From assembly GCA_002964805.2 (NCBI GenBank), contig PUDQ02000090.1:56810-120809 (forward strand): a stretch of 64,000 nt of DNA, in the 5' to 3' direction. The DNA comes from Trametes villosa. Taxonomy: Eukaryota > Basidiomycota > Agaricomycetes > Polyporales > Polyporaceae. A model generated the notes under the pieces. The model saw only the letters and a list, made by a program, of their open reading frames with translations, was not told where the DNA came from and did not search any database. Below, one piece after another: positions 1 to 64,000 of this stretch (positions are counted from its first letter, which is position 1; each line of letters opens with the position of its first letter). The translations under genes were made by a program, and so were the position numbers.

Positions 1-2788
1 GTGCGTCACGATGTCCACCTCCGCCTTCGAGTTCAGCCGCGGCCGGTGGCACAGCGGACAGTTCTTCACGTTGATCACCCGCTCCACCGACTCCCCCGGG
101 GACGCCGACCCAGACCCAGACCCGCCCGAATCCTCCGCGTCCGACGACGACGTCGAGCTCTGGCGCGCGAACGCGCCCGGGCCGCCAGAAAGCGAGGGCG
201 ACGGCGACGCCCCGAACCGTCCGGGCACGAGCGACGCCTCCGCGAGCGGCTGCTGCATCGGCTCCGTCGGCTGCGCCGGGGGCGCCGTAGGCAGCCTCGT
301 CGCGTCCTCCTGCTGCGCGTCGCGCCCGCCCAGCGCCGCGTTCGCCGGCATCCCGCTGAAGTCGAGCTTGTCGAAGTTCAGCGCCTGCTGCGCCTCCATC
401 CCGCCCGTGATCGCGGGCGTGACGGGCGCAGAGGTGTCCATCGCGCTGTCCTCGGGGTCGATCCGCTTCTTCTCGCTCGCGGGGCGGAAGAGCTCGGTCT
501 CGAGGCACTGGATTGCCTCGTTGATCGTGAGCACGTCCGTGCGCTCGACCTTGTTGAAGCGCGTCCAGAACGACTTGACCGTCTCGTGCGAGAGCGTCGA
601 GCCGAGCGAGTCCAGCATCGAGGTGAGCTCGAGGTGCGAGAGCGCGCCGCTGTCGTCCGAGTCGTACTGCTTCAGGTACTCGCGCCAGAACTTCTGCCGC
701 AGCGCGTCGTACGGCTGGTACTTCGCCCTATCGCGATCGTCAGAACGCACCCAGCATTCACTCGAGAGGGACGCACCTGAACATGATCTTCGGCTTGTGC
801 TTCGACTCCCACGGGACCTCCTTCGCAGTCTGCAGCGGGAGCTCGAAGCTCTCCATCGCGCGCTGGCCATCCTCGTCGTCCGAATACAGCCCCGTCTTCT
901 CGTCGCGCTTCGGCGCGTTCTCCAGCAGCTTCGCGACGTCAAACGACGCGTCGCCAACATGGTCGTTGCTCGAGAGCTTGTCCCAGTCGAGCACGGTCAG
1001 CTGCACCTTGAACGCCGTCTCGTACCGCCGCACGTGGAACAGCATCTTCTCGTCCCACTGCGGGTTGAGCGAGTGCCGGATCACGCGCGTCCGGAACACC
1101 TTCTTCCCAAACGACACGACCACGAACGGGTCCATGTCCCAGCCCATCCGCGTCACTACGCACGCACACGGTCAGCACCCCGCGCGCTCACGTGAAACTA
1201 GCGCGGCACGTACTGTTCTTGAGCTTGGGGAGGTCCTGCGCGCCCTGGATCTCGAGCATGACGATGCCGACGATATCGTTCGCCGCATTGAAGTTGAACT
1301 CTTTCGCCTTCGCGCTCCACGACTTCCTAAACTTCGACTTCTGCGCCTGCCCCACCGTCGGGCGCGCCAACGGCGTCGACCCGCCCGAGATCGACGGACT
1401 AATCGGGCCTGTCGCGCTCACCGCCGTCGCCGACCCCGACCCAGCGCCAGACGCCGCCGTCGTCGTCGAGTCAAACGACAGCGATCGCGGGGTACTCCCG
1501 CGCTTCGGGAACATCTTCGGGATGCTGAACCCGGGCGAGGGCGGCTTCGACCCCTGCGGCGTCTTCAGCACCGTCGCGGGGGTCGGCGTGACGGGGGTCT
1601 CCGCCTCCGCCTGGCGCGGCGACGGCTGCTGGATGAGCGGGCCCTCGGGCGGCTCGCCCTGCTGCGCGGGCGGGATGTAGAGGTTCGCGAGCTGGCCGCC
1701 GGGCGCGGCCGCGAGCACGTCCTCGGCCTCGTCCTCGCTGTTCGTCTCGCCCTCGTCCGAGCTCAAGCCGTCGTCCTCGTACTGCGGGCCCTCCATGTTC
1801 GAGCGGATGGTGCCGATGCCCTCCGTCTACACACATCAAGTCACACGCGCGCGGGTCAGCATGCGCTCCACATCCGGAGATGAAATCGCGCCGGGCGCGT
1901 GGGGCGGTAATGAGGGGAAGGGGGCGGACTGACCGGGGGGGCGGACACGAGGCTGGGGCGCGTGCGCTTCACGAGCTCGGCGTAGATCTCGCCGTAGTCC
2001 ATGAGGGTGGTCGTGTTCGGGGGCTGGACGAAGCCGAGCTTGAGCTGGATCGCGCCCGTCGCGGGCGTCGAGTTCCGCGTCGACTGCAGGTTGCGCGAGA
2101 TCACCTGCCGCGCGCCCTTCATCAGCCAAGTCCTCTCTCCTCTGCGCTCCGCAACTACGCCGCAGGGGGGAAGGGCGCACCTTATTACCAGCGTCGTCGA
2201 ACGCAAACGCGCTGCCATCGCGGAACCAGTCCTCGAGGGGCACAGCGGTCTCGCCGAGGTAGTCCTTCTTGAGCATGTCCTTGTCCCACACGACGAGCTC
2301 GACGACGCCGAGGCGGTCCGCGAGGGACAGGTAGACGGGGAAGTCGAACGTCGCGTCCTTCGGGTTGAACGTCGGGTTCACCGTCCGCTTCGCGACCGGG
2401 GTCTGCTGCCGGTTCGCGAGCAGCGACACGACCACGAACCTGCACCCCCCAATCACCACGCCCACATTCACATCCACACACAACCACATCCACACAAACC
2501 GCACACAGCAGGTTAGCAAGTGCACGACAGCCCGCCCGCTCGGAAGCGAGTGGCAGACTCGCCGAGCGGGCGGGGAAGAGCGGACACTCACGGATCGCTC
2601 AATCCATTCCGATCCTTCGACAGCAAGCCGGTACAGCTGAGCACCTGCACCCTGAGGAGCACGATAGGCAGCTCGCCGGGGAGGGGCGCGAACGCGTTGC
2701 CCCCGCCCTTCCCGCCCGAGACGCGTGCGGGGAGCCGCTTCAGCGCACGGCCGATCTTCAGGGCCTTCTTCTTCGGCGCGGGGCCCAT
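1..2788 (-). CDS. PSD2: Phosphatidylserine decarboxylase proenzyme 2 type protein, N-terminal half (3'-partial)
   Basis: Converts phosphatidylserine to phosphatidylethanolamine at endomembranes; only the regulatory half lies here. The start MGPAPKKKALKIG at 2788 opens a short basic leader. A first C2 domain follows across the 2591-2440 intron (FVVVSLL, then DKDMLKKDYLGE), then a Ser/Pro linker (about 1800-1215) and a second C2 domain (DPFVVVSFGKKVFRTRVI, about 1157-775). The last exon (732 to 1) carries an EF-hand type calcium loop (YDSDDSGALSHLELTSML) and ends in a CPLCHRPRLNSKAEVDIVTH segment. C2-C2-EF-hand plus this CPLCHRP segment is, from family knowledge, characteristic of fungal PSD2 enzymes. 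The decarboxylase domain with its LGST self-cleavage site should lie left of the window and is not seen. About six exons. The domain reading is secure; the enzyme name rests on the domain order. Confidence 0.85.
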
Positions 2789-3406
2789 CTCCACAATTCT
2801 ACTTTCTAGTCGCTGGTGTTCGTTATAGTCGCTGGGGAGAGAGCGTGGAGGAGGGAGTGTGTTCGTGGCAGGGGAGGTGCGGGATGGGAGAGAGGTGCGA
2901 AGTGATGGAGCGGGCAATGCGCCGGCGGCTGCAAGAGACCTATGCGATCACTCCGTCCACGCTCCTCCACACCCCTCCCCCCTTTCAAATCACCCATGCA
3001 CAACATCCCGGCCTTGCACACTGCCCGTCCGCCCCTGTGCACCGGCACCCCCTTCACGCCGCACGCGAGAGACATTAGCCAGGGAGGTGGTGGAGCGCCA
3101 GAGCGGCACCGACGTCGCCGCCGAGCTACGAGCGCGCAAGCCGGCCCGCAGCAGTCATGCACTCGGACATGTGTTGGAATCAAACGGAGAGTGGTATTAA
3201 AGGTAGCAACGGGTATGCTTCTGGCTCACTGGGGAGAATGACAGCCACGAAAAGTGATACTAGGTAGTCCGAACGCTACAGTGAGTGAGGTAGAGGTGTA
3301 GTCGACGTAGCCGCTACTAGCAAGTCCGTCCATTTCACCGCCCAGCCGCCCCGCCCCTCCTCCCTCGTCCGCTCGTGAACTTCATGAACGAGATCGAGAA
3401 AGGCCA
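2789..3406. other. Intergenic region upstream of PSD2
   Basis: About 600 bases between the PSD2 start and the stop of the next minus-strand gene. It contains CT-rich promoter-like sequence. Reading frames here are short and unconvincing; I see no gene. Confidence 0.5.
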
Positions 3407-4709
3407 TTAAGCGAGGAACGCAACCGCGGCCATGACACCCGCGAACGTCGAGATCGCGGAGATGCCGATCGCCGCAGCGCCGTTCTGGCCCGCAGCGCCC
3501 GTCGCGGACGCGCCAGCAGACGCACCCGTGCGGGTCGCGCTGCCCGACGCACCGCTCGCCTTGCCAGAGCCGGTGGGCGCAGCAGGCGCACCGGTGCCGG
3601 TGGCCGACGCGCTGCCGGACGCAGCACCGCTGCTCGCCCCGCCAGTGACGGCGGCGAGGTCGGTGAAGAGCGCAGAAGACGCGAACTTGACGCAGTTCGA
3701 GGACGCAGGCACCTTGGGCTGGTACGGCATCGAGCTGATCACACCGAGCGACTCAGGGGGCTGAGTGTAGGTGACGACCTGGCCGTTGGAGGTGTAGATG
3801 CCAGGGGGGTCCTGGTTGTCGCCCTCGCACGACTCGAAGACGCCGTCCTGGGCGGCGGTCGGGCAGTTGTACGACACACCGATGCGGTCGTAGATGTGCT
3901 GGCACAGGTTCGCCGCGTTGTCGCCCGCGGGGTCGCAGACCTTGAAGCAGAACGAGTTGCTGCCCATGAAGCTGCACGCCGTGTCAGTCGCTACCGTCAC
4001 AGCATTCAAGAGCGAATACGCACTTGTGCCACTCGTGCACCTGGGTGATGGTGTTGTTGTCGTTGCCGAAGCCGTTCGAGTAGACGAGGCCACCGAGCGG
4101 GTTACCGCGGAGGTCGGCACCGTGGGGGTCGAGCTCTCCTCCACCGTCGCCCTGCTGGATGTTGATCTTGGTCTGGTCGATGAAGCCGACGACCTGGACG
4201 TAGCCGGGGGTCTTCGTGAGCTGGACGCCGGTGAGGGCGCCGGGAGGGATGAGGCGGGTGCCGTGGCCCTTCTTGGTGCACCACGCGACCTCCTCGCCCT
4301 CGGTGTCACCGATGGTGGAGTCGGGCTTTATGGGCGCCCACAGGCAGAAGTCTGATCGTGGGCGTTCAATTTGACGTGAAACTTTCGCAAACGCTGAGAC
4401 GTACCATCAAGGTGGTTGACGAAGGCGGTCTGGCAGAGGGAGTCCTGGTTCTCGGTGGTGGAGTTGCACTGGTTGTAGCCAGTCTGGCGACCACGGACGA
4501 GGTCATCGGTGTCGGCCTGGTAGGGCTGCAGCGCGGATCCGCGTCAGACTCGGCTTTGGCGTTTGCGCTGTGGGTGGACTTACGAGGTTGGGCCAGTTGA
4601 AGACCTTGGAGGCGAGGGGGGTGAAGGAGGTTGCGGTGGAGTCCTGGGCGAGGACGCCGGAGGAGGCTGCCGCGATGGCGAGTAGGGCTGAAAGAGCGAC
4701 GGGGGACAT
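3407..4709 (-). CDS. Secreted GPI-anchored-like glycoprotein of the basidiomycete 'macrophage-activating glycoprotein' family
   Basis: About 380 residues in four exons. It opens with a signal peptide (MSPVALSALLAIAAASSGVLA) and continues PYQADTDDLVRGRQTGYNQC after an intron with GTAAGT donor and CTGCAG acceptor. A Cys- and Asn-rich body follows with GTRLIPPGALTGVQ, ELDPHGADLRGNPLGGLV, CQHIYDRIG and YTQPPESLG motifs, which I recognise from basidiomycete proteins annotated as macrophage-activating glycoprotein. The C-terminus is a Ser/Thr/Ala/Gly-rich stalk and a hydrophobic end (STFAGVMAAVAFLA), as expected for a GPI-anchor signal. It is probably a cell-wall or extracellular mannoprotein; biochemical function is unknown. 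A TATA element lies 106 bases upstream. Confidence 0.8.
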
Positions 4710-4814
4710 GACGAGGACGAATTAAGCAGCGGTCAAAGGAGGAGACCGCGAGGGGAAGGGGGGAATCGACGAGGACAGAGACACGTTGGCGTCCCCCGAC
4801 GGCGGGCAGTGCCC

Positions 4815-4820
4815 TATATA
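4815..4820 (-). promoter_or_regulatory. TATA box of the secreted glycoprotein gene
   Basis: TATATA on the minus strand, about 106 bases before the ATG at 4709. The position fits a core promoter with a short leader. Confidence 0.55.
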
Positions 4821-4982
4821 CGCGCCATTCACACTCCGAAAATAGCCGTGCCCTTCACGACGGGCTGCCTCTCGCCCTATTTTGGGCCGGTGCACGGACC
4901 AGACGCACGTGGCGGTACAGCTGAGAGACGGCCAAGCGAGCCCAGCATCAATATCTATCATACACGTCCAGCTGCCTTCTGT

Positions 4983-6173
4983 TCACCTCCTCCGCTTCCC
5001 CAGCACGCTCCCCGCCGCACACAACGCGCCCTGCTCGAGCGTGCCGTGCTCGGGCGTGTCCAGCTCGACCCCAAGGTCCTCCCCGAGCTCGGCGGCGTGC
5101 TGCGGGGGGAGCGCGTCGGTCGCAAGGGACCAGAACCTGTTATGCGGCGCGGCCGACAAGCGCGCGGGATGAATGAATGTTCTCTGATCAGCACCACTCC
5201 TTCCCAGCCGCGCCCTGGATCCAGTCCTCGAGCACGGGCGGTTGAGACCTACGTGTTGAATATCTTCCGTCTCCGCACCCATTCGTTCCTCCACCGCGTC
5301 CAATCCGCGTCCAGCTGCGCGGACTCCTCTGCAGAGACGAGCGGCGTGCCCGCCCGGAGGGGCGCGAGGTGGCCGCGCGCCTTGTGGACCTACACCGCGG
5401 CGAAGGCTATCAGTGCGATCGACAGACTTTCATTTCGCCCCACCGCCCCACGCCCCTCTCGCGTGCTGCGCAGTGCGCACGCAGGCGCAGAGGTGTATGG
5501 TCGATCCCGACTGGTCAAATTCTAAACTTACCGCGTCGGCTGCCTTCTTCACTTCGATCGCCAGCTCCTGGTCGGTCGGCGTGCTCTTCAGCTTCGCCAG
5601 CTCTGGGAGGCACCCGAGGTGAGTGTATGCGCGCGGTATAGGAGTACTGTCTGACATACGGGCTCCGACAGACTTGACCTCCGCGCCAAGGGCGTTGTTC
5701 GCCTCGTCGATCCTCTTGACCTCCGCCTCGAGCGCGGCGAGCTTCTCAGCAGGCATGTCCTCCAGGTTGGCCTGGTTCATTACAAAGAACGTCGTCTTCC
5801 CTGCCCAACAGTCAGCGTGCGGGATATATGCGCGAGTATATGCGCACCGTAAGTCTTCTGGACGAGGTCGCCCTTCTCAGCGAGAGTGACCATGATCTTC
5901 TGGGCCGCCGCCTTGGGCACGGCACCCTTGAGGTTGGCGGAGACGTCCACGGCACCGAACGGGCGGTTCATCTGTGGGTGTATGCGGGGTTAGCCCACGT
6001 TCCAGTGGATGTATGCGCCTTCGAGGCGAACCTTGCGTATATACTCGAGCACCCTGTCCTCCGCTAACCCCGCCGTCAATACACACATAAGCGCACAAGC
6101 TACGCTGGGACAGACCGTCCTTGCCCTTGAGGATGGCGACCTTTGCCTCTGCCTGCTTTGTCTTGGATGCCAT
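4983..6173 (-). CDS. HOP2: Homologous-pairing protein 2 (TBPIP/Hop2)
   Basis: Meiotic recombination factor. In the family it pairs with Mnd1 and stimulates Dmc1/Rad51 strand invasion in the nucleus. The start is MASKTKQAEAKVAILKGKDG at 6173. After short introns come EDRVLEYIRKV and the winged-helix segment NRPFGAVDVSANLKGAVPKA with AAQKIMVTLAEKGDLVQKTYG. A coiled coil follows (LEDMPAEKLAALEAEVKRID, then ELAKLKSTPTDQELAIEV). A later exon reads GHLAPLRAGTPLVSAEE and WTRWRNEWVRRRKIFNT, and the last ends in LGKRRR with a TGA at 4983-4985. Six or seven small exons. All landmarks are in the order known for Hop2. It shares a 330-base divergent promoter with the carrier gene. Confidence 0.88.
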
Positions 6174-6500
6174 CGGTGCGAGTAAGTGAGCGAGTGAGTG
6201 AGAGCAGCTGAAGAGAGCAAGCGAGAGAATGCGCGCACGGGGATTGGAAGACGCGACGCGTCGGTGGCGGCGCGCCCATCACGTGCACGCCCACCGGATC
6301 TCGCGGGGCGGGCCTGACGTCGGAAAAGGCGTCCGCGTCGTCGCCCGGGGCCCCGCACTCTCTCTTCCTCGCCGCTCTCGCCCTCCCCGCACAGCGTCCC
6401 CCCGCTCGGCCTCGACGTCCACACGCCCTCGGACGACACACGCACTGCCAGACTCGACGCTCGGAACTACTGCATGCGCTAACGCCCCGCGCCGCCTCGA
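6174..6500. promoter_or_regulatory. Divergent promoter between HOP2 and the mitochondrial carrier gene
   Basis: About 327 bases between opposed start codons at 6173 and 6501. There is a GAGT/GTGA-rich stretch near 6180-6215 next to HOP2. No clear TATA box; both genes must be driven from here. Confidence 0.5.
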
Positions 6501-7745
6501 ATGCCCGCCCATGCATCACAAGACAGGCAGAGCCTCAACTACATCGTCCGCTCCGGCATCGCAGGAGGCATCGCCGGCTGCGTCGTACGTCCCGAGCCTC
6601 GCTTCGTTGATCCGCAGGTGCTGACTACGCGCAGGCGAAGACGGTCGTTGCACCGCTCGACAGAGTCAAGATCCTCTTCCAGGCCTCTAACCCCGACTTT
6701 CAGAAGTATGCCGGTGCGTACTCCCCTCCTACCCGTGCCTACTTTGCGACTGACACTGCAGCGCAGGAACATGGAGCGGGACGTTCCGCGCCGTCAAGCA
6801 GATATACGGCGAGAACGGCTTCCGCGGCCTCCTCCAGGGCCACTCCGCAACCCTCCTCCGCATATTCCCATACGCCGCCATCAAGTTCATGGCATACGAC
6901 CAACTCGAGGGGGTACGCCCGCCCCTCCCCTCCCATCCCCCAAAAATCCACACTAACTCGCACGCAGGTGCTAATGCCCACCCGAGAGAGCCAGACGAAC
7001 ACGCGCCGCTTCACCGCCGGGGCTCTCTCCGGTCCGTCCATGTCTGAACACACCCTCACCGTGCCAGATTGCTGACGCCCCTGCAGGAATGGTCTCCGTC
7101 TTCTTCACATACCCGCTCGAGCTCGTCCGCGTCCGCATGGCCTTCAGCACCCGCAGCGCCGCGCACCCCGCCGAGCCATACCACCGCCCCTCCTTCCTCT
7201 CCGCCATGCGCCACATATACCGCGAAGGCGCCCCCCTCGCCTCTCCCTCCCCCGCCTCAGCATCTGCCTCTACCGCCGCACCAATACCACCCGCGAGCAC
7301 ACCACACCCGTCCATGTTCACGCGCTTCCCCATCCTCAAGTTCTACCGCGGCTTCACCGTCACCATCGCCGGCGTCGTCCCCTACGCCGGCACCTCCTTC
7401 CTCTTCTGGGGCTTCCTCCGCTCCCTCCTCCCCCACCCCCCTTTTTCCTCCCCCTCCTCCCCGAAACCCTCCCCCGTCGCGGACCTCGCCATCGGCGCCG
7501 TCTCCGGCGCGCTCGCGCAAACGGTCTCCTACCCGTTCGAGGTCGTGCGGCGGCGGATGCAAGTGGGGGGGCTCACGCGCCCGGACCGCTGGCTGCGCTG
7601 GGGCGAGACCGTGCGCGCGGTGTGGGCCGCGAGCGGCTGGCGCGGCTTCTACGTCGGCCTCACGATTGGGTACTTGAAGGTCGTGCCCATGAGCGCGGTG
7701 AGCTATGCGGTGTGGCAGTGGGAGCGCCGGATACTCGGCTTGTGA
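6501..7745 (+). CDS. LEU5: Mitochondrial carrier, CoA transporter type (Leu5/SLC25A42-like)
   Basis: Inner-membrane carrier; Leu5 is needed for CoA accumulation in the yeast matrix. The start is MPAHASQDRQSLNYIVRSGI, followed by GGIAGC and AKTVVAPLDRVKILFQASNP across an intron. All three carrier repeats are present with their signatures: PLDRVK in the first, YPLELVRVRM in the second, YPFEVVRRRM in the third. Repeat 1 ends in YAAIKFMAYDQLEG. The second matrix loop carries a Ser/Pro/Ala-rich insertion (about 7240-7320). Five exons with small GT-AG introns; the last large exon runs from about 7087 to the TGA. The sequence around KTVVAPLDRVKILFQ is typical of the Leu5/Graves-disease carrier clade. 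Substrate is inferred from that clade only. Confidence 0.85.
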
Positions 7746-8145
7746 GCGACTCGCGTGGATAGATACTATAGGTGCTAGGGTCCCGCAACGCAATGTATCA
7801 GTATTACTACCGCACGTACCGCAGCCTACATCGATATCCTACCACAGCTCACCCTCGGATATCTGACTTTGACCGCGTGCACACGAGGGCACAAGGGGAG
7901 GTACATGGGCATAACGGCATATATTCATAGCGTGAGGACAGCAGCGGGTACAGCAGCAGCCACGACACAACACACAACAACAGCAGTAGCGTCCATATTC
8001 GCAGTCCATCCACAGCACCGGAGCAGCGTCCACGAGCGCGACACAGCAGGCCAAAACGAGCGAACCAAGACCGTCACAAACCAGATATCCGAGTGCGAGG
8101 TGCGCCTCCATGTCAAGGGCACCACCCCACCCTACTCGCGCCCGC
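7746..8145. other. Convergent intergenic region
   Basis: 400 bases between the tails of the carrier gene and the first membrane-protein gene. It has an ACA/AGC-rich stretch around 7940-7990; no gene seen. Confidence 0.5.
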
Positions 8146-9117
8146 TCACGGCGCGCCGAGGATCACGAACATCTTCCAGACGAGAACCGGCACGAACGGC
8201 AGCACGCCGCCCCACACGCCATACCCGACCGCGATGCCCGCATTCCACCCCGCCTCCGCCGCGGCCGCCCTCACGCTGGGCACGACCGCGACGCCCACCG
8301 CCATCCCGAACACGCTCAGCACCGCCGCGCCGGGCACGACGTACCACACGGGGTGCATCGGCCCCTGGGTCGCGAGGACGCTCGCCGCCCACGCGCGCTC
8401 GCGCGCCTCGTCCATCGTCAGCGTCCTCGTCCCCGCAGTCGCCGGCTGCGGGATCCCCTCCTCCTTAGGCGGAAGCGGAAGCGGGCAAAAGACGTTCACG
8501 ACCCTCGCCACGCACACGAGCGCCCACACCGCGGCGCCCACGCCGGCCCCAACAACGGGCGCGCCGACGACGACCGCGAGGAGCGAGAACTCCTGCGCGA
8601 GGCGCGCCGTGGGGCCCGCCCAGCCGAGGCCGAAGAACGTCGCGAGCACCCAGCCGACGAAGCCGCAGAAGAGCGCGACGGGCGCGCCGACGAGCGCGAG
8701 GAACGCGAGCAGGCGCGGGTACCAGAGCACGTTGTAGAGCACCGTGCGCGCCTTCTGCGTGGTGGTCGGGGCCGGGGTCGGGGAGGCGATGGAGGTGACG
8801 GGGGCGGGAGCGGAGGTGTGGGGGAGGTAGGCCGGGGGGACGGGGAGGCCGGGAGGGTAGGCGGGGGGCGCGGAGTCCGGGGTGGCGGGCGCGGGGGTGG
8901 TCGGGGTGGGTGGCGCGGTGGAGGCGTCGTCGGCGAGGAGGCCCTTCTTGAGCTCGTCCTCTGGGTCGTCCGACGGGAGCGCCTCGTACGTCGGCGGCGA
9001 GGCCCGGCCCACAAGCCCGAGGAAGAGCCTGCGGGGCGGCAGCGTAGTCGCGCCACCGAGCTCGCGCTCGCGCTCGAGCGTCGGGGAGGCGTACTTCGGG
9101 AGCGACTCGTGAGACAT
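8146..9117 (-). CDS. Multi-span membrane protein of unknown function (cluster member A)
   Basis: Single exon, 323 residues, start ATG at 9117. Residues 1-130 are a Ser/Pro/Thr-rich, probably cytosolic tail (PPTPTTPAPATPDSAPPAYP). Then come about four hydrophobic spans: RLLAFLALVGAPVALFCGFV, LLAVVVGAPVVGAGVGAAVW, VVPGAAVLSVFGMAVGVAVV and a last one near GVWGGVLPFVPVLVWKMFV. The second span has small residues at regular spacing (VVVGAPVVGAGVG), a pattern repeated in several neighbours. I do not recognise the family. Order and strand match the other cluster members, so a diverged tandem paralogue is the best reading. Confidence 0.75.
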   Translation of the reverse strand: MSHESLPKYASPTLERERELGGATTLPPRRLFLGLVGRASPPTYEALPSDDPEDELKKGLLADDASTAPPTPTTPAPATPDSAPPAYPPGLPVPPAYLPHTSAPAPVTSIASPTPAPTTTQKARTVLYNVLWYPRLLAFLALVGAPVALFCGFVGWVLATFFGLGWAGPTARLAQEFSLLAVVVGAPVVGAGVGAAVWALVCVARVVNVFCPLPLPPKEEGIPQPATAGTRTLTMDEARERAWAASVLATQGPMHPVWYVVPGAAVLSVFGMAVGVAVVPSVRAAAAEAGWNAGIAVGYGVWGGVLPFVPVLVWKMFVILGAP

Positions 9118-9119
9118 CC

Positions 9120-9196
9120 TCGTAGTCGTGTAGTCGTGTAGTAGTCGAAGTGGCGTGTCAAGTCGTAGGTCGTAGGTCGTAGGGCGTAGTAGTCGA
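9120..9196. repeat. Short GTAGTCGT / GTCGTAGG tandem repeat
   Basis: Imperfect copies of GTAGTCGT followed by GTCGTAGG lie immediately upstream of the ATG at 9117, in the 5' leader or promoter. Confidence 0.7.
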
Positions 9197-10288
9197 AAAG
9201 GGAGGCTAAGGCTTGTGTGCGAACGAAGAACGAGTGCGAGTCGGTAGGAACGGTGCTGAGAGCTGTCCTGGCTCTCCCACTCCTCCAGACGCGCTATTTA
9301 TCCAGAAATCCGAGTCCAGCACGAGCACGAGCACCGCCCCAAGGAAGGGGGGTAGGACCCTCACGAGTCCAAGCAAGCGCGCATCAGACCCAGCACGAAG
9401 AACCGCTGCAGCGCCCTAGAGACCAGAGACCAGGAGCGGACACAAAAGGAGCTAACCCGAAGACACGCTTTGGGCAGGAGAAGCAGCGCGGCGGCGAGGC
9501 GGTGAGGTCGCGGCACGAGGCGCCGCCCGCTGTACTCGGGCCCGCGAGGAGGCAGCGGGCGATTATCTGTCATCGAGATAATAGCACTGCCTGCTTCGCT
9601 CGGTGTCTGTAGGGAGGTGTGCTCAAGCGAATGGCAACGAGGACGGTCAGATTGTAGTGGTCCTGTGCAGACAAAAGTATCGGCGTACGCACCGTCCCAC
9701 GACAGTGACTACTGGTCCTGTCTTGCTGTGATGTCTGTATGTCGTGAATGCCAGACACAATATGCGCAGAAGTCTGCGAAAACAATCAGTACTTATCGGA
9801 CGGGTGCGAAGCTGATGAGCATCGTGGTGAGGGGAGGAACAAAGGATCGCACAAAAGGAAGGCCGAGGGAAACTCAGACAGCGCTTAGCAGACACATGGC
9901 GGTGAAAACGTCTGCGATAGGAAGGCGTAGTCTTCGCCCACGTCGCATCGCCTCACTAAAACCTCGAGGTCATTTGGTCGCAACGTGGCCGGGAAACATG
10001 TAAAATGAGCCAGATTCAAATATCATGAAAGTATAGAGGGGCGCTACTGATGCTCTCTGCAGGACACTGGGGCCGCAAAGTTGACGAGTAACAACCAGAG
10101 ACCCACGAGGGTGCGCCAGTCCAACACAATGTAAGGCCCCGATATGTAACGTCGGTATGTCTCGGCAAAGTTCCGAAACTCGTAAGGCCTAGGGAGACAG
10201 ACACGCGTCAGCAGTGGCGCGTCCAGAGAATGTGTGTATATTGTGTCTGTGGCATTGAACACCCACCTACTATCTACCACAGCGACGC
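9197..10288. other. Intergenic region in the membrane-protein cluster
   Basis: About 1.1 kb. A TATTTA element near 9296 may serve gene A (minus strand). Near 10044-10200 there is a possible extra 3' exon for the next gene (PYEFRNFAETYRRYISGPYI after a CTCCCTAG acceptor), but no donor keeps it clearly in phase. No other gene seen. Confidence 0.4.
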
Positions 10289-11007
10289 TCAGTCCGTACG
10301 TCCTCCTACTATCTTCCAAATCGCGATCCCCCAACAAGCTGCGAAAACGAGGATACCAAGGTACACCGCATATCCGACGCTGTATACCACCAACGCATAT
10401 CCCATGCTCATGCCCTCCGGGGGCGGATGTTGTCCATTGACCACAGCAACGCCAACAGCGAACGCCGCGAAATGGGCTACAATCATGTAGGACGCAACGA
10501 ACAGGCCGCCCCGGACTGAGGTGCGGCGATTAACTACGGCGAGGCGGTCGTCTGCCGCATCTGTATTGCCCCCGTTCCTGTCCCGCTTCTCCAAGTGGTG
10601 CAGGAGCAGGTGCCAAGCCGTTCCAGTAGTGCAACCCACAAGTAGGCTCCCGGCGATGACGGCGTAGAGATCGTTCGACCCAGGCTCGCTATCGCCGGGA
10701 TAGAGACATCTGCCGAGCAATATTGACGGCATGGCGACCACGAAGCAGAGGATTGTGCCTAGACTAGCACAGATGACGAGGTCCCGCCAGTAAACGATTT
10801 GTGAGATCAGGTTCGGTGGCGCGTCCTCCTGCACCTCAAGCGTGCCACTGTCGCGGGAGACCGTAGGAAGGACCGAAGGAAGCGTCGTATCCACGGGCAC
10901 GCCATGATGATGACTAGTAGTGTCGTGTCAGTTAGCGGATAACATAGGGAGCGGACTCGAAGAGTAACATACCCATCGAGGGCTCCCGTTTGGGACGAGT
11001 GAGGCAT
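10289..11007 (-). CDS. Multi-span membrane protein of unknown function (cluster member B)
   Basis: Two exons. Exon 1 encodes MPHSSQTGALDG; the intron (GTATGT donor, branch-like GCTAAC, ACTAG acceptor) restores phase to HHHGVPVDTTLPSV. The protein then has four hydrophobic spans: DLVICASLGTILCFVVAMPS, LYAVIAGSLLVGCTTGTAWH, GLFVASYMIVAHFAAFAVGV and GYAVYLGILVFAACWGIAIW. Span two carries the G-x4-G-x3-G pattern seen in its neighbours, followed by a charged loop (EKRDRNGG). A TATA box lies 82 bases upstream. The stop used is the TGA after KIVGGRTD; a further 3' exon is possible. No family recognised. Confidence 0.7.
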
Positions 11008-11088
11008 CGAGCCAAGGTCTTGGATGGTGAGAGGATTCCGTAGGAGTGAGCCTCTTCGACTGGAGAGTCAGACCGGGTGCTCTCCCAT

Positions 11089-11094
11089 CTTATA
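11089..11094 (-). promoter_or_regulatory. TATA box of cluster member B
   Basis: TATAAG on the minus strand, 82 bases before the ATG at 11007. Confidence 0.5.
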
Positions 11095-12057
11095 TTCTCC
11101 AGCACCCCTGGCGTCTCTTCGCCATGCGCTTGAGGCGTCGTCGCCGCTGTTGCCGTTGTTGGCTATAGCGAGTCCGCGACACTGGTGATGAATGACTTCA
11201 GAATAGAGCGGTGTGCATAATAGTAGTCGGTAGAATGATGCGCACCTCGCGCTTCCTATTGGGCTGGTTCATGATCGATATCCGTATTGAGGCCCTCGAA
11301 ACTGCACAGCGCGCCTGTGGCTCCGTCGGGCAACTTTTTGAAGAGGCCTGTCTACAGCATAATAGACTGTAGAGATGCGAGGCGCAACTATTCCATGAGG
11401 CCCACTGTAGAGAGACCCGAGAGCAGATGATAGAGAAAATGGAGGGCTTGAGCGTCGCGCGACAGGGCGCGTGAGTCCGATGTGGCGATAAGTACCTGGG
11501 CGTAAAGCGCTTAGTGAAGGCGTCTGGTATCAACACGAGAGCGGTTATGTCAAACGCAGAGGCAACAAGAGTTGAATTGTAGAGCGCCTCAAGCGGCGGC
11601 CCTCCTGACTGTTATGAGGGAGAGTGTGGGTGTGTGGAGAGAGCCGGAGGGTCTGAGCGCGGTGGTGGTGGAGCGTCGGAGTCCGTCCGAGAGCCTCGTG
11701 GCGTTGTTTCCCACGCACTACTTACTCACCCCCGTCAACTCGGGCCGCCATCCAATCCACTGTTCTCCACTCTCCAGAGCTTCAGCGCTCAGCATCGAGC
11801 TCCTTTATCGACTCACACTCTCACGCGGGTGCTCATAGAAATTTCTGGAGGTGAACACACATGTACAGACTGGCAGGCAACAAGTGCGCGAGATAGCCAG
11901 ACTATACTGCATTGAATGGCTGGCCGTCGTCCACAGTCGGTAGCAAACTCACCACAAGGCACTACTCGAGCCCGGTCCCGTCAGATGTGAGTGAGCTTCA
12001 GCTACAGTTCCGATGTATTCAACTACATGTCTGTGCCAGTCAACGCGTGATGACTAA
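11095..12057. other. Intergenic region, about 960 bases
   Basis: No convincing frame. A minus-strand frame at 11198-11536 lacks spans or motifs and I do not call it. This gap could hold a decayed cluster member but I see no direct remnant. Confidence 0.4.
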
Positions 12058-12797
12058 CTACTCGTCGACCTTCGTCAACTGCAGCAAAAGCACTAGGACA
12101 CCCACACACCAACAGACCGGCCCCACCTGGCTCAACCCCCGTGCGCCCAGCAACACGACATCCATCATCCCATATCCCGCCGGCATACTCCCTCCCGCGA
12201 TTCTCAAGACAGAGGTTCCGACGACGAGTGCGATCAATCCGCCGCAGATGCTGAATCCCGTCATGAGGAGCAACGCTACAGTTCCGACTCGGACGGCGGA
12301 ACGACGCCTAGCAGCAGGGCTTCTGCCTCGGACTTTGGCAGCCCGGGCGTCGTCGATGCGGCGGTAGTATCTGTACTAAGCAAACCCGATGGTGGCGCCT
12401 ACGGGCCCGCACGCGACGAGAGCTGCCGGTATTCCGAGGTGAGCGGCGAATTCCCAGTCCTGCCTGGTCGCTTGCGGGAGTTGTAAGCCCGCCGCCTGGA
12501 TGGTGACGCTAGATGACCAGCAGATGAGGACGCTCCATACGACTGCGAGCGTAACACTGCGTAGGAGAACCGGGCGTCCTGAGTCGGTACGCCTGATATA
12601 CCGGCGGGTGCGAATGCCGAAGTCGTCGTGAATACGCCGCCCATCGTCGTTGATGTTACCACCCCAGACTTCGGGTCCCGAAGTTGGGAGATACATGTCT
12701 GGGAAGGACCTAGTGACCTCTCGTCAGGGGAGCTGCCGTTCGTCGTATGGTTCGGCACTTACTCAAAACGCTCGCTATGCCCAGTGCCTGTTTGCAT
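12058..12797 (-). pseudogene. Multi-span membrane protein with an in-frame stop (cluster member D)
   Basis: Exon 1 encodes MQTGTGHSERFE; an intron with GTAAGT donor and CACTAG acceptor gives the continuation SFPDMYLPTSGPEV. Hydrophobic spans follow (SVTLAVVWSVLICWSSS, then HLGIPAALVACGPVGATIGF). At 12376-12378 a single TAG interrupts the frame. The same frame then continues without break through YRYYRRIDDARAAK and two more spans (ICGGLIALVVGTSVLRIAG, PVCWCVGVLVLLLQL) to the stop after TKVDE. In member B the same place reads GTAW, so the TAG may be a mutated TGG. A TATA box lies 92 bases upstream. Architecture, small first exon and strand match member B. A truncated functional protein cannot be excluded. 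Confidence 0.6.
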
Positions 12798-12888
12798 CTT
12801 GCGGCTTGGAACGGTTCGAGTTGGCTGATCGGTACGTGTTGGAGTAAACCTCGAGAGGTCACTGAAGATTCTCAGACTCTTCGCAGTC

Positions 12889-12896
12889 CTTATATA
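12889..12896 (-). promoter_or_regulatory. TATA box of cluster member D
   Basis: TATATAAG on the minus strand, about 92 bases before the ATG at 12797. Confidence 0.5.
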
Positions 12897-13770
12897 CCCT
12901 AGGGCAGCTACTGGGACCTAACCTGTACCGCCACTGTCCTAGCGGGGTAGGAAGTCGCTGGCGTGCTCGGCCTAGCACTTCGCCGCCGCCCTACGTGGTT
13001 ACACCACCACCAATAGCGTCGCCTCAGTAGGGCCGATCAACATCAAAAGGTATACTCGGGCGCATTTTTGCCTTTTATTCTCAAGCTTGCGCGGCTGACT
13101 ACAGAATCAACCCGTTCTATAGAGCCTGAGACCTGCAGCATTCGCTAATTGTGGGGTCAAACGGTGTAGGTGGTACTGATCTATCTAAGTTCACCTAGCC
13201 ACAATTGTGCGCGCGGCTTCTCCATTCGAGCGCGGAGGCTCCCCTTCATTATCGCCTCGACAGAGAACAATTGCTCGTCGCCGCGCTGTCATACTGGTGG
13301 CTTTTCTAGTGATGCCGCATGCAAGGCTATCCCGCCTTAGGGTCGCGTGCGCTCAGGCGGATTGATCGTCGCGCTGGGAGTGTGTCAACAGCACCAACGG
13401 TGAATAGTAGCCGAATGGATTCGTGAGTGTCTCTGTCGCGGCTATGCGCGAGGCTAACTTGTTTGCAGAGCGCCCCGTGGCGCGTGAGTCACCGCGCTCA
13501 CAACGACCGATCCACGATCCCCATCGACAGCGGTGTTCATATACATACGGCACTATGACCACCTGATTGTGACGTCTCTGTTTTCGGACGTCATACGTTC
13601 TTATCACCTTTGGCTTATACGCCTATAGCAGGAATGGCGACGAAACTCATGGGCTGCCTCTTATACGGCCATTTTGCGCTACGATTGTCGGTCCATTCGA
13701 GGTGCAGCCTATCGAGCTATTACGCAGTACTCTACGGGTGCTGTCCAGCAGCCCACCGCGAGTGCTCTAA
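12897..13770. other. Intergenic region, about 870 bases
   Basis: Lower GC than the coding stretches; no gene, tRNA or repeat recognised on either strand. Confidence 0.45.
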
Positions 13771-14523
13771 CTACAGTCCAGCGCACATGCACCCTGCAGG
13801 ATTCATCGCCGCCATCACGAAGATAGCCACCGCCCCGAAGAGGAACGCCGTCCCCACCGCGCCCACCTTGAACACCAGCCGGATCTCCTGCCCCGTCAGC
13901 GGGTTGTTCAACGTGATGTCTCCCGGCGCCGGCACATGCCCCGGCGACAGGTCGATGACCACCATCCGCCCCTCCCTCGACTTCGCCGCATTCAGCACCA
14001 GCGCGCCGACGCCCTGGACCACGAACAGCCCGAGGAGGCTCCATAACGCCATCCAGAGTATGATGTGTCCGTTCCACTGGCGCAGCCTCGTCCCGTCCTC
14101 CTTCGTCCCCGCGAGCGTGGCCAAGAGCGCCCAAAGGAGCACGAGCACCAGCGCTGCTGTCGTGCCGACAACAACCGCGCCGACTACGCCGGAGCGCACC
14201 CCGGCGTGCTGTACCGCGGCGCGGGCTGCATCCCCGAGCACGTACCTGCCGAGGACGATGGTGAAGTAGGAGAGTGATTGTGCGGGGATACACGCCATGA
14301 TGACGGCGAGGACGTAGGGCGAGAAGAAGGTCGTGAGGAAGATGCGGCCGCGGGTCGGTTTCTTCGTGACTTGCGCCTTCGGTGGGGTCGTGCGGCGAGA
14401 TGGTCCGGGCGCGGGGATGAAGGTGGGTGGCGCGCGGCCTCTCTCGATATCGCGGGAGGGAGGGTATGTGGGGTTGTTGAGGGTAATGCTCGACGCGGTC
14501 GAAGCGCTGCGGTTGACGGGCAT
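13771..14523 (-). CDS. Multi-span membrane protein of unknown function (cluster member E)
   Basis: Single exon, 250 residues, starting MPVNRSASTASSITLNNP. A Ser/Pro/Arg-rich tail of about 70 residues precedes the first span (SPYVLAVIMACIPAQSLSYF). The second span reads SGVVGAVVVGTTAALVLVLL, with the small-residue pattern of members A, B and F. Then come the third (LWMALWSLLGLFVVQGVGAL) and fourth (VGAVGTAFLFGAVAIFVMAA), ending near CMCAGL. The loop before the last span repeats the N-terminal LNNP tetrapeptide, probably by chance. Function unknown. Confidence 0.72.
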   Translation of the reverse strand: MPVNRSASTASSITLNNPTYPPSRDIERGRAPPTFIPAPGPSRRTTPPKAQVTKKPTRGRIFLTTFFSPYVLAVIMACIPAQSLSYFTIVLGRYVLGDAARAAVQHAGVRSGVVGAVVVGTTAALVLVLLWALLATLAGTKEDGTRLRQWNGHIILWMALWSLLGLFVVQGVGALVLNAAKSREGRMVVIDLSPGHVPAPGDITLNNPLTGQEIRLVFKVGAVGTAFLFGAVAIFVMAAMNPAGCMCAGL

Positions 14524-15163
14524 TTTGCTATAATGGAAGGTGTTGACGAGTCGCAGACTTCGGAGAAGGGAGAACGGCGGTGGAATAAATGTCAAGGAAA
14601 AGAATGTGGTGCTCCGAAGGACGACGGGAACGGAGGGAGAACGGGGAGAGGTAGAGTTTGTTCGGCGGACGTACCAATAAAATACTGTCGAGCTGTGGCC
14701 GACGCTTTGACGATGAGGTGCATAGCGCAGCCATGGCCGGCTCCGCTTTGCTATAGGTAGCACTCGAGCCACAGCGGCACTTCACCGTTTGGCGAACGGC
14801 AAGCAACGCCACACGCTCCCTTCTTGATGAACGACAACGAACGGCCTGGAATACATTACACCACTCCCAACCGTAGAGTTCGGGGAACGGCTAGTCGTTG
14901 ATACCATGAGGGAACGAGACGTACCAAATTCGGAGGTAGATACGTGGGGTTGCGTCCGGGTGCCGCGCAATCACTGGCAGATTCATGTCGTTCAAGTGTA
15001 CCGGTCAGTCAATCGCAAGCTATGCCCCGGGTTCTCGTGTACACGTCCATCGTAGGCTCGAAGATGTGATATACGAGGGTCATGCAGTGCATTGCGCCGA
15101 TACGGCCGTACAAGAGACGATATACAGGGCAAGAACATATCAGTCCATCATTGCAAATGTCCG
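14524..15163. other. Intergenic region, about 640 bases
   Basis: Upstream of member E and downstream of member F. No gene recognised. Confidence 0.45.
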
Positions 15164-15823
15164 TCACGATCCGCAGACCGCCGTAGCCAACAGGACAAAC
15201 GCGAGTACACCCACAATAACGCCTGCTAGGAGGCCGAGCCCGATCCCGTACACCTTCAGCGCAAGCTTGACGGTATATCCCAGCGCCACAAGGTGTTCTG
15301 GATGCAACACAACCCCAATCGCGGATGCGAAACCGCCTGCAATGACCGCGATGATGGTAACGACCACCGCGAGGGGGTGTCCGCCCCACTCGCTGCCCAG
15401 CTCGATGGGCTCGTCGTGGAGATGGGTGATTATCCAGAGGAGGTGCGCGGTGACGCCGATCCCCGCGCCGAGGATGGTAGAGCCAATGAGCACGGCGACG
15501 GTGCCTTTCCCAGTGGACGCCTGGATATACGGGCCCGGGTCGAAGAAGTGTCCGCGCTTGAGGATGCCGACGCCGATGCCGCCAAAGATGAGGGCGCAGA
15601 CGAAGGTGACCGCGATGCACCAGAGCGCGAGGCAGAGCGTGATGAGCAGCTCGATGCCTATCCGCCGGAATATCCGCGAAACCCGAGAGGGTGTATCGTG
15701 ATCCTCTGGTGTGTCGGGTTTGGCACGCCACTGGGGTGAACGGGGCGGCGATGGATGGAGATCGTCGCTGTTCAGCGGGAGCAAGGAGTCGGAATACGAA
15801 GGCGACTTGAGCTCGAGCGACAT
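15164..15823 (-). CDS. Multi-span membrane protein of unknown function (cluster member F)
   Basis: Single exon, 219 residues, start MSLELKSPSYSDSLLP at 15823. This start is preferred over the longer open frame because a TATA box lies 111 bases upstream of it. A Ser/Pro-rich tail is followed by four spans: IELLITLCLALWCIAVTFVC, AVLIGSTILGAGIGVTAHLL, LAVVVTIIAVIAGGFASAIG and GIGLGLLAGVIVGVLAFVLL. AVLIGSTILGAGIG is very close in pattern to AVIAGSLLVGCTTG in member B. Function unknown. Confidence 0.75.
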   Translation of the reverse strand: MSLELKSPSYSDSLLPLNSDDLHPSPPRSPQWRAKPDTPEDHDTPSRVSRIFRRIGIELLITLCLALWCIAVTFVCALIFGGIGVGILKRGHFFDPGPYIQASTGKGTVAVLIGSTILGAGIGVTAHLLWIITHLHDEPIELGSEWGGHPLAVVVTIIAVIAGGFASAIGVVLHPEHLVALGYTVKLALKVYGIGLGLLAGVIVGVLAFVLLATAVCGS

Positions 15824-15933
15824 CTGCGGAGGACTCGAGAGGATACTGAGGAGGTGCTGTTGGGCGGCTGTGCGTACGCGACTCTGGATGGGGGACGGAT
15901 GGCGCTGTGGATCGGGATGGACGAGACGCGTCC

Positions 15934-15939
15934 TATATA
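15934..15939 (-). promoter_or_regulatory. TATA box of cluster member F
   Basis: TATATA (CTATATAG context) about 111 bases before the ATG at 15823; it supports the downstream start choice. Confidence 0.55.
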
Positions 15940-16782
15940 GCGCGTCGTGCCGGTACCGGCGGAGAAGGCTGTGGGAAAGAAGCGTGGACAGCTGAAGCAT
16001 TTCGAAGTCCACCCGTGCCTCGGATGGACAAGGCGCGACAATAAGGTTGGTTTGTCCGGCGGGTTACACGGGCGCATGTACCCGAGCGCATTCAACCTGA
16101 CAGCACCAGTTCCTGTGCCGTGGCTATAAGCGATGCTGAAATGCCAGTAAAATAAGTATAACGAGGATAAGCATACCTTTCGTCCAGAAATCCGAAGACG
16201 TGTAGCACTGGTGTACAGAGCGTTAACCCTAGCGAGGCGGTGTCCATGCAAACCCACAAGAAACAGCTTCTGGCAGGAGATGCATATGACCTGTGTTGGA
16301 GAATGTCCGTGGCTTTCATCCGGATTGCATTCCCCACAGTGAGGCGCATAGCAAATAGAATGCGATGCAGAGCTATGACAGAGAGCACGAGAACTTGAAG
16401 ATGAAAGCAGAGGAAAGCAGGCGGTGGTCAAGCTTTGGGCGCCTCTCTCTTGCCAACGAAAGCACGAGCGCTTGGGGCGATCACGCCAGTTGACCACCTC
16501 CCATTCACCTCAGCCATTCATGCAATATTCATGTTCGCAGGACCGCCTGATATCTGGGGATTTGAATACCCAACGCGCTTTCACGTGAGCACAGGGAAGC
16601 TACGAGGGACTTCGCGATCGGTTACGTTACCGAACCGCCCGCGGCCGTCCGCCTCGCCTCAGGCTCAAAACAAGAATTGCATATCGGACACGGCATTGAA
16701 CTCGGTGCAAGTCACATTCTCCTTGTTATACAAATACGAACAATAATGCATGCACTCTCCGAAGATGCACACAACACAGAAA
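15940..16782. other. Intergenic region, about 840 bases
   Basis: No gene supported. A hydrophobic minus-strand frame at 16092-16388 has no start context or match to the cluster pattern. Confidence 0.4.
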
Positions 16783-17475
16783 CTACCGTCTACTTCTGAA
16801 CAAGGCCCCAAACGCGCGCGCCACCAGCGCGGACGGAGTGGTCGGGGACGCCACCGGAGTAGTGTCAGGCTGGTCGGCCTCCGCTCCCTTCGTAGGCGCA
16901 GCGCTCAGTGGCGACGGCCGTTTCTTCGCCCCCTTAGTCGATATGAAGAGGGATCCTACGGACGAAGATGCGGGCTCTTTCTGGCAATGCGCCAGTAGAG
17001 TCGCAGCTTCGTCCATGGTGCTCGCGCGCGAGACGGGCGGGCTGTCGACGACAGGCCCGCCAAATACCGACTGCCGCCTGAACAGGGTTTCCGTCGCTGT
17101 ATGGGAGGATACAGGTGAGCTACGCTCGTAGGCGAGGATTAGGAATACTGACGCGTTACGAGAGGCTCGTCTGCCTCCCCTTCCGCGTCCTCGGCGATGC
17201 TGCTCGACCTCCACGGCGCTTGCAGAAGCGGGTCCGTGATGAAGTCCCCCGAGGAGAAACGCGTATCGCGATGAGAGGGAGCAAAGGTATCCATCGTGCC
17301 GGTCTCGAAGAGCACGGTACTGACAGACCCCGTAACATGCGGTCCACGGCGCACGTCCTTGCGATCCGCTGAGCCAAGAGTCAGATCCGCGTCCTGGCGG
17401 TGCAGCGCAGGTCCAGGGACACTCACCTTTAGCGGCCTTTAGTGGGTCACAAGTGGCGAGGCTATACTGGCTCAT
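16783..17475 (-). CDS. Hypothetical soluble protein (cluster member G)
   Basis: Three exons joined in phase. Exon 1 is MSQYSLATCDPLKAAK. After a GTGAGT intron comes DRKDVRRGPHVTGSVSTVLF through DEPLVT. After a GTCAGT intron comes TETLFRRQSVFGGPVVDSPP to GALFRSRR. About 190 residues, Ser/Pro-rich, with no membrane span and a basic C-terminus. TATA box 79 bases upstream. It differs from its multi-span neighbours and I recognise no family. Confidence 0.6.
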   Translation of the reverse strand: MSQYSLATCDPLKAAKGECPWTCAAPPGRGSDSWLSGSQGRAPWTACYGVCQYRALRDRHDGYLCSLSSRYAFLLGGLHHGPASASAVEVEQHRRGRGRGGRRASRNASVFLILAYERSSPVSSHTATETLFRRQSVFGGPVVDSPPVSRASTMDEAATLLAHCQKEPASSSVGSLFISTKGAKKRPSPLSAAPTKGAEADQPDTTPVASPTTPSALVARAFGALFRSRR

Positions 17476-17553
17476 GTTCGTGGTGGGTAAGGCTATGTGG
17501 CGGGAGTCGGCGTATGTGTGCTGAGTAACGCCACCGGCGGTTCTGAGCGTCCC

Positions 17554-17559
17554 TTATAT
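17554..17559 (-). promoter_or_regulatory. TATA box of gene G
   Basis: TATAAG on the minus strand, 79 bases before the ATG at 17475. Confidence 0.5.
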
Positions 17560-18094
17560 CATGGGTGAGCGAGGACCCTGGATGTTTTTCCAACCAACTC
17601 GAGCGCTGCGATGTTGGGAAAGTACGGTGCTTGTTCCCATGCGAAGGCGCCTCGTTTGTACAAGGCTCATGCCACTGTTAAGCGAGGGAATCGCCCAACT
17701 CGTGTTGTCTTCTAGCTGTACTCGGACCACGCGTTCGCGGCATCAATATAAAATACAAACCAGTCTGCTGGTATGCGCACATATTCTCTCGCCTAGACCA
17801 GGTTACCCGAGCGACAATAAGGCAGAACGTCTCGCGGCATCGCGGGCGCATGTGGCAAGAAGCCCTCGTGGTGGGATGGACCAAGCTCGACGCTGACATA
17901 CAGGAGGCGTGGTTTGTCCGATTTCTCCGACTCTGACATCTCTCATAGGAGATGCGAATAATAACGGCGGACGCAACGGTATGTCCGCGTTAGAGAAAGT
18001 ACGTTCATTAAACGAAAGGGTATATGAAGTACACATTGAAACTCACAGACTCAACGAGCTCGATCGAGTTAGCAGTCAACAAGCCCGAGCGCGG
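17560..18094. other. Intergenic region, about 530 bases
   Basis: Nothing recognised beyond the gene G promoter. Confidence 0.45.
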
Positions 18095-19015
18095 TCAGAC
18101 TCCGTAACTACACTCAACATCCATGATAGCCCCGATCATACCTTTCGGACGCCACGGGACCATCGGGCGGCTGGCGTCCGAATCTGCATCTTGAAGCTCC
18201 TTCTGCGCCGCGACCAACTTGAAGATCTCCTCCTCCACATAGGCCTTGAACCGGGGCCACGCGAGGTACAGACTCAGCAGATACCAGACCGCCTGCGGAG
18301 GGTACAGCAGCGCCGCCCCAACGACTGCCGCGCGGACCGCATGCGTGACATCCATCAGGCTCGACGCGTCGGCCATTGCGTGTCGCAGAACCGCAGTACC
18401 CAACGCCGCCGCGGCCGCTGCGTATGCCATTTCCGAGGGCGCGATCATGATCGCGTAGTGTATGCGGGCGAGGAGAAGCCTGGTCATGGAGAGCTCCCGC
18501 CTCCTCCTCGAGATGGCCTCTTGATCTTTCTTCTGGATCGGTGGTGGCGTGGGCGCAGGCTGCCAGTGCGGGATGCCTTTGATTGTGCGCACAAAGAAGG
18601 GAAGGATGGAAAAGAGGAAGAGGAAGATGGCCATGATGAGCGCGCCCCCGACCGCTCCGACGCGCACGGCGTTCTCGACGGGGACGCCATAGGTGATGTC
18701 GTTTGCGATCGCTGCATGGAGAACTGCCCAACCAACGAGGATGTACGTCGACTGTATGAAGGCCTCGCGCCCCGCAAGGAAGAGAGGCCATACTGCGAAG
18801 AGCACGACGGCGGTGGCGTCTCGGGCGTGCCAGGGGAGGAGGGCGAGGACGAGTGCGGTCTCTGGGAATGTGGCGAAGAGGACCTTCGTATGGTACGCTG
18901 ACGGTTCGTCCAAGATTGCGAGGCGGTCGGTTGGCAGCCGGACAGGAGGGTACAGCGTGTGGACAGGCCCGCGAACGAGGGTCAAGCTAAGATTGCAGCT
19001 GTATACCCGTCTCAT
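18095..19015 (-). CDS. Multi-span membrane protein of unknown function (cluster member H)
   Basis: 306 residues from MRRVYSCNLSLTLVRGPVHT in a single exon. Hydrophobic stretches: ETALVLALLPWHARDATAVV, VVLFAVWPLFLAGREAF, STYILVGWAVLHAAIAN, VGAVGGALIMAIFLFLFSIL, MIAPSEMAYAAAAAALGTAV and AAVVGAALLYPPQAVWYLLS. A basic cytosolic loop (EAISRRRRELSM) separates the halves. The span AVRVGAVGGALIMA resembles the second-span pattern of A, B, E and F, but the protein is longer, so it is the most diverged candidate member. Function unknown. Confidence 0.68.
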   Translation of the reverse strand: MRRVYSCNLSLTLVRGPVHTLYPPVRLPTDRLAILDEPSAYHTKVLFATFPETALVLALLPWHARDATAVVLFAVWPLFLAGREAFIQSTYILVGWAVLHAAIANDITYGVPVENAVRVGAVGGALIMAIFLFLFSILPFFVRTIKGIPHWQPAPTPPPIQKKDQEAISRRRRELSMTRLLLARIHYAIMIAPSEMAYAAAAAALGTAVLRHAMADASSLMDVTHAVRAAVVGAALLYPPQAVWYLLSLYLAWPRFKAYVEEEIFKLVAAQKELQDADSDASRPMVPWRPKGMIGAIMDVECSYGV

Positions 19016-20616
19016 GTTGTGCGGAGGGTGACTGGCGAGAGGTGAAAGATCGAGGCAATCTGCGTGGGGCGGGACTTGCAAAGAGCGACTCGCCACCGAA
19101 CGTTCAGGGCGGGTGTAAATAAGGAGGACGAGCGGCTCTTTGTGTCTCTTCAACGAGCAGAGCGACGGGCGGACCCCAGCATCCATTCTTTGGGCGGGTG
19201 CGGGCGTAGTATGGCAAGGCAATCGCGTCCAGTCGGTCGGAAAAGCGCTGTTGAGGGTTACTCGGCGGCTAGGCGATGCTGTGTGTGCTCAAAAGCCGGA
19301 GGATGACGTTCGCCGCGAGCATCCTGAAGCGGCAGGATCCGCAGAGCAACCACATAGAAGCAGTCCTGGCACTTGACCAGAGCTCAGGGCGTGGCAGTCC
19401 ACCAAGGCGGTGCCGTCGGAGTGGTAACAGCTAGCGGATAGTAGTAAGCAGAGCTTAGGCTCGCGGGAGACTCACCAGTATAAGTATCCGATCCCGAGTT
19501 CTGGGGCTGCGTCCATTCTGGATGCATAGCTTGTGGGAAGTCGCCTTGACTGTACGGGTCATGCGCAGTTATGCTGGAATAAGCTGGATCCGCAGGAAGA
19601 TAATCTATCACCACCAGCGCTGCCGTGTATGTGAGGCCCTGCGCGCGAATATCCGACGATGTGGTTTGGGCGTATCTCGAGGCATCTTGGGACCCTGACC
19701 GCCATAGGGCGCCAGTCGGCGCGCCGCGGCATGCGTGCACTGTGCTGAACGCTTCCCGAGGTCCCGAACTCGGAGTCAGCGGGTGTATATGTGTGCAGTG
19801 CCTAGTATTGCCGCGCAAGGGGGCGGTCCTCATCGCTGTAGATATTCTATTACTCATTTCAGCATCTTAACTGCTGGTATCAGTAAGAAACATGAACGTT
19901 ATCGTGATACTCACCTGGTGAACATCTTGTTTAAGAAGAACAGAGCAACACCCTAGAGGCGCCCGATAGCCTCGTGGCGAGGTACTTTACTTGACGCCCG
20001 CGTACTTGGCTGCTCTCTGCCACTTGCTCCGACGACTCGGACCCCGCCACTGGCGGTTGAGCTGTCGATATTCCCACCTCTCTTACGACCAGATATCCGT
20101 TCCCTATCTTGGTATACAAAACCCCTCATGCATCTCCCTGGACCACGCAGTAGGAGCTCGGTATGCCACTGGTAACCACCGCAAGGTAGTAGTACCATAC
20201 TACAACGATGAAGCGACCTCCCTGCCCGTGTACCGCCCACTGCCCAACATAAAGTCTACCATCTCAGAATATGTCAGGCGGTTGCTCATCGGGCCACTGC
20301 GTCAAGTCTCCCGGCGTGTAACAACTCTCCTAAAGTGGGTACAACACACTGCTGATTTTACTTCGCCTTGTAGTCAGGCACCGCCCAAACAGCGAATGGT
20401 CCTTGCGTTGTGACCACACCCTTCTTTAAAAACAAGGTCATCCCGCTCAGCCACTTATGGCCACTGCGTCGTATATGGCGTTTCGTTTATTGCGCCACGC
20501 GCCTGGCTGCTCGGAGCTGCGCAGCCGCAAACGCGATCGTGTAAGTCAACCTCCGCGGACATAAGGTACGTCGCAACGGTTATGCCTGGTATAATCGGTA
20601 AAGGTATGCTGAGTGG
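19016..20616. other. Unexplained stretch, about 1.6 kb
   Basis: No gene confidently called. On the minus strand 19384-19857 is open (157 codons, low-complexity C-terminus YYYPLAVTTPTAPPW). Around 20400-20450 there is a plausible short exon start (MTLFLKKGVVTTQGPFAVW) with an unresolved downstream exon. These could be remnants of a transcription-factor-like or other gene, but no motif is recognisable. Confidence 0.3.
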
Positions 20617-20622
20617 TATAAA
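20617..20622 (+). promoter_or_regulatory. TATA box of the small acidic gene
   Basis: TATAAA on the plus strand, 83 bases upstream of the ATG at 20700. Confidence 0.55.
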
Positions 20623-20699
20623 TGGCCATGGTTCTCGTTTGGCCATCGTGAATCATATCCGTTCTCGACACCTCCTCGCCACTCGTACTCCACGACACT

Positions 20700-21358
20700 A
20701 TGAACACGCAATGTCAAGGCCTTTCTATGCAGACTCCCCGTAAGTCATTCTCTGCTCCTCCTCTACACGTCTGACCGAGACCACCAAGCGTACACCCAGC
20801 ACCTGCTGATGCATGCGGCCCCCGACGATGCTGCCACAGGCAAGCTGGTCGGCGCCGGTGCTATGAGCGAAGACGCTACATGCGTCTATCATACGCCAAT
20901 CATTGACGATGCCGGCCTCTGTCACGACAAGGCTGGCAAGTCTGGCATGACTCGTGTTCAATTGATATTCGACGACTCTCCACGCAAGACCGAGGTAGCC
21001 ATGGCATGGCTCGACGATGAAGATACACTCACTGACACCTGTGAGTACCTACGTGTTCGCGTTCGTCGAGTCACGCATTCATTCGTGTTGCCTAGCCAAT
21101 CAATCGTCCTCGACATACGACGACGCCCTCGGAGTCGGAGGGGCTACCTTCTGTAACCCATGCTCCTTCCGCCCGAGCACATCGGACTTCGATCTGGCAG
21201 AGGAGCTCGAGGATGCGCTGGACGTACCTCCGGACAGCCGGTCTCCGTCGCCGGATTCGTGCTCAGCTTCTGACGAGGATGAGGATGGGGACCATCCGTG
21301 CGCCCCTACGCACGCTGGACCTTCCCTCGCCTCGAGAAGGAGAAGGCGGAGCTTCTGA
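20700..21358 (+). CDS. Small acidic Ser/Asp-rich protein of unknown function
   Basis: Three exons assembled from clean GT-AG junctions in consistent phase. Exon 1 is MNTQCQGLSMQTP. Exon 2, after a GTAAGT intron, runs from YTQHLLMHAAPDDAATGKLV to AWLDDEDTLTD. Exon 3, after a GTGAGT intron ending TGCCTAG, runs through NQSSSTYDDALGVGGATFC to a Ser/Asp/Glu stretch (DSCSASDEDEDGDHP) and the basic end SRRRRRSF. About 180 residues; no domain recognised. The acidic-then-basic tail suggests a nuclear or binding protein, which is only a guess. A truncated copy of exon 3 recurs at about 25.8-26.07 kb as part of a segmental duplication. Confidence 0.6.
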
Positions 21359-23740
21359 TGCGCCGAGCCTCGGTGATGACCTGTTCGACTTGTTGCCCGT
21401 ATTATACACTCTACCAATGTAATCTTCTGTCCCGCTGGGTCCGTTGTACCCTGACCGTCGTCTATTGCATCCACCGTATGATGGGCCTGTCCCCCGCTAC
21501 TGCCCGTGAAAGCCGAGACAAAGTACAGAGCCCCATATGGCTGTCGCCGCTCTCGGAGCTCGACGCGAGCTTCCAGTACGGAGGTATGCGGAGCTAGAGA
21601 GCACACTGCCCTCTGCGTTGTCGGAATTTTTACATGTGTACCCACTACGTCTGAGTGGGGCGGCTCCTCGAACGGATGAGCGGCGCATGTGCGCGATCCT
21701 TCATTAGAGGAAGTCTGCTAATGATTCAGTGACGTTCCAAAAACATATGCACATTCCACTCACCATCGATGCGCGCCATCTCGTCATCATTAGCCTCCTC
21801 CAAGAACCGCTGTGCCCTCTCCCCCACGGCCTCCGGAATCTCCTCAAGCGTTCGGTCCTGCGTCCCGTCTGCACCCGGCCGGACACGCCACCAGCGTCGA
21901 TACGCAAGCGCGTCGATCCTCCTATGCTCGCGGAGGCGCCGCTCCTCCAGCTCCTCAGGGTCGCCGTACTCCTCATCCCGCCCATCCCAGTCGAAGTCGC
22001 TGTCCCGGGCCGACGAGCTTGAGTCCGAGCCATCGTCGTCTCTTGAGTCAGAGTCCGAGTCAGGGTGTCCCCCTCCGCTTGCGTCAGACTGGTCCTCATC
22101 CACCCAGTCCGAGTCCGAGTCCTCTGGCGCGATTTCAGGCTCCTCATCCTCCTCATCCCCACTCTTATCCGCACCCGCACTCGTATCCGAGGGAGCTTCG
22201 GGCAGAGTATGGTCCTCATCCTTCTCCTGTCGTCCTAGATCGGTAGACACCCCGGAGCTCGGACGCGCCTCGCTGATCTCAACGTACCGCAGCCGTGGAA
22301 GCGCGTCGGCGAGAAGCTGGGGAAGTTTTTGTGCAGTGCGCGACCGGTCCTCCTCGAGTTCGTCCACGATCGTCTTCGGGGCGCGACGGCCGGCGCGGCC
22401 GTAGTGCCGCATCCGAGGGAGGAGAATACGCACCAAGACTAGTGACGCCGAGAGTGGCTTGAGCGCGTCCGGGACCGCATTCTGCAGGACGAGTGATACA
22501 TGAGCTGCGCGAAGCTACAGCAGAGCCGGAAGCGGAGACGCACCAGCCAGCCGAGGTAATCGAGGGAGAGGCCCTCGGTGTTAAGCTTGAGCTCCAGGAC
22601 GCGCAGGTTCGGCGCGCGCACAGCGATTTCGCCCCAGAACTCCATCGGCTGAGGCAGAACCTCGAACGGGAGAAACATGGCCACCGGTGCAGCCTTCTCG
22701 ACCGCCGTCAGCAAGAGCGGGAGGCCCGCGTTCAAGAGGTCGCTCATGCCGAAGTAATTCCAGACGATGAGGCTGCGCACGCGCCCGAGCAGGCGCGTCG
22801 CATACGCGAGCTCGGCCGGCTCCATCACAGAGAGGGAGCGGAGCGGCGGCCATGGTGCGCCCTCGCACGGAACGATTTCCGCGAGCGTGTCCGCGTCCAG
22901 CCGCGGCGCGTTAAACAGCGAATACTCGAGGTCGGTGAGGTTCGGGCAGAGTTGCACCAGGTCGAGCGCGGCAGCCTCGATATCGCTCAGCCTGAGCGCA
23001 TGCACGTTGCGGAGGATCGGCGGTGAGTATGTCCGCTCGAGGTCGCGGAACGATGTCGGGTGGCGGAAGAAGGATAGGCACACGGTGTGTAGCGCAGGGA
23101 ACGCGGCGAGGGTGTCAAGGAGAGGCCTGAACGTTGTCGGCTCGCCTTGGATGCAGTTCCAGAGCCCAGTATCTTGCCCATGGTACTCGAGGTCCAGGGT
23201 GGTTAGGCCGCGTGCGAGGCGTCGGACGAGGCCAGCGACGGCGGTGTCCCCGACGGTGTCAAACCGGGCAGTGGTCAGCCGCGGAAGCGCGCAAAGGGTA
23301 TCGCTGAGGAGCGCATCGCGGGCGAGAGCGGGGTGGAGGAAGGGGAGGGCGACTCGGGAAAGGTTCGGGGCATTCGTGAGGATGTCGACAATGAGGCGAG
23401 TTTGGGACCAGTCGTGAGCCTCCTCGAAGGTGGGCGAAGCCGGCCGGGCGTCGTAAATATCGGGGTCGAGCTCGTATACCTCATTCCGGACCGTGAGGCT
23501 CTCGAGGTATTGCGCGCGTGGGCGTGAGCCGAAGAAGAGGTAGCGGTGCAGCAGACGGAGCTGGCGGCCATCCTCGCAGAGAATTATCGCGGCGACGCGA
23601 TGGATGGCAAGATCGTGGACGCGGCGGGAGGTTAGCGCAGCGTTGAGCGCGTGTTCTCCGTAGAGTTTGTTGAAGATGGCGCGGAGGACATCGTCGTTGA
23701 GAGCGAGCAGGTCCATCCGGATCCGCGACGGCCGCGACTC
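21160..23740. repeat. Segmental duplication, copy 1
   Basis: Covers the last exon of the acidic gene, the intergenic spacer and F-box gene 1. The same order and orientation recur at about 25.8-28.2 kb. Spacer landmarks shared by both copies are GTGTACCCACTA (near 21638 and 26099) and CACTCACCATCGATGCGCGC at the F-box 3' intron. Confidence 0.8.
21704..23716 (-). CDS. F-box-like protein with LRR-like body and acidic tail (F-box gene 1)
   Basis: About 630 residues in three exons. The F-box-like start is MDLLALNDDVLRAIFNKLYG followed by EHALNAALTSRRVHDLAIHR; in such proteins this segment binds Skp1 in SCF ubiquitin ligases. A long leucine-rich body follows (DLVQLCPNLTDLEYSLF, LRVLELKLNTEGL). A 62-nt intron (22543-22482) follows LGWL, then NAVPDALKPLSASLVLVRIL, then an Asp/Ser/Glu-rich region (EDSDSDWVDEDQSD). 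The last intron starts at the GTGAGT after RID and leads to a tiny exon encoding only DFL before TAA. Close paralogue of the genes at 23903 and 26182. It shares a 186-base divergent promoter with F-box gene 2. Substrate unknown. Confidence 0.78.
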
Positions 23741-23902
23741 GCAAAGGCTTGTCGGCTCGGAGGTGGGTCCAGGTAAAGTTAGGCAGCGCGTTTACCGCGC
23801 ATAGATTGCAACCCTAACCTCAGGGCAGGCGACCTGCCGCCGAGATTTGCAGTGCATACTGAACTTGGATGAGCACCACCACCATCTCTCCCGCCATACC
23901 GG
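23717..23902. promoter_or_regulatory. Divergent promoter of F-box genes 1 and 2
   Basis: 186 bases between the opposed start codons at 23716 and 23903; no clear TATA. Confidence 0.5.
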
Positions 23903-25752
23903 ATGAATCTCCTGTCACTCGACGACGACGTTCTACACTGTGTAGCCTCATATACTCATGGCGAAGACGCACTAAATTTGTCATTAACGTGCAAGCGCGT
24001 CCATGACTCCGCCGTCCACCGCGTCGCTGCGGTGATCATTTGCAAGAACGACCGGCAGCTCCGTCTGCTGCATCGGTATATGTTCTTCGGCTCGCACCCG
24101 CGTGCCCACCACATGAAAACACTTTTCTTCTACTTCACTGTATTCAGTCACGATAGGGACGTTTATGCTGCTCGGGTGAGCGCGGTACCCCCGCAAACCT
24201 ACCACGACTCGATGTGCGACTGGTGCCAAACCCGCCTCATCGTCGACCTGCTGATGAATGCACCCAACCTTTGCGAGTTCAGCGCGCCTTATCTTGGCCC
24301 TGCGGTGAAGTACGACTCTCGCCTTGGCGATGCGATCTGTGCTCTTTCGTGCCTCACCTACGTGTCCATCTCGACTCTCACCCACGCAACGGTCCTCCTT
24401 CTGCGCAGCCTCGGCTCAGCGCGGCACCTGCACACCCTGGAGCTACTGGCCGGCGACATCCCCAATATACCTACTCGTTTCTCTTACCCGGACACCAACG
24501 CATTCCACGCGCTGTTCACCACCCTCGCAATGTTTCCCTCCCTACACACTCTCCGCATCGAGTGCATCGAAGCGCTGCGGGCTCCGCCGAACGGAACCAG
24601 CGTGGGCAGAGGATACACGCCGCCCCTGCTCCCCTCGGTACGCAGGCTCGCTCTTACAGCTGGCGAACCCGCAGGCCTTGACCTCGTGCATCTCTGTCCG
24701 AACCTCGCCTTTCTCGAACACACCCTCGATGCACGCCGCATAACAAGACTCGGCTTAGACCTGCCGCCCCGAACAGGTGCTTCCTGGTCACCGTTGCGTG
24801 TGCTGGTTGTCTGGGACGTGTTAGACCTCACGCATGTAGCACTGGTACTCAACCACGTGCATATCCTCGCGCTCGCTCCCATTATCCGCCCGAGCCACGA
24901 AGAGAGCGCCTTGCCGCTCGACGTTGTCCGCACAGCGTCACCCGTCGGGATGTACCTCTCGCTCGAAGTCGGTGTCCAGCCCATAGCGCTGTGGTCGCAG
25001 CTCGCGACCCTCACCCCAAACCTGCGCTTCCTCGAGCTGAAGCTCAACGTCGACGCTATCACGCTCGAATGTCTTGGGTGGCTGGTTTGTCTTACTCGCT
25101 TGCATATGCTAAATGTATTGCCCCCAGCTGATATCCCACCTCCGCCACAGGACGACATCCCAGACGCGCTGCGACAGTTCTCAGACTCCCTGGTATCGCT
25201 CTGGATCCTCTTACCAGTCATGGTCCGATTCATGCACTACAACGAGCCACATGCATTCAAGAGGTCCACGGTCACCAAGCTGGAGCACGACCGCAACAGG
25301 GCCGCGCGGGACCTCCCCCAGCGCCTCGCTGATGCTCTCCCGTCACTCCGCTTTGTTGGTCTGACGCAAGAGTGGCGTAGCACCGTCCACAACTGCTACG
25401 AGTTCTATCCGGAAGAGGAGGGCGATGCCGCGGCCGCTGACGCCCCCGCAGAAGAAGAGCCCGAAGAGGGCGAGTACTTGTGGGAGACCGAAGAGGACGA
25501 GTATATGAACGGCTACCTCGCAATGCGCAAGGTCGTATATCACAAGTGGTGGCGCATCCGGCCATACAATGCCTGCGCTGGCAACACCACGCGCAGTCCT
25601 ACGCTTGAGAGCATCTCGCGCGTAGACGCAGAGCGGATGCGATCTTTCCTGAGGGATGCGGACGCAGAGAAGATATCGCGCATAGAAGGTGAGCGTCCTC
25701 GAGTTGTGGGCAAGCGAGCGTTACTGATCCGGGGCTAGACTTTTTCCCGTGA
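23903..25752 (+). CDS. F-box-like protein with LRR-like body (F-box gene 2)
   Basis: Starts MNLLSLDDDVLHCVASYTHG, then EDALNLSLTCKRVHDSAVHR. The body aligns along its length with F-box genes 1 and 3. The frame is open through 25085-25150, but the homologues splice at exactly this place after LGWL. The 66-nt segment begins GTTTGT, contains GCTAA and ends CACAG, so I read it as an intron divisible by three. After removal the protein reads LGWL-DDIPDALRQFSDSLVSLW. A 50-nt intron (25689-25738) leads to the terminal exon DFFP and TGA at 25750-25752, matching the DFL and DFLP ends of its paralogues. About 577 residues; the acidic stretch is shorter (AEEEPEEGEYLWETEEDEY). Confidence 0.78.
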
Positions 25753-25799
25753 GGACGATGAACGACCAATGCACGCACACGGGTGGATGTTCGGGATGT

Positions 25800-26066
25800 G
25801 CTGGGTCTATCCACATCGTCCTCGGCGACGTCACCTTCTATAGCTCATGCTCTCGCGCGAGCACTTCCGACATAGATCTGACCGAGGACCATGAGGACGC
25901 GCTGGATGTCCCTTCGGACAGCCGTTCTCCGTCACCGCAGCCGTGCTCAGCTTTCGACGAAGACGAGGATAAGGTCCATTCGCGCGCCCCTGCCCATGCT
26001 GGATCTTTGCTCACCTCGGGAAGGAGAAGTGCCTATACCTCTCGCTGCTCTCCGATGCCAACGTAG
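25800..26066 (+). pseudogene. Fragment of the small acidic gene (duplicated exon 3)
   Basis: The frame reads GDVTFYSSCSRASTSDIDLT, then DALDVPSDSRSPSPQPCSAF. This matches GGATFCNPCSFRPSTSDFDL and its continuation in exon 3 of the gene at 20700. Exons 1 and 2 are absent and the basic end is changed by drift. It starts about 50 bases after the stop of F-box gene 2, which marks the left breakpoint of the duplicated block. An upstream ATG (25758) could allow expression of a short peptide, but decay is more likely. Confidence 0.65.
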
Positions 26067-28185
26067 ACCATCTCCTGCGTTCCTGGGAGTTTTACACGTG
26101 TACCCACTATGTCTGAGTGATAGTAGATCGCGTTGAGTCAGGGGACTACCGAAAAACTGACCAGCGCATTTGCGCGATTCTTCACGGGAGGAAGTCTGCC
26201 AATTTTTCAGTGACGTCCGGAACACAGTTCATCATACCACTCACCATCGATGCGCGCCATCTCCTCATCGTCAGCGTTCTCCAAGAACCGCTGCACTCTC
26301 TCCCCGTCAGCCTCCGGGATTTCCTCCAGTATCCGGTCCTGCGCCCCGTCTCCGCCTGGCCGGACACGCCACCAGCGCCGATACGCAAGCGCGACGATCT
26401 TCCTGTGCCCACGTAATCGCCGCTCCTCCAGCTCCTCCGGGTCCCCATACTCCTCTTCCCTCCCAGCCCACTCGAAGTCGCTGTCGTGGCCCGAATCCGA
26501 ACCTGAGTCAGAGTCCGAGGCAGGATGCTCTTCCCCGTCTGTGTCGGAGTGCTCCTCATCCACCCATTCTGAGTCTGAGTCCCGTGGCGCAATCTCGGGC
26601 TCCTCAAGCTTCTCGCCCTCATCCGCGCCCGCCTCCACAGAAGCTCCGGGTCCAGCATGCTCCTCGCCCTCCTCCGAGCGCTGCACTGGGCTGTACACCC
26701 CAGAGCTCGGCCGCGCCTCGCTGATCTCGACGAAGCGCAGCCGCGGGAGCGCCTCCACAAGAAGCTGAGGAAGCTTCTGCGCGGCGCGAGACCGGTCCTC
26801 CTCGAGCGCAGCTATGATCTTCTTTGGTGCGCCACGGCGCGCACGGCTGTAGTGCCGCATCCGCGGGAGGAGGATGCGCACCAGGACGAGCGACGCTGAG
26901 AGCGGCTTGAGCGCGTCCGGGACCGCGTTCTGCAGTGCGAGTGCTGGATAAGCCGCGGGAAGCAACAGCAGAGTGAGGAGCGAAGACGCACCAGCCAGCC
27001 GAGATAATCGAGCGTGAGGGCCTCGGTGTTCAGCTTGAGCTCGAGGACGCGCAGGCTCGGCGCGCGCACAGCGACCTCGCCCCAGAACTGCATCGGCTCC
27101 GGCAAGACCTCGAGCGGGAGGAACATCGCCACCGGCGCCGCCTTCTCGACCACCGTCAGCAGGAGCGGGAGGCCCGCGTCCGCAAGGTCGCCCATGGCCA
27201 GGTAATTCCAGACGACGAGGCTGCGCACGCGCCCGAGCAGGCGCGACGCATACGCGAGGTCGCCCGGCTCAACCACAGTAAGCGAGCGGAGCGGCGGCCA
27301 TGGCGCTCCCTCGCACGGCACGACGGCCGCGAGGTCCGCGTTGTCCCTGGGCGCGTCAAAGAGCGAGTACTCGAGGTCGGTGAGGTTCGGGCAGAGCTGC
27401 ACAAGATCGAGCGCAGCAGGCTCGACGTCGTTCAGCCGGAGCGCGCGCACGGTGCGGAGCAGCGGCGGTGAGTATGTCCGCTCGAGGGCGCGGAACGACG
27501 TCGGGTGGCGGAAGGAGGATAGGGACACGGTGTGCAACGCCGGGAATACAGCAAGGGTGCCGAGGAGCGGCCTGAACGTCGTCGGTTCGCCTTCAATGTC
27601 GTTCATGAGCCCGGAATCTTCGCCATGGAACTCCAGCTCCAGGATTTCGAGGCTGCGTGCGAGGCTACGGATGACCCCGGCGACGGTCGTGTCCCCGACG
27701 GTGTCAAATCGGGCCATAGTAAGCCGCGAAAGCGCGTACAGGGCATCGCCGAGGCGCTCATCGCGGGCGAGGGTGTGGTGGAGGTAGGGGAGAGCGATCC
27801 GGGAAAGGTTCGGGGCATTTGTGAGGATGTCGACGAGGAGGCGTGTTTGCGACCAGTCGTGAGCCTCCTCGAAAGTCGGCGTGCTCGGCCGCGAGTCGTA
27901 AATCTCGGGGTCGAGCGCGTATACTTCAAACCAGAGCGTGAGGCTCTCGAGGTACTGCGCGCGCGGGCGTGAGCCGAAAAAGAGGTAGCGATGCAACAGA
28001 CGGAGCTGGCGGCCATCCTCGCAGAGAATTATCGCCGCGACGCGATGGACGGCGAGATCGTGGATCCGGCGAGAGGTGAGCGCAGCATTGAGCGCGTGCT
28101 CGCCGTAGAGCTTGTTGAAGATGGCGCGGAGGACATCGTCGTTGAGAGCCAGCAGGTCCATCCGCTCGCATACACGACTCGAGGC
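25830..28185. repeat. Segmental duplication, copy 2
   Basis: Acidic-gene fragment, spacer and F-box gene 3, in the same order as copy 1. The F-box genes are strongly similar at protein level but clearly diverged, so this is not a very recent event. Confidence 0.8.
26182..28161 (-). CDS. F-box-like protein with LRR-like body and acidic tail (F-box gene 3)
   Basis: About 620 residues. The start MDLLALNDDVLRAIFNKLYG at 28161 is preferred over the longer open frame because it aligns with gene 1. The body includes SQTRLLVDILTNAPNLSRIA, LVQLCPNLTDLEYSLFDAPR and LGWL. An intron with GTGCGT donor and CTGCAG acceptor precedes NAVPDALKPLSASLVLVRIL. The acidic tail holds EGEEHAGPG and DSDSEWVDEEHSDTD. 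A GTGAGT intron and small last exon give RIDDFLP with TGA at 26182-26184. Duplicate of gene 1; probable SCF adaptor of unknown substrate. Confidence 0.78.
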
Positions 28186-28318
28186 TTGTCCGAGTCGATG
28201 CCCAAGTAAAGAAGTGCATTTACCGCGCGCGCGTGAGCGCAGAGGGCTACCCAAACCCTAACCATACTCTCAGTGGCCTGCAGGATCCCCACCTCCAGGG
28301 GGGAGATGGAGTATACTA

Positions 28319-28450
28319 GAGCGTATTTGCAGCGCGGTTATAACCGTAAAGCGCCAAACTGCAAACGCGAGCGAAGCGCTGATTTTTGCGCGAGTTGGAG
28401 CGAAGTTCTGAACCGCGGTGGGGCGGTTATAACCGCTTGCAAATACGCTC
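28319..28450. mobile_element. MITE with about 27-bp terminal inverted repeats and TA duplication
   Basis: 132 bases. The left end reads GAGCGTATTTGCAGCG then CGGTTATAACCG. The right end, read inward on the other strand, is GAGCGTATTTGCAAGCGG then TTATAACCG, so about 27 bp pair with one small mismatch or indel. TA dinucleotides flank both ends (28317-28318 and 28451-28452). It has no coding capacity. The inner part of each end contains the palindrome CGGTTATAACCG. TA duplication suggests mobilisation by a Tc1/mariner-type or related transposase; which one is unknown. It lies between the 3' end of ORC1 and the start of F-box gene 3. Confidence 0.82.
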
Positions 28451-28595
28451 TACTGCCTGATCATGTGTGGGCCTTCACTCACTCATGGCTCAGCTCTGAC
28501 GCAGCATCCTTAATATTACAACACAAAATACCACCCCACAATCCACCCACCCCCATCCGAGTCCGCCGTCCACGCACCTTGCCCACCTCACAGGC

Positions 28596-31500
28596 TCACA
28601 CATTCAGCGCATTCCTCCACCTCGGCCCGCCCACCTCGCCCAGCACGCGCTCCACCTCCGCATACTCCAAGTTCAGTGCAACGCGCCGCTCGCCCTCTCC
28701 GCGCCTTGCCACCGCGGGGCCGTCCTCGCAGATCAGCGCGTGCGCGGCGAGCAGCGCGTCGCGCACCTCCCCGAGCTCGTCTGCGCTCGGCCGGCGCACC
28801 GGGTCTGGGTCCTTGTCTGCGTCGCTGCCGCTCGTGTTCGCGCCTCCGAGGAGGTTGAGGTAGACAAGGTGCTGGTGTTGGACCTGTAAGCGATCGGGAG
28901 CATTAGCGTCAGCTTCTCCAGTAGCCGGGGAGAAGGGGGAAAAGCAGGGAAGACGTACATCAGCCCACTTGATCTCCTCAACGCCCTCCTTGCGCACACA
29001 CCGCAGCAGCGCAGCGAGCATGAGCCGCTCATGGAACGCAAGCTCGCGCAAATACGCCGCCGTCGGGCTGTTCTGCATCTCGCGTATCACCTCCTTCACG
29101 TCCTCCGTGCGCGCCGTCCGCCTTCGCGCCTGCGCCAGCTCTACCGTCCGTCTAACCCACACACCCCAGCGTCAGCGCCATCCTTCCAACAGCTGAGAGA
29201 AGAGAGGGGGAAGGACGCACCGGCAGATGTCGAGCACGCGCCGCGCGTCGCCGCTGATGGACGACACCTTCATCGCCGCGAACTTGAGCGCATCGGGGGC
29301 GAGCACGTCGGGGGCGTCCGCGGGCAGCCCGCGCTTCGCGCCCGCGAGCCGCGCGCGCACGATCTGCTCGAGCTGCGGCGTCGTGTACGGCTGGAAGTTG
29401 ATCCGCACCATCCCTGCCACCCCGCATCAGCGTCAGCATGCCGCGCACAAACAGCGCTGAGGGGAAGAGGGAAGGGAGAGGACTCACCGAGCCTACTGCG
29501 CACGCGCCCAGACATGACGCGCTCCGGCAGGTCCATCGTGTTCGCGACCGCGAGCACGACGAGCTTCGAGCGCGCGAGCGTCGGCCAGTTGAAGAAGTTG
29601 TACACCACGTCCTGCTTCGTCGTCATCAGCTGGTCGAGCTCGTCCATCAGCACCACGCTGTCCCACGCGCCCGCGTCAGCATTCACCATCACAATCAACC
29701 TAGCGCGGGAGGGGGGGGAGACGCACCAGGCGTGGCCGCCGGCGGGCCCGACGCGCGCGGCGCCGCTAAAGTGCTGCGAAAGGAGCCGCAGCGCCTCCTT
29801 CGCGCCGATCTCCATGTGTCCGTCGCGCGCGGCGTCGTGCCCCGAGACGGCCTCCCAGAGCAGGCCGTACGCGGCCGCGGGCTCGGGGATCTTGAGCCCG
29901 TTGATCTCGACGTACGCGAACGGATTCGCTTCCTGCGAGGGCAAACTGTGTAAGTGAGGAGGCATTGATTGAACAGCATATTGGCGTACGTTTTGCTCAG
30001 CCATGCGTTTGAGCTCGCGTACGACAGCATGCACAGTCGCAGTCTTTCCCGTCCCCGGCACCCCCGATATATCTATTTTGTCACTCGTCAGCACTCCTCC
30101 TTTTACAGCGCCAACGCACGCGCATGCGCACTCACAAATACACCCCCCACTGCCCTCCTCGAGCAACTCCTCCACCGCGCGCAAAACCCGCCCATACTCC
30201 GCTTCGCGACACGGCAGCGCCCCCGGCCTCGCCGCCACATGCAGCACATGCATCGCCCTTAGCCACGGGTCCTCGCCCAGATCCCGCGCCGCGCCCTCGT
30301 CGAGGTCGAGCATGCCCGCCGCGGCGGGCGGCGGGCGCACCGCGAGCGCGGTCTTCTTGCGCTTGCGCAGCGCCGCCTTTGAGTGGGGGGTCGGCTGTGC
30401 GAGCGACGCGTCCTTGCCGCGTCGGCGAGGGGTTGTCGTGGTGGAGGCGGACGCCGTACGTCGAGGGGTGCGGGGCGTGCGCGGGGTGGACGTTCCTGCG
30501 CGTTTGCGTTTGCGCGAGGGCGTGCGCGGCTCGAGGTCCGCGACGACGTCGTCCTCTTCCTCCGCGTCATCCTCATCGACCTCATCATCCGTCTCGTCCT
30601 TCAGCGGCGCCTCGAACTCGTCTCCGGACGCATCGTCGGACGACTCATCGCGATCCTCGTCCGCATCCGTGTCCCGCGCGACGCGCCTTCGTTTAGCCGG
30701 CCCCTGCACACTATCGCGCGCCTTCCGCGCGCTCTCCGCCTTGACGGCCCACACACCGTCGTTCGGCCAGTCCGCCTCCTCCGGGTCCTGCTCCGACTGC
30801 AGAGACTGGCTCGCCAGCGCTTCGAGGCGGAAGGCGTCCCAGTTCAAGGCGTAGTAGAGCCCGCGCATGGGGTCGACGGCGAGGTGGCAGTAGAGGTCGT
30901 CGGGCTTGGCATCCTCGGGGACAGTCACGCGTTTGGAGGGGGAGGAGGACACAGCACAGTGGGCGAGGATGGCAGAGGGAGGAAGCGTCTCGGAGGCGGA
31001 GATGTTGTATAGGACTTCATTCTACATGGCTAGCAGTCAGGCCGTCTTCATGCAAATAGATGATGTTTTGCATCTATGCAAATTCGTGGATGGCCCGGGC
31101 ACGAGGACGGGAGACGTACCTCGTCAAAGTGCCTCCTTGCCCGAATCTTGGGCAGTTCGGAGGGGCGAACGAACCAGTGTACGCGCACGCGGAGCGGGGC
31201 TTTGGGCCAGAAGTCGTCGCTCTCCACCTTCCAGATAGCAGTGACGACGGCCACACTCGGAACACGAGAGCCAGTCTTGACGAGGACAGTGTCACCGACG
31301 TTGAAGACGACGGGGGTATCTGTATCACTCTTGCGGGGGCGAGAGACGCGGCCGTAGGTGCGAGTAGGGGCGCGGGCTGTCGAAGACTTGCTCTTGCAAG
31401 CATATGTCCGGTAAAAGTGCGTCTGGAAGGCATTGAGGGCGTCGGGGTCGTGATCCTCGTCCTCGAAGAAGTCATCGGGTCGAGAGTGGCGGGAGTGGAG

Positions 31501-31611
31501 AGGGTCGGAGGGGATGATGTCGGCAGCTGAGCTGGACGAGGAAGAGGCGAGGTACTCGACCACAGGCTGGCCGCGTTTAGAGCGGCGGCGGGGTGTGTTT
31601 GGCTCAGACAT
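28596..31611 (-). CDS. ORC1: Origin recognition complex subunit 1 (BAH domain plus AAA+ ATPase)
   Basis: Largest ORC subunit; binds replication origins and ATP. The start is the ATG at 31611 (MSEPNTPRRRSKRGQPVVEY). An N-terminal BAH domain (about 31350-30840) includes VVFNVGDTVLVKTGSRVPSV, LRVRVHWFVRPSELPKIRAR and, across an intron, NEVLYNISASETLPPSAI. A long acidic and basic linker follows. The AAA+ core has Walker A GVPGTGKTATVHAVVREL, then NPFAYVEINGLKIPEPAAAY, Walker B VVLMDELDQLMTTKQDVVYN, NFFNWPTLARSKLVVLAVAN and arginine-rich VMSGRVRSRLG. A winged-helix end finishes in GGPRWRNALNV with TGA at 28596-28598. About seven introns of 50-60 nt. All key motifs are intact. A 21.5-kb transposon is inserted about 100 bases upstream of the start. 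Confidence 0.93.
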
Positions 31612-31715
31612 CGCGGAGGACGACGAGGACAAGACGCGCGAGTAATCGCCCGTCTATTAGCCACGCGCGCCTGTGACCCCGTCCTCGTGATCGTGACAGA
31701 CCGCGTCCACCACCT

Positions 31716-32325
31716 CACGGCGGGCAAGAGCCAGTATCCTGCGAAGGGAAAGTCATGAGAAAACCCCAGGGCGTCTTTCCTTTCTCGGGGCTGTCACGAC
31801 GCGGGTTCCATGACAGAATAGGTAGCCTTTCCCGCGAGTTTCCCTCCATTATTCTGCAATGCGGAGGACAAAGCTTTCCCTGAACGGAAATTTCGCGCGA
31901 AACAATGGCTGTATCGGCCATTTTCAGGTCACAGAAATGCCCGGGATAGCAATCCTGTCCCGGCCAAATTCCGCCCTTTTCTGGATACGGCAAACGTGAC
32001 CTGTCGCACAGATATTCTGGTCCGGGAAAGGTGTCTTTCCGCAGAACAGCCTTGGGACGGGAAAGCGGCGGGACAGGTCACATGTTTCGAACATTTCCCG
32101 TCATAGGAAATGTGAGCAAAAGGTAAAGTGGCCCGCACATTTACCGTGACAGAGAATGCACGGGGTAGCTTACCTGCCTCGGGCAGAGCTGAATCGTTCC
32201 AGGGAAAGTTTACCTGCTCCCGCGCGTGAACGCAGTCCTGGTCGCGCGGTATAGGAAAGCTGCTTCGCTGCACATACGTTGTCAACGCTAACTCCAAGTA
32301 AGATGAGATTATCTACTGAACATCA
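31716..32325. repeat. Subterminal short-motif array of the left end
   Basis: Within about 600 bases there are roughly nine GGGAAAG/CTTTCCC-type hexa- or heptamers in both orientations, several GGTAAA/TTTACC, and an inverted pair GTGACCTGTC (about 32000) and GACAGGTCAC (about 32070). From CACTA biology such subterminal arrays are binding sites for the element's own DNA-binding protein. Confidence 0.6.
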
Positions 32326-33340
32326 TTAACTAAGACGCGACCACCTTGTAATGACTGGGAGGGAGGGTGTGCGAGGGAGTAGCGATGTACGGGAGCTCCA
32401 TTGCGTGCGAGAGCGCAAGCCTACAAGAGCGCGCGAGGCGCGTTGCGAGGGAGGAGGCCGCGTGGGTGCGAGGTGACGGCACGAGAACGAAGGCGCAGCG
32501 GAAGGCGCGGCGGTGAAGGCGCGGCGGACGGTGTGAGGGGGCGCGGTGGTACGGGCTCTAGGTGAAGGCGCGGGGGAGCGCACGCGCAAGTGTTGAGACA
32601 GAGCGACGACGGCGCGAGCACGCGTACAGGACGCGGGGTGCGAGGCGTCGGGGTGTGGATGCGAGAGGTGAGCGCCAGTGCGCCGGTGCGACGATGCGCC
32701 AGTGCGAGGGTGCGGCGCGAGGGTGAAGGCGCAGGGATGTGGGCGCGTGGGTGCGACGGTTCGAGGCGTCTGGGGCGAGGCGTCGGGGTGTAGGTGCGAG
32801 AGGTGAGCGCGACGATGCGGCGCGAGGGTGAAGGTGCGGGGGCGCAGAGACGCGAGTGCGCGAGTGCACGGGTGCGGCGGGGCGGCGGGGCGGCGGTGCG
32901 ATGGTGCGGCAGGGCGGCGGTGCGATGGTGCGGCGGTGCGATGGTGCGGTGCGTGGGTGCGGCGTGACGTGACGTGCTTGGACGCAACAGCGACGGCGCC
33001 AGCGCGCGCGGATGGAGGCGTGGGCGAGAGGATGTGGGCGCGCGGGCGCGCGGGTGCGCGGGTGCGACGGTGCGGCATGATGTGCTTGGATGCAGAGGCG
33101 TGGGTGCAAAGGCAGGGGCCTCGCGATGCGGGGGCGCGCAGAGCGGACCCGCGGTGTCGCGATGCGGGGGCGCGCACGCGGGCAGAGCGGACCCGCGGTG
33201 CAGCCAGACAAGTAGCGAAGAGACAAAGGAGCCGAGGAGCGACGGCGCGATGAAGCAGCGGAGCGGCAAAGCGACGGAGCGACTAGACAAAGGGAGTGGA
33301 GGAGCGACAGAGCGAAGGAGCGACGGAGCGACGGAGCGAG
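32326..33340. repeat. GC-rich degenerate minisatellite inside the left terminal repeat
   Basis: Imperfect units around GGTGCGACGGTGCG and GCGACGGAGCGACG repeated for about 1 kb; a mirror copy lies at about 51605-52620. It has no coding meaning. Confidence 0.8.
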
Positions 33341-33408
33341 CAAAGCGCCACCGTGGTGAACGCGCAGTCAGCGCCAAGACGTTCCGACGCCATGCCCGGC
33401 GGTCTTTA

Positions 33409-36400
33409 CTACATACTGGCTAATTCTGCGAATATAATGAGCACTATTCGGCAAACTGTGAGGTTTGTACTCACCCTATCCAGTGAAAGACATACGACGC
33501 ACTCCTCGCCGATTCCCGGAGGCGTGTACACCAGCGCAGCGAAATGGGTAACCACATCGTCGAGTGGTACTACAATCTGAGAAGAGCTCTTGTTGTAGCA
33601 TAGACGCGAGGCAAGCTCCGGAAATGATCGAAAGGGGTCGTGAGCGACATCTAGGCCCTGCAGCTCCGCGAAGATGTCGATAACGACGAAGGTCGACACG
33701 GTATTCTTCCCGTCTTGCAGGCGGTTGTGCAGGAGGATCTCCACAATCTGGCCAGCGCGAAGCTGGGTGTCGTCCGGGACAGCAACAAAGACATAAGAAT
33801 TCCGATGACCGTGTCGCCGCGTAGCGTAGGTGAGACCCGCTTTCTGCGCGCTGCGGGTAGGCTGAACGTACGGCGCGATACGAGGACGACCGTCGGAAGA
33901 TGGTGCGTAGAAGGAGGCGAACGACGCCGGCATAGCACGGAGTATACTATCGTAGCGCGAGCGATCAAGGATCACCTGCTTCGCGGCGTCGTAGGACACC
34001 TCAGCCACGCTCGTTGTCGCCCTTTCGGGATCCAGCGACACTGCGTCGCTAACACGAGTCCCACGGGTAGCGTCCCGGAAGACGGTACGGTACGCAGACA
34101 GCATATCTTGGTAGCTGTCGTCTCCTGGCCAGGTCGTCGAGTCCATGAGCCAGCGTAGTTCAGCTCCGGCGTAGAAGCCCCGCATGAACGTCAACGGGAT
34201 ATCGTCTATACCGCAAGGTGTCAGTAAGCTATGCGTCGACTCGAGGTTTCATGGACGTACCAGGCAAATTGTTGATGTTGAGGTTCTGGAGTAGTCCGTT
34301 GTATCGCTCAAACGGGTAAGCCCACCAGCCATGCACGGGGCCAAACAGCAAGAGACAGGCCGCCAGATGCAAGGATAGATGATGGTTCGGTACGAGATCA
34401 TGGGAGAAGAGTTCGCGCAAGCCCTGGAGATAGAGGAACATGTGGTTGTCGAAAGCCCTGGCCCGTTCCTCCGTCATGGAGCGCCGAGTTGCGAGACTCA
34501 CTGCGGTGACGAGATGGATGAAGTTGTCGAGCAACAGCTGGTCGCGCTTAGGGGCTCCGACGACTCCCCAGAGGCGTATCAACGTGATGGTGAGATTGAC
34601 GGTGCAGACTGTGCGCCATTGATCCGCCTTGAGTTTTCCGTGCGCCGCGCTGCCGAAGTTCTTCGGTGGGCGCTCCAACCATGATGGGAGGATGGTGATC
34701 GCGATGTCCGCGCGAATAACATCTATGATGTCCTGGGTGATGACGCGGAACTTGGATATGTCGTAGGGTCCGTCCGCGACGTGGAAGTCTGTCGTGTCTT
34801 CTTCCAAAACCGGCGGTAACTCCAGAGTATCGATTGGATGGGAGTCAGCCTGCATGCACGCCGAAGGTGAATAATCGTATACAAACGAACAGATACAGCA
34901 CGCACCCAGTCAAGCAACGCACAGATGTAATCCTTCTTGGTGAGGCGTGATTCTGGGACGATACCGTTCACCTGCGCGACCGCGGCAAGGTACCCCTTGC
35001 GGATGCCGGATAGCGCCGATCGAGACTTCCTCTGGAGGGCGGCGAGGACCCGGTTGAGCCACTGTTTCTGCTCTTCTGGCGTGTGCGGCGTTAAGTTCTG
35101 ACAACCGGCATGGTCCTTCACGTTGATGCCCCAAACATCTCTGCAATGATGTCGAAGGTCGCCGAGGAACAAGCAGTGCATCGCGTCTACGACAGAGAAC
35201 CGGATGGGATCCCAGTACGGCAGCCGCAGCAGCTCCGACCAGCGGATCCCGTACTCCTCGAAAACGGCGTTGCGTTCGGCTTCCGTCGGCGCGTGTAGCC
35301 ACAGGTCAGCGACTCGCCGATGCTCCTCTGTCGTACGCGTGGGCCAAGGACGTGAGAGGTCGTTGAGATGTTGCTTCCGTAAGCGACAGAAGGAACACAC
35401 GTGCTTCGAAGAGTGGCCCGCGAAACCGGCAGTCTTGCGAAGCGCGGGGAGATCGCAGACAAGCGGAATGACCGCGACGCGGAGGAAGAGTCCGGTGAAG
35501 CGTAAGGCAGTGCGCTTGAGGTAAAGCCCGCGTGTCCAGTAGCTCTCCAGCTCGTCTACCAGAGGCCGCAAGAGGTGGTTGAGCTGGTGTAGAGAAGGCT
35601 CCTTAGGGCCCGGTATGATGCCCACTAAGTAGACGTTCTCCGGGCGGTATCGCAGGTGAGGGGGAAGGTTGAGACATACAATGTAGATGGCGCCGATGGA
35701 GTGCGATTTACCAGCCTGCTTGTTCCCGAAAGGATTGAACCAATCTATGAATAGACTGAAGACGAGGTGGGAGGAGCCGGGCGGCTGGACAGAGAACAGT
35801 TGTCCGTCGGGGCCAAGGAATTGTCGAATCAAGGGAGCGTGGAAGACATCCGTCCAACGAGACTTCGACGGGACAGATCGAGTCCAAGAATTCACCAGGA
35901 GCTCCTCGATAGCAGGTCGAGAGAAGAGGGCCGCTAGCCACGACGCCAGAGATCGATAGGGGTACGGTTTCAGCGGGCGGTAGACAACGCGGGGCGGGCC
36001 GCCCTTCCGCGTAGGCGCCAGCTCCGTGCGCACCACCAGCGGCCGGCCACATTCTTCTTTGTCGGTCTCCGCGAAGTTGCAATGATGCGGGTACGGGTCG
36101 TCAGGGCGCGTGACGTCTGGGGGGTATGTCTTGAAGCAGCGCGGGCAGCAAGCGTACCGCACGATCTCGGGATCGATGTGCAGGTGCTTGAGTGCGGTTC
36201 TCACGTCCTTCGGAACGGTCTGTAGAACAGATTTTTGGGCAGCGGTGAGACGCCCCTGGTTGCAGAACACGAAGGCCCCGAAGAGGATGGCGCGGATAGT
36301 AGTGAGCACGTAGTGGGAATCGGCCCGAGTGACAGAGTGGACGGTATGAAGAATCGTGGTCATGATGAGCGCGGCGAGAACGAACGGCTCTAGATGAGCT

Positions 36401-37355
36401 CGAGCTTTGTAGAATCGCGCTTGGTCAAACGTCGTCAGCAACGAAAATGCTGATATAAAGATAATTGGCTCACCTGGGTCGTATACGTGGGGTCCGCTAT
36501 CGTGCTCTCCTCCAAGAGCGTACAGGCCAGCGTCAACCTTCTCGCCCTCCCACGACTGCGTCCTGATCTCCGCCATGCGCGCCACCTGTTCATCAACTTG
36601 ACAGAGCAGAGCGGCGAGCCTTCTGTCGACGTCGCGGTCTCCAACGTCCGTCATGGCGGCAAGGTACTGACGTGTCGACACGAGCCACTCGTAGAACTCG
36701 ACGAAATGCCGGGAAGCGTGCGTGGAGGGCTTCACCGTCGCCGGTGGATCGGACAGACTGGACGGTTTCGTGGCGAATACCAAGCGAACACCCTGAGGCG
36801 CCAGATGCAGGCGATGGTCAAGCCCAGATTGCAAGGCTGACAACACGCCCAGCCGTGCCTTCACTGTATCCGGCGGCGTCGGTTCAGCCGGCTGCAGCAG
36901 TTCGTAAGTTGCACGGATAGACGTATAGAGCGCTACCAAACACACCTTGTCCTGCAAATCGTCATCCTCGACATCGCTCTCGGAACGCGCATCTCCAGAT
37001 CCTCCCTCCATGTTGCCCTAGCATAGATGATGTGAGCTCCGTGAGAGATTCGTGAAGGTACAGGGTCTCATACTTCGTCTTCTGGACGGGCGGCGTCAGG
37101 CTCGACCGCGGGCGCCGGAGCGACACCCGCAGTGGCCATTGTGACGGTGTCTTCCAAGAGCGTCGCTTGTATCCTTCTTCGCTGAGCTTGTAGTTGGTCC
37201 GAAAGTTTGTGCCGCTTGATCATCTTGCTGCTTTGTGGATATCCCGGTCGTCTCACACGGTAAGGATCCTCGTAGGTCCGGCGACTGCACGCCGAGCAGA
37301 CGCATATCCCCGGTGGAGGGTCGGAGGGCGCATCGGAGGGAGCGTCGGCGTTCAT
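33409..37355 (-). CDS. Tnp2/CACTA-type transposase (Agaricomycete 'Plavaka'-like)
   Basis: DDE-type transposase, about 1,240 residues. The start MNADAPSDAPSDPPPGI at 37355 leads to a Cys segment (CVCSACSRRTYEDPYRV). A GTATGA intron leads to GNMEGGSGDARSESD. Tnp2 landmarks follow: IDWFNPFGNKQAGKSHSIGA with IYIVCLNLPPHLRYRPENVY, LVCDLPALRKTAGFAGHSSK with HVCSFC, and VVDAMHCLFLGDLRHHCRDV. A GTGCGT intron after CALLDW gives ADSHPIDTLELPP. A GTACGT intron after NNINNLP gives DDIPLTFMRGFYAGAELRWL and the C-terminal region to LIIFAELASM. All junctions are in phase and no stop interrupts, so it looks functional. A further in-frame intron may begin GTGAGC after VYDPG. It is transcribed toward the left terminus. 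Confidence 0.85.
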
Positions 37356-37518
37356 GGATGAGGAGGGAAGCAAGACGCACAAGCTCTAGGATGGACGGGG
37401 GAGGCCAGGCGACTTCGGCGTGGCTGTAGACTAAAACGGTATCCACCCGTGCAAAGAGATACAAGACTTCAGTACAAGGCACAGAATACAACGTATCGCT
37501 GATGGCATACACGCGCCC

Positions 37519-39193
37519 TTATAGTATCTCCATCAAATCCTGCCAAATCGGACGCAAGCGCACAGCACGTCCCAAAAGGCGAGCGGGAATAAAGTAATGT
37601 CCGACAACAGCCAAGAACAGCCCAATAGCGACTGCCGCAACGAAGAAAGTGAAGGAGACGTGAAGTGATGGTAGGACAAGACCGAAGAGTGATCCGCGTT
37701 TGAGGGCCCGCACTAGGACCCCTGCGGTGTAGCCAGATGCTGTTGCGGGAGGAACGCGTTGCAATGCAGAGGGAAGGAATGGCCAGCTTCCAGTGAGGAG
37801 GGTGCCGTCGGAAGGCAGGCGGGCACGCACTCGCTCGAGTAGTAAGCGGGAAAGGTCGCTCGCTGGATGGGTAGAGGGGGAGACGTCCGGGGTTGGCAGA
37901 TCGCTCGCAGACGAAGGGAGAGACGGTCCTTCTACGTCCGATGCCGATGGCTCGGATACGGATGTTGTGGGATGGCCGGAGGTCGAAGACATTGAACTGA
38001 GAGTGCTGCACTCGACCGAAGAGCCAAAGAGAGTGGGCCCTGGCGCCGGGGCATGCGGGGCAATGCTGTTCCAAGCTTCGCGGGCCAGTTCCTCGGCGAC
38101 GGTGCGGGAGGGAGAGTGGGAGGCAGAAACCGGGTTACCGAGTTGTTCGAGAGCGCCAAATTCAGCCGAAGAGCATGGAAGAGTAGGCGGGGGCTTGGCC
38201 GACGGTTCCAAGGTGTTCGCGGTAGGGCCGTCGCCAGTAGTGTGAACAAGTTCTTCAGCGAGAGTGCGGGGAGAGGGAGCGACGAGCACACTGAGGTTCG
38301 CATCTGCCAGATGAGTAGGCAAGTCGCAGAGAGCATCGTTGACTGTGTCGGTATGCAAGTCGCAGAGGGCGTCAACGTCCTGGTGGATGCGCTGCACGTT
38401 TCTTTGCAGCGCCGAACCTGTGGCTTCCACGACCGTCAAACCAAGCTCCACCCGCTCCGTCCTCGCTCTGTCAACATCGCGTTGGGATCTCATCACGGTG
38501 ACGTCCAATTCCACTCTTCCGGTTCTGCACTGGAGTTCATGCACGACGGCGCGCAGGGACTCCTTGTCGTGGCTGAGTATGCGCTGTACCTCCTGGCGGT
38601 GTTCTATTGACCGAATGTGAGTGTATAAACGCGGTGGGGAATGGATCTGCTGACCCTTGACGTCTCGAGACACTAGCGCGACTGAACGAGTCAGGTCCGA
38701 CGCGACCGAATGGAACTCTACGACCTCGCCCTCGAGTTCAGCAATGCGGTCATTCGCGGTCTCCTACGGGAAGTTAGAGCTTCTGGCATGAACGGACAAC
38801 ATGTGCACGGACATTACTGCGATCGGAGCTTCAGAGGTACCGAGATAGGTCTTCATGCCTATGGGCCAGTTGCTCCATTCTTTCGTCCAGAAGTGCAAAT
38901 CTCGCGTCCCAGCGCTGCTCAACATCGTCTAAGCTCCGACAGCTACGAAAGCGGTTCGTAAATGCACGCCGAGACGTGAGGGCATCAAGAACGTACACGG
39001 CGTGAACTAGATCGTTTAGCTTGCCCACGGCTTCCATGCAATCGCTGCTGCCAACCACGCCTGGCTCCAAGTAGTCCGATGGTGCATGCGTATGCGGAGT
39101 GCCCTTGATAGCCTCGGAGGTCGCCCGCGACCTCGCTTGATGCCTTTGGTCGAAGACTGCGAACCGTGGAGCAGCACGGCGGCGAGCGAGCAT
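37519..39193 (-). CDS. Coiled-coil protein with C-terminal membrane span
   Basis: The N-terminal exon (39193 to about 38835) runs from MLARRRAAPRFAVFDQRHQ to FALLDERMEQLAHRHEDLS. The main exon continues NDRIAELEGEVVEFHSVASD into a heptad-rich region (VQRILSHDKESLRAVVHELQ, TVMRSQRDVDRARTERVEL). Two similar segments follow (RTLAEELVHTTGDGP, RTVAEELAREAWNS), then a Ser/Pro-rich linker. One hydrophobic span (SFTFFVAAVAIGLFLAVVGH) lies near the end, with a basic tail finishing WQDLMEIL. The only GT donor in exon 1 (GTACCT) does not give the phase of the next exon. Either the junction is different or the gene carries a 1-base shift. Cargo of the giant element; no family recognised. Confidence 0.5.
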
Positions 39194-39659
39194 CGTATGT
39201 GGGCTTCGAGGCGAGGGAAGAGATGAAAGAGACCACAGCGATAGGAAGCAGCATTATAGACTGATCAGAAGGAGCTTAGTGCAGGCCTGAGTAGAGCCCA
39301 AGCGGACTGACGGATGCCACTCGAAGATCATGTTGTAATTGCTACTAGCAGGTCTCCAGGGAGTACAAAGTCAAGCGCGGAAGCGCCCGCGCGCTCCCTG
39401 GACCTCGCGCTACCTCGCGACGCGTGAGTGTGCCACTCTTCTCACTACGTCTGACTCTCAGTACGATTCCATTCCACTTATTGCCAGTCCATTCTTCCTG
39501 TGCTACAAGACGTGCCCACTATCAGAGCTCCGCGATCCCATGAAACCCAGACATCTTGGAAAGGGTGTGCCAGGAGTCTCCCAGGGGTGCGATAGCGAAA
39601 AGGTACGCATGCGACGGGAAAGCGCTGCCCTACCGAGGGGTTTACCGACCACTTAGCAA

Positions 39660-40943
39660 ATGTCGCAGCGCCCACCAGGGACACGGAAGGGAGAAGAACG
39701 CCAACGCAAGACCCTGCAAGCCCTCGATCGCGACTACATTGCGCGCTTTGAAGGCATCCGCGCCGCTGCAGCTGAGCAAAGTGTTCTGCCGCGGCGAGCA
39801 GAGCGCCGCACGCGTCCAAAGCACGAGCGTCCGAAACGGGAGCAATCAATGCATACGGCGGAATCCACTCAGCAAGACCAGGCGCACCGGGAGCACGAGA
39901 AGGCCGTCAGGGAGCGAGAGGAGCAGGCGCGCAGGGAGCAGGAGGAGCGGGCGCGCAGGGAGCAGGAGGAGCGGGCGCGCAGGGAGCAGGAGGAGCGGGC
40001 GCGCAGGGAGCAGGAGGAGCGGGCACGTCGGGCGCAGGAGGAGCAGGCACGCAGGGCGCAGGAGGAGCAGGCGCGCCGGGCGCAGGAGGAGCAGGCGCGC
40101 CGGGCGCAGGAGGAGCAGGCGCGCCGGGCGCAGGAGGAGCAGGCACGCAGGGCGCAGGAGGAGCAGGCACGCAGGGCGCAGGAGGAGCGAGCATGCCGTG
40201 AACGGAAAGAACGAGCGCGTTGGGAGCAGGAGCGGGAGAGGCAGGTCGATCTTCTTGCGCGCCGAGAATGGGAGAGGAGGGAGATGAGGCGCTGGGAGCG
40301 TGCAGAGCAATATCGGCGTGCGCGCAACGAGCAGTCTCGTCGGGAGAAAGCACGCTGGCATCGCGATACTCAAGCGCGTCGAGCCCGCGAAGAGTTCGAA
40401 GAGCGCGAGCGATGTGCGCACGAGGAGTACGAGCGACGGGCGCGCGAGGAGTACGAGCGGCAGGCGCGCGAGGAGTACGAGCGGCAGGCGCGCGAGGAGT
40501 ACGAGCGACAGGCGCGCGAGGAGTGCGAGCGACAGGCGCGCGAGGAGTACGAGCGACAGGTGCGCGAGAAGCAGCTGACTGAGGCCGACAAGCAGGAGAT
40601 CCTCGACCTGTACGATAAGAAGTGGACGGAGTTGAGAGCAAGTCAAACCCTCGAGAATGTCGTCGGATTCCACGAATTCCCCTTCCCCGTTCTGGTCGAC
40701 AGCCTCACCGACCCCTCTCAAATCACCCCCGAGCGCGTGCGAGAGTTCCTCCTACACCCTCGTCGCCGTGGTATTGCGGATAAGACGCCCAGGGAGGTGC
40801 TCAAATCTGAACTCCTGCGGTGGCACCCGGACAAATTCGATAAGTTCATTTGTTCCAAGATGCGCGAGGGTCACTGGGCTCCGACGAAGGAGGCGGCAGA
40901 ATTGGTGGCGCGTTGCGTCACACAACTGATGTCGCAGGTTTAG
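39660..40943 (+). CDS. Arg/Glu-rich coiled-coil protein with NFKBIL1-like C-terminal domain
   Basis: 427 residues in one exon, start MSQRPPGTRKGEERQRK, with an in-frame TAG two codons upstream. Residues about 80-185 are about a dozen copies of an 8-residue unit (REQEERAR / RAQEEQAR). Residues about 250-305 are a second array (EEYERQAR). After EADKQEILDLYDKKWTELRA come FHEFPFPVLVDSL, ITPERVREFLLHP and PREVLKSELLRWHPDKFDKF, then AAELVARCVTQLMSQ. This ELLRWHPDKF end is what I know from NFKBIL1-like fungal proteins. The arrays predict a long single alpha helix or coiled coil. Cellular role unknown; cargo of the giant element. Confidence 0.75.
   Translation: MSQRPPGTRKGEERQRKTLQALDRDYIARFEGIRAAAAEQSVLPRRAERRTRPKHERPKREQSMHTAESTQQDQAHREHEKAVREREEQARREQEERARREQEERARREQEERARREQEERARRAQEEQARRAQEEQARRAQEEQARRAQEEQARRAQEEQARRAQEEQARRAQEERACRERKERARWEQERERQVDLLARREWERREMRRWERAEQYRRARNEQSRREKARWHRDTQARRAREEFEERERCAHEEYERRAREEYERQAREEYERQAREEYERQAREECERQAREEYERQVREKQLTEADKQEILDLYDKKWTELRASQTLENVVGFHEFPFPVLVDSLTDPSQITPERVREFLLHPRRRGIADKTPREVLKSELLRWHPDKFDKFICSKMREGHWAPTKEAAELVARCVTQLMSQV
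39918..40195 (+). repeat. 24-bp coding minisatellite, first array
   Basis: Units like GCGCGCAGGGAGCAGGAGGA plus GCGG, about twelve copies in frame, coding an 8-residue repeat. Neighbouring units are almost identical, which suggests recent unit-number change. Confidence 0.9.
40419..40566 (+). repeat. 24-bp coding minisatellite, second array
   Basis: About six units around GCGCGCGAGGAGTACGAGCG, in frame, coding EEYERQAR. Confidence 0.9.
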
Positions 40944-40944
40944 G

Positions 40945-41367
40945 TTATTCAAACATTGTCTTTTCTCTTTGCGCCGCTCTCATGTAATCATCATAATATA
41001 CCCGCGCATCCTCAGTGAGCACGCTGCATTGGCGCTGGCGAAGGACGACTTCCTGAGGAAGCCGGAGGATCGTCAGGGACCGATAACACAGCCTTTCTAT
41101 ATCTAGAAAGTATGCAGGAACGATCTCCTTGCGATCTCGATCGCGCCTTTGTGCGATTCTGATCGATCTAGATCTGGGGCCTTCTTCAGCGGTCAACCCA
41201 TGGCCACTCCCTCCCGCTCCTGAGTCGCCGTATCCTCTTGCAACTCGCTGGTAGTTGCGCTCGCAAGAAGCATACCCTAGTACTTGCTCTCGCTTGGTAG
41301 ATTGTCGGTCGGAGATCAACATCCCGCCTTGAGAATAGCAACTGTAAATCAAGAAATGCGAAGACAA
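40945..41367 (-). CDS. Possible small hypothetical protein
   Basis: The open frame contains RDRKEIVPAYFLDIERLCYR, SLTILRLPQEVVLRQRQCSV and ARVYYDDYMRAAQREKTMFE, which reads like a protein C-terminus rather than noise. It ends one base from the stop of the convergent gene. The start is uncertain: a GTGAGC...TACAG intron may precede it near 41340-41375. No family recognised. Confidence 0.35.
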   Translation of the reverse strand: MSSHFLIYSCYSQGGMLISDRQSTKREQVLGYASCERNYQRVARGYGDSGAGGSGHGLTAEEGPRSRSIRIAQRRDRDRKEIVPAYFLDIERLCYRSLTILRLPQEVVLRQRQCSVLTEDARVYYDDYMRAAQREKTMFE

Positions 41368-41551
41368 CGCTCACCCCGCGCTGAACACAAGGAGTCCTGA
41401 TGCTGTGCTAGGCAGTCATTGTAGCAAGGAGCAGTCCCTTGTAAGTACACCTGTCAAGAATATGACGGCTGATTGCGGACGATAGTCGGAGTATAAAGAG
41501 CAAGCCATCCACCAGTCGTTGATTTCATTCCCATTCGCGTCGCTGCCTATC

Positions 41552-43018
41552 ATGGTGCTCAGATACCTCGAGTCTGCTCGACTACTTGACGGCCACACCT
41601 CCGGGATCACGGCACTATCGTTCAGTGCTGAAGGAACCTACCTCGCTTCCGCCGGGCTTGACGGCAAAGCTTGTATCTGGGATCCCTCCGACAACCGTCT
41701 ACTGCACGTCTTTTCCGGTTCTGTCCCCGTCGTATCGCTCACTTGGGCGTACCCACGGGAGGATGTGCTGGTCTGTGGGCTGCAGGACGGTACGGTGGTA
41801 TGCCTCATAATATCGCAGGTATTTTCCCTTTCCAACAACATGTCCTTCGTGCCTGCTGAAAGTCATGCCAGCTCGACCTGGTGGTAGCGGGCTTTTGGGC
41901 TCATTCATACCCCGTCGAGTGTCTTAGGGTCATGGGTGATCTTCTGGCCTCCGGCGCTCACGAGGAAGTGCAAGTATGGAGGGGCGTTGGTGCAGGTGTG
42001 CCCGCTTTCATCCAGCATGATATCTTCATGGCTCTAACCGGTGCTGGCGCAGAGTTGTCCGAAGAGGCGGAAATACCAAGTCCGCCGATATCGTCGTTCA
42101 ACCGACTGGCGGAGATCGTGGTTACTAGCTTGCACTGGGTCGGAGCCGACTCGTTGAAGCCCGTCCGCCTGGTAGTTACTTACCTTAACCACGGCGTGCA
42201 GTAAGTCTGTCTTACCATGCGCGTGTTCGCTATCGCTGATATATCTAGCAGCGTGTACGATACCACCACTTGGGATCACATCTGCAGCATTCCGATTCCT
42301 GGCCAGATGTACGTTCATCCCGTTCACGCTTTGATGCATACCTGTTGAACTAGCGATTAGCGCCGACGCTAGCATCTCTCCCGATGCGAAGCGCATCGCT
42401 ATCTCCAACGTGATCGCGGGATTTGACGTCTACTCGCTCGAGTTAGGTCAAGCGGTATGTTCATTCGGTCATACCGTAAGTGGGTTTCGCAAAGTGCCCG
42501 TGCTATTTGTGCACGATGGCCTCGCCTTGTTGGGCGGTAACCTCAAAGGGGACGTACACTTGTGGGACGTACAGTCCGGCCGCAAGCTCCATAGCCTAAT
42601 CCATAAGAGTGAGTCAATGGATCACACGATGCGTTGAACCTTGGCTGAACTGTGATGCTTGCCAGAGGACGAAGAAATAATGACCTTGGCGGTGAGCACT
42701 CTTCGCAATGATGTTCCGGCGATACTCAAGATCTGGTCTCAGGCCTATTACCATCCGGCCTTCGACTGCTTCATGATTGCCACCGGCGTTCTGAATGGCG
42801 CCTCCCAAAGCGCGATCTATCTATGGAAAGCTGAAGAGTTAGGTGAGTAATCGAGTCGGGGTCTATTTTTGTTTAACCCTGAAGTATCTGTAGGTCGAAG
42901 CGAGCCACCCGAGCGTGCCCAGGGGCACAGGCAATGTCGGGTGCCGTGGGTGGCCTATTGGCTACTACCTGCGCTTGTTGTCGCCGTCTCCGCGGTCATG
43001 GCCCGAGAATTTCTGTAG
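41552..43018 (+). CDS. WD40-repeat protein with C-terminal membrane anchor
   Basis: Six exons, all joins in phase. The start is MVLRYLESARLLDGHTSGIT. WD40-type blades are visible: LLDGHTSGITALSFSAEGTY with LASAGLDGKACIWD, VVSLTWAYPREDVLVCGLQD, LRVMGDLLASGAHEEVQVWR, VYDTTTWDHICSIPIPGQI, ASISPDAKRIAISNVIAGFD, and LALLGGNLKGDVHLWDVQSG. The last exon, after GTGAGT...CTGTAG, encodes a basic linker and one hydrophobic stretch (VAYWLLPALVVAVSAVMARE) three residues before the stop. That is the layout of a tail-anchored protein. The beta-propeller should scaffold protein contacts at a membrane; partner unknown. Cargo of the giant element. Confidence 0.75.
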
Positions 43019-43344
43019 TGTATAGACTGCCTGCGCTGCTTCACTTGTGTCCCGTACTCAGATCTACGTCCAATGTGAATCGCCTGTTTCCCGGTGATGT
43101 TCGCAGCGGAGTCGGCGGTCCGACTCCGGCCCGGATCAACAATACGCGATCGGGACGGCGCTTCGATCGCGCATTGTCTGCATCGGAGCTTGGCACAGGC
43201 CACTGGCGCGCGCGCGTACCGTAGAAATGTCGGCCGCGCCCGCCCTTTTCTCGTGACCCTCTCTCTCGTCTCCACTGTGTCTTTGCCTGCGCGTCCCACT
43301 GCCCCGCACCTCACGTCTCCCTAGAGATTTACCCCACCATCCTC
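43019..43344. other. Intergenic region inside the giant element
   Basis: About 325 bases between the WD40 gene and the next gene. CT-rich close to the next start (43245-43320), as usual for fungal promoters; no gene. Confidence 0.45.
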
Positions 43345-44339
43345 ATGGACATGGAACTTCGGCTCCGTGAACTCACCTGCCTCGTCATCGTCGGGTTATG
43401 GCTGTTCGGTGTAGGGCGACGGTTGTGGAGAGCGCCACGGCCGCCGCCTACAACCTTCTACACCTTCTCAGCGAAGGCGCCGATAATTCAAGGCAAAACC
43501 ACGCTTCTGGAGTTCGCTTCCCCGTCCTCGCGTCGTCTGCGTGCCGCAACTCAGCCGACTATCCTGAAGGTGTTGGATACATTCAATATCGGCCGAGCCA
43601 GGTGCGTTAAGAGAAAGTACGGCAGCGTCTGCCCATACTGAACTCAGGTCTTGCAGCCCCGAATGTGTCCTTCCCACTCAGGAAGATGTCGAGGATATCA
43701 AGTTGCTGAGCGCGGCTCCAGAGATCAAAACCGACCAGCGATTCATCCCGACAATACGCTTTTCCAAAAGCCCCGTTCTACGCATCGAGCCCATCCGGTC
43801 CACCTCTATCGCTCCATCGACCGCCCCCGTACCCGCGCGTATCACGCGCTCTGCATCCAAGTCCTCCTTGATGTCACCGGTCAGTGTATCTGGAGGCGGC
43901 GCGGTCGTAGACACATCTGAGGCGGTGAGTATGTTGTGTGAAAGACGAGCCTATCGCTGACTCTAGCACTAGCTCCTCTACTATACCCGATGGACGAAGC
44001 CGCATACCGCTTGGTTCAAGTCGGACGGTGTAGCACCCGTCGATCACCCTCCTCGCATGCGCAATGAACATGAGATACGTCTCGGGGACGTCTTCTGCCA
44101 CCGCACTCCGCAAGGCTGTCAGCTTTGGCTTCGAAACCAGGAAGGTTGGCGCCCCGTCACCGTTGGCTACCAACGCTCCGACGGACGGTGCTTGTCGATC
44201 ACTAAGAAGAAGAGCGATCCCTCGTGGGTGGGCTCGGAATGGTGCACCAAACGGATGTCTGCCAGTACGTACGTCCGATGCTGGCGTCATGACCTGGTAC
44301 TGATCGAAGGCAGTGAGAAATCAGGCACGAGCTGACTGA
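43345..44339 (+). CDS. Hypothetical protein with N-terminal membrane span
   Basis: The start is MDMELRLRELTCLVIVGLWL, a hydrophobic N-terminal span (LVIVGLWLFGVGRRL). Intron 1 (GTGCGT to TTGCAG) joins GRA to SPECVLPTQEDVEDIKLLSA in phase. A Ser/Thr/Pro-rich middle follows (STSIAPSTAPVPARITRS). Intron 2 (GTGAGT to CACTAG) joins TSEA to LLYYTRWTKPHTAWFKSDGV. The end contains IRLGDVFCHRTPQGCQLWLR and YQRSDGRCLSITKKKSDPSW. A last intron (GTACGT to GGCAG) may give a short end RNQARAD. No family recognised. It lies 148 bases before the SUN-domain gene on the same strand. Confidence 0.55.
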
Positions 44340-44487
44340 TGGCGAGCATGCGGTTGGACCGCCTTTAGTCGACGTTGTATGCGTATACTAGTACATAATG
44401 GGTCAGCCTTGTATTCAGAATGCACCTTGCCACTCTCTCCGTTTCTGAGTCGATGCGCACGCAGAGTCTTCCGCTACTACCACCAGG

Positions 44488-45588
44488 ATGACCGGTAAAC
44501 CGCTTGCTCGCTCTCCATTCGACCCCTCGCGCTTCGTTCATGAGGAACCTTCTAGACAACGTGAGTTTGAAGTACAGATTGATGGTGGAGTCGTACTGAC
44601 AGGGCGGCGCAACTCAGACAAAGAGAAGTCTGTTCGCTTCCAGTCCGACCAGGCGTCGTTCAGCGAGCGTGCTCCGCAGCAAACCCTTCCGCAGCGCCAT
44701 TATCCCCTCATCTCCCGTCGACGCCAACGGTCTCTTCGACTATCCATATCTTTCATCCTCCTACTTGTTCTTGGAGTCGTGAGCGCGTGGTTCTGGGTGC
44801 CTACGCCGCACGCCCGCGACCGCGCCGCGGGATGGATACGCAGCCTCGACGGGGTTAGGAGGCGCGTCCTCGTCGCATTTGACACCCCCGACACTGCACC
44901 TCTCACGCGATCGGCCTGCTCCCCGCACCAAGCTATCCAAGATACCGCCGTCTTCTCGGCTCGTTGGGGACCTGTGCTACGGCCGGACTACGCTTTGACC
45001 GCCAACGGGGCAAAGATAGTGCCGACACTGACATCCCCCTTCCCCACCGGCTCCCGCAAACCACCTCTACCTCTTGGGCAGCTGGGTCCGGAAGTTGCGC
45101 TCGACGAAGACGTGTCAATAGGCCACTGCTGGGTCATTCCGGGTTCGGGCCAAATCGGACTTGCCACAGCTATGCTCCTATATCCTACACACGTAACCGT
45201 CGAACACATTCCCCGCCAAGTCGCTGTGGATATCGGTCGCGCCCCCCGCAACATGATCCTTTGGGGCGTGGTTGACGGACTGCCCAACATACAACGTTAC
45301 CGCCAGCTTCTGGACACTGGAGGCACGAGATTCCTTCCCGATTCTCCGCTACGCAGTCGCTCCGCACCTCCCCTGTCGGCCACTCACTCGTTCGTCGCCC
45401 TCGCCACTTTCGAATACTCCATCTCCGGCGATTCACCGATCCAGACGTTCGCAGTCTTCGATCACGTCATACGTTCGAGCATGGACTTTGGTATATTCGT
45501 TTTGGAGGTCATCGACAACTGGGGTAGTACGGATGCTTGCTTGTATCGAGTTCAGATTCACGGTTCGCCTGCGCCGCTCGACGGGTAA
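44488..45588 (+). CDS. SUN-domain (Sad1/UNC-84-like) membrane protein
   Basis: 366 residues, one exon. A basic N-terminal region of about 85 residues precedes one membrane span (LRLSISFILLLVLGVVSAWF). The lumenal part ends in a SUN-type fold: HCWVIPGSGQIGLATAMLL, YPTHVTVEHIPRQVAVDIG, RAPRNMILWGVVDGL, FVALATFEYSISGDSPIQTF, and FGIFVLEVIDNWGSTDACLY then RVQIHG. These strands match the known SUN order, with RAPR and NWG as the clearest marks. SUN proteins sit in the inner nuclear membrane and bind KASH proteins in the perinuclear space. The coiled coil between membrane and SUN domain is very short, unlike canonical Sad1. It is cargo of the giant element, so a transposon-borne paralogue rather than the housekeeping copy is likely. 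Confidence 0.82.
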   Translation: MTGKPLARSPFDPSRFVHEEPSRQREFEVQIDGGVVLTGRRNSDKEKSVRFQSDQASFSERAPQQTLPQRHYPLISRRRQRSLRLSISFILLLVLGVVSAWFWVPTPHARDRAAGWIRSLDGVRRRVLVAFDTPDTAPLTRSACSPHQAIQDTAVFSARWGPVLRPDYALTANGAKIVPTLTSPFPTGSRKPPLPLGQLGPEVALDEDVSIGHCWVIPGSGQIGLATAMLLYPTHVTVEHIPRQVAVDIGRAPRNMILWGVVDGLPNIQRYRQLLDTGGTRFLPDSPLRSRSAPPLSATHSFVALATFEYSISGDSPIQTFAVFDHVIRSSMDFGIFVLEVIDNWGSTDACLYRVQIHGSPAPLDG

Positions 45589-45977
45589 GTGCGCGGTGTA
45601 GTATGCGAGCGGTTACCCTCGTCCGACTCTTAGATACAACCATGTACTCTTTAGAGGCGCCGCCGCAACGGCGGATATTGTCATACTCAGTCTGCATAAT
45701 GGAGACAGTGAACAGAGCTGTCCTATCGCGTTGAAGCTGGATTTGCCACCCAAGTCGAGTCGGACGTTGAGCGCTGAGCGCTGAGCGCTGAGCAGCGGGA
45801 TTGCTCGGGGTGCAGGCGCTCTTCCCTATCTAAGCTGCGAGCACCTCGGACTGCGCGTTGACCCGTACCTGTCTCCTACCCTCGCTTTGCTCTCGCTGCG
45901 CCCCCATGTCGCCTGTCCTCCCTGCTCGCGCTATGACGCTCTCTGCTTTGCTCTCGAGGAGACAATGGCCCTGGGTG
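45589..45977. other. Intergenic region inside the giant element
   Basis: About 390 bases between the SUN gene and the next promoter, containing a small heptamer repeat. No gene. Confidence 0.45.
45769..45795. repeat. GCGCTGA heptamer repeat, about four copies
   Basis: GAGCGCTGAGCGCTGAGCGC pattern; each unit contains the palindrome AGCGCT. Confidence 0.8.
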
Positions 45978-45986
45978 TATATATAT
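45978..45986 (+). promoter_or_regulatory. TATA box of the Agaricomycete-family gene
   Basis: TATATATAT, about 65 bases upstream of the ATG at 46048. Confidence 0.55.
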
Positions 45987-46047
45987 GTGTGCCCGAGCTG
46001 CTCTCAGCCTCATCCCAACCCACATCCACCATCCATACACCCCAAAG

Positions 46048-48663
46048 ATGTCTTCGCGCCCCTACTCTGTGCCCCCCGGTCTTGCACGTCAAGACACCAT
46101 GCCTGCTCCCGCCGACACTCCGTCCGTCGCTGGGACTAAACGTCCTCTGGACACCAGCGACCCTCAACCCGTTCGGAGGGCCCCGCTTGAGCGGCAGGCT
46201 GCTATGGTGCGCTCAGTCCGTCTGACATTGTTGATATGCTCGTTAATACCGCCCACAGCCCCCGCCCCCTAGGAGATACCCGGGCAAGACGGCGACTGCA
46301 GCGCGCGATCCAGCTGAAGTGCCTCACATGGGGGCTCCTCCAATGCCCCAGTACTATGTTCCCCCGCAAGCTCCTTACCCCGTACTATCCGTCTCACGAT
46401 TGTGATTATTGCGCATATACTAAATGAAGCTGCAGTTTCCGCCGCCCGGAGCTTACGCGGGGTACCCCTACCCGCCCATGCCCCATCTCGGTGCTCCGTT
46501 CATACAGCCCGGAGGGCCTATCCCCGCTCCTTACGGTCCGGCGGCGTACCCCCCAAACATGTATGGTCCGGCGGCCGCTCAGAACGCCGAACCTACCGTC
46601 CCTCAGGTGAGCCCGTCGCGTGGATGTCCGTCATGATGTTGACATGGTTCAACAGGACGCCGCCGAGGCTCGATTGCTCTGGGAGCGACTGGATCCTGCG
46701 CAGCGCGAGCAGCTCGTGCGCTTGTTCCAGTCTCAGCAGCAGGGGTTCGCCGTGCCTCAAGCCTCCGCCACCGCCAACGGCGCGCGCGACGATGGTATTC
46801 GCAATGAGGTGAGCGGCATCCTACCGCTGATAGAGAGCTACCGCCGATATTATGGTTCTGCAGACGCTTAAGCCTGCTGAAGGCGAGGATATCATGGCTG
46901 TCGACGACGAAGGAGATGTCAACGCCACTCCGCGGGACGGAGGCAAGGGCAAAGGCAAGGTACGTACTCGACCATGTTCCTCCAGCGTGTCTGATATCCA
47001 TTCACGTAGGTGGTTGACGATCAATGGCCCGGGGACGCTACGATGGCCGATGCGGGCTTCTCCAGCACCCCTCCGCAAGCTACAGCTGCCGATGGCCTGA
47101 CGAACCAGTTCGGAAGGATGCTGCTCGACCACGTGCAGACGTCGCATGATCAGATGAACAAGCTGATGTCCGACTTCATGGCGCAGCAGAACAAAGTCCA
47201 AGAGCTTTTTAGGTGCGTGCGGTCGGTCGTGCGCGCGGGTTACGGGTAGTATACTGATAGCGCATTCGCAGGAACGTCGTCGTAGACGAGCTCCGAGCAG
47301 CTCATGGCAAGGCTCAGCCAGTTCAGAACCCGTTACCCTTCGCTGGACGTAAATTAGGCCGCGGAACCAAGGCGGCGCCTGGCGTAGACGGTTCCCGTAC
47401 GGCCCCTCCGCCCTCGTCGCCGCGTAAACGGAAGCGCGGTACAGCCTCCGCATCTCCTGACACGGAGACTAGCCCTGAGATGAAGGATGCCCTGAAGAAA
47501 CTGCAGGTAAGCGCCTGCTCCGCAAAGCTTCACGGCGTCGGGCGACTCACCCAATTCCCCCGTCTGTAGGGCAGCGTCCGCGTGCATCTCAAGAAGATGC
47601 TCAAGTTCTCTACATGGGAAGAACTGGTAGAGCGTCACCCCGCGCTGACGGACGAGGAGATGAAGGCGTTCGGAACCCCCAAGAGCACAGTCGTCTGCAC
47701 CGAAGACGATTTCCGCATCGACTTCGTACACGAGTGGAAGCGGACTCCTTTCAATCTCTTCGCTCGGGATCTCTTCGTCCAGAACCTCCTCCAGTGCATC
47801 CAGGGTGGGGCGTTCGGTTTCAAGGCAGACATCGTACCGTTGATTACCAACGTACATGTAAGATCTATTCGTACACTGCGCGCTGCCGACGATGACTGAA
47901 CTCTCGGCCAGGTCGAGCGTTCTCTGGACAGCCACATGGACCACTGCCGACGCCAATACAGTCAAGCGCTCCTCTTCCTTAGCTTGGACTCCGACGACGA
48001 AGAGGGCCTCAGGCAGATAGCCTATCACAAGGAGAAAGTGGCTTCGATCAAGAAGCGCAAGGCTAAGAACAGTCGCAAATTTACCGTGAGTGCCTCAGAT
48101 CTCAAACGATTCTGTCTCTCAACCGCTTGCAGTTGTTGGAATCGCGCGTATTCCTGATCGAGTTCATGGAGCTGCACCACCACCTTGTGCTATTCGAGAA
48201 GCTCGCTCCGCGCAACATGAGCGGCGACGAGACCGACGGCGACTCACGAGAGCTCCCCATGGCGTATCGCATCATCGAGTCACGCTGGCAGAGTGTCCCC
48301 TTCAAAACGTTCATGCGCACCATCGACGCCGCCAACCGCAAGCGCTGGGCGCAGCCTGGGGCGGACGCGCGCGCCACTGGTGGGAACGCTCCTCGCACGC
48401 GGCTCTCCCGCGCCAATGGCCCCGTCGAAGACGGTTACGCGCCTCCCGGGCTGTGGCGTAACTGCTACGACGCAGATTGGCTGCGCAGCCTGCCGCCCTA
48501 CCGAAGGCGGGCGCTCAACATCATAGACGCCGACTATGACTTCGATCTCTCTGAGCTGCTCGAAGAAGACGACAGCGGTACCGACGGATGCGAAGTCTCT
48601 GATATCGAGATGAGCCAGGAGGACGTCGATGAGTCCGAGCTGGAGGCCGAGGAAGACTTGTGA
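46048..48663 (+). CDS. Agaricomycete-expanded family protein of unknown function (full-length copy)
   Basis: About nine exons. The N-terminal half is low-complexity: MSSRPYSVPPGLARQDTMPA, then Pro/Tyr/Gly-rich GAYAGYPYPPMPHLGAPF, a coiled stretch (RLLWERLDPAQREQLVRLFQ), and a basic segment (PRKRKRGTASASPDTETSP). The conserved half begins VRVHLKKMLKF and contains TVVCTEDDFRIDFVHEWKRT, PFNLFARDLFVQNLLQCIQG, VERSLDSHMDHCRRQYSQ and a Lys/Arg-rich segment. It ends with APPGLWRNCYDADWLRSLPP and an acidic tail. I recognise this FRIDF/ARDLFVQ/HMxxxRRQY pattern from multi-copy hypothetical proteins of Agaricomycetes. A truncated sister copy lies at 50918. Function unknown. Confidence 0.7.
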
Positions 48664-48883
48664 ACAATCTTAGACGACTGGTGAGTTCCCATCAGCCCTC
48701 CCCCGCACGTTTCTGATGGAACGCGTGTGCAGCGCGACTTGCTGAGCTTATGCCTGCTCCCGGAAAGTGCCTCCCGAATCTCTGTTATATTTCAACTGTA
48801 CCGTAGTACTTATCATAGCGTGTGTGCAATCATAATGCCTTTCCGACGACGAACGTGTGATGTTCCATGCATGTACAAGGTAC

Positions 48884-50019
48884 CTACAGTCTGAACGAGT
48901 CGTGACGACTAACTCTGGTCGAAGATGCCGTCACCCACACTGCCCCCTCGCTCTTGAACCAGTGAGTGAGCTGCGGCCCCGCTACGCCCTCCGAGATAAC
49001 AGCAATGTAAAACAGACGTGGGTGCGCGACGGCGCGCTGTCCGACCCCATTCGCCCACGCGGTGATGACGTCCTGCTCGGTACGGTTTGGACCAGTGGTG
49101 ATGCTGATCAACGTCCGAATGTTGAGTTCTTCCAAGTTTTGCAGCCTGAGAAGAGTCAGGTGCCATTCGCGAACGTCGTTCCAGGCACGACGATTTGCGG
49201 GGCGGCGCTTGAGCACAGGTCAAAATTGGGCATCAATCTCTGACGTATCCTCACTCACCTCGACCTGGTGCTTCTCGTTCATCTTGAGCTTACGCAGGGT
49301 GGGGATCGCGGCAGCTACGCGAGAGAGGACATCGTAGTCGTTGGAGAAATGGTCGATAGTGAGAGAGTACAGGCGCGAGGACGTCATGGCTTGCACCGCG
49401 AGAGCCGACATCGAAGTCAGCCGAGTCAGGCGGACCGTCGCGGTGACCAACGAGCCGGGAATGATGGCGGAAAAGCACCGGGAGGGGCTATGAAGGGAGT
49501 TGAGGCGATTCAGAACGAGGCCTTCGAGGGGACAGGTGGCGCCACGCCCACACGAGCGAAGGATGAGCGCGGTGATCGAATGGTGATCCTCGAGGAACGA
49601 ACGCAGGACACGATGAGGGAGATTGGTAGAGAATGTCGTCAGGTTGTTGTAGTTCAGACCGTTCAGCAAGGTGACCGGCGAGGTTGCGGGGAGGTCCAAG
49701 ATCAGGCACTCAATGTTGGGAGTCAGCCGCAGAGCTGCGCGAACGACCGAAGCAGGATAGCCTTGGTTACTGGGCAGCGAGATGGTGAGATCTTCCACGA
49801 TGCGACCGATGTTTGCGTTGCATCTGACTGCTGCCACGAAGTACCGCAGCTGTCCGAGCGTCCAGATGCGAACATCGCGGGGAGCGGGTCGAGAGTGAGC
49901 GTCCTGAAACGTTCGCCAGGTTAGAGTGTGAACGACCGCTCCTCGGTGGTAGAAGGGGAACTCACATTCCACAGGGAAGCTTGCTGCCCACTACGCGTGG
50001 GAGAGAGTACGAGAGCCAT
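48884..50019 (-). CDS. LRR-like protein of the F-box superfamily type, without a visible F-box
   Basis: Three exons in phase. Exon 1 is MALVLSPTRSGQQASLWN. After a GTGAGT...TTTCAG intron comes DAHSRPAPRDVRIWTLGQLR. A leucine-rich body follows: GRIVEDLTISLPSNQGYPAS, LRLTPNIECLILDLPATSP, LNYNNLTTFSTNLPHRVLRS, SRLYSLTIDHFSNDYDVLSR. After a GTGAGT...TCAAG intron the end is RRPANRRAWNDVREWHLTLL to RVSRHDSFRL. The repeat style is that of basidiomycete F-box/LRR proteins, but the first exon is too short for an F-box. It may be an F-box-less relative or have lost its N-terminus. Cargo of the giant element. Confidence 0.6.
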
Positions 50020-50917
50020 GGTGTGCTAGGCAGTTCTGCGATGAGGATGTATGGTGGTGATATTATTAAACGCTGATGGTGACCTTTTATACGGCAGCAG
50101 ACGGAGCACGTCGAGTGCGTAGCAACCTGCCACATAACAGATTCGGTGAACAAGAACGATGGACAGTTGAACCGCACGAGGATTAGCACGCTCACCAATG
50201 TCACCGACATGTCTCGCGGCGTTGTTCTAACGCCACTGTGCCCTACAGTGTCTACTTCAGCGTTGTTTTCCCTAAACGACGATATCGAGAACAAGAGCAT
50301 ATCAGCATAACAAATCACCCGCATCAGCAACTTTGAGGCCTCTTTGTAGCGTTTGACATGTCGGGTTTTGGCGAGCGCTTATGTCGATCGTCAGCATTGC
50401 TCGCAGGTGGCGGACAACGGTCAGGAAGCCCACGCACTTTCGCTCTCGCTCAGAGATTGCCATACCTAGAGCAAGATAATCACTGGCTCTGACCTCGCCA
50501 CCCCTGGAGCCATATACACGCTGAAGCGCCATGGGCGCTTCATCGAAGGCGTTACCGTTGACGCTCGGAAATAAGGTTCAACGCTCACCATCATCCGCGT
50601 TTCGTGCTTGGCTCAATCCGCTCCGCAGCCTTTCATCCACAACGATCCAACAACAGCATGCATGCCTCTGTGCATCCTGTGCCTCGCCGACTACTGCGTG
50701 TACCTGGTCGAGCACACTAGCGGGTATTGGCAATCCTCGCCCTGGGCCAGACTTGCTGCCGCCCCCCTCGCTACCACTTGCACGAATGCAGACGAATGCA
50801 AACGAGAAAACAACGCCTGGCGTGCGTTGCATGCATAAGACGCGGCGTTCTCTGGCAGGGTATATAAGGCTGTGAGTCTCTCCACTCTACCTCAATTCCT
50901 CACTCACTGTCACGACA
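50020..50917. other. Intergenic region inside the giant element
   Basis: About 900 bases upstream of two divergent genes. It includes a TATA box at 50861 for the plus-strand gene. No further gene recognised. Confidence 0.45.
50861..50867 (+). promoter_or_regulatory. TATA box of the truncated family copy
   Basis: TATATAA, 57 bases upstream of the ATG at 50918. Confidence 0.55.
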
Positions 50918-51518
50918 ATGAACTCCAACGCCGAAAGCGACACCGTCACGACGACGAACTCCAGCGCCGAACGCGACGAGTTTAACGCTAGGGTTGCGCT
51001 TCGCGTAAGTCACCAACCATCACAAGGGTACCGCGCTGACATGGGGAGACCACAGCCTACCATCAGGCGCCACCTCTTTCGCCTACTCAAGATCTCGAAT
51101 GCGAGTGGGCTCGTCGCAGCTTGCCCGCCGCTCAGCTACAAGGAAGCCTGGACCTGCAACCCCGATAAATTGGCAGAGCTCTGCAACACGCAAAACTTCC
51201 GCGTCGACATGAAACACAGCTGGAAGTACTCTGTGTTCAACCGGTATGCCCGCGACGTGTTTTGCCGTGATCTCCTTGGAGCTATCGTCGCCGGAGAGTA
51301 TGGCTTGGAGCCCAACGTGGTCGCTGCGGTGAGCTACGACATGGTATGTTGCCGAGTTCTTTCGGTTCACGACTGGCTACTTATGGGTGTCGAACTCAGA
51401 TTGGCGAGTGCCTCGACATGACCATAACCTGGTGCAGGTGGAAGTATCGCACTTCCGTCGCGCGGCGGGCAGAGCAGACCTGAGAAGGAAATTGGAACGA
51501 TATCGGTTGAGCGTTTGA
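50918..51518 (+). CDS. Truncated second copy of the Agaricomycete-expanded family
   Basis: Three exons in phase: MNSNAESDTVTTTNSSAERD through LR; then PTIRRHLFRLLKISNASGLV through NVVAA; then VEVSHFRRAAGRADLRRKLE to YRLSV and TGA. It aligns with the core of the protein at 46048: NTQNFRVDMKHSWKYSVFNR with EDDFRIDFVHEWKRTPFN, and YARDVFCRDLLGAIVAGEYG with FARDLFVQNLLQCIQGGAFG. The exon boundary before VEVS matches the boundary before VERS. The long N-terminus and the C-terminal half are missing, and the stop lies 64 bases before the right terminal repeat. Its own TATA box and clean splicing suggest it may still be expressed; equally it may be a remnant cut by rearrangement. Confidence 0.6.
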
Positions 51519-51581
51519 TCTGTGTGTATGTTCTCCAAGGCCACCGCAACAATAGATGTGATTCGCGGCACAACGGGGTTT

Positions 51582-53237
51582 CTTGAGCGCTGACTGCGCG
51601 CTCACCACGGTGGCGCTTTGCTCGCTCCGTCGCTCCGTCGCTCCTCCACTCCCTTTGTCTAGTCGCTCCGTCGCTTTGCCGCTCCGCTGCTTCATCGCGC
51701 CGTCGCTCCTCGGCTCCTTTGTCTCTTCGCTACTTGTCTGGCTGCACCGCGGGTCCGCTCTGCCCGCGTGCGCGCCCCCGCATCGCGACACCGCGGGTCC
51801 GCTCTGCGCGCCCCCGCATCGCGAGGCCCCTGCCTTTGCACCCACGCCTCTGCATCCAAGCACATCATGCCGCACCGTCGCACCCGCGCACCCGCGCGCC
51901 CGCGCGCCCACATCCTCTCGCCCACGCCTCCATCCGCGCGCGCTGGCGCCGTCGCTGTTGCGTCCAAGCACGTCACGTCACGCCGCACCCACGCACCGCA
52001 CCATCGCACCGCCGCACCATCGCACCGCCGCCCTGCCGCACCATCGCACCGCCGCACCATCGCACCGCCGCCCCGCCGCACCCGTGCACTCGCGCACTCG
52101 CGTCTCTGCGCCCCCGCACCTTCACCCTCGCGCCGCATCGTCGCGCTCACCTCTCGCACCTACACCCCGACGCCTCGCCCCAGACGCCTCGAACCGTCGC
52201 ACCCACGCGCCCACATCCCTGCGCCTTCACCCTCGCGCCGCACCCTCGCACTGGCGCATCGTCGCACCGGCGCACTGGCGCTCACCTCTCGCATCCACAC
52301 CCCGACGCCTCGCACCCCGCGTCCTGTACGCGTGCTCGCGCCGTCGTCGCTCTGTCTCAACACTTGCGCGTGCGCTCCCCCGCGCCTTCACCTAGAGCCC
52401 GTACCACCGCGCCCCCTCACACCGTCCGCCGCGCCTTCACCGCCGCGCCTTCCGCTGCGCCTTCGTTCTCGTGCCGTCACCTCGCACCCACGCGGCCTCC
52501 TCCCTCGCAACGCGCCTCGCGCGCTCTTGTAGGCTTGCGCTCTCGCACGCAATGGAGCTCCCGTACATCGCTACTCCCTCGCACACCCTCCCTCCCAGTC
52601 ATTACAAGGTGGTCGCGTCTTAGTTAATGATGTTCAGTAGATAATCTCATCTTACTTGGAGTTAGCGTTGACAACGTATGTGCAGCGAAGCAGCTTTCCT
52701 ATACCGCGCGACCAGGACTGCGTTCACGCGCGGGAGCAGGTAAACTTTCCCTGGAACGATTCAGCTCTGCCCGAGGCAGGTAAGCTACCCCGTGCATTCT
52801 CTGTCACGGTAAATGTGCGGGCCACTTTACCTTTTGCTCACATTTCCTATGACGGGAAATGTTCGAAACATGTGACCTGTCCCGCCGCTTTCCCGTCCCA
52901 AGGCTGTTCTGCGGAAAGACACCTTTCCCGGACCAGAATATCTGTGCGACAGGTCACGTTTGCCGTATCCAGAAAAGGGCGGAATTTGGCCGGGACAGGA
53001 TTGCTATCCCGGGCATTTCTGTGACCTGAAAATGGCCGATACAGCCATTGTTTCGCGCGAAATTTCCGTTCAGGGAAAGCTTTGTCCTCCGCATTGCAGA
53101 ATAATGGAGGGAAACTCGCGGGAAAGGCTACCTATTCTGTCATGGAACCCGCGTCGTGACAGCCCCGAGAAAGGAAAGACGCCCTGGGGTTTTCTCATGA
53201 CTTTCCCTTCGCAGGATACTGGCTCTTGCCCGCCGTG
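51582..53237 (+). repeat. Right terminal inverted repeat, about 1.66 kb
   Basis: Inverted copy of 31716-33378. The inner boundary is at GCGCTGACTGCGCG (near 51586) and the outer end at GCCCGCCGTG (53237). It contains the minisatellite (about 51605-52620) followed by the short-motif subterminal array (52620-53237). Confidence 0.9.
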
Positions 53238-54166
53238 CCTCGTCCCACGACCTGCGATAAGTTCTTTGCCCCTCTCTCCCTCGGAGGCCTCCTTATACCT
53301 ATCTTGAATCTTCCAACTACAGCTATTAGGTGCATGCATAGTATTAATATTGTCTGCTAGCACACCACATCTCAGGTAAGCGGTCCCTTGTAACGCCCTT
53401 CCAAATCCAAAACTTCTCGCATGTCCTGTAAATTCAATCCCTTGCAGAACACAGCTGTGGTCTCTGGGCATCGACGTCAATACATCCGCTTACAGGCAAG
53501 TCTGATTTAACTTTTCATGGCGCGACCGCCGTCGCGCGGTTGCTTGCGGATGTTAATCGAGTATCGCATCGCAGGAGAACGCTTATAAGGCGCTTGCACG
53601 CGTCCCGCTCGTCTCTCTTAGGCTGAACGTGCAAGTAAGCTCTTCATGAAGACTAGAAGCGCGCCTAAAAGCCTCAGCGGATGCATCTGGCGTACCGCTG
53701 CCAAGAAACACTCTCGGTGATTTCGAAGCCACTCTTCGACACGCTCCACGTATTCGCCGTTACCGAGGAGCTCGGCCAAGCTGGCCCCCTTTACGCCGCA
53801 GCGTCCAAGGCCCAGTATCGATAAACGGATGGCTGACCGGAGGGACACGCGGGCGCGGACCATTGCCCGCTTGGACCTCTGGCGTGTCCTGTTGCGCGCA
53901 GCGTCGCCAGGACCCGCCATGGTGCCATGGCGTTGTGCGGGCGCGCGCGCGTGCGAGACAGGACGTTGCTCGGTTGCGGACGGTGCATGTACCCATGTAG
54001 AGAGTAGCGCGCGTGCCCGGGGATGCGTTGTGGATGTATCACGCTCACATAAATTGTGCAGGTCTCTTATCCTCCCGTTCTGTCCACACGACCAACTCGT
54101 GGCTTTCTCCCCTGCGACCGTTGCCCTGTCGCGCCCACCACATCGACCACCAACCCGCGCGGACGG
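53238..54166. other. Target-side flank and upstream region of the F-box pseudogene
   Basis: Begins with the right CCT target duplication (53238-53240). About 930 bases with no convincing gene. A minus-strand frame at 53618-54205 is Arg-rich and overlaps the F-box start, and I reject it. Confidence 0.45.
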
Positions 54167-55480
54167 ATGGCGCCCCCCGCTCTCGACGACGACGTTCTCC
54201 GTCATATCCTCTCCTACCTGTACGCAGGAGATGCCCTCAACGTTGCCCTCGCCTCAGTACCTCTACGAGCTCGCCGCGCCACGCATTGCGGCAGTGGGTT
54301 GGTGCAAAGACCCCTCCGACTTGCGCGCGCTCCACGAGTACATGCTCTCCGGCTCGCCGCCGCACGCACACGACCTCGAGGAGCTCGCCATCCCTGCTAT
54401 GGGGTCCGATCGCCCCATGCAAATATCAGACCCCGTCGAAATGCTCCACTGGTATACGCAGGCGACTGTCGGCTACCCTCGTTGCTGGGAGTGCTCCGAG
54501 GCGCCCCTCCTCGGTGACATCCTCACGCACGCGCCGCGGTTGCGCGGCCTCGAGCTGGCGCAGTTGCATCACTGCCTCTTTCTAGACCCGCGCATCGGGG
54601 ACGCGCTGGGGGCGATGGACAGGCTCACAATCGCGGACTTCACGATGGTCGCGGACGCGACGTGGACGCGCGTGCCACGGCTGGGTGCCGCCCTCCGCGT
54701 CCTGTGGCTCTCGTACTTCATGATCCTCGACGACTCGCGGCGGCAGTACAAGCAGAACACGGTCCCGCCGCTCGTAAAGGCAGCGTCTGCACACGCTGGT
54801 ACTGCAGCGGTTCGAACCAGCTGTGACCCCGGGCGGCGAGAGCCTCCTGCCGTGGCTGCCGTCTATGCGCAACCTTCAGCTTTACGAGGCGTCGCCGAGC
54901 GCGCTCGAGCTGGTCGGACGTTGCCCGCACCTGGCCAATCTCGACATTCACTTCCTGGTCACTTTCGATGAGCCTTGGCGCACATTTGCACCCCTCCAGG
55001 GCGGACCCCCGTGGCCTTCGCTGCGCACCCTGACTCTGTCCAAGCCCAAGGATATCAAACACATCCTTCACCGCGTCAGCACGGTAGACAGTGTACGGAT
55101 CCCGCGCGTGAAACTGATCATCGGCACTTGCGCCTCTGCATGTGTTGACGAGGCGCTGGTTGAGGACTTCCTCCAACTCCTCGCGCGGACGTCTCCCATC
55201 AGCCTCTCCATGTGCGTTGCGGTGTCGGAGAAAGCCCCCGGGACGGAATTTTGGCAACGCGTCCCTGCGCTCGCGCCCCGCTTGCGATTCCTGCAACTGC
55301 AGGTGTCAGTGGGCGCACTGCCTCTCGAGAACAAGTATTGGCTGGTACGCGCATCCCGCTCTCATGGCATGGCGCTAGTTGACTGAGTACTTCCCCTTGC
55401 AGGACAACTTTCCAGCGACCCTCGGCGTCCTTTCGCTAGTCTACCTGTCGGTCGTAGCGCGGACGGCCGCGCACCGCTGA
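54167..55480 (+). pseudogene. F-box-like gene 4, frameshifted and C-terminally truncated
   Basis: Starts MAPPALDDDVLRHILSYLYA then GDALNVALAS, aligning with the F-box start of genes 1-3. A shift of frame near 54250 moves to YLYELAAPRIAAVGWCKDPS then DLRALHEYMLSGSPPHAHDL (compare RLLHRYMFFGSHPRAHHM in gene 2). A second shift near 54780-54790 moves to LHTLVLQRFEPAVTPGGESL then LVGRCPHLANLDIHFL. The intron after the conserved WL is kept (55345-55402, GTACGC to TGCAG), followed by DNFPATLGVLSLVYLSVVAR and a stop at 55478-55480. The 200-residue acidic tail of its relatives is absent. Two frameshifts could be sequence errors, but the missing tail cannot. Confidence 0.7.
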
Positions 55481-56358
55481 TGCACTCAACTATCCCCTAG
55501 GGACAACCAGAGACAGGCCGAGGGCCTTCGGAGGACGAGGCCTGTAGGGAAGCTAAGCGCGAAGCGGAGGAGAAGGGAGGTTCGAGTCGGGGTGCCCTTG
55601 CGGCGAAAGCGCGATGCGCTGGCAAGTCTCGCGCGGATCGCAACGCGTACGCGGAGCGCTGGCGGGTAGGCTTCGCAGCGGGAGCGCAAGCGGAAACGCT
55701 AGGGAGGACGCAGGGGCGCAGTTCGCAACGCAACGCAACGCAACGCAGGACGCTATTCGCAGAGGGGACGCAGACGCAATTGAGCTCCTGAGGGTGAGGG
55801 GGAAAGGAATCTGAATTCTCTGGCGCCCGGGGCGCGTAGGTACATGGATGAATCGTAGCTACCAAGCCTAGACCAGCGAAAGGATCCAGAACCCCTTCAG
55901 AGGCCCGCGCCGTGAACCGCGAGGACAGCGGCCCCGCCGCGCGCGAGTCCACGCGCGCTCGCGAATGCCCGCCCTACGATTGGCGGCCGCGCCCGATAAG
56001 GCGGCCCGCGTGCTGCGCCCACCCTTGGCGATGACTCGCGCTCCGCCCGCTCGGCCGATAGTCCCGCTCAACGCGCGCGAAGCCTCCGGGCCCGTCGCGA
56101 GCGGAAGCACCGCGCCCTTGCGGATACCTGAGGGGAGGGACGCGCGCCCTTCCGCGAGCGCGTGCATAACGCGCGGTGCGCCGAGCGTAGCGGCCTGGCG
56201 AAGGATCCTGGGGTCAGAGTGGCACCGTGCGCATCATCTCCCCCTCGCTGAAATCCCGACCGTCCTCGGTCGCTATCGATGCGATCGCGTCCGCGCCGCG
56301 GCGTATTTAAGGATTCCGCGAACTGGAGGCGCGCCGTGATCTTCAGCTCTTGTACGCC
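55481..56358. other. GC-rich non-coding region, possible promoter or LTR-related sequence
   Basis: About 880 bases. It holds a (CGCAA)n run at about 55726-55747 and a 36-base segment at 56238-56273 that recurs inside pol. A TATTTAAG element near 56303 could be the core promoter of the next gene. A solo or 3' LTR of the neighbouring retroelement could lie here, but without a second copy in view I cannot delimit it. Confidence 0.35.
56238..56273. repeat. 36-base segment shared with pol (60103-60138)
   Basis: Both sites read CTCCCCCTCGCTGAAATC, then two differing bases, then GACCGTCCTCGGTCGC: 34 of 36 identical by eye. The second half forms a hairpin (GACCG-TCCT-CGGTC). Confidence 0.75.
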
Positions 56359-58047
56359 ATGAACGGACTCCGCGCTACCGAAGACGCCGTCGCCACGCTC
56401 CGCGAGGAAGCCCAACCACTTGCCCTTCAGCAACTCGAGCGGCAGACGGCGAACCTTGAGGAGATGGAGGATGCGATGTCGTTCAGCCAAGAGGACTGGT
56501 ACGCCGCGCTGAAGGAGACCATCTTCGCGACCGTGAGTCGTCGCGCGCTGCTCGCGAACTCGGCCTGACAGGGTGCAGGAGTCGTACTTCCCGCCCAAGG
56601 GCACCGCGGTACGCCGTTCCGCTCGACTCGCGTCTGCGCGCTGACCATCCTCCCGCAGTGCGCTTTGTGTGTGGGCAAGGGCAAGTGCGACCTCCGCCGC
56701 GGGTTCAAGAAGTGCATGCGCTGCGTGTACCAGAAGCAGGCGTGCCTGATCAACCCCGTGCTCGCCGCGAAGTCCGGCCTCCCCACTTCCACCCGCTATG
56801 CGGCGTGGTACGACGATAAGGGCTTCACTCGGGGTGCGTATCGCGTCCGCTCTCGCCCCTTTCGCCCGCCTTGCTGATCGCATCTACAGCCATCCGCCCG
56901 GACGGCACGATCCTGTTGATCCTGCTCAACCGCTTGCGGCTGCCCGTCCCGAAGTGGGCGGTAGAAGAGCGCGACGCGTTCATCCAGGAGGTGGCTGCCA
57001 CCGTGGACGCGGACGCTCCGTCGGCGCGCGAGCGCAAGGCCAGCGGCTCGAGCGCCCGCAAGCGCGGGCCTGCACCCCCACCAGTGGACGACGACGACGA
57101 CGAGTGGCAGGACGAGGTCGAGGAGGAGGACGACGAGACTGCCGACGACGACACTGAAGCCGCCGCGCGCTCGGACGACGACCGGGTAAGTCACGCCACC
57201 GAGATTGACGAGGAGGAGGACGATTCCCCGGCGCCGCCCTCGCCCAACCCGCTCGCGGACAGCTCTTCGCAGCGCGCCAGTGCTGTTCCCCGCCACGCGC
57301 GCGCCGTTTTGTCTCATGTCGAGGCGAGTAGCCGCGTTTCGCTTCACTGCCATCTTGCTAACCGCCTTGTAGATCTCGCGGGACCCCTCGCGCGCCGCGT
57401 CCGTTGCTTCCGGTGCCGCCAGCGCGCCCGGTCGTGGTTCTCGCGCCGCTTCCGCGCTCTCCCTCCGCAATGCGCCTGAGCAGGCGCCGCCGCCTTCGCC
57501 TTCTCCTCCTCCCACTTCTGCCGCCGACCTTTCCCCCACTGCGGCTACTAGCCGCCTGCCCGCCTTCGGTCCCGCGCCCGTCTATGTCCCCGCCCCGCCC
57601 TCCGCGCTCGCCTCCGTGGACGCCGAGGGACTCCAGCCCGCTCCCGACGTCTCCCTCCTCACCTCCGCGCTCCAGTCCTGCGCCCTCAGCGACGCCACGA
57701 TCGACGCCATCGTCGACAACCTCCTCGCGCAGATTGGCCAAGCCGCGCGCGCCCACCTGCGCGCTCAGCGCGATGGCAAGCCATCCGAGCCGCTCAAGCC
57801 CCTCCCCGCTGGGTCCTCGCTGGTCCGCGCCGCGCACCGCGACGCCTCGCTCGTCGCCGACGCCCACATCGTTGGCTACGCGTCCGCGATGCAGGCCATG
57901 CGCGGGGTGACGATGGAGAGGCTCGGGATGGTGTACAGCCCGACGTGGACTGACGACATGGCCGGCCCCCTCCCGCTTCTCGCCGCTGAGGCCGCGTCGT
58001 CCAACGCAGGGGAGCCGTCGGGTTCCGGCGCGTCGCGCGCTGAGTAG
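56359..58047 (+). CDS. Protein with Zn2Cys6-like cysteine cluster, possibly retroelement-associated
   Basis: Five exons in phase. Exon 1 runs from MNGLRATEDAVATLREEAQP to KETIFAT with a coiled stretch. Exon 2 is ESYFPPKGTA. Exon 3 has CALCVGKGKC and CMRCVYQKQAC: Cys spacing C-x2-C-x5-C-x8-C-x2-C-x6-C, close to a fungal binuclear zinc cluster. Then come IRPDGTILLILLNRLRLPVP, an acidic run (VDDDDDEWQDEVEEEDDE), and a Pro/Ala/Ser-rich last exon ending SGSGASRAE. Such proteins with a cysteine cluster next to acidic and Pro-rich parts are frequent near Agaricomycete retroelements. The gene is convergent with pol, its stop 468 bases from the pol stop. A DNA-binding role is inferred from the cysteines only. 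Confidence 0.65.
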
Positions 58048-58515
58048 AGGGCAAGAGGGTCGCTTCTTGGTGCGCGCTCGGGCGGGCTGGCTCGCCTCGG
58101 ACGCGAAGTCTTGTTGTACGTATCCGCTCCCGTCCGCGTCGCTCGCCTCACTCCTGTAACCTTCGCGTTAGCATGTATCACCCCCCAGTCCGTGTCCCTC
58201 GTCCATAGTAGCTGGTTCGTAAAGGTACATAGAGAAAACCAATGAAAACTGTATAGTTCTTGGCAAACGAATGTGTGAGGCCCAGAAAACGCGCGCAACC
58301 GCGCGCCGTTCGCACACGCGCGTACTTCGCGAGTCCGAAAGACCAGGCGCGGGCTTAGCGAAACGTACGCGCACACAAAGGGCTCGCGCGCGCGCGTTTG
58401 AAGAGGAAGTGGGGTATGGTCTTAAACGGGAAAGCCGGGTCAGAGAAAGAGAGACTAGTATTGGTAAGAATGGTCCATCGTCGTAGAGGTATCGTACACG
58501 TAACACTGGGTCCGA
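58048..58515. other. Spacer between convergent gene ends
   Basis: About 470 bases with an alternating CGCGCGCG tract near 58386-58397; no gene. If the cysteine-cluster gene is not part of the element, the 3' LTR should start here, but no TG...CA boundary is obvious. Confidence 0.4.
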
Positions 58516-61500
58516 TTACTCGTCGTCCTCGGAGCTGCTGCTATCGACGTCGCCGTCTACATCGCGCGCGCCATCGAGTAGCTCGGGCTCCGGGTCATCG
58601 AGGCCGTCGTCGTCGCCCTCCGTCAGCTCCGCTAGCCTCTTCTGCGAGATGTCCGCGAAGTTCTCGGGGAGCGGAATGGTGCGTCGCGCGGCGTAGGGGA
58701 TCAGACGGAACGCGCCCACCGCGCGGTGTAGCACGGTCCCATCGAGTTCGCACAAGACGTATGCCCCGCCGCGGTTGCGCGAGATCACTACCAGCGGGCC
58801 CGTGTACCGTGGTCGCATCTTGCGGTTGAGTGACTTCTCGATCTGCGTGTGTCGCATCAACACCAGCGCGCCAGCCTTGAAGTCGTAGTCTCGGATCGTG
58901 GCCGCGTGGTCGCGCTCGAACTTGCGCGCCGCCTCCACTCGCGCGCGATAGACTCTCGAGTTCAGCGTCGCGAGCTGTTCTTGACGCTTTTGTAGCTCGG
59001 TCGCGCGACGTGCGAGCAACTCTTCGGTGGATAACAGCCCGACCGGTGGCGGTAGTAGGTACGTAGCCTCCGCGACGTCCAAGGGGAGGACCGGGTGGCA
59101 ACCGGTCACCGCGAAGTACGGTGAGCAGCCCATGCGCCGCCGGATCGTGACGCGCTCCGCCCAGAACGCGTAGTGCGCGTACTGCGACCACTTGTGCTGG
59201 TCTCCGCCCGCCGCCTTGTAGAGGACCTGGCGCGTATCGAAGTGAGAGCGCTCCACGATGCCGTTCGCCTTCGAGTTGTACGGGCTGATGCTGATGCGGT
59301 TGAGGTTGTAGCGCTCCTCGAGCTTGCGCGCTGCGCTGATGAACGCGGAGCCGTTGTCCGTGATGATCTCGACTGTCGCGCCCCAGCGGCAGAGCAGCTC
59401 CTGGAAGAGGAAGTCGCTGACTGTCTTCTCGTTCTCCGAGCGCAGCATCCGCCACTCCGGCCACGCTGACACGGAGCAACGCGCGACAACGATGATCGTG
59501 TATCCACCTGAGCTAGGCATCTTCATGATGTCGATGTACCATCGTACGCCGAGTCCGCCTGGGCGAGCGACGACTGGAGGGATCAGGACCTTGCGGTGCT
59601 GGCGCGTCTGACAGATATGGCAGGTCTTGACATACCACGTCGCGTCGTCGCGGAGCGAGGGCCACCAAAAGCGCTCGGCGACAAGATGCAACGTTGCGTA
59701 GCTGCCGCGGTGTCCTATGTCGTCGTGTGCCGCTCGGAGAGTCGCCAGCCGTCTCGCGCGCCAGACTACGAGCTTGTGTGCGCCTTGCGAGTCCTTCTTC
59801 CACAGTCGCTCGCCATCCACGAAGAAGCCTTGCGCGTACTTGATGAAGGTGCGGTACTCCGCGTCCTTGAGTCCCTCGGGTCGCTGGAGCGTGCGCAACC
59901 AGCTCGCGACGCGTTCTAAACGCTCGTCCGCTCGCCGTGTGTGCTCCGCGTAGGGCATCTCTGCCTCGCCCTCCGGTTCTGGGATCGCGCGCGTGTCGTC
60001 TTCTGATGCGAACCTGACCTTCGCTCGTGCTTTGGCCCTCTTCGCCCTCGTACTCGGCCCTCCTGCTTCGCTCGCGTTCTGTGCCTCCGTGTCCTGCGCC
60101 TCCTCCCCCTCGCTGAAATCGTGACCGTCCTCGGTCGCATCGGCGAGAGCGAAGAGGTGTATGGGGTCGCGTTCGCGAGGAGGGCGGCTGCGCGGTCGCG
60201 GAAGTAGCTGGTGTAGGAAGCCGTGGATCTTGTCGATCCAGTCCTCGAACTCCTCGCCGTCTTCTTCGTCGACTTCAGGGTCTCCGGGTTGTCGCGGTCG
60301 TCGCGAGAGACCGTCAGGTCCGTGGGAGGTTCCGGGGACGTGAACGAGATGGAAGTGGAAGGTTAGGATTCCGAGGATCCAGCGGTTTATACTCGCGCTG
60401 GGGGCGAGGTCCGGATTCTGTAGCATTCCGCGGATGTAGCGCGCGTCCACTTCCACTACTAGCCTGCGGATGCCGACTAGGTAGAGCTTCGTCGCTTGCA
60501 GAGCGCGGAAGAGGCCATAGAGCTCCAGTTTTGGTTGGGAGAAGCGCGCCTCCCGTTCGTTGAGCGTGATCGACCCGAAGCGACTGTAGAACCGCTTGCG
60601 CGGGTCCTCTTCATCGCACTGGCAAAGGTGGTAACCAACGGCGATGTAGGACGTGTCGACCGCGAGGATGACGGGCGCGGGGGAGTCGTAGTTGATCGCG
60701 CGGAGGGCCGGGGACTCGAGAAGCGCTTGGCGCAGATCATTCATCGCGGCGAGCTGCGCCGGTCCGAACTCGAAAGGCGCGTCCTTGCGCGTGAGCTGGA
60801 CTAGCGCGTTCGCGCGCTTCGCGAAGTTGCGGATGAAGATGCGCACTACGCCCACCGTTCCGAGGAAGGCGCGTACTTCGGAGAGGTCCTTGCACGGCCC
60901 CCAGTTCTTGATCGCTGCCACGCGCGACTCGTCCGGTAGACGTCCCTCTGGTGTGCACCGGTGCCCGACGACCATGATCTCGCGCGCGCAGAGGATCGAC
61001 TTCGTGCCCGAGAAGGTGCCTCCCGCGTACTTCATGCGCTGCACGATACGGTTCATGTTGCCGAAGTGCTCCCAGACGAAGCGCCGAATGCCTGGGTTCG
61101 CGGGGATCGTCTCGTACGTGCCGTCCTCGCCGCGATAGTCGGATTCGGGGCCCTTGCCAGGTACGTCGTCTATGTAGGGTACCGTGAACTCGGGGATCTC
61201 TGGTCGCAAGATGTAGGTTACGTCCTCGTGGAAGATGGGGACGGAATTGGACCATCCCATCGGCAGCGTACAGTGACGCAAGGCTCCGAAGGGGGTCTGG
61301 AAGGTGGTGAGGTCGCGCGAGGTCTCCGCGATCATCCGCTCGTCGTAGCCGACATAGAGGTCGAGGATCGCGCCGCACGCGCGCCCTCCGAACTGCTCTG
61401 CGAGGTAGTCGGGCGTAGGCGGGACCCCTGAGTGCTGGATCGTGACCTTATTGAGCGGCTCGAGACTGTGGACGATGCGCAGAGACTTCCCGTCCTTCTT

Positions 61501-62532
61501 GAGAACGCAGAACCAGCGCGACCGATAGGAGGAATTGGAGGGCTCGTACACGCCGGCCGCGATCTTCTTCTTCAGCATCTCACAGACCTGCTTGTAGAGC
61601 CCTGGAGGGATGGGGATATTGCGCTCGACCCACGGGGTGTGTGGGAGGACGGGGAACTCCACCGGCGGGAAGTACTCCGGTTTGAAGCACCCGCGCTCCG
61701 CGTCGCTCCAAGCGAAAGCGTCGTGGTGTAGCGTCATGAAGTGATGGAGAAGGCGCTTCTCCTCTGGCCAGAGGAAGTCGCCGCCGTGGAGCTTGTCGAA
61801 CGCCTCCTTCCGCTCCAGCGTGTAACGGCCGGTGGGTACGAACTCCGGCGGGCGCGGGTCGAGCCGGGGCATGTTCGCGAGCGGGTCGCCGCGAATGTCG
61901 CGCTCTATGCGGAACTGGGTCGGCACAGTGCCGAGGACGGCGCGGACCTTCTGCGCGACGGGCTTGTACTTCTTCTTTGACTGGATGAAGGTCGCCACAG
62001 TGTCGCGGGGGTCTTCGCGCGCGTAAACGACGCGCACACCTGCCTCCGTCCTGAGCGCGAACTGAGAGGGGGTAGCTCGGGTATCTTGAACCTCGGGTTG
62101 CGCCGGGTTCGGGGAGCAGTGCGTCGCTACGCGATCCACTCCCGAGACAGGGAAAGAGTCCGAAGCTGAGAGAGAGATCGAGCCAGAGAGACGTGAAACC
62201 GGTTCGCTTTGTGGGCTTTGTTCTAGGGCGTAGGACGCCGCGATTTCTGGGAGACGGTCACAAGCAGAGAGATAGAGCGCAGAGAGAGAGAGAGAGATAG
62301 ACGAGTCCGCGGCAGAAGGGGTAACTGGGGTATAGGCACTGATGAAAGGGGCGTCGCCGTCCGCTTCCACAATCACGGCCACCTCCGCGCTTTCCGCGTC
62401 CGCGAACAGGTACGAAGATGGCGACGCGGGCGCGTTAAGCACGAAATCGAGCCTTCCCGCGCGGCTGCGTCGGGATGGTGACGACTTGCCCCGTGTTCGG
62501 ACAGTGGAGGGTGATGGTCTGGCCTTCGTCAT
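58516..62532 (-). CDS. pol: Ty3/Gypsy retrotransposon Pol (reverse transcriptase, RNase H, integrase)
   Basis: 1,338 codons, uninterrupted. Reverse transcriptase: YRSRWFCVLKKDGKSLRIVH, ILDLYVGYDERMIAETSRDL, TTFQTPFGALRHCTLPMGWS and the catalytic VPYIDDVPG. RNase H: VILAVDTSYIAVGYHL, FSQPKLELYGLFRALQATKL and VVEVDARYIRGML. Integrase: zinc part HDDIGH with CHICQTRQ, then the DDE core (WYIDIMKM, EIITDNGSAFI, NSKANGIVERSHF). A C-terminal binding region (ALVLMRHTQIEKSLNRKMRP) is followed by an acidic tail without a chromodomain. Domain order RT-RH-IN defines Ty3/Gypsy. The frame overlaps the preceding gag-protease frame by 98 bases in another phase. All catalytic residues are present, so this copy may be recent or active. 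Confidence 0.92.
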   Translation of the reverse strand: MTKARPSPSTVRTRGKSSPSRRSRAGRLDFVLNAPASPSSYLFADAESAEVAVIVEADGDAPFISAYTPVTPSAADSSISLSLSALYLSACDRLPEIAASYALEQSPQSEPVSRLSGSISLSASDSFPVSGVDRVATHCSPNPAQPEVQDTRATPSQFALRTEAGVRVVYAREDPRDTVATFIQSKKKYKPVAQKVRAVLGTVPTQFRIERDIRGDPLANMPRLDPRPPEFVPTGRYTLERKEAFDKLHGGDFLWPEEKRLLHHFMTLHHDAFAWSDAERGCFKPEYFPPVEFPVLPHTPWVERNIPIPPGLYKQVCEMLKKKIAAGVYEPSNSSYRSRWFCVLKKDGKSLRIVHSLEPLNKVTIQHSGVPPTPDYLAEQFGGRACGAILDLYVGYDERMIAETSRDLTTFQTPFGALRHCTLPMGWSNSVPIFHEDVTYILRPEIPEFTVPYIDDVPGKGPESDYRGEDGTYETIPANPGIRRFVWEHFGNMNRIVQRMKYAGGTFSGTKSILCAREIMVVGHRCTPEGRLPDESRVAAIKNWGPCKDLSEVRAFLGTVGVVRIFIRNFAKRANALVQLTRKDAPFEFGPAQLAAMNDLRQALLESPALRAINYDSPAPVILAVDTSYIAVGYHLCQCDEEDPRKRFYSRFGSITLNEREARFSQPKLELYGLFRALQATKLYLVGIRRLVVEVDARYIRGMLQNPDLAPSASINRWILGILTFHFHLVHVPGTSHGPDGLSRRPRQPGDPEVDEEDGEEFEDWIDKIHGFLHQLLPRPRSRPPRERDPIHLFALADATEDGHDFSEGEEAQDTEAQNASEAGGPSTRAKRAKARAKVRFASEDDTRAIPEPEGEAEMPYAEHTRRADERLERVASWLRTLQRPEGLKDAEYRTFIKYAQGFFVDGERLWKKDSQGAHKLVVWRARRLATLRAAHDDIGHRGSYATLHLVAERFWWPSLRDDATWYVKTCHICQTRQHRKVLIPPVVARPGGLGVRWYIDIMKMPSSGGYTIIVVARCSVSAWPEWRMLRSENEKTVSDFLFQELLCRWGATVEIITDNGSAFISAARKLEERYNLNRISISPYNSKANGIVERSHFDTRQVLYKAAGGDQHKWSQYAHYAFWAERVTIRRRMGCSPYFAVTGCHPVLPLDVAEATYLLPPPVGLLSTEELLARRATELQKRQEQLATLNSRVYRARVEAARKFERDHAATIRDYDFKAGALVLMRHTQIEKSLNRKMRPRYTGPLVVISRNRGGAYVLCELDGTVLHRAVGAFRLIPYAARRTIPLPENFADISQKRLAELTEGDDDGLDDPEPELLDGARDVDGDVDSSSSEDDE

Positions 62533-64000
62533 CGAGGTTCTTGACGACGCTGCGCGTGAGTACGTCGAATGGCCGACCCAGCAACATGTCGTAGGGAGGG
62601 TTGCGGATGATATGGACCTGCAGGTAGAGGACGATGTCCGCGACGCGGAACGGGACGTTCCGAACGAGCCCCAAGGAGTAATCGCACGCGCCGTTCGCGG
62701 ACTGCATGCGAAGCTGGATGGTGGGATCGTACCCGAGTCCCAGCGCGTGACAGACTCCTTCAGACATCGCGATGATCATGCAACCTGGGTCGATGATCCC
62801 CTCGATCCACTCCTTGTTGTCGACCAGCCCCGAGATAGAGCGCAGTGCGTGAGACTCCTTCGCGACGCTGAGGGGCGGCGTCTCGTCCTTCGCCGCGTCG
62901 CTGCGTAGGTAGACCTCGTACGGGTCCGGGATGACCAAGCTTCCGGGCTCCAGTGGGTCGCCGTGACATGACACGTCGTTCTCGAGATGGTCCGGGAAGG
63001 AGTCGACGTTGGCAAAGTTCACCGACCGCGCGCCCGTCGGGACGCGCTTCGGCGAGACCGCCTCGCGGTACTTCGCGCGCAACTCAGGTGAGATCGACAG
63101 GAGCTCCTCTGGCGAAAGCGTGATCACCGGGGTCTTCATCGAACGCTCAAAGATCTCCTCCGCGAACTTGGCGTTATAGACCGGGACGTGCGTGCGGTAG
63201 GCTGTCTCGCGCTCGGATTCCTTCGGCTTCGCAGGCGGCGCTCCGAAGTTACGGTTCTGCGGAGGAGCGTACGTCGCGTCGCGCGACTTCGCGAACGGGT
63301 GCTCGCGACTACCGCTCGGCGCTGCTTCGCGGGGCGCGGCAGGTTCCTTGAAGGGGGTAGGTGGCCGGGTCGCTGCGCGTGGCGCTTCCTGCTCTCGCGC
63401 GGAAGTGCTGATAGTCGTGTCACGAGCCTCGCGCGCGCCCGAGTCTCGTGGGGGCGCTGGCTGGTGAGGCGGAGGATCGCGCTGGCGCTGCCCTGCGCCG
63501 GCTGGGTTCGACGGGGGGCCGATCCTTTGCTGGGAGGGGTCTCTGGTGCGCGGCTGCTTGGAGCGCGCGTCACTAGAGCGCCCTCGCTCAGGTCGGAACG
63601 GCGACGTCGGGCGCGAGCGCGGACCCCGGTAAGGCGGGATCTCTACTCCGTCAAACCGACTCCCACCCTGTCGCGCACTAGCCTGCTTGAGGGCGTAGAT
63701 CTCGTGTTCCAGCTGCGCGATGCGGTCCACGGCACTGAACTGAAAGCTCTGCAGCGGGGGGTAGTCGTAGTCGTCGTTCGCGATCTCGAAGCTGAGCTGG
63801 GCGGCCGCGGGCGCGTTCGCGTTATGCGCCAGCGCGTTCGGGTTGCGACGGTGCCACTCGTAGACGCGGTCGCGGATCGTCACGCCTTCGAAGTGAGGGT
63901 TGGAGAGCGTCCTCGGGATGAAGTTACCGTTCGGGAGTACCACGTAGCCCTGCTCGTTGCGCATGACGCGACCACCACGCACGTCTTCCTCCACGAACGG
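62435..64000 (-). CDS. gag: Gypsy Gag-protease, 5'-partial
   Basis: Open to the window edge. The N-terminal part shown (GYVVLPNGNFIPRTLSNPHF, IRDRVYEWHRRNPN) and a short coil (IAQLEHEIYALKQ) precede a long Arg/Pro/Ser-rich linker. The aspartic protease is at the C-terminus: WIEGIIDPGCMIIAMSEGVC, LGLVRNVPFRVADIVLYLQV, MLLGRPFDVLTRS. The active site reads DPG rather than the usual DTG/DSG, a variant I associate with Agaricomycete Gypsy elements. No CCHC knuckle is seen in this part. It ends with PRGKARFRA and TGA at 62435. Pol lies one base forward in phase (+1), so expression of pol needs frameshifting, splicing or re-initiation at its ATG (62532). Confidence 0.85.
   Translation of the reverse strand, partial: PFVEEDVRGGRVMRNEQGYVVLPNGNFIPRTLSNPHFEGVTIRDRVYEWHRRNPNALAHNANAPAAAQLSFEIANDDYDYPPLQSFQFSAVDRIAQLEHEIYALKQASARQGGSRFDGVEIPPYRGPRSRPTSPFRPERGRSSDARSKQPRTRDPSQQRIGPPSNPAGAGQRQRDPPPHQPAPPRDSGAREARDTTISTSAREQEAPRAATRPPTPFKEPAAPREAAPSGSREHPFAKSRDATYAPPQNRNFGAPPAKPKESERETAYRTHVPVYNAKFAEEIFERSMKTPVITLSPEELLSISPELRAKYREAVSPKRVPTGARSVNFANVDSFPDHLENDVSCHGDPLEPGSLVIPDPYEVYLRSDAAKDETPPLSVAKESHALRSISGLVDNKEWIEGIIDPGCMIIAMSEGVCHALGLGYDPTIQLRMQSANGACDYSLGLVRNVPFRVADIVLYLQVHIIRNPPYDMLLGRPFDVLTRSVVKNLDDEGQTITLHCPNTGQVVTIPTQPRGKARFRA

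Follow-up and report, generated by a model that had tools for sequence, protein, structure and literature searches.

A large CACTA-type DNA transposon of Trametes villosa with long terminal inverted repeats and a recurring set of interior genes

CACTA/EnSpm elements typically, though not by definition, have short inverted repeats of tens of bases, and are usually described with one or two genes; subterminal repeats to which element proteins bind are a further feature of the group. In fungi, EnSpm/CACTA elements are characterized by CAC..GTG termini, 3-bp duplications and a Tnp2-like transposase that has the motifs C(2)C and H(3-4)H (Kojima 2025, PMC12730594). Some fungal DNA transposons bear an extra gene, TET/JBP, and Plavaka elements end in TGT..ACA or CATCA..TGATG (PMC12730594). 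CNIRT6 of Cryptococcus neoformans measures about 7.5 kb, contains a single large gene and has inverted repeats of 24 bp (PMC12810828). Starships have been reported from the basidiomycete Tremella fuciformis (PMC13066641).

The 21,522-bp element described here carries a Tnp2 transposase and occupies positions 31716–53237 of the window, the 64,000-nucleotide stretch of T. villosa DNA that was analyzed (contig C88; other loci are also named by contig). It very probably belongs, as an apparently complete element, to a large, low-copy, multi-gene CACTA/EnSpm (CMC-group) lineage in a Trametes-clade polypore. An initial annotation of the window had proposed a large basidiomycete CACTA-type element, which is borne out by the Tnp2 match, the 3-bp duplication, further loci of the same kind, and the protein matches of the element, which indicate the Trametes clade (Polyporales).

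Ends, transposase and insertion site

The element has the ends CACGG...CCGTG, and the triplet CCT lies directly outside both arms (Table 1). Comparison of the arms and flanks agrees with the initial description of these ends, of the ~1.66-kb arms and of the CCT flanks. The two arms differ by 2 substitutions and 3 gap events spanning 25 columns, and tandem arrays of 8-bp and 24-bp units are found inside the left arm (32871–32949 and 33236–33339). In the 46.7-Mb, 140-contig assembly, the arm sequence occurs only at these two places, apart from two weak matches (75–76%) on C106 that adjoin a related transposase. An empty site, which the initial annotation had suggested looking for in other strains, was not found in this assembly (no match at up to three mismatches).

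Table 1. Features of the window element (window coordinates).
Feature	Position	Strand	Evidence
Left target-site duplication, CCT	31713..31715		arm/flank comparison
Left terminal inverted repeat, 1,664 bp, starting CACGGCGGGC	31716..33379	+	arm comparison
Tnp2-type transposase gene, several predicted exons	33409..37310	-	PF02992; tblastn with homologues
Coiled-coil-like protein, C-terminal hydrophobic segment	37519..39253	-	ORFs 37519–38763 and 38831–39253, joining inferred
Repeat-rich coiled-coil gene, passenger	39657..40943	+	6 other genome matches, all away from strong Tnp2 loci
WD40 gene, several exons, hydrophobic tail at end	41552..43018	+	PF00400, E=9.2e-13
TFSA gene (name given here), membrane protein, N-terminal hydrophobic stretch	43345..44335	+	recurrence and hydropathy
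SUN-domain (Sad1/UNC) gene, one hydrophobic segment ahead of domain	44449..45588	+	PF07738, E=6.1e-12; SUN1 structure match, 3.8e-13
ARD domain (name given here), first copy	47573..47887	+	sequence matches
ACD (name given here), acidic-tailed protein	48067..48663	+	sequence matches
F-box/LRR-like gene	48953..49990	-	name rests on one source's label (P0144) and an LRR match below threshold
ORF holding second ARD copy	50876..51421	+	sequence matches
Right terminal inverted repeat, 1,657 bp	51581..53237	-	arm comparison
Right target-site duplication, CCT	53238..53240		arm/flank comparison

The transposase was recognized by a PF02992 match in ORF 34723–37017 (E=3.9e-16; 59.3 bits, cut-off 28.6), and Trametes homologues matched four stretches in tblastn (33475–34206, 34301–34876, 34888–36876 and 37077–37310). 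Its last ORF begins 29 bases past the left arm, in line with the initial placement of a Tnp2 transposase just inside one repeat. Residues D425, D522, C541 and C544 (CSFC) are invariant across 15 aligned transposase proteins, and the next exon of the window transposase encodes HHLSLH and FERYNG. Of 120 homologues, a large share of them partial, 25 have a FERYNG-type motif, which is taken here to hold the last E of the DDE triad. Judged from these alignments, the predicted protein appears to have the DDE residues and the C(2)C and H(3-4)H motifs of CACTA/EnSpm. A profile search of solved structures with the transposase returned no transposase match.

Two observations concern the neighboring DNA. 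The left end of the element and the start codon (31611) of an ORC1-like gene (29270–31653, minus strand) are 104 bp apart, with the element on the upstream side; AAA scored over its cut-off in this gene and BAH below its own. Because of this short distance, the ORC1-like promoter may be affected by the insertion. Additionally, two direct copies of ~2 kb (21146–23719 and 25833–28164; 82% identical) hold the minus-strand ORFs 22439–23791 and 26812–28257, for which no Pfam match was found. From their sequence, the copies appear to be an old tandem gene pair.

Related elements in the same genome

A search of the genome with the transposase ORF gave 65 matched stretches, including that of the window itself, and 17 other loci scoring at least 270 bits (strong Tnp2 loci). 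The surroundings of seven of these 17 (C47, C106, C24, C5, C1, C3 and C18) and of C33 were examined. Six of the seven strong loci are bounded elements of 18.6–34.7 kb that begin with CAC; no arms were found at C5. Counting the window element, all seven delimited elements have CAC...GTG termini and five have matching 3-bp flanks. Related bounded elements with 3-bp duplications, which the initial annotation had suggested looking for, thus exist at other loci. Arm length ranges from 0.3 to 2.0 kb over the seven, rather than the tens of bases typical of CACTA/EnSpm.

The arms show no substitution in the elements at C47 (20,606 bp; arms of 1,303 and 1,289 bp; flanks TCC/TCC), C24 (19,375 bp; arms of 298 bp; flanks TCA/TCA), C3 (25,283 bp; arms of 1,475 bp; flanks CAC/CAC) and C18 (27,706 bp; arms of 1,985 bp; flanks TCA/TCA). 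At C24 and C18, the outermost matching base lies one outside CAC, and the end was set at CAC. The C106 element (21203–55877, ~34.7 kb, with bounds set by hand) has arms of ~1.8 kb with 8 substitutions, all at the inner edge after base 1,743, and a flank match of 4 bp (CATC) rather than 3 bp. It also has CACGGCGGGCAAC ends resembling those of the window element, two TFSA matches near the transposase and a ~1-kb tandem array. The C1 element (C1:5722603–5741219; 18,617 bp) has arms of 925 and 931 bp with 4 substitutions, and its flanks, TCC and TAT, do not match.

A partial element at C33:1–7500 differs from the C1 element by 12 substitutions across 5,396 aligned bases. The match ends exactly at the element end, the flanking DNA is different, and both the C33 flank and the C1 right flank read TAT in element orientation. 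The C33 arm and the C1 right arm are separated by 2 gap events and no substitution, and the C1 left arm is 4 substitutions from each. The simplest reading is that C1 and C33 are two insertions with swapped junctions, either via recombination or by misassembly.

These junctions and the four elements without arm substitutions are what would be seen if arm identity were an artefact of assembly or polishing, which would make the extent of the elements uncertain. This explanation is given very little weight, since the arms differ by indels in the window, C47, C106 and C1 elements, and polishing would not create the matching flanks outside the arms in five of the seven. Cut-and-paste transposition does not renew arm identity, yet arms of this length with few or no substitutions occur in elements whose transposases differ by 28–50%; gene conversion may therefore keep the arms alike, although polishing artefacts could contribute.

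The window transposase is closest to that of C47 (72%), whereas the F-box-like protein is closer to those of C24, C1 and C5 (56–59%) than to that of C47 (37%). Since the nearest relative differs between the two proteins, the elements probably exchange parts.

Interior genes and their possible roles

The initial annotation regarded about 14 kb of the interior as cargo, that is, as unrelated host genes taken up by a CACTA element. This is mostly incorrect, as the gene set recurs in divergent elements and clusters with Tnp2 genome-wide. The transposase, F-box/LRR-like, WD40, TFSA, SUN, ARD and ACD genes occur together in the window, C47, C24 and C1 elements. From the transposase end, the order in C47, C24 and C1 is transposase (-), F-box-like (-), WD40 (+), TFSA (+), SUN (+), ARD (+) and ACD (+), with an additional ARD ahead of SUN in C1 and an additional ACD and ARD at the end in C47. 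The genes detected at C3 and C18 have match positions that agree with this order, but the examined part of C3 gave no WD40 match. Gene order does vary, since TFSA matches are close to the transposase at C106 and C116. In the window element, the F-box-like gene is located near the right arm and the passenger gene in the middle.

Clustering was measured as the fraction of genome matches, besides those of the window itself, that are no more than 30 kb from a strong Tnp2 locus, for which the chance expectation is ~2.2%. For the four core genes pooled, 44 of 60 matches fall within this distance: 8/8 for F-box-like, 9/15 for SUN, 15/21 for ACD (12 loci; two C3 matches are parts of one gene) and 12/16 for TFSA (10 loci). 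The matches are not mutually independent, since the genes travel together. The coiled-coil gene at 39657–40943, used as a control, has none of its six matches near a strong Tnp2 locus and behaves as a passenger, the sole one among the interior genes tested. The other coiled-coil ORF, 37519–38763, matched only one other element, C47 (E=8.2e-14).

Because these extra genes are shared with related elements elsewhere in the genome, most of the interior looks, on sequence evidence, like the transposon's own kit rather than cargo. The passenger gene is what acquisition of host genes would produce, and the variation in gene content and in the place of the F-box-like gene also fits that alternative. 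As a general explanation it is nevertheless very unlikely: divergent elements share the remaining tested genes, with the order mostly kept, and it counts as refuted for SUN, TFSA, WD40, ARD, ACD and F-box-like, all of which lie inside the arms of several divergent elements. The SUN and ACD genes also look conserved, as dN (0.23–0.84) is lower than dS (at least 1.13 or saturated) in all 12 pairwise comparisons, the ratios being rough with dS near or at saturation.

Sixteen of the 60 core-gene matches are away from strong Tnp2 loci. Twelve of these form SUN, ACD and TFSA groups on C114, C33, C72 and C52, and the other four (two SUN and two ACD) are solitary, at C20:938929, C1:4943873, C65 and C120. 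C20 carries two SUN copies (C20:632853 and C20:938929), which score almost equally and both have a frame of 586 aa; only one of them is near a Tnp2 locus. A Pfam search of the genome for SUN domains gave its best PF07738 match at C74, which is taken as the host's own SUN gene, and the remaining matches were at loci already known. The solitary matches, and the fact that hosts ordinarily have proteins of the SUN, WD40 and F-box-like classes, would also be compatible with a host gene cluster or segmental duplication lying beside transposon remains by chance. Such a coincidence is extremely improbable given that the set lies inside the arms in the window, C47, C24 and C1, that the C1 and C33 copies stop at the element end, and that the presumed host SUN gene is elsewhere.

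Parts of the same linkage are seen in gene models of other Trametes. The T. cubensis models g11426 (SUN, P0003) and g11431 (Tnp2, P0011) are five numbers apart and are both given an 18,626-base contig, and g11431 continues into a stretch that matches ACD at 41.5% identity. TFSA and SUN are fused in a further T. cubensis model (P0001), as are Tnp2 and ARD in a T. pubescens model (P0010). The 18,626-base figure is also printed for the T. pubescens protein P0012, and the linkage is therefore argued from gene numbers and fusions.

The SUN family profile matched SUN1 and SUN2 among solved structures (best 2.8e-25). The domain is C-terminal, with EHIP and NWG..CLYR..HG stretches, and follows one hydrophobic segment in the window, C47, C24 and C1 elements (hydropathy 2.04–2.51). 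An N-terminal hydrophobic stretch is present in TFSA of the same four elements (only 1.59 in the window). The hydrophobic tail of WD40 reaches 1.99 in the window, is visible by eye in C47 and possibly present in C1, and none was evident in C24. Next to the transposase, the window, C47 and C24 elements have a minus-strand ORF with a late hydrophobic segment, and C1 has a weaker case. These hydropathy values, obtained with no trained predictor, are weak evidence, as 17 of the 220 stop-to-stop ORFs of at least 120 aa in the window reach 1.9. KASH partners of SUN proteins end in a PPPx-type motif, although fungal KASH proteins vary; such an ending is absent from the hydrophobic-tailed ORFs beside the transposase in the window, C47 and C24.

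From family knowledge and the duplications, the transposase would cut both ends and paste the element with a 3-bp stagger. ARD/ACD may act like TnpA of plant elements by binding the repeats in the arms, and is the best candidate for such a helper because it is linked to the transposase, a linkage also present in other species; structure prediction of ARD/ACD was of no help on this role. The F-box/LRR-like protein may send a host protein to degradation. The SUN gene suggests, tentatively, a role at the nuclear envelope, where SUN and the other hydrophobic-anchored proteins may work to the benefit of the element through position or shelter, escape from silencing, or spread between the nuclei of a dikaryon. 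More doubtful is the fuller proposal of a DNA-transposon lineage with its own nuclear-envelope module (SUN and other membrane-anchored proteins); by positioning its DNA or transposase there, such a lineage would pass from one nucleus of a dikaryon to the other or bias its own inheritance.

Comparison with known systems

No such element was found described in the accessible text of the open-access literature (including PMC12730594, PMC13066641, PMC12129025, PMC9674265, PMC4457147, PMC8955403 and PMC12810828); specialist repeat libraries may hold some without comment on their genes. If a lineage of 19–35-kb elements with long self-identical arms and about six recurring accessory genes holds, it would represent a new complexity class of cut-and-paste element. 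The parts of the kit hint that it controls nuclear position and the turnover of proteins, and the lineage offers a concrete system in which to study the persistence of low-copy transposons in dikaryotic fungi. Multi-gene interiors in general need a conservation test before they are labeled cargo.

The termini, the 3-bp duplication and the transposase motifs are common to the window element and the fungal EnSpm/CACTA elements (PMC12730594). In contrast to the fungal elements in the accessible portions of that paper, the present ones have the SUN, WD40, TFSA, F-box-like, ARD and ACD set, with arms of 0.3–2.0 kb and lengths of 18.6–34.7 kb. No TET/JBP gene was noted among the window ORFs scanned.

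Plavaka elements share related CMC-group transposases and occurrence in Agaricomycotina (PMC12730594). The CAC..GTG ends of all seven elements speak against assignment to Plavaka, and PF18759 had no match in the window ORFs scanned.

CNIRT6 is likewise a basidiomycete CACTA element with a DDE transposase, and has CACT-type ends; its 24-bp repeats and one large gene differ from the long arms and multi-gene interior found here (PMC12810828). The initial annotation had also likened the window element to Starships, which are large multi-gene mobile elements of fungi (PMC13066641). The analogy holds for size class. Starships move by a tyrosine recombinase (captain), whereas the present element has a transposase of the Tnp2 type between long inverted repeats, and no Pfam match to a tyrosine recombinase was found in the 11 interior ORFs scanned. 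The SUN protein resembles SUN1, SUN2 and Sad1 in its C-terminal SUN domain after one hydrophobic segment, and differs from them in that its gene sits inside a transposon.
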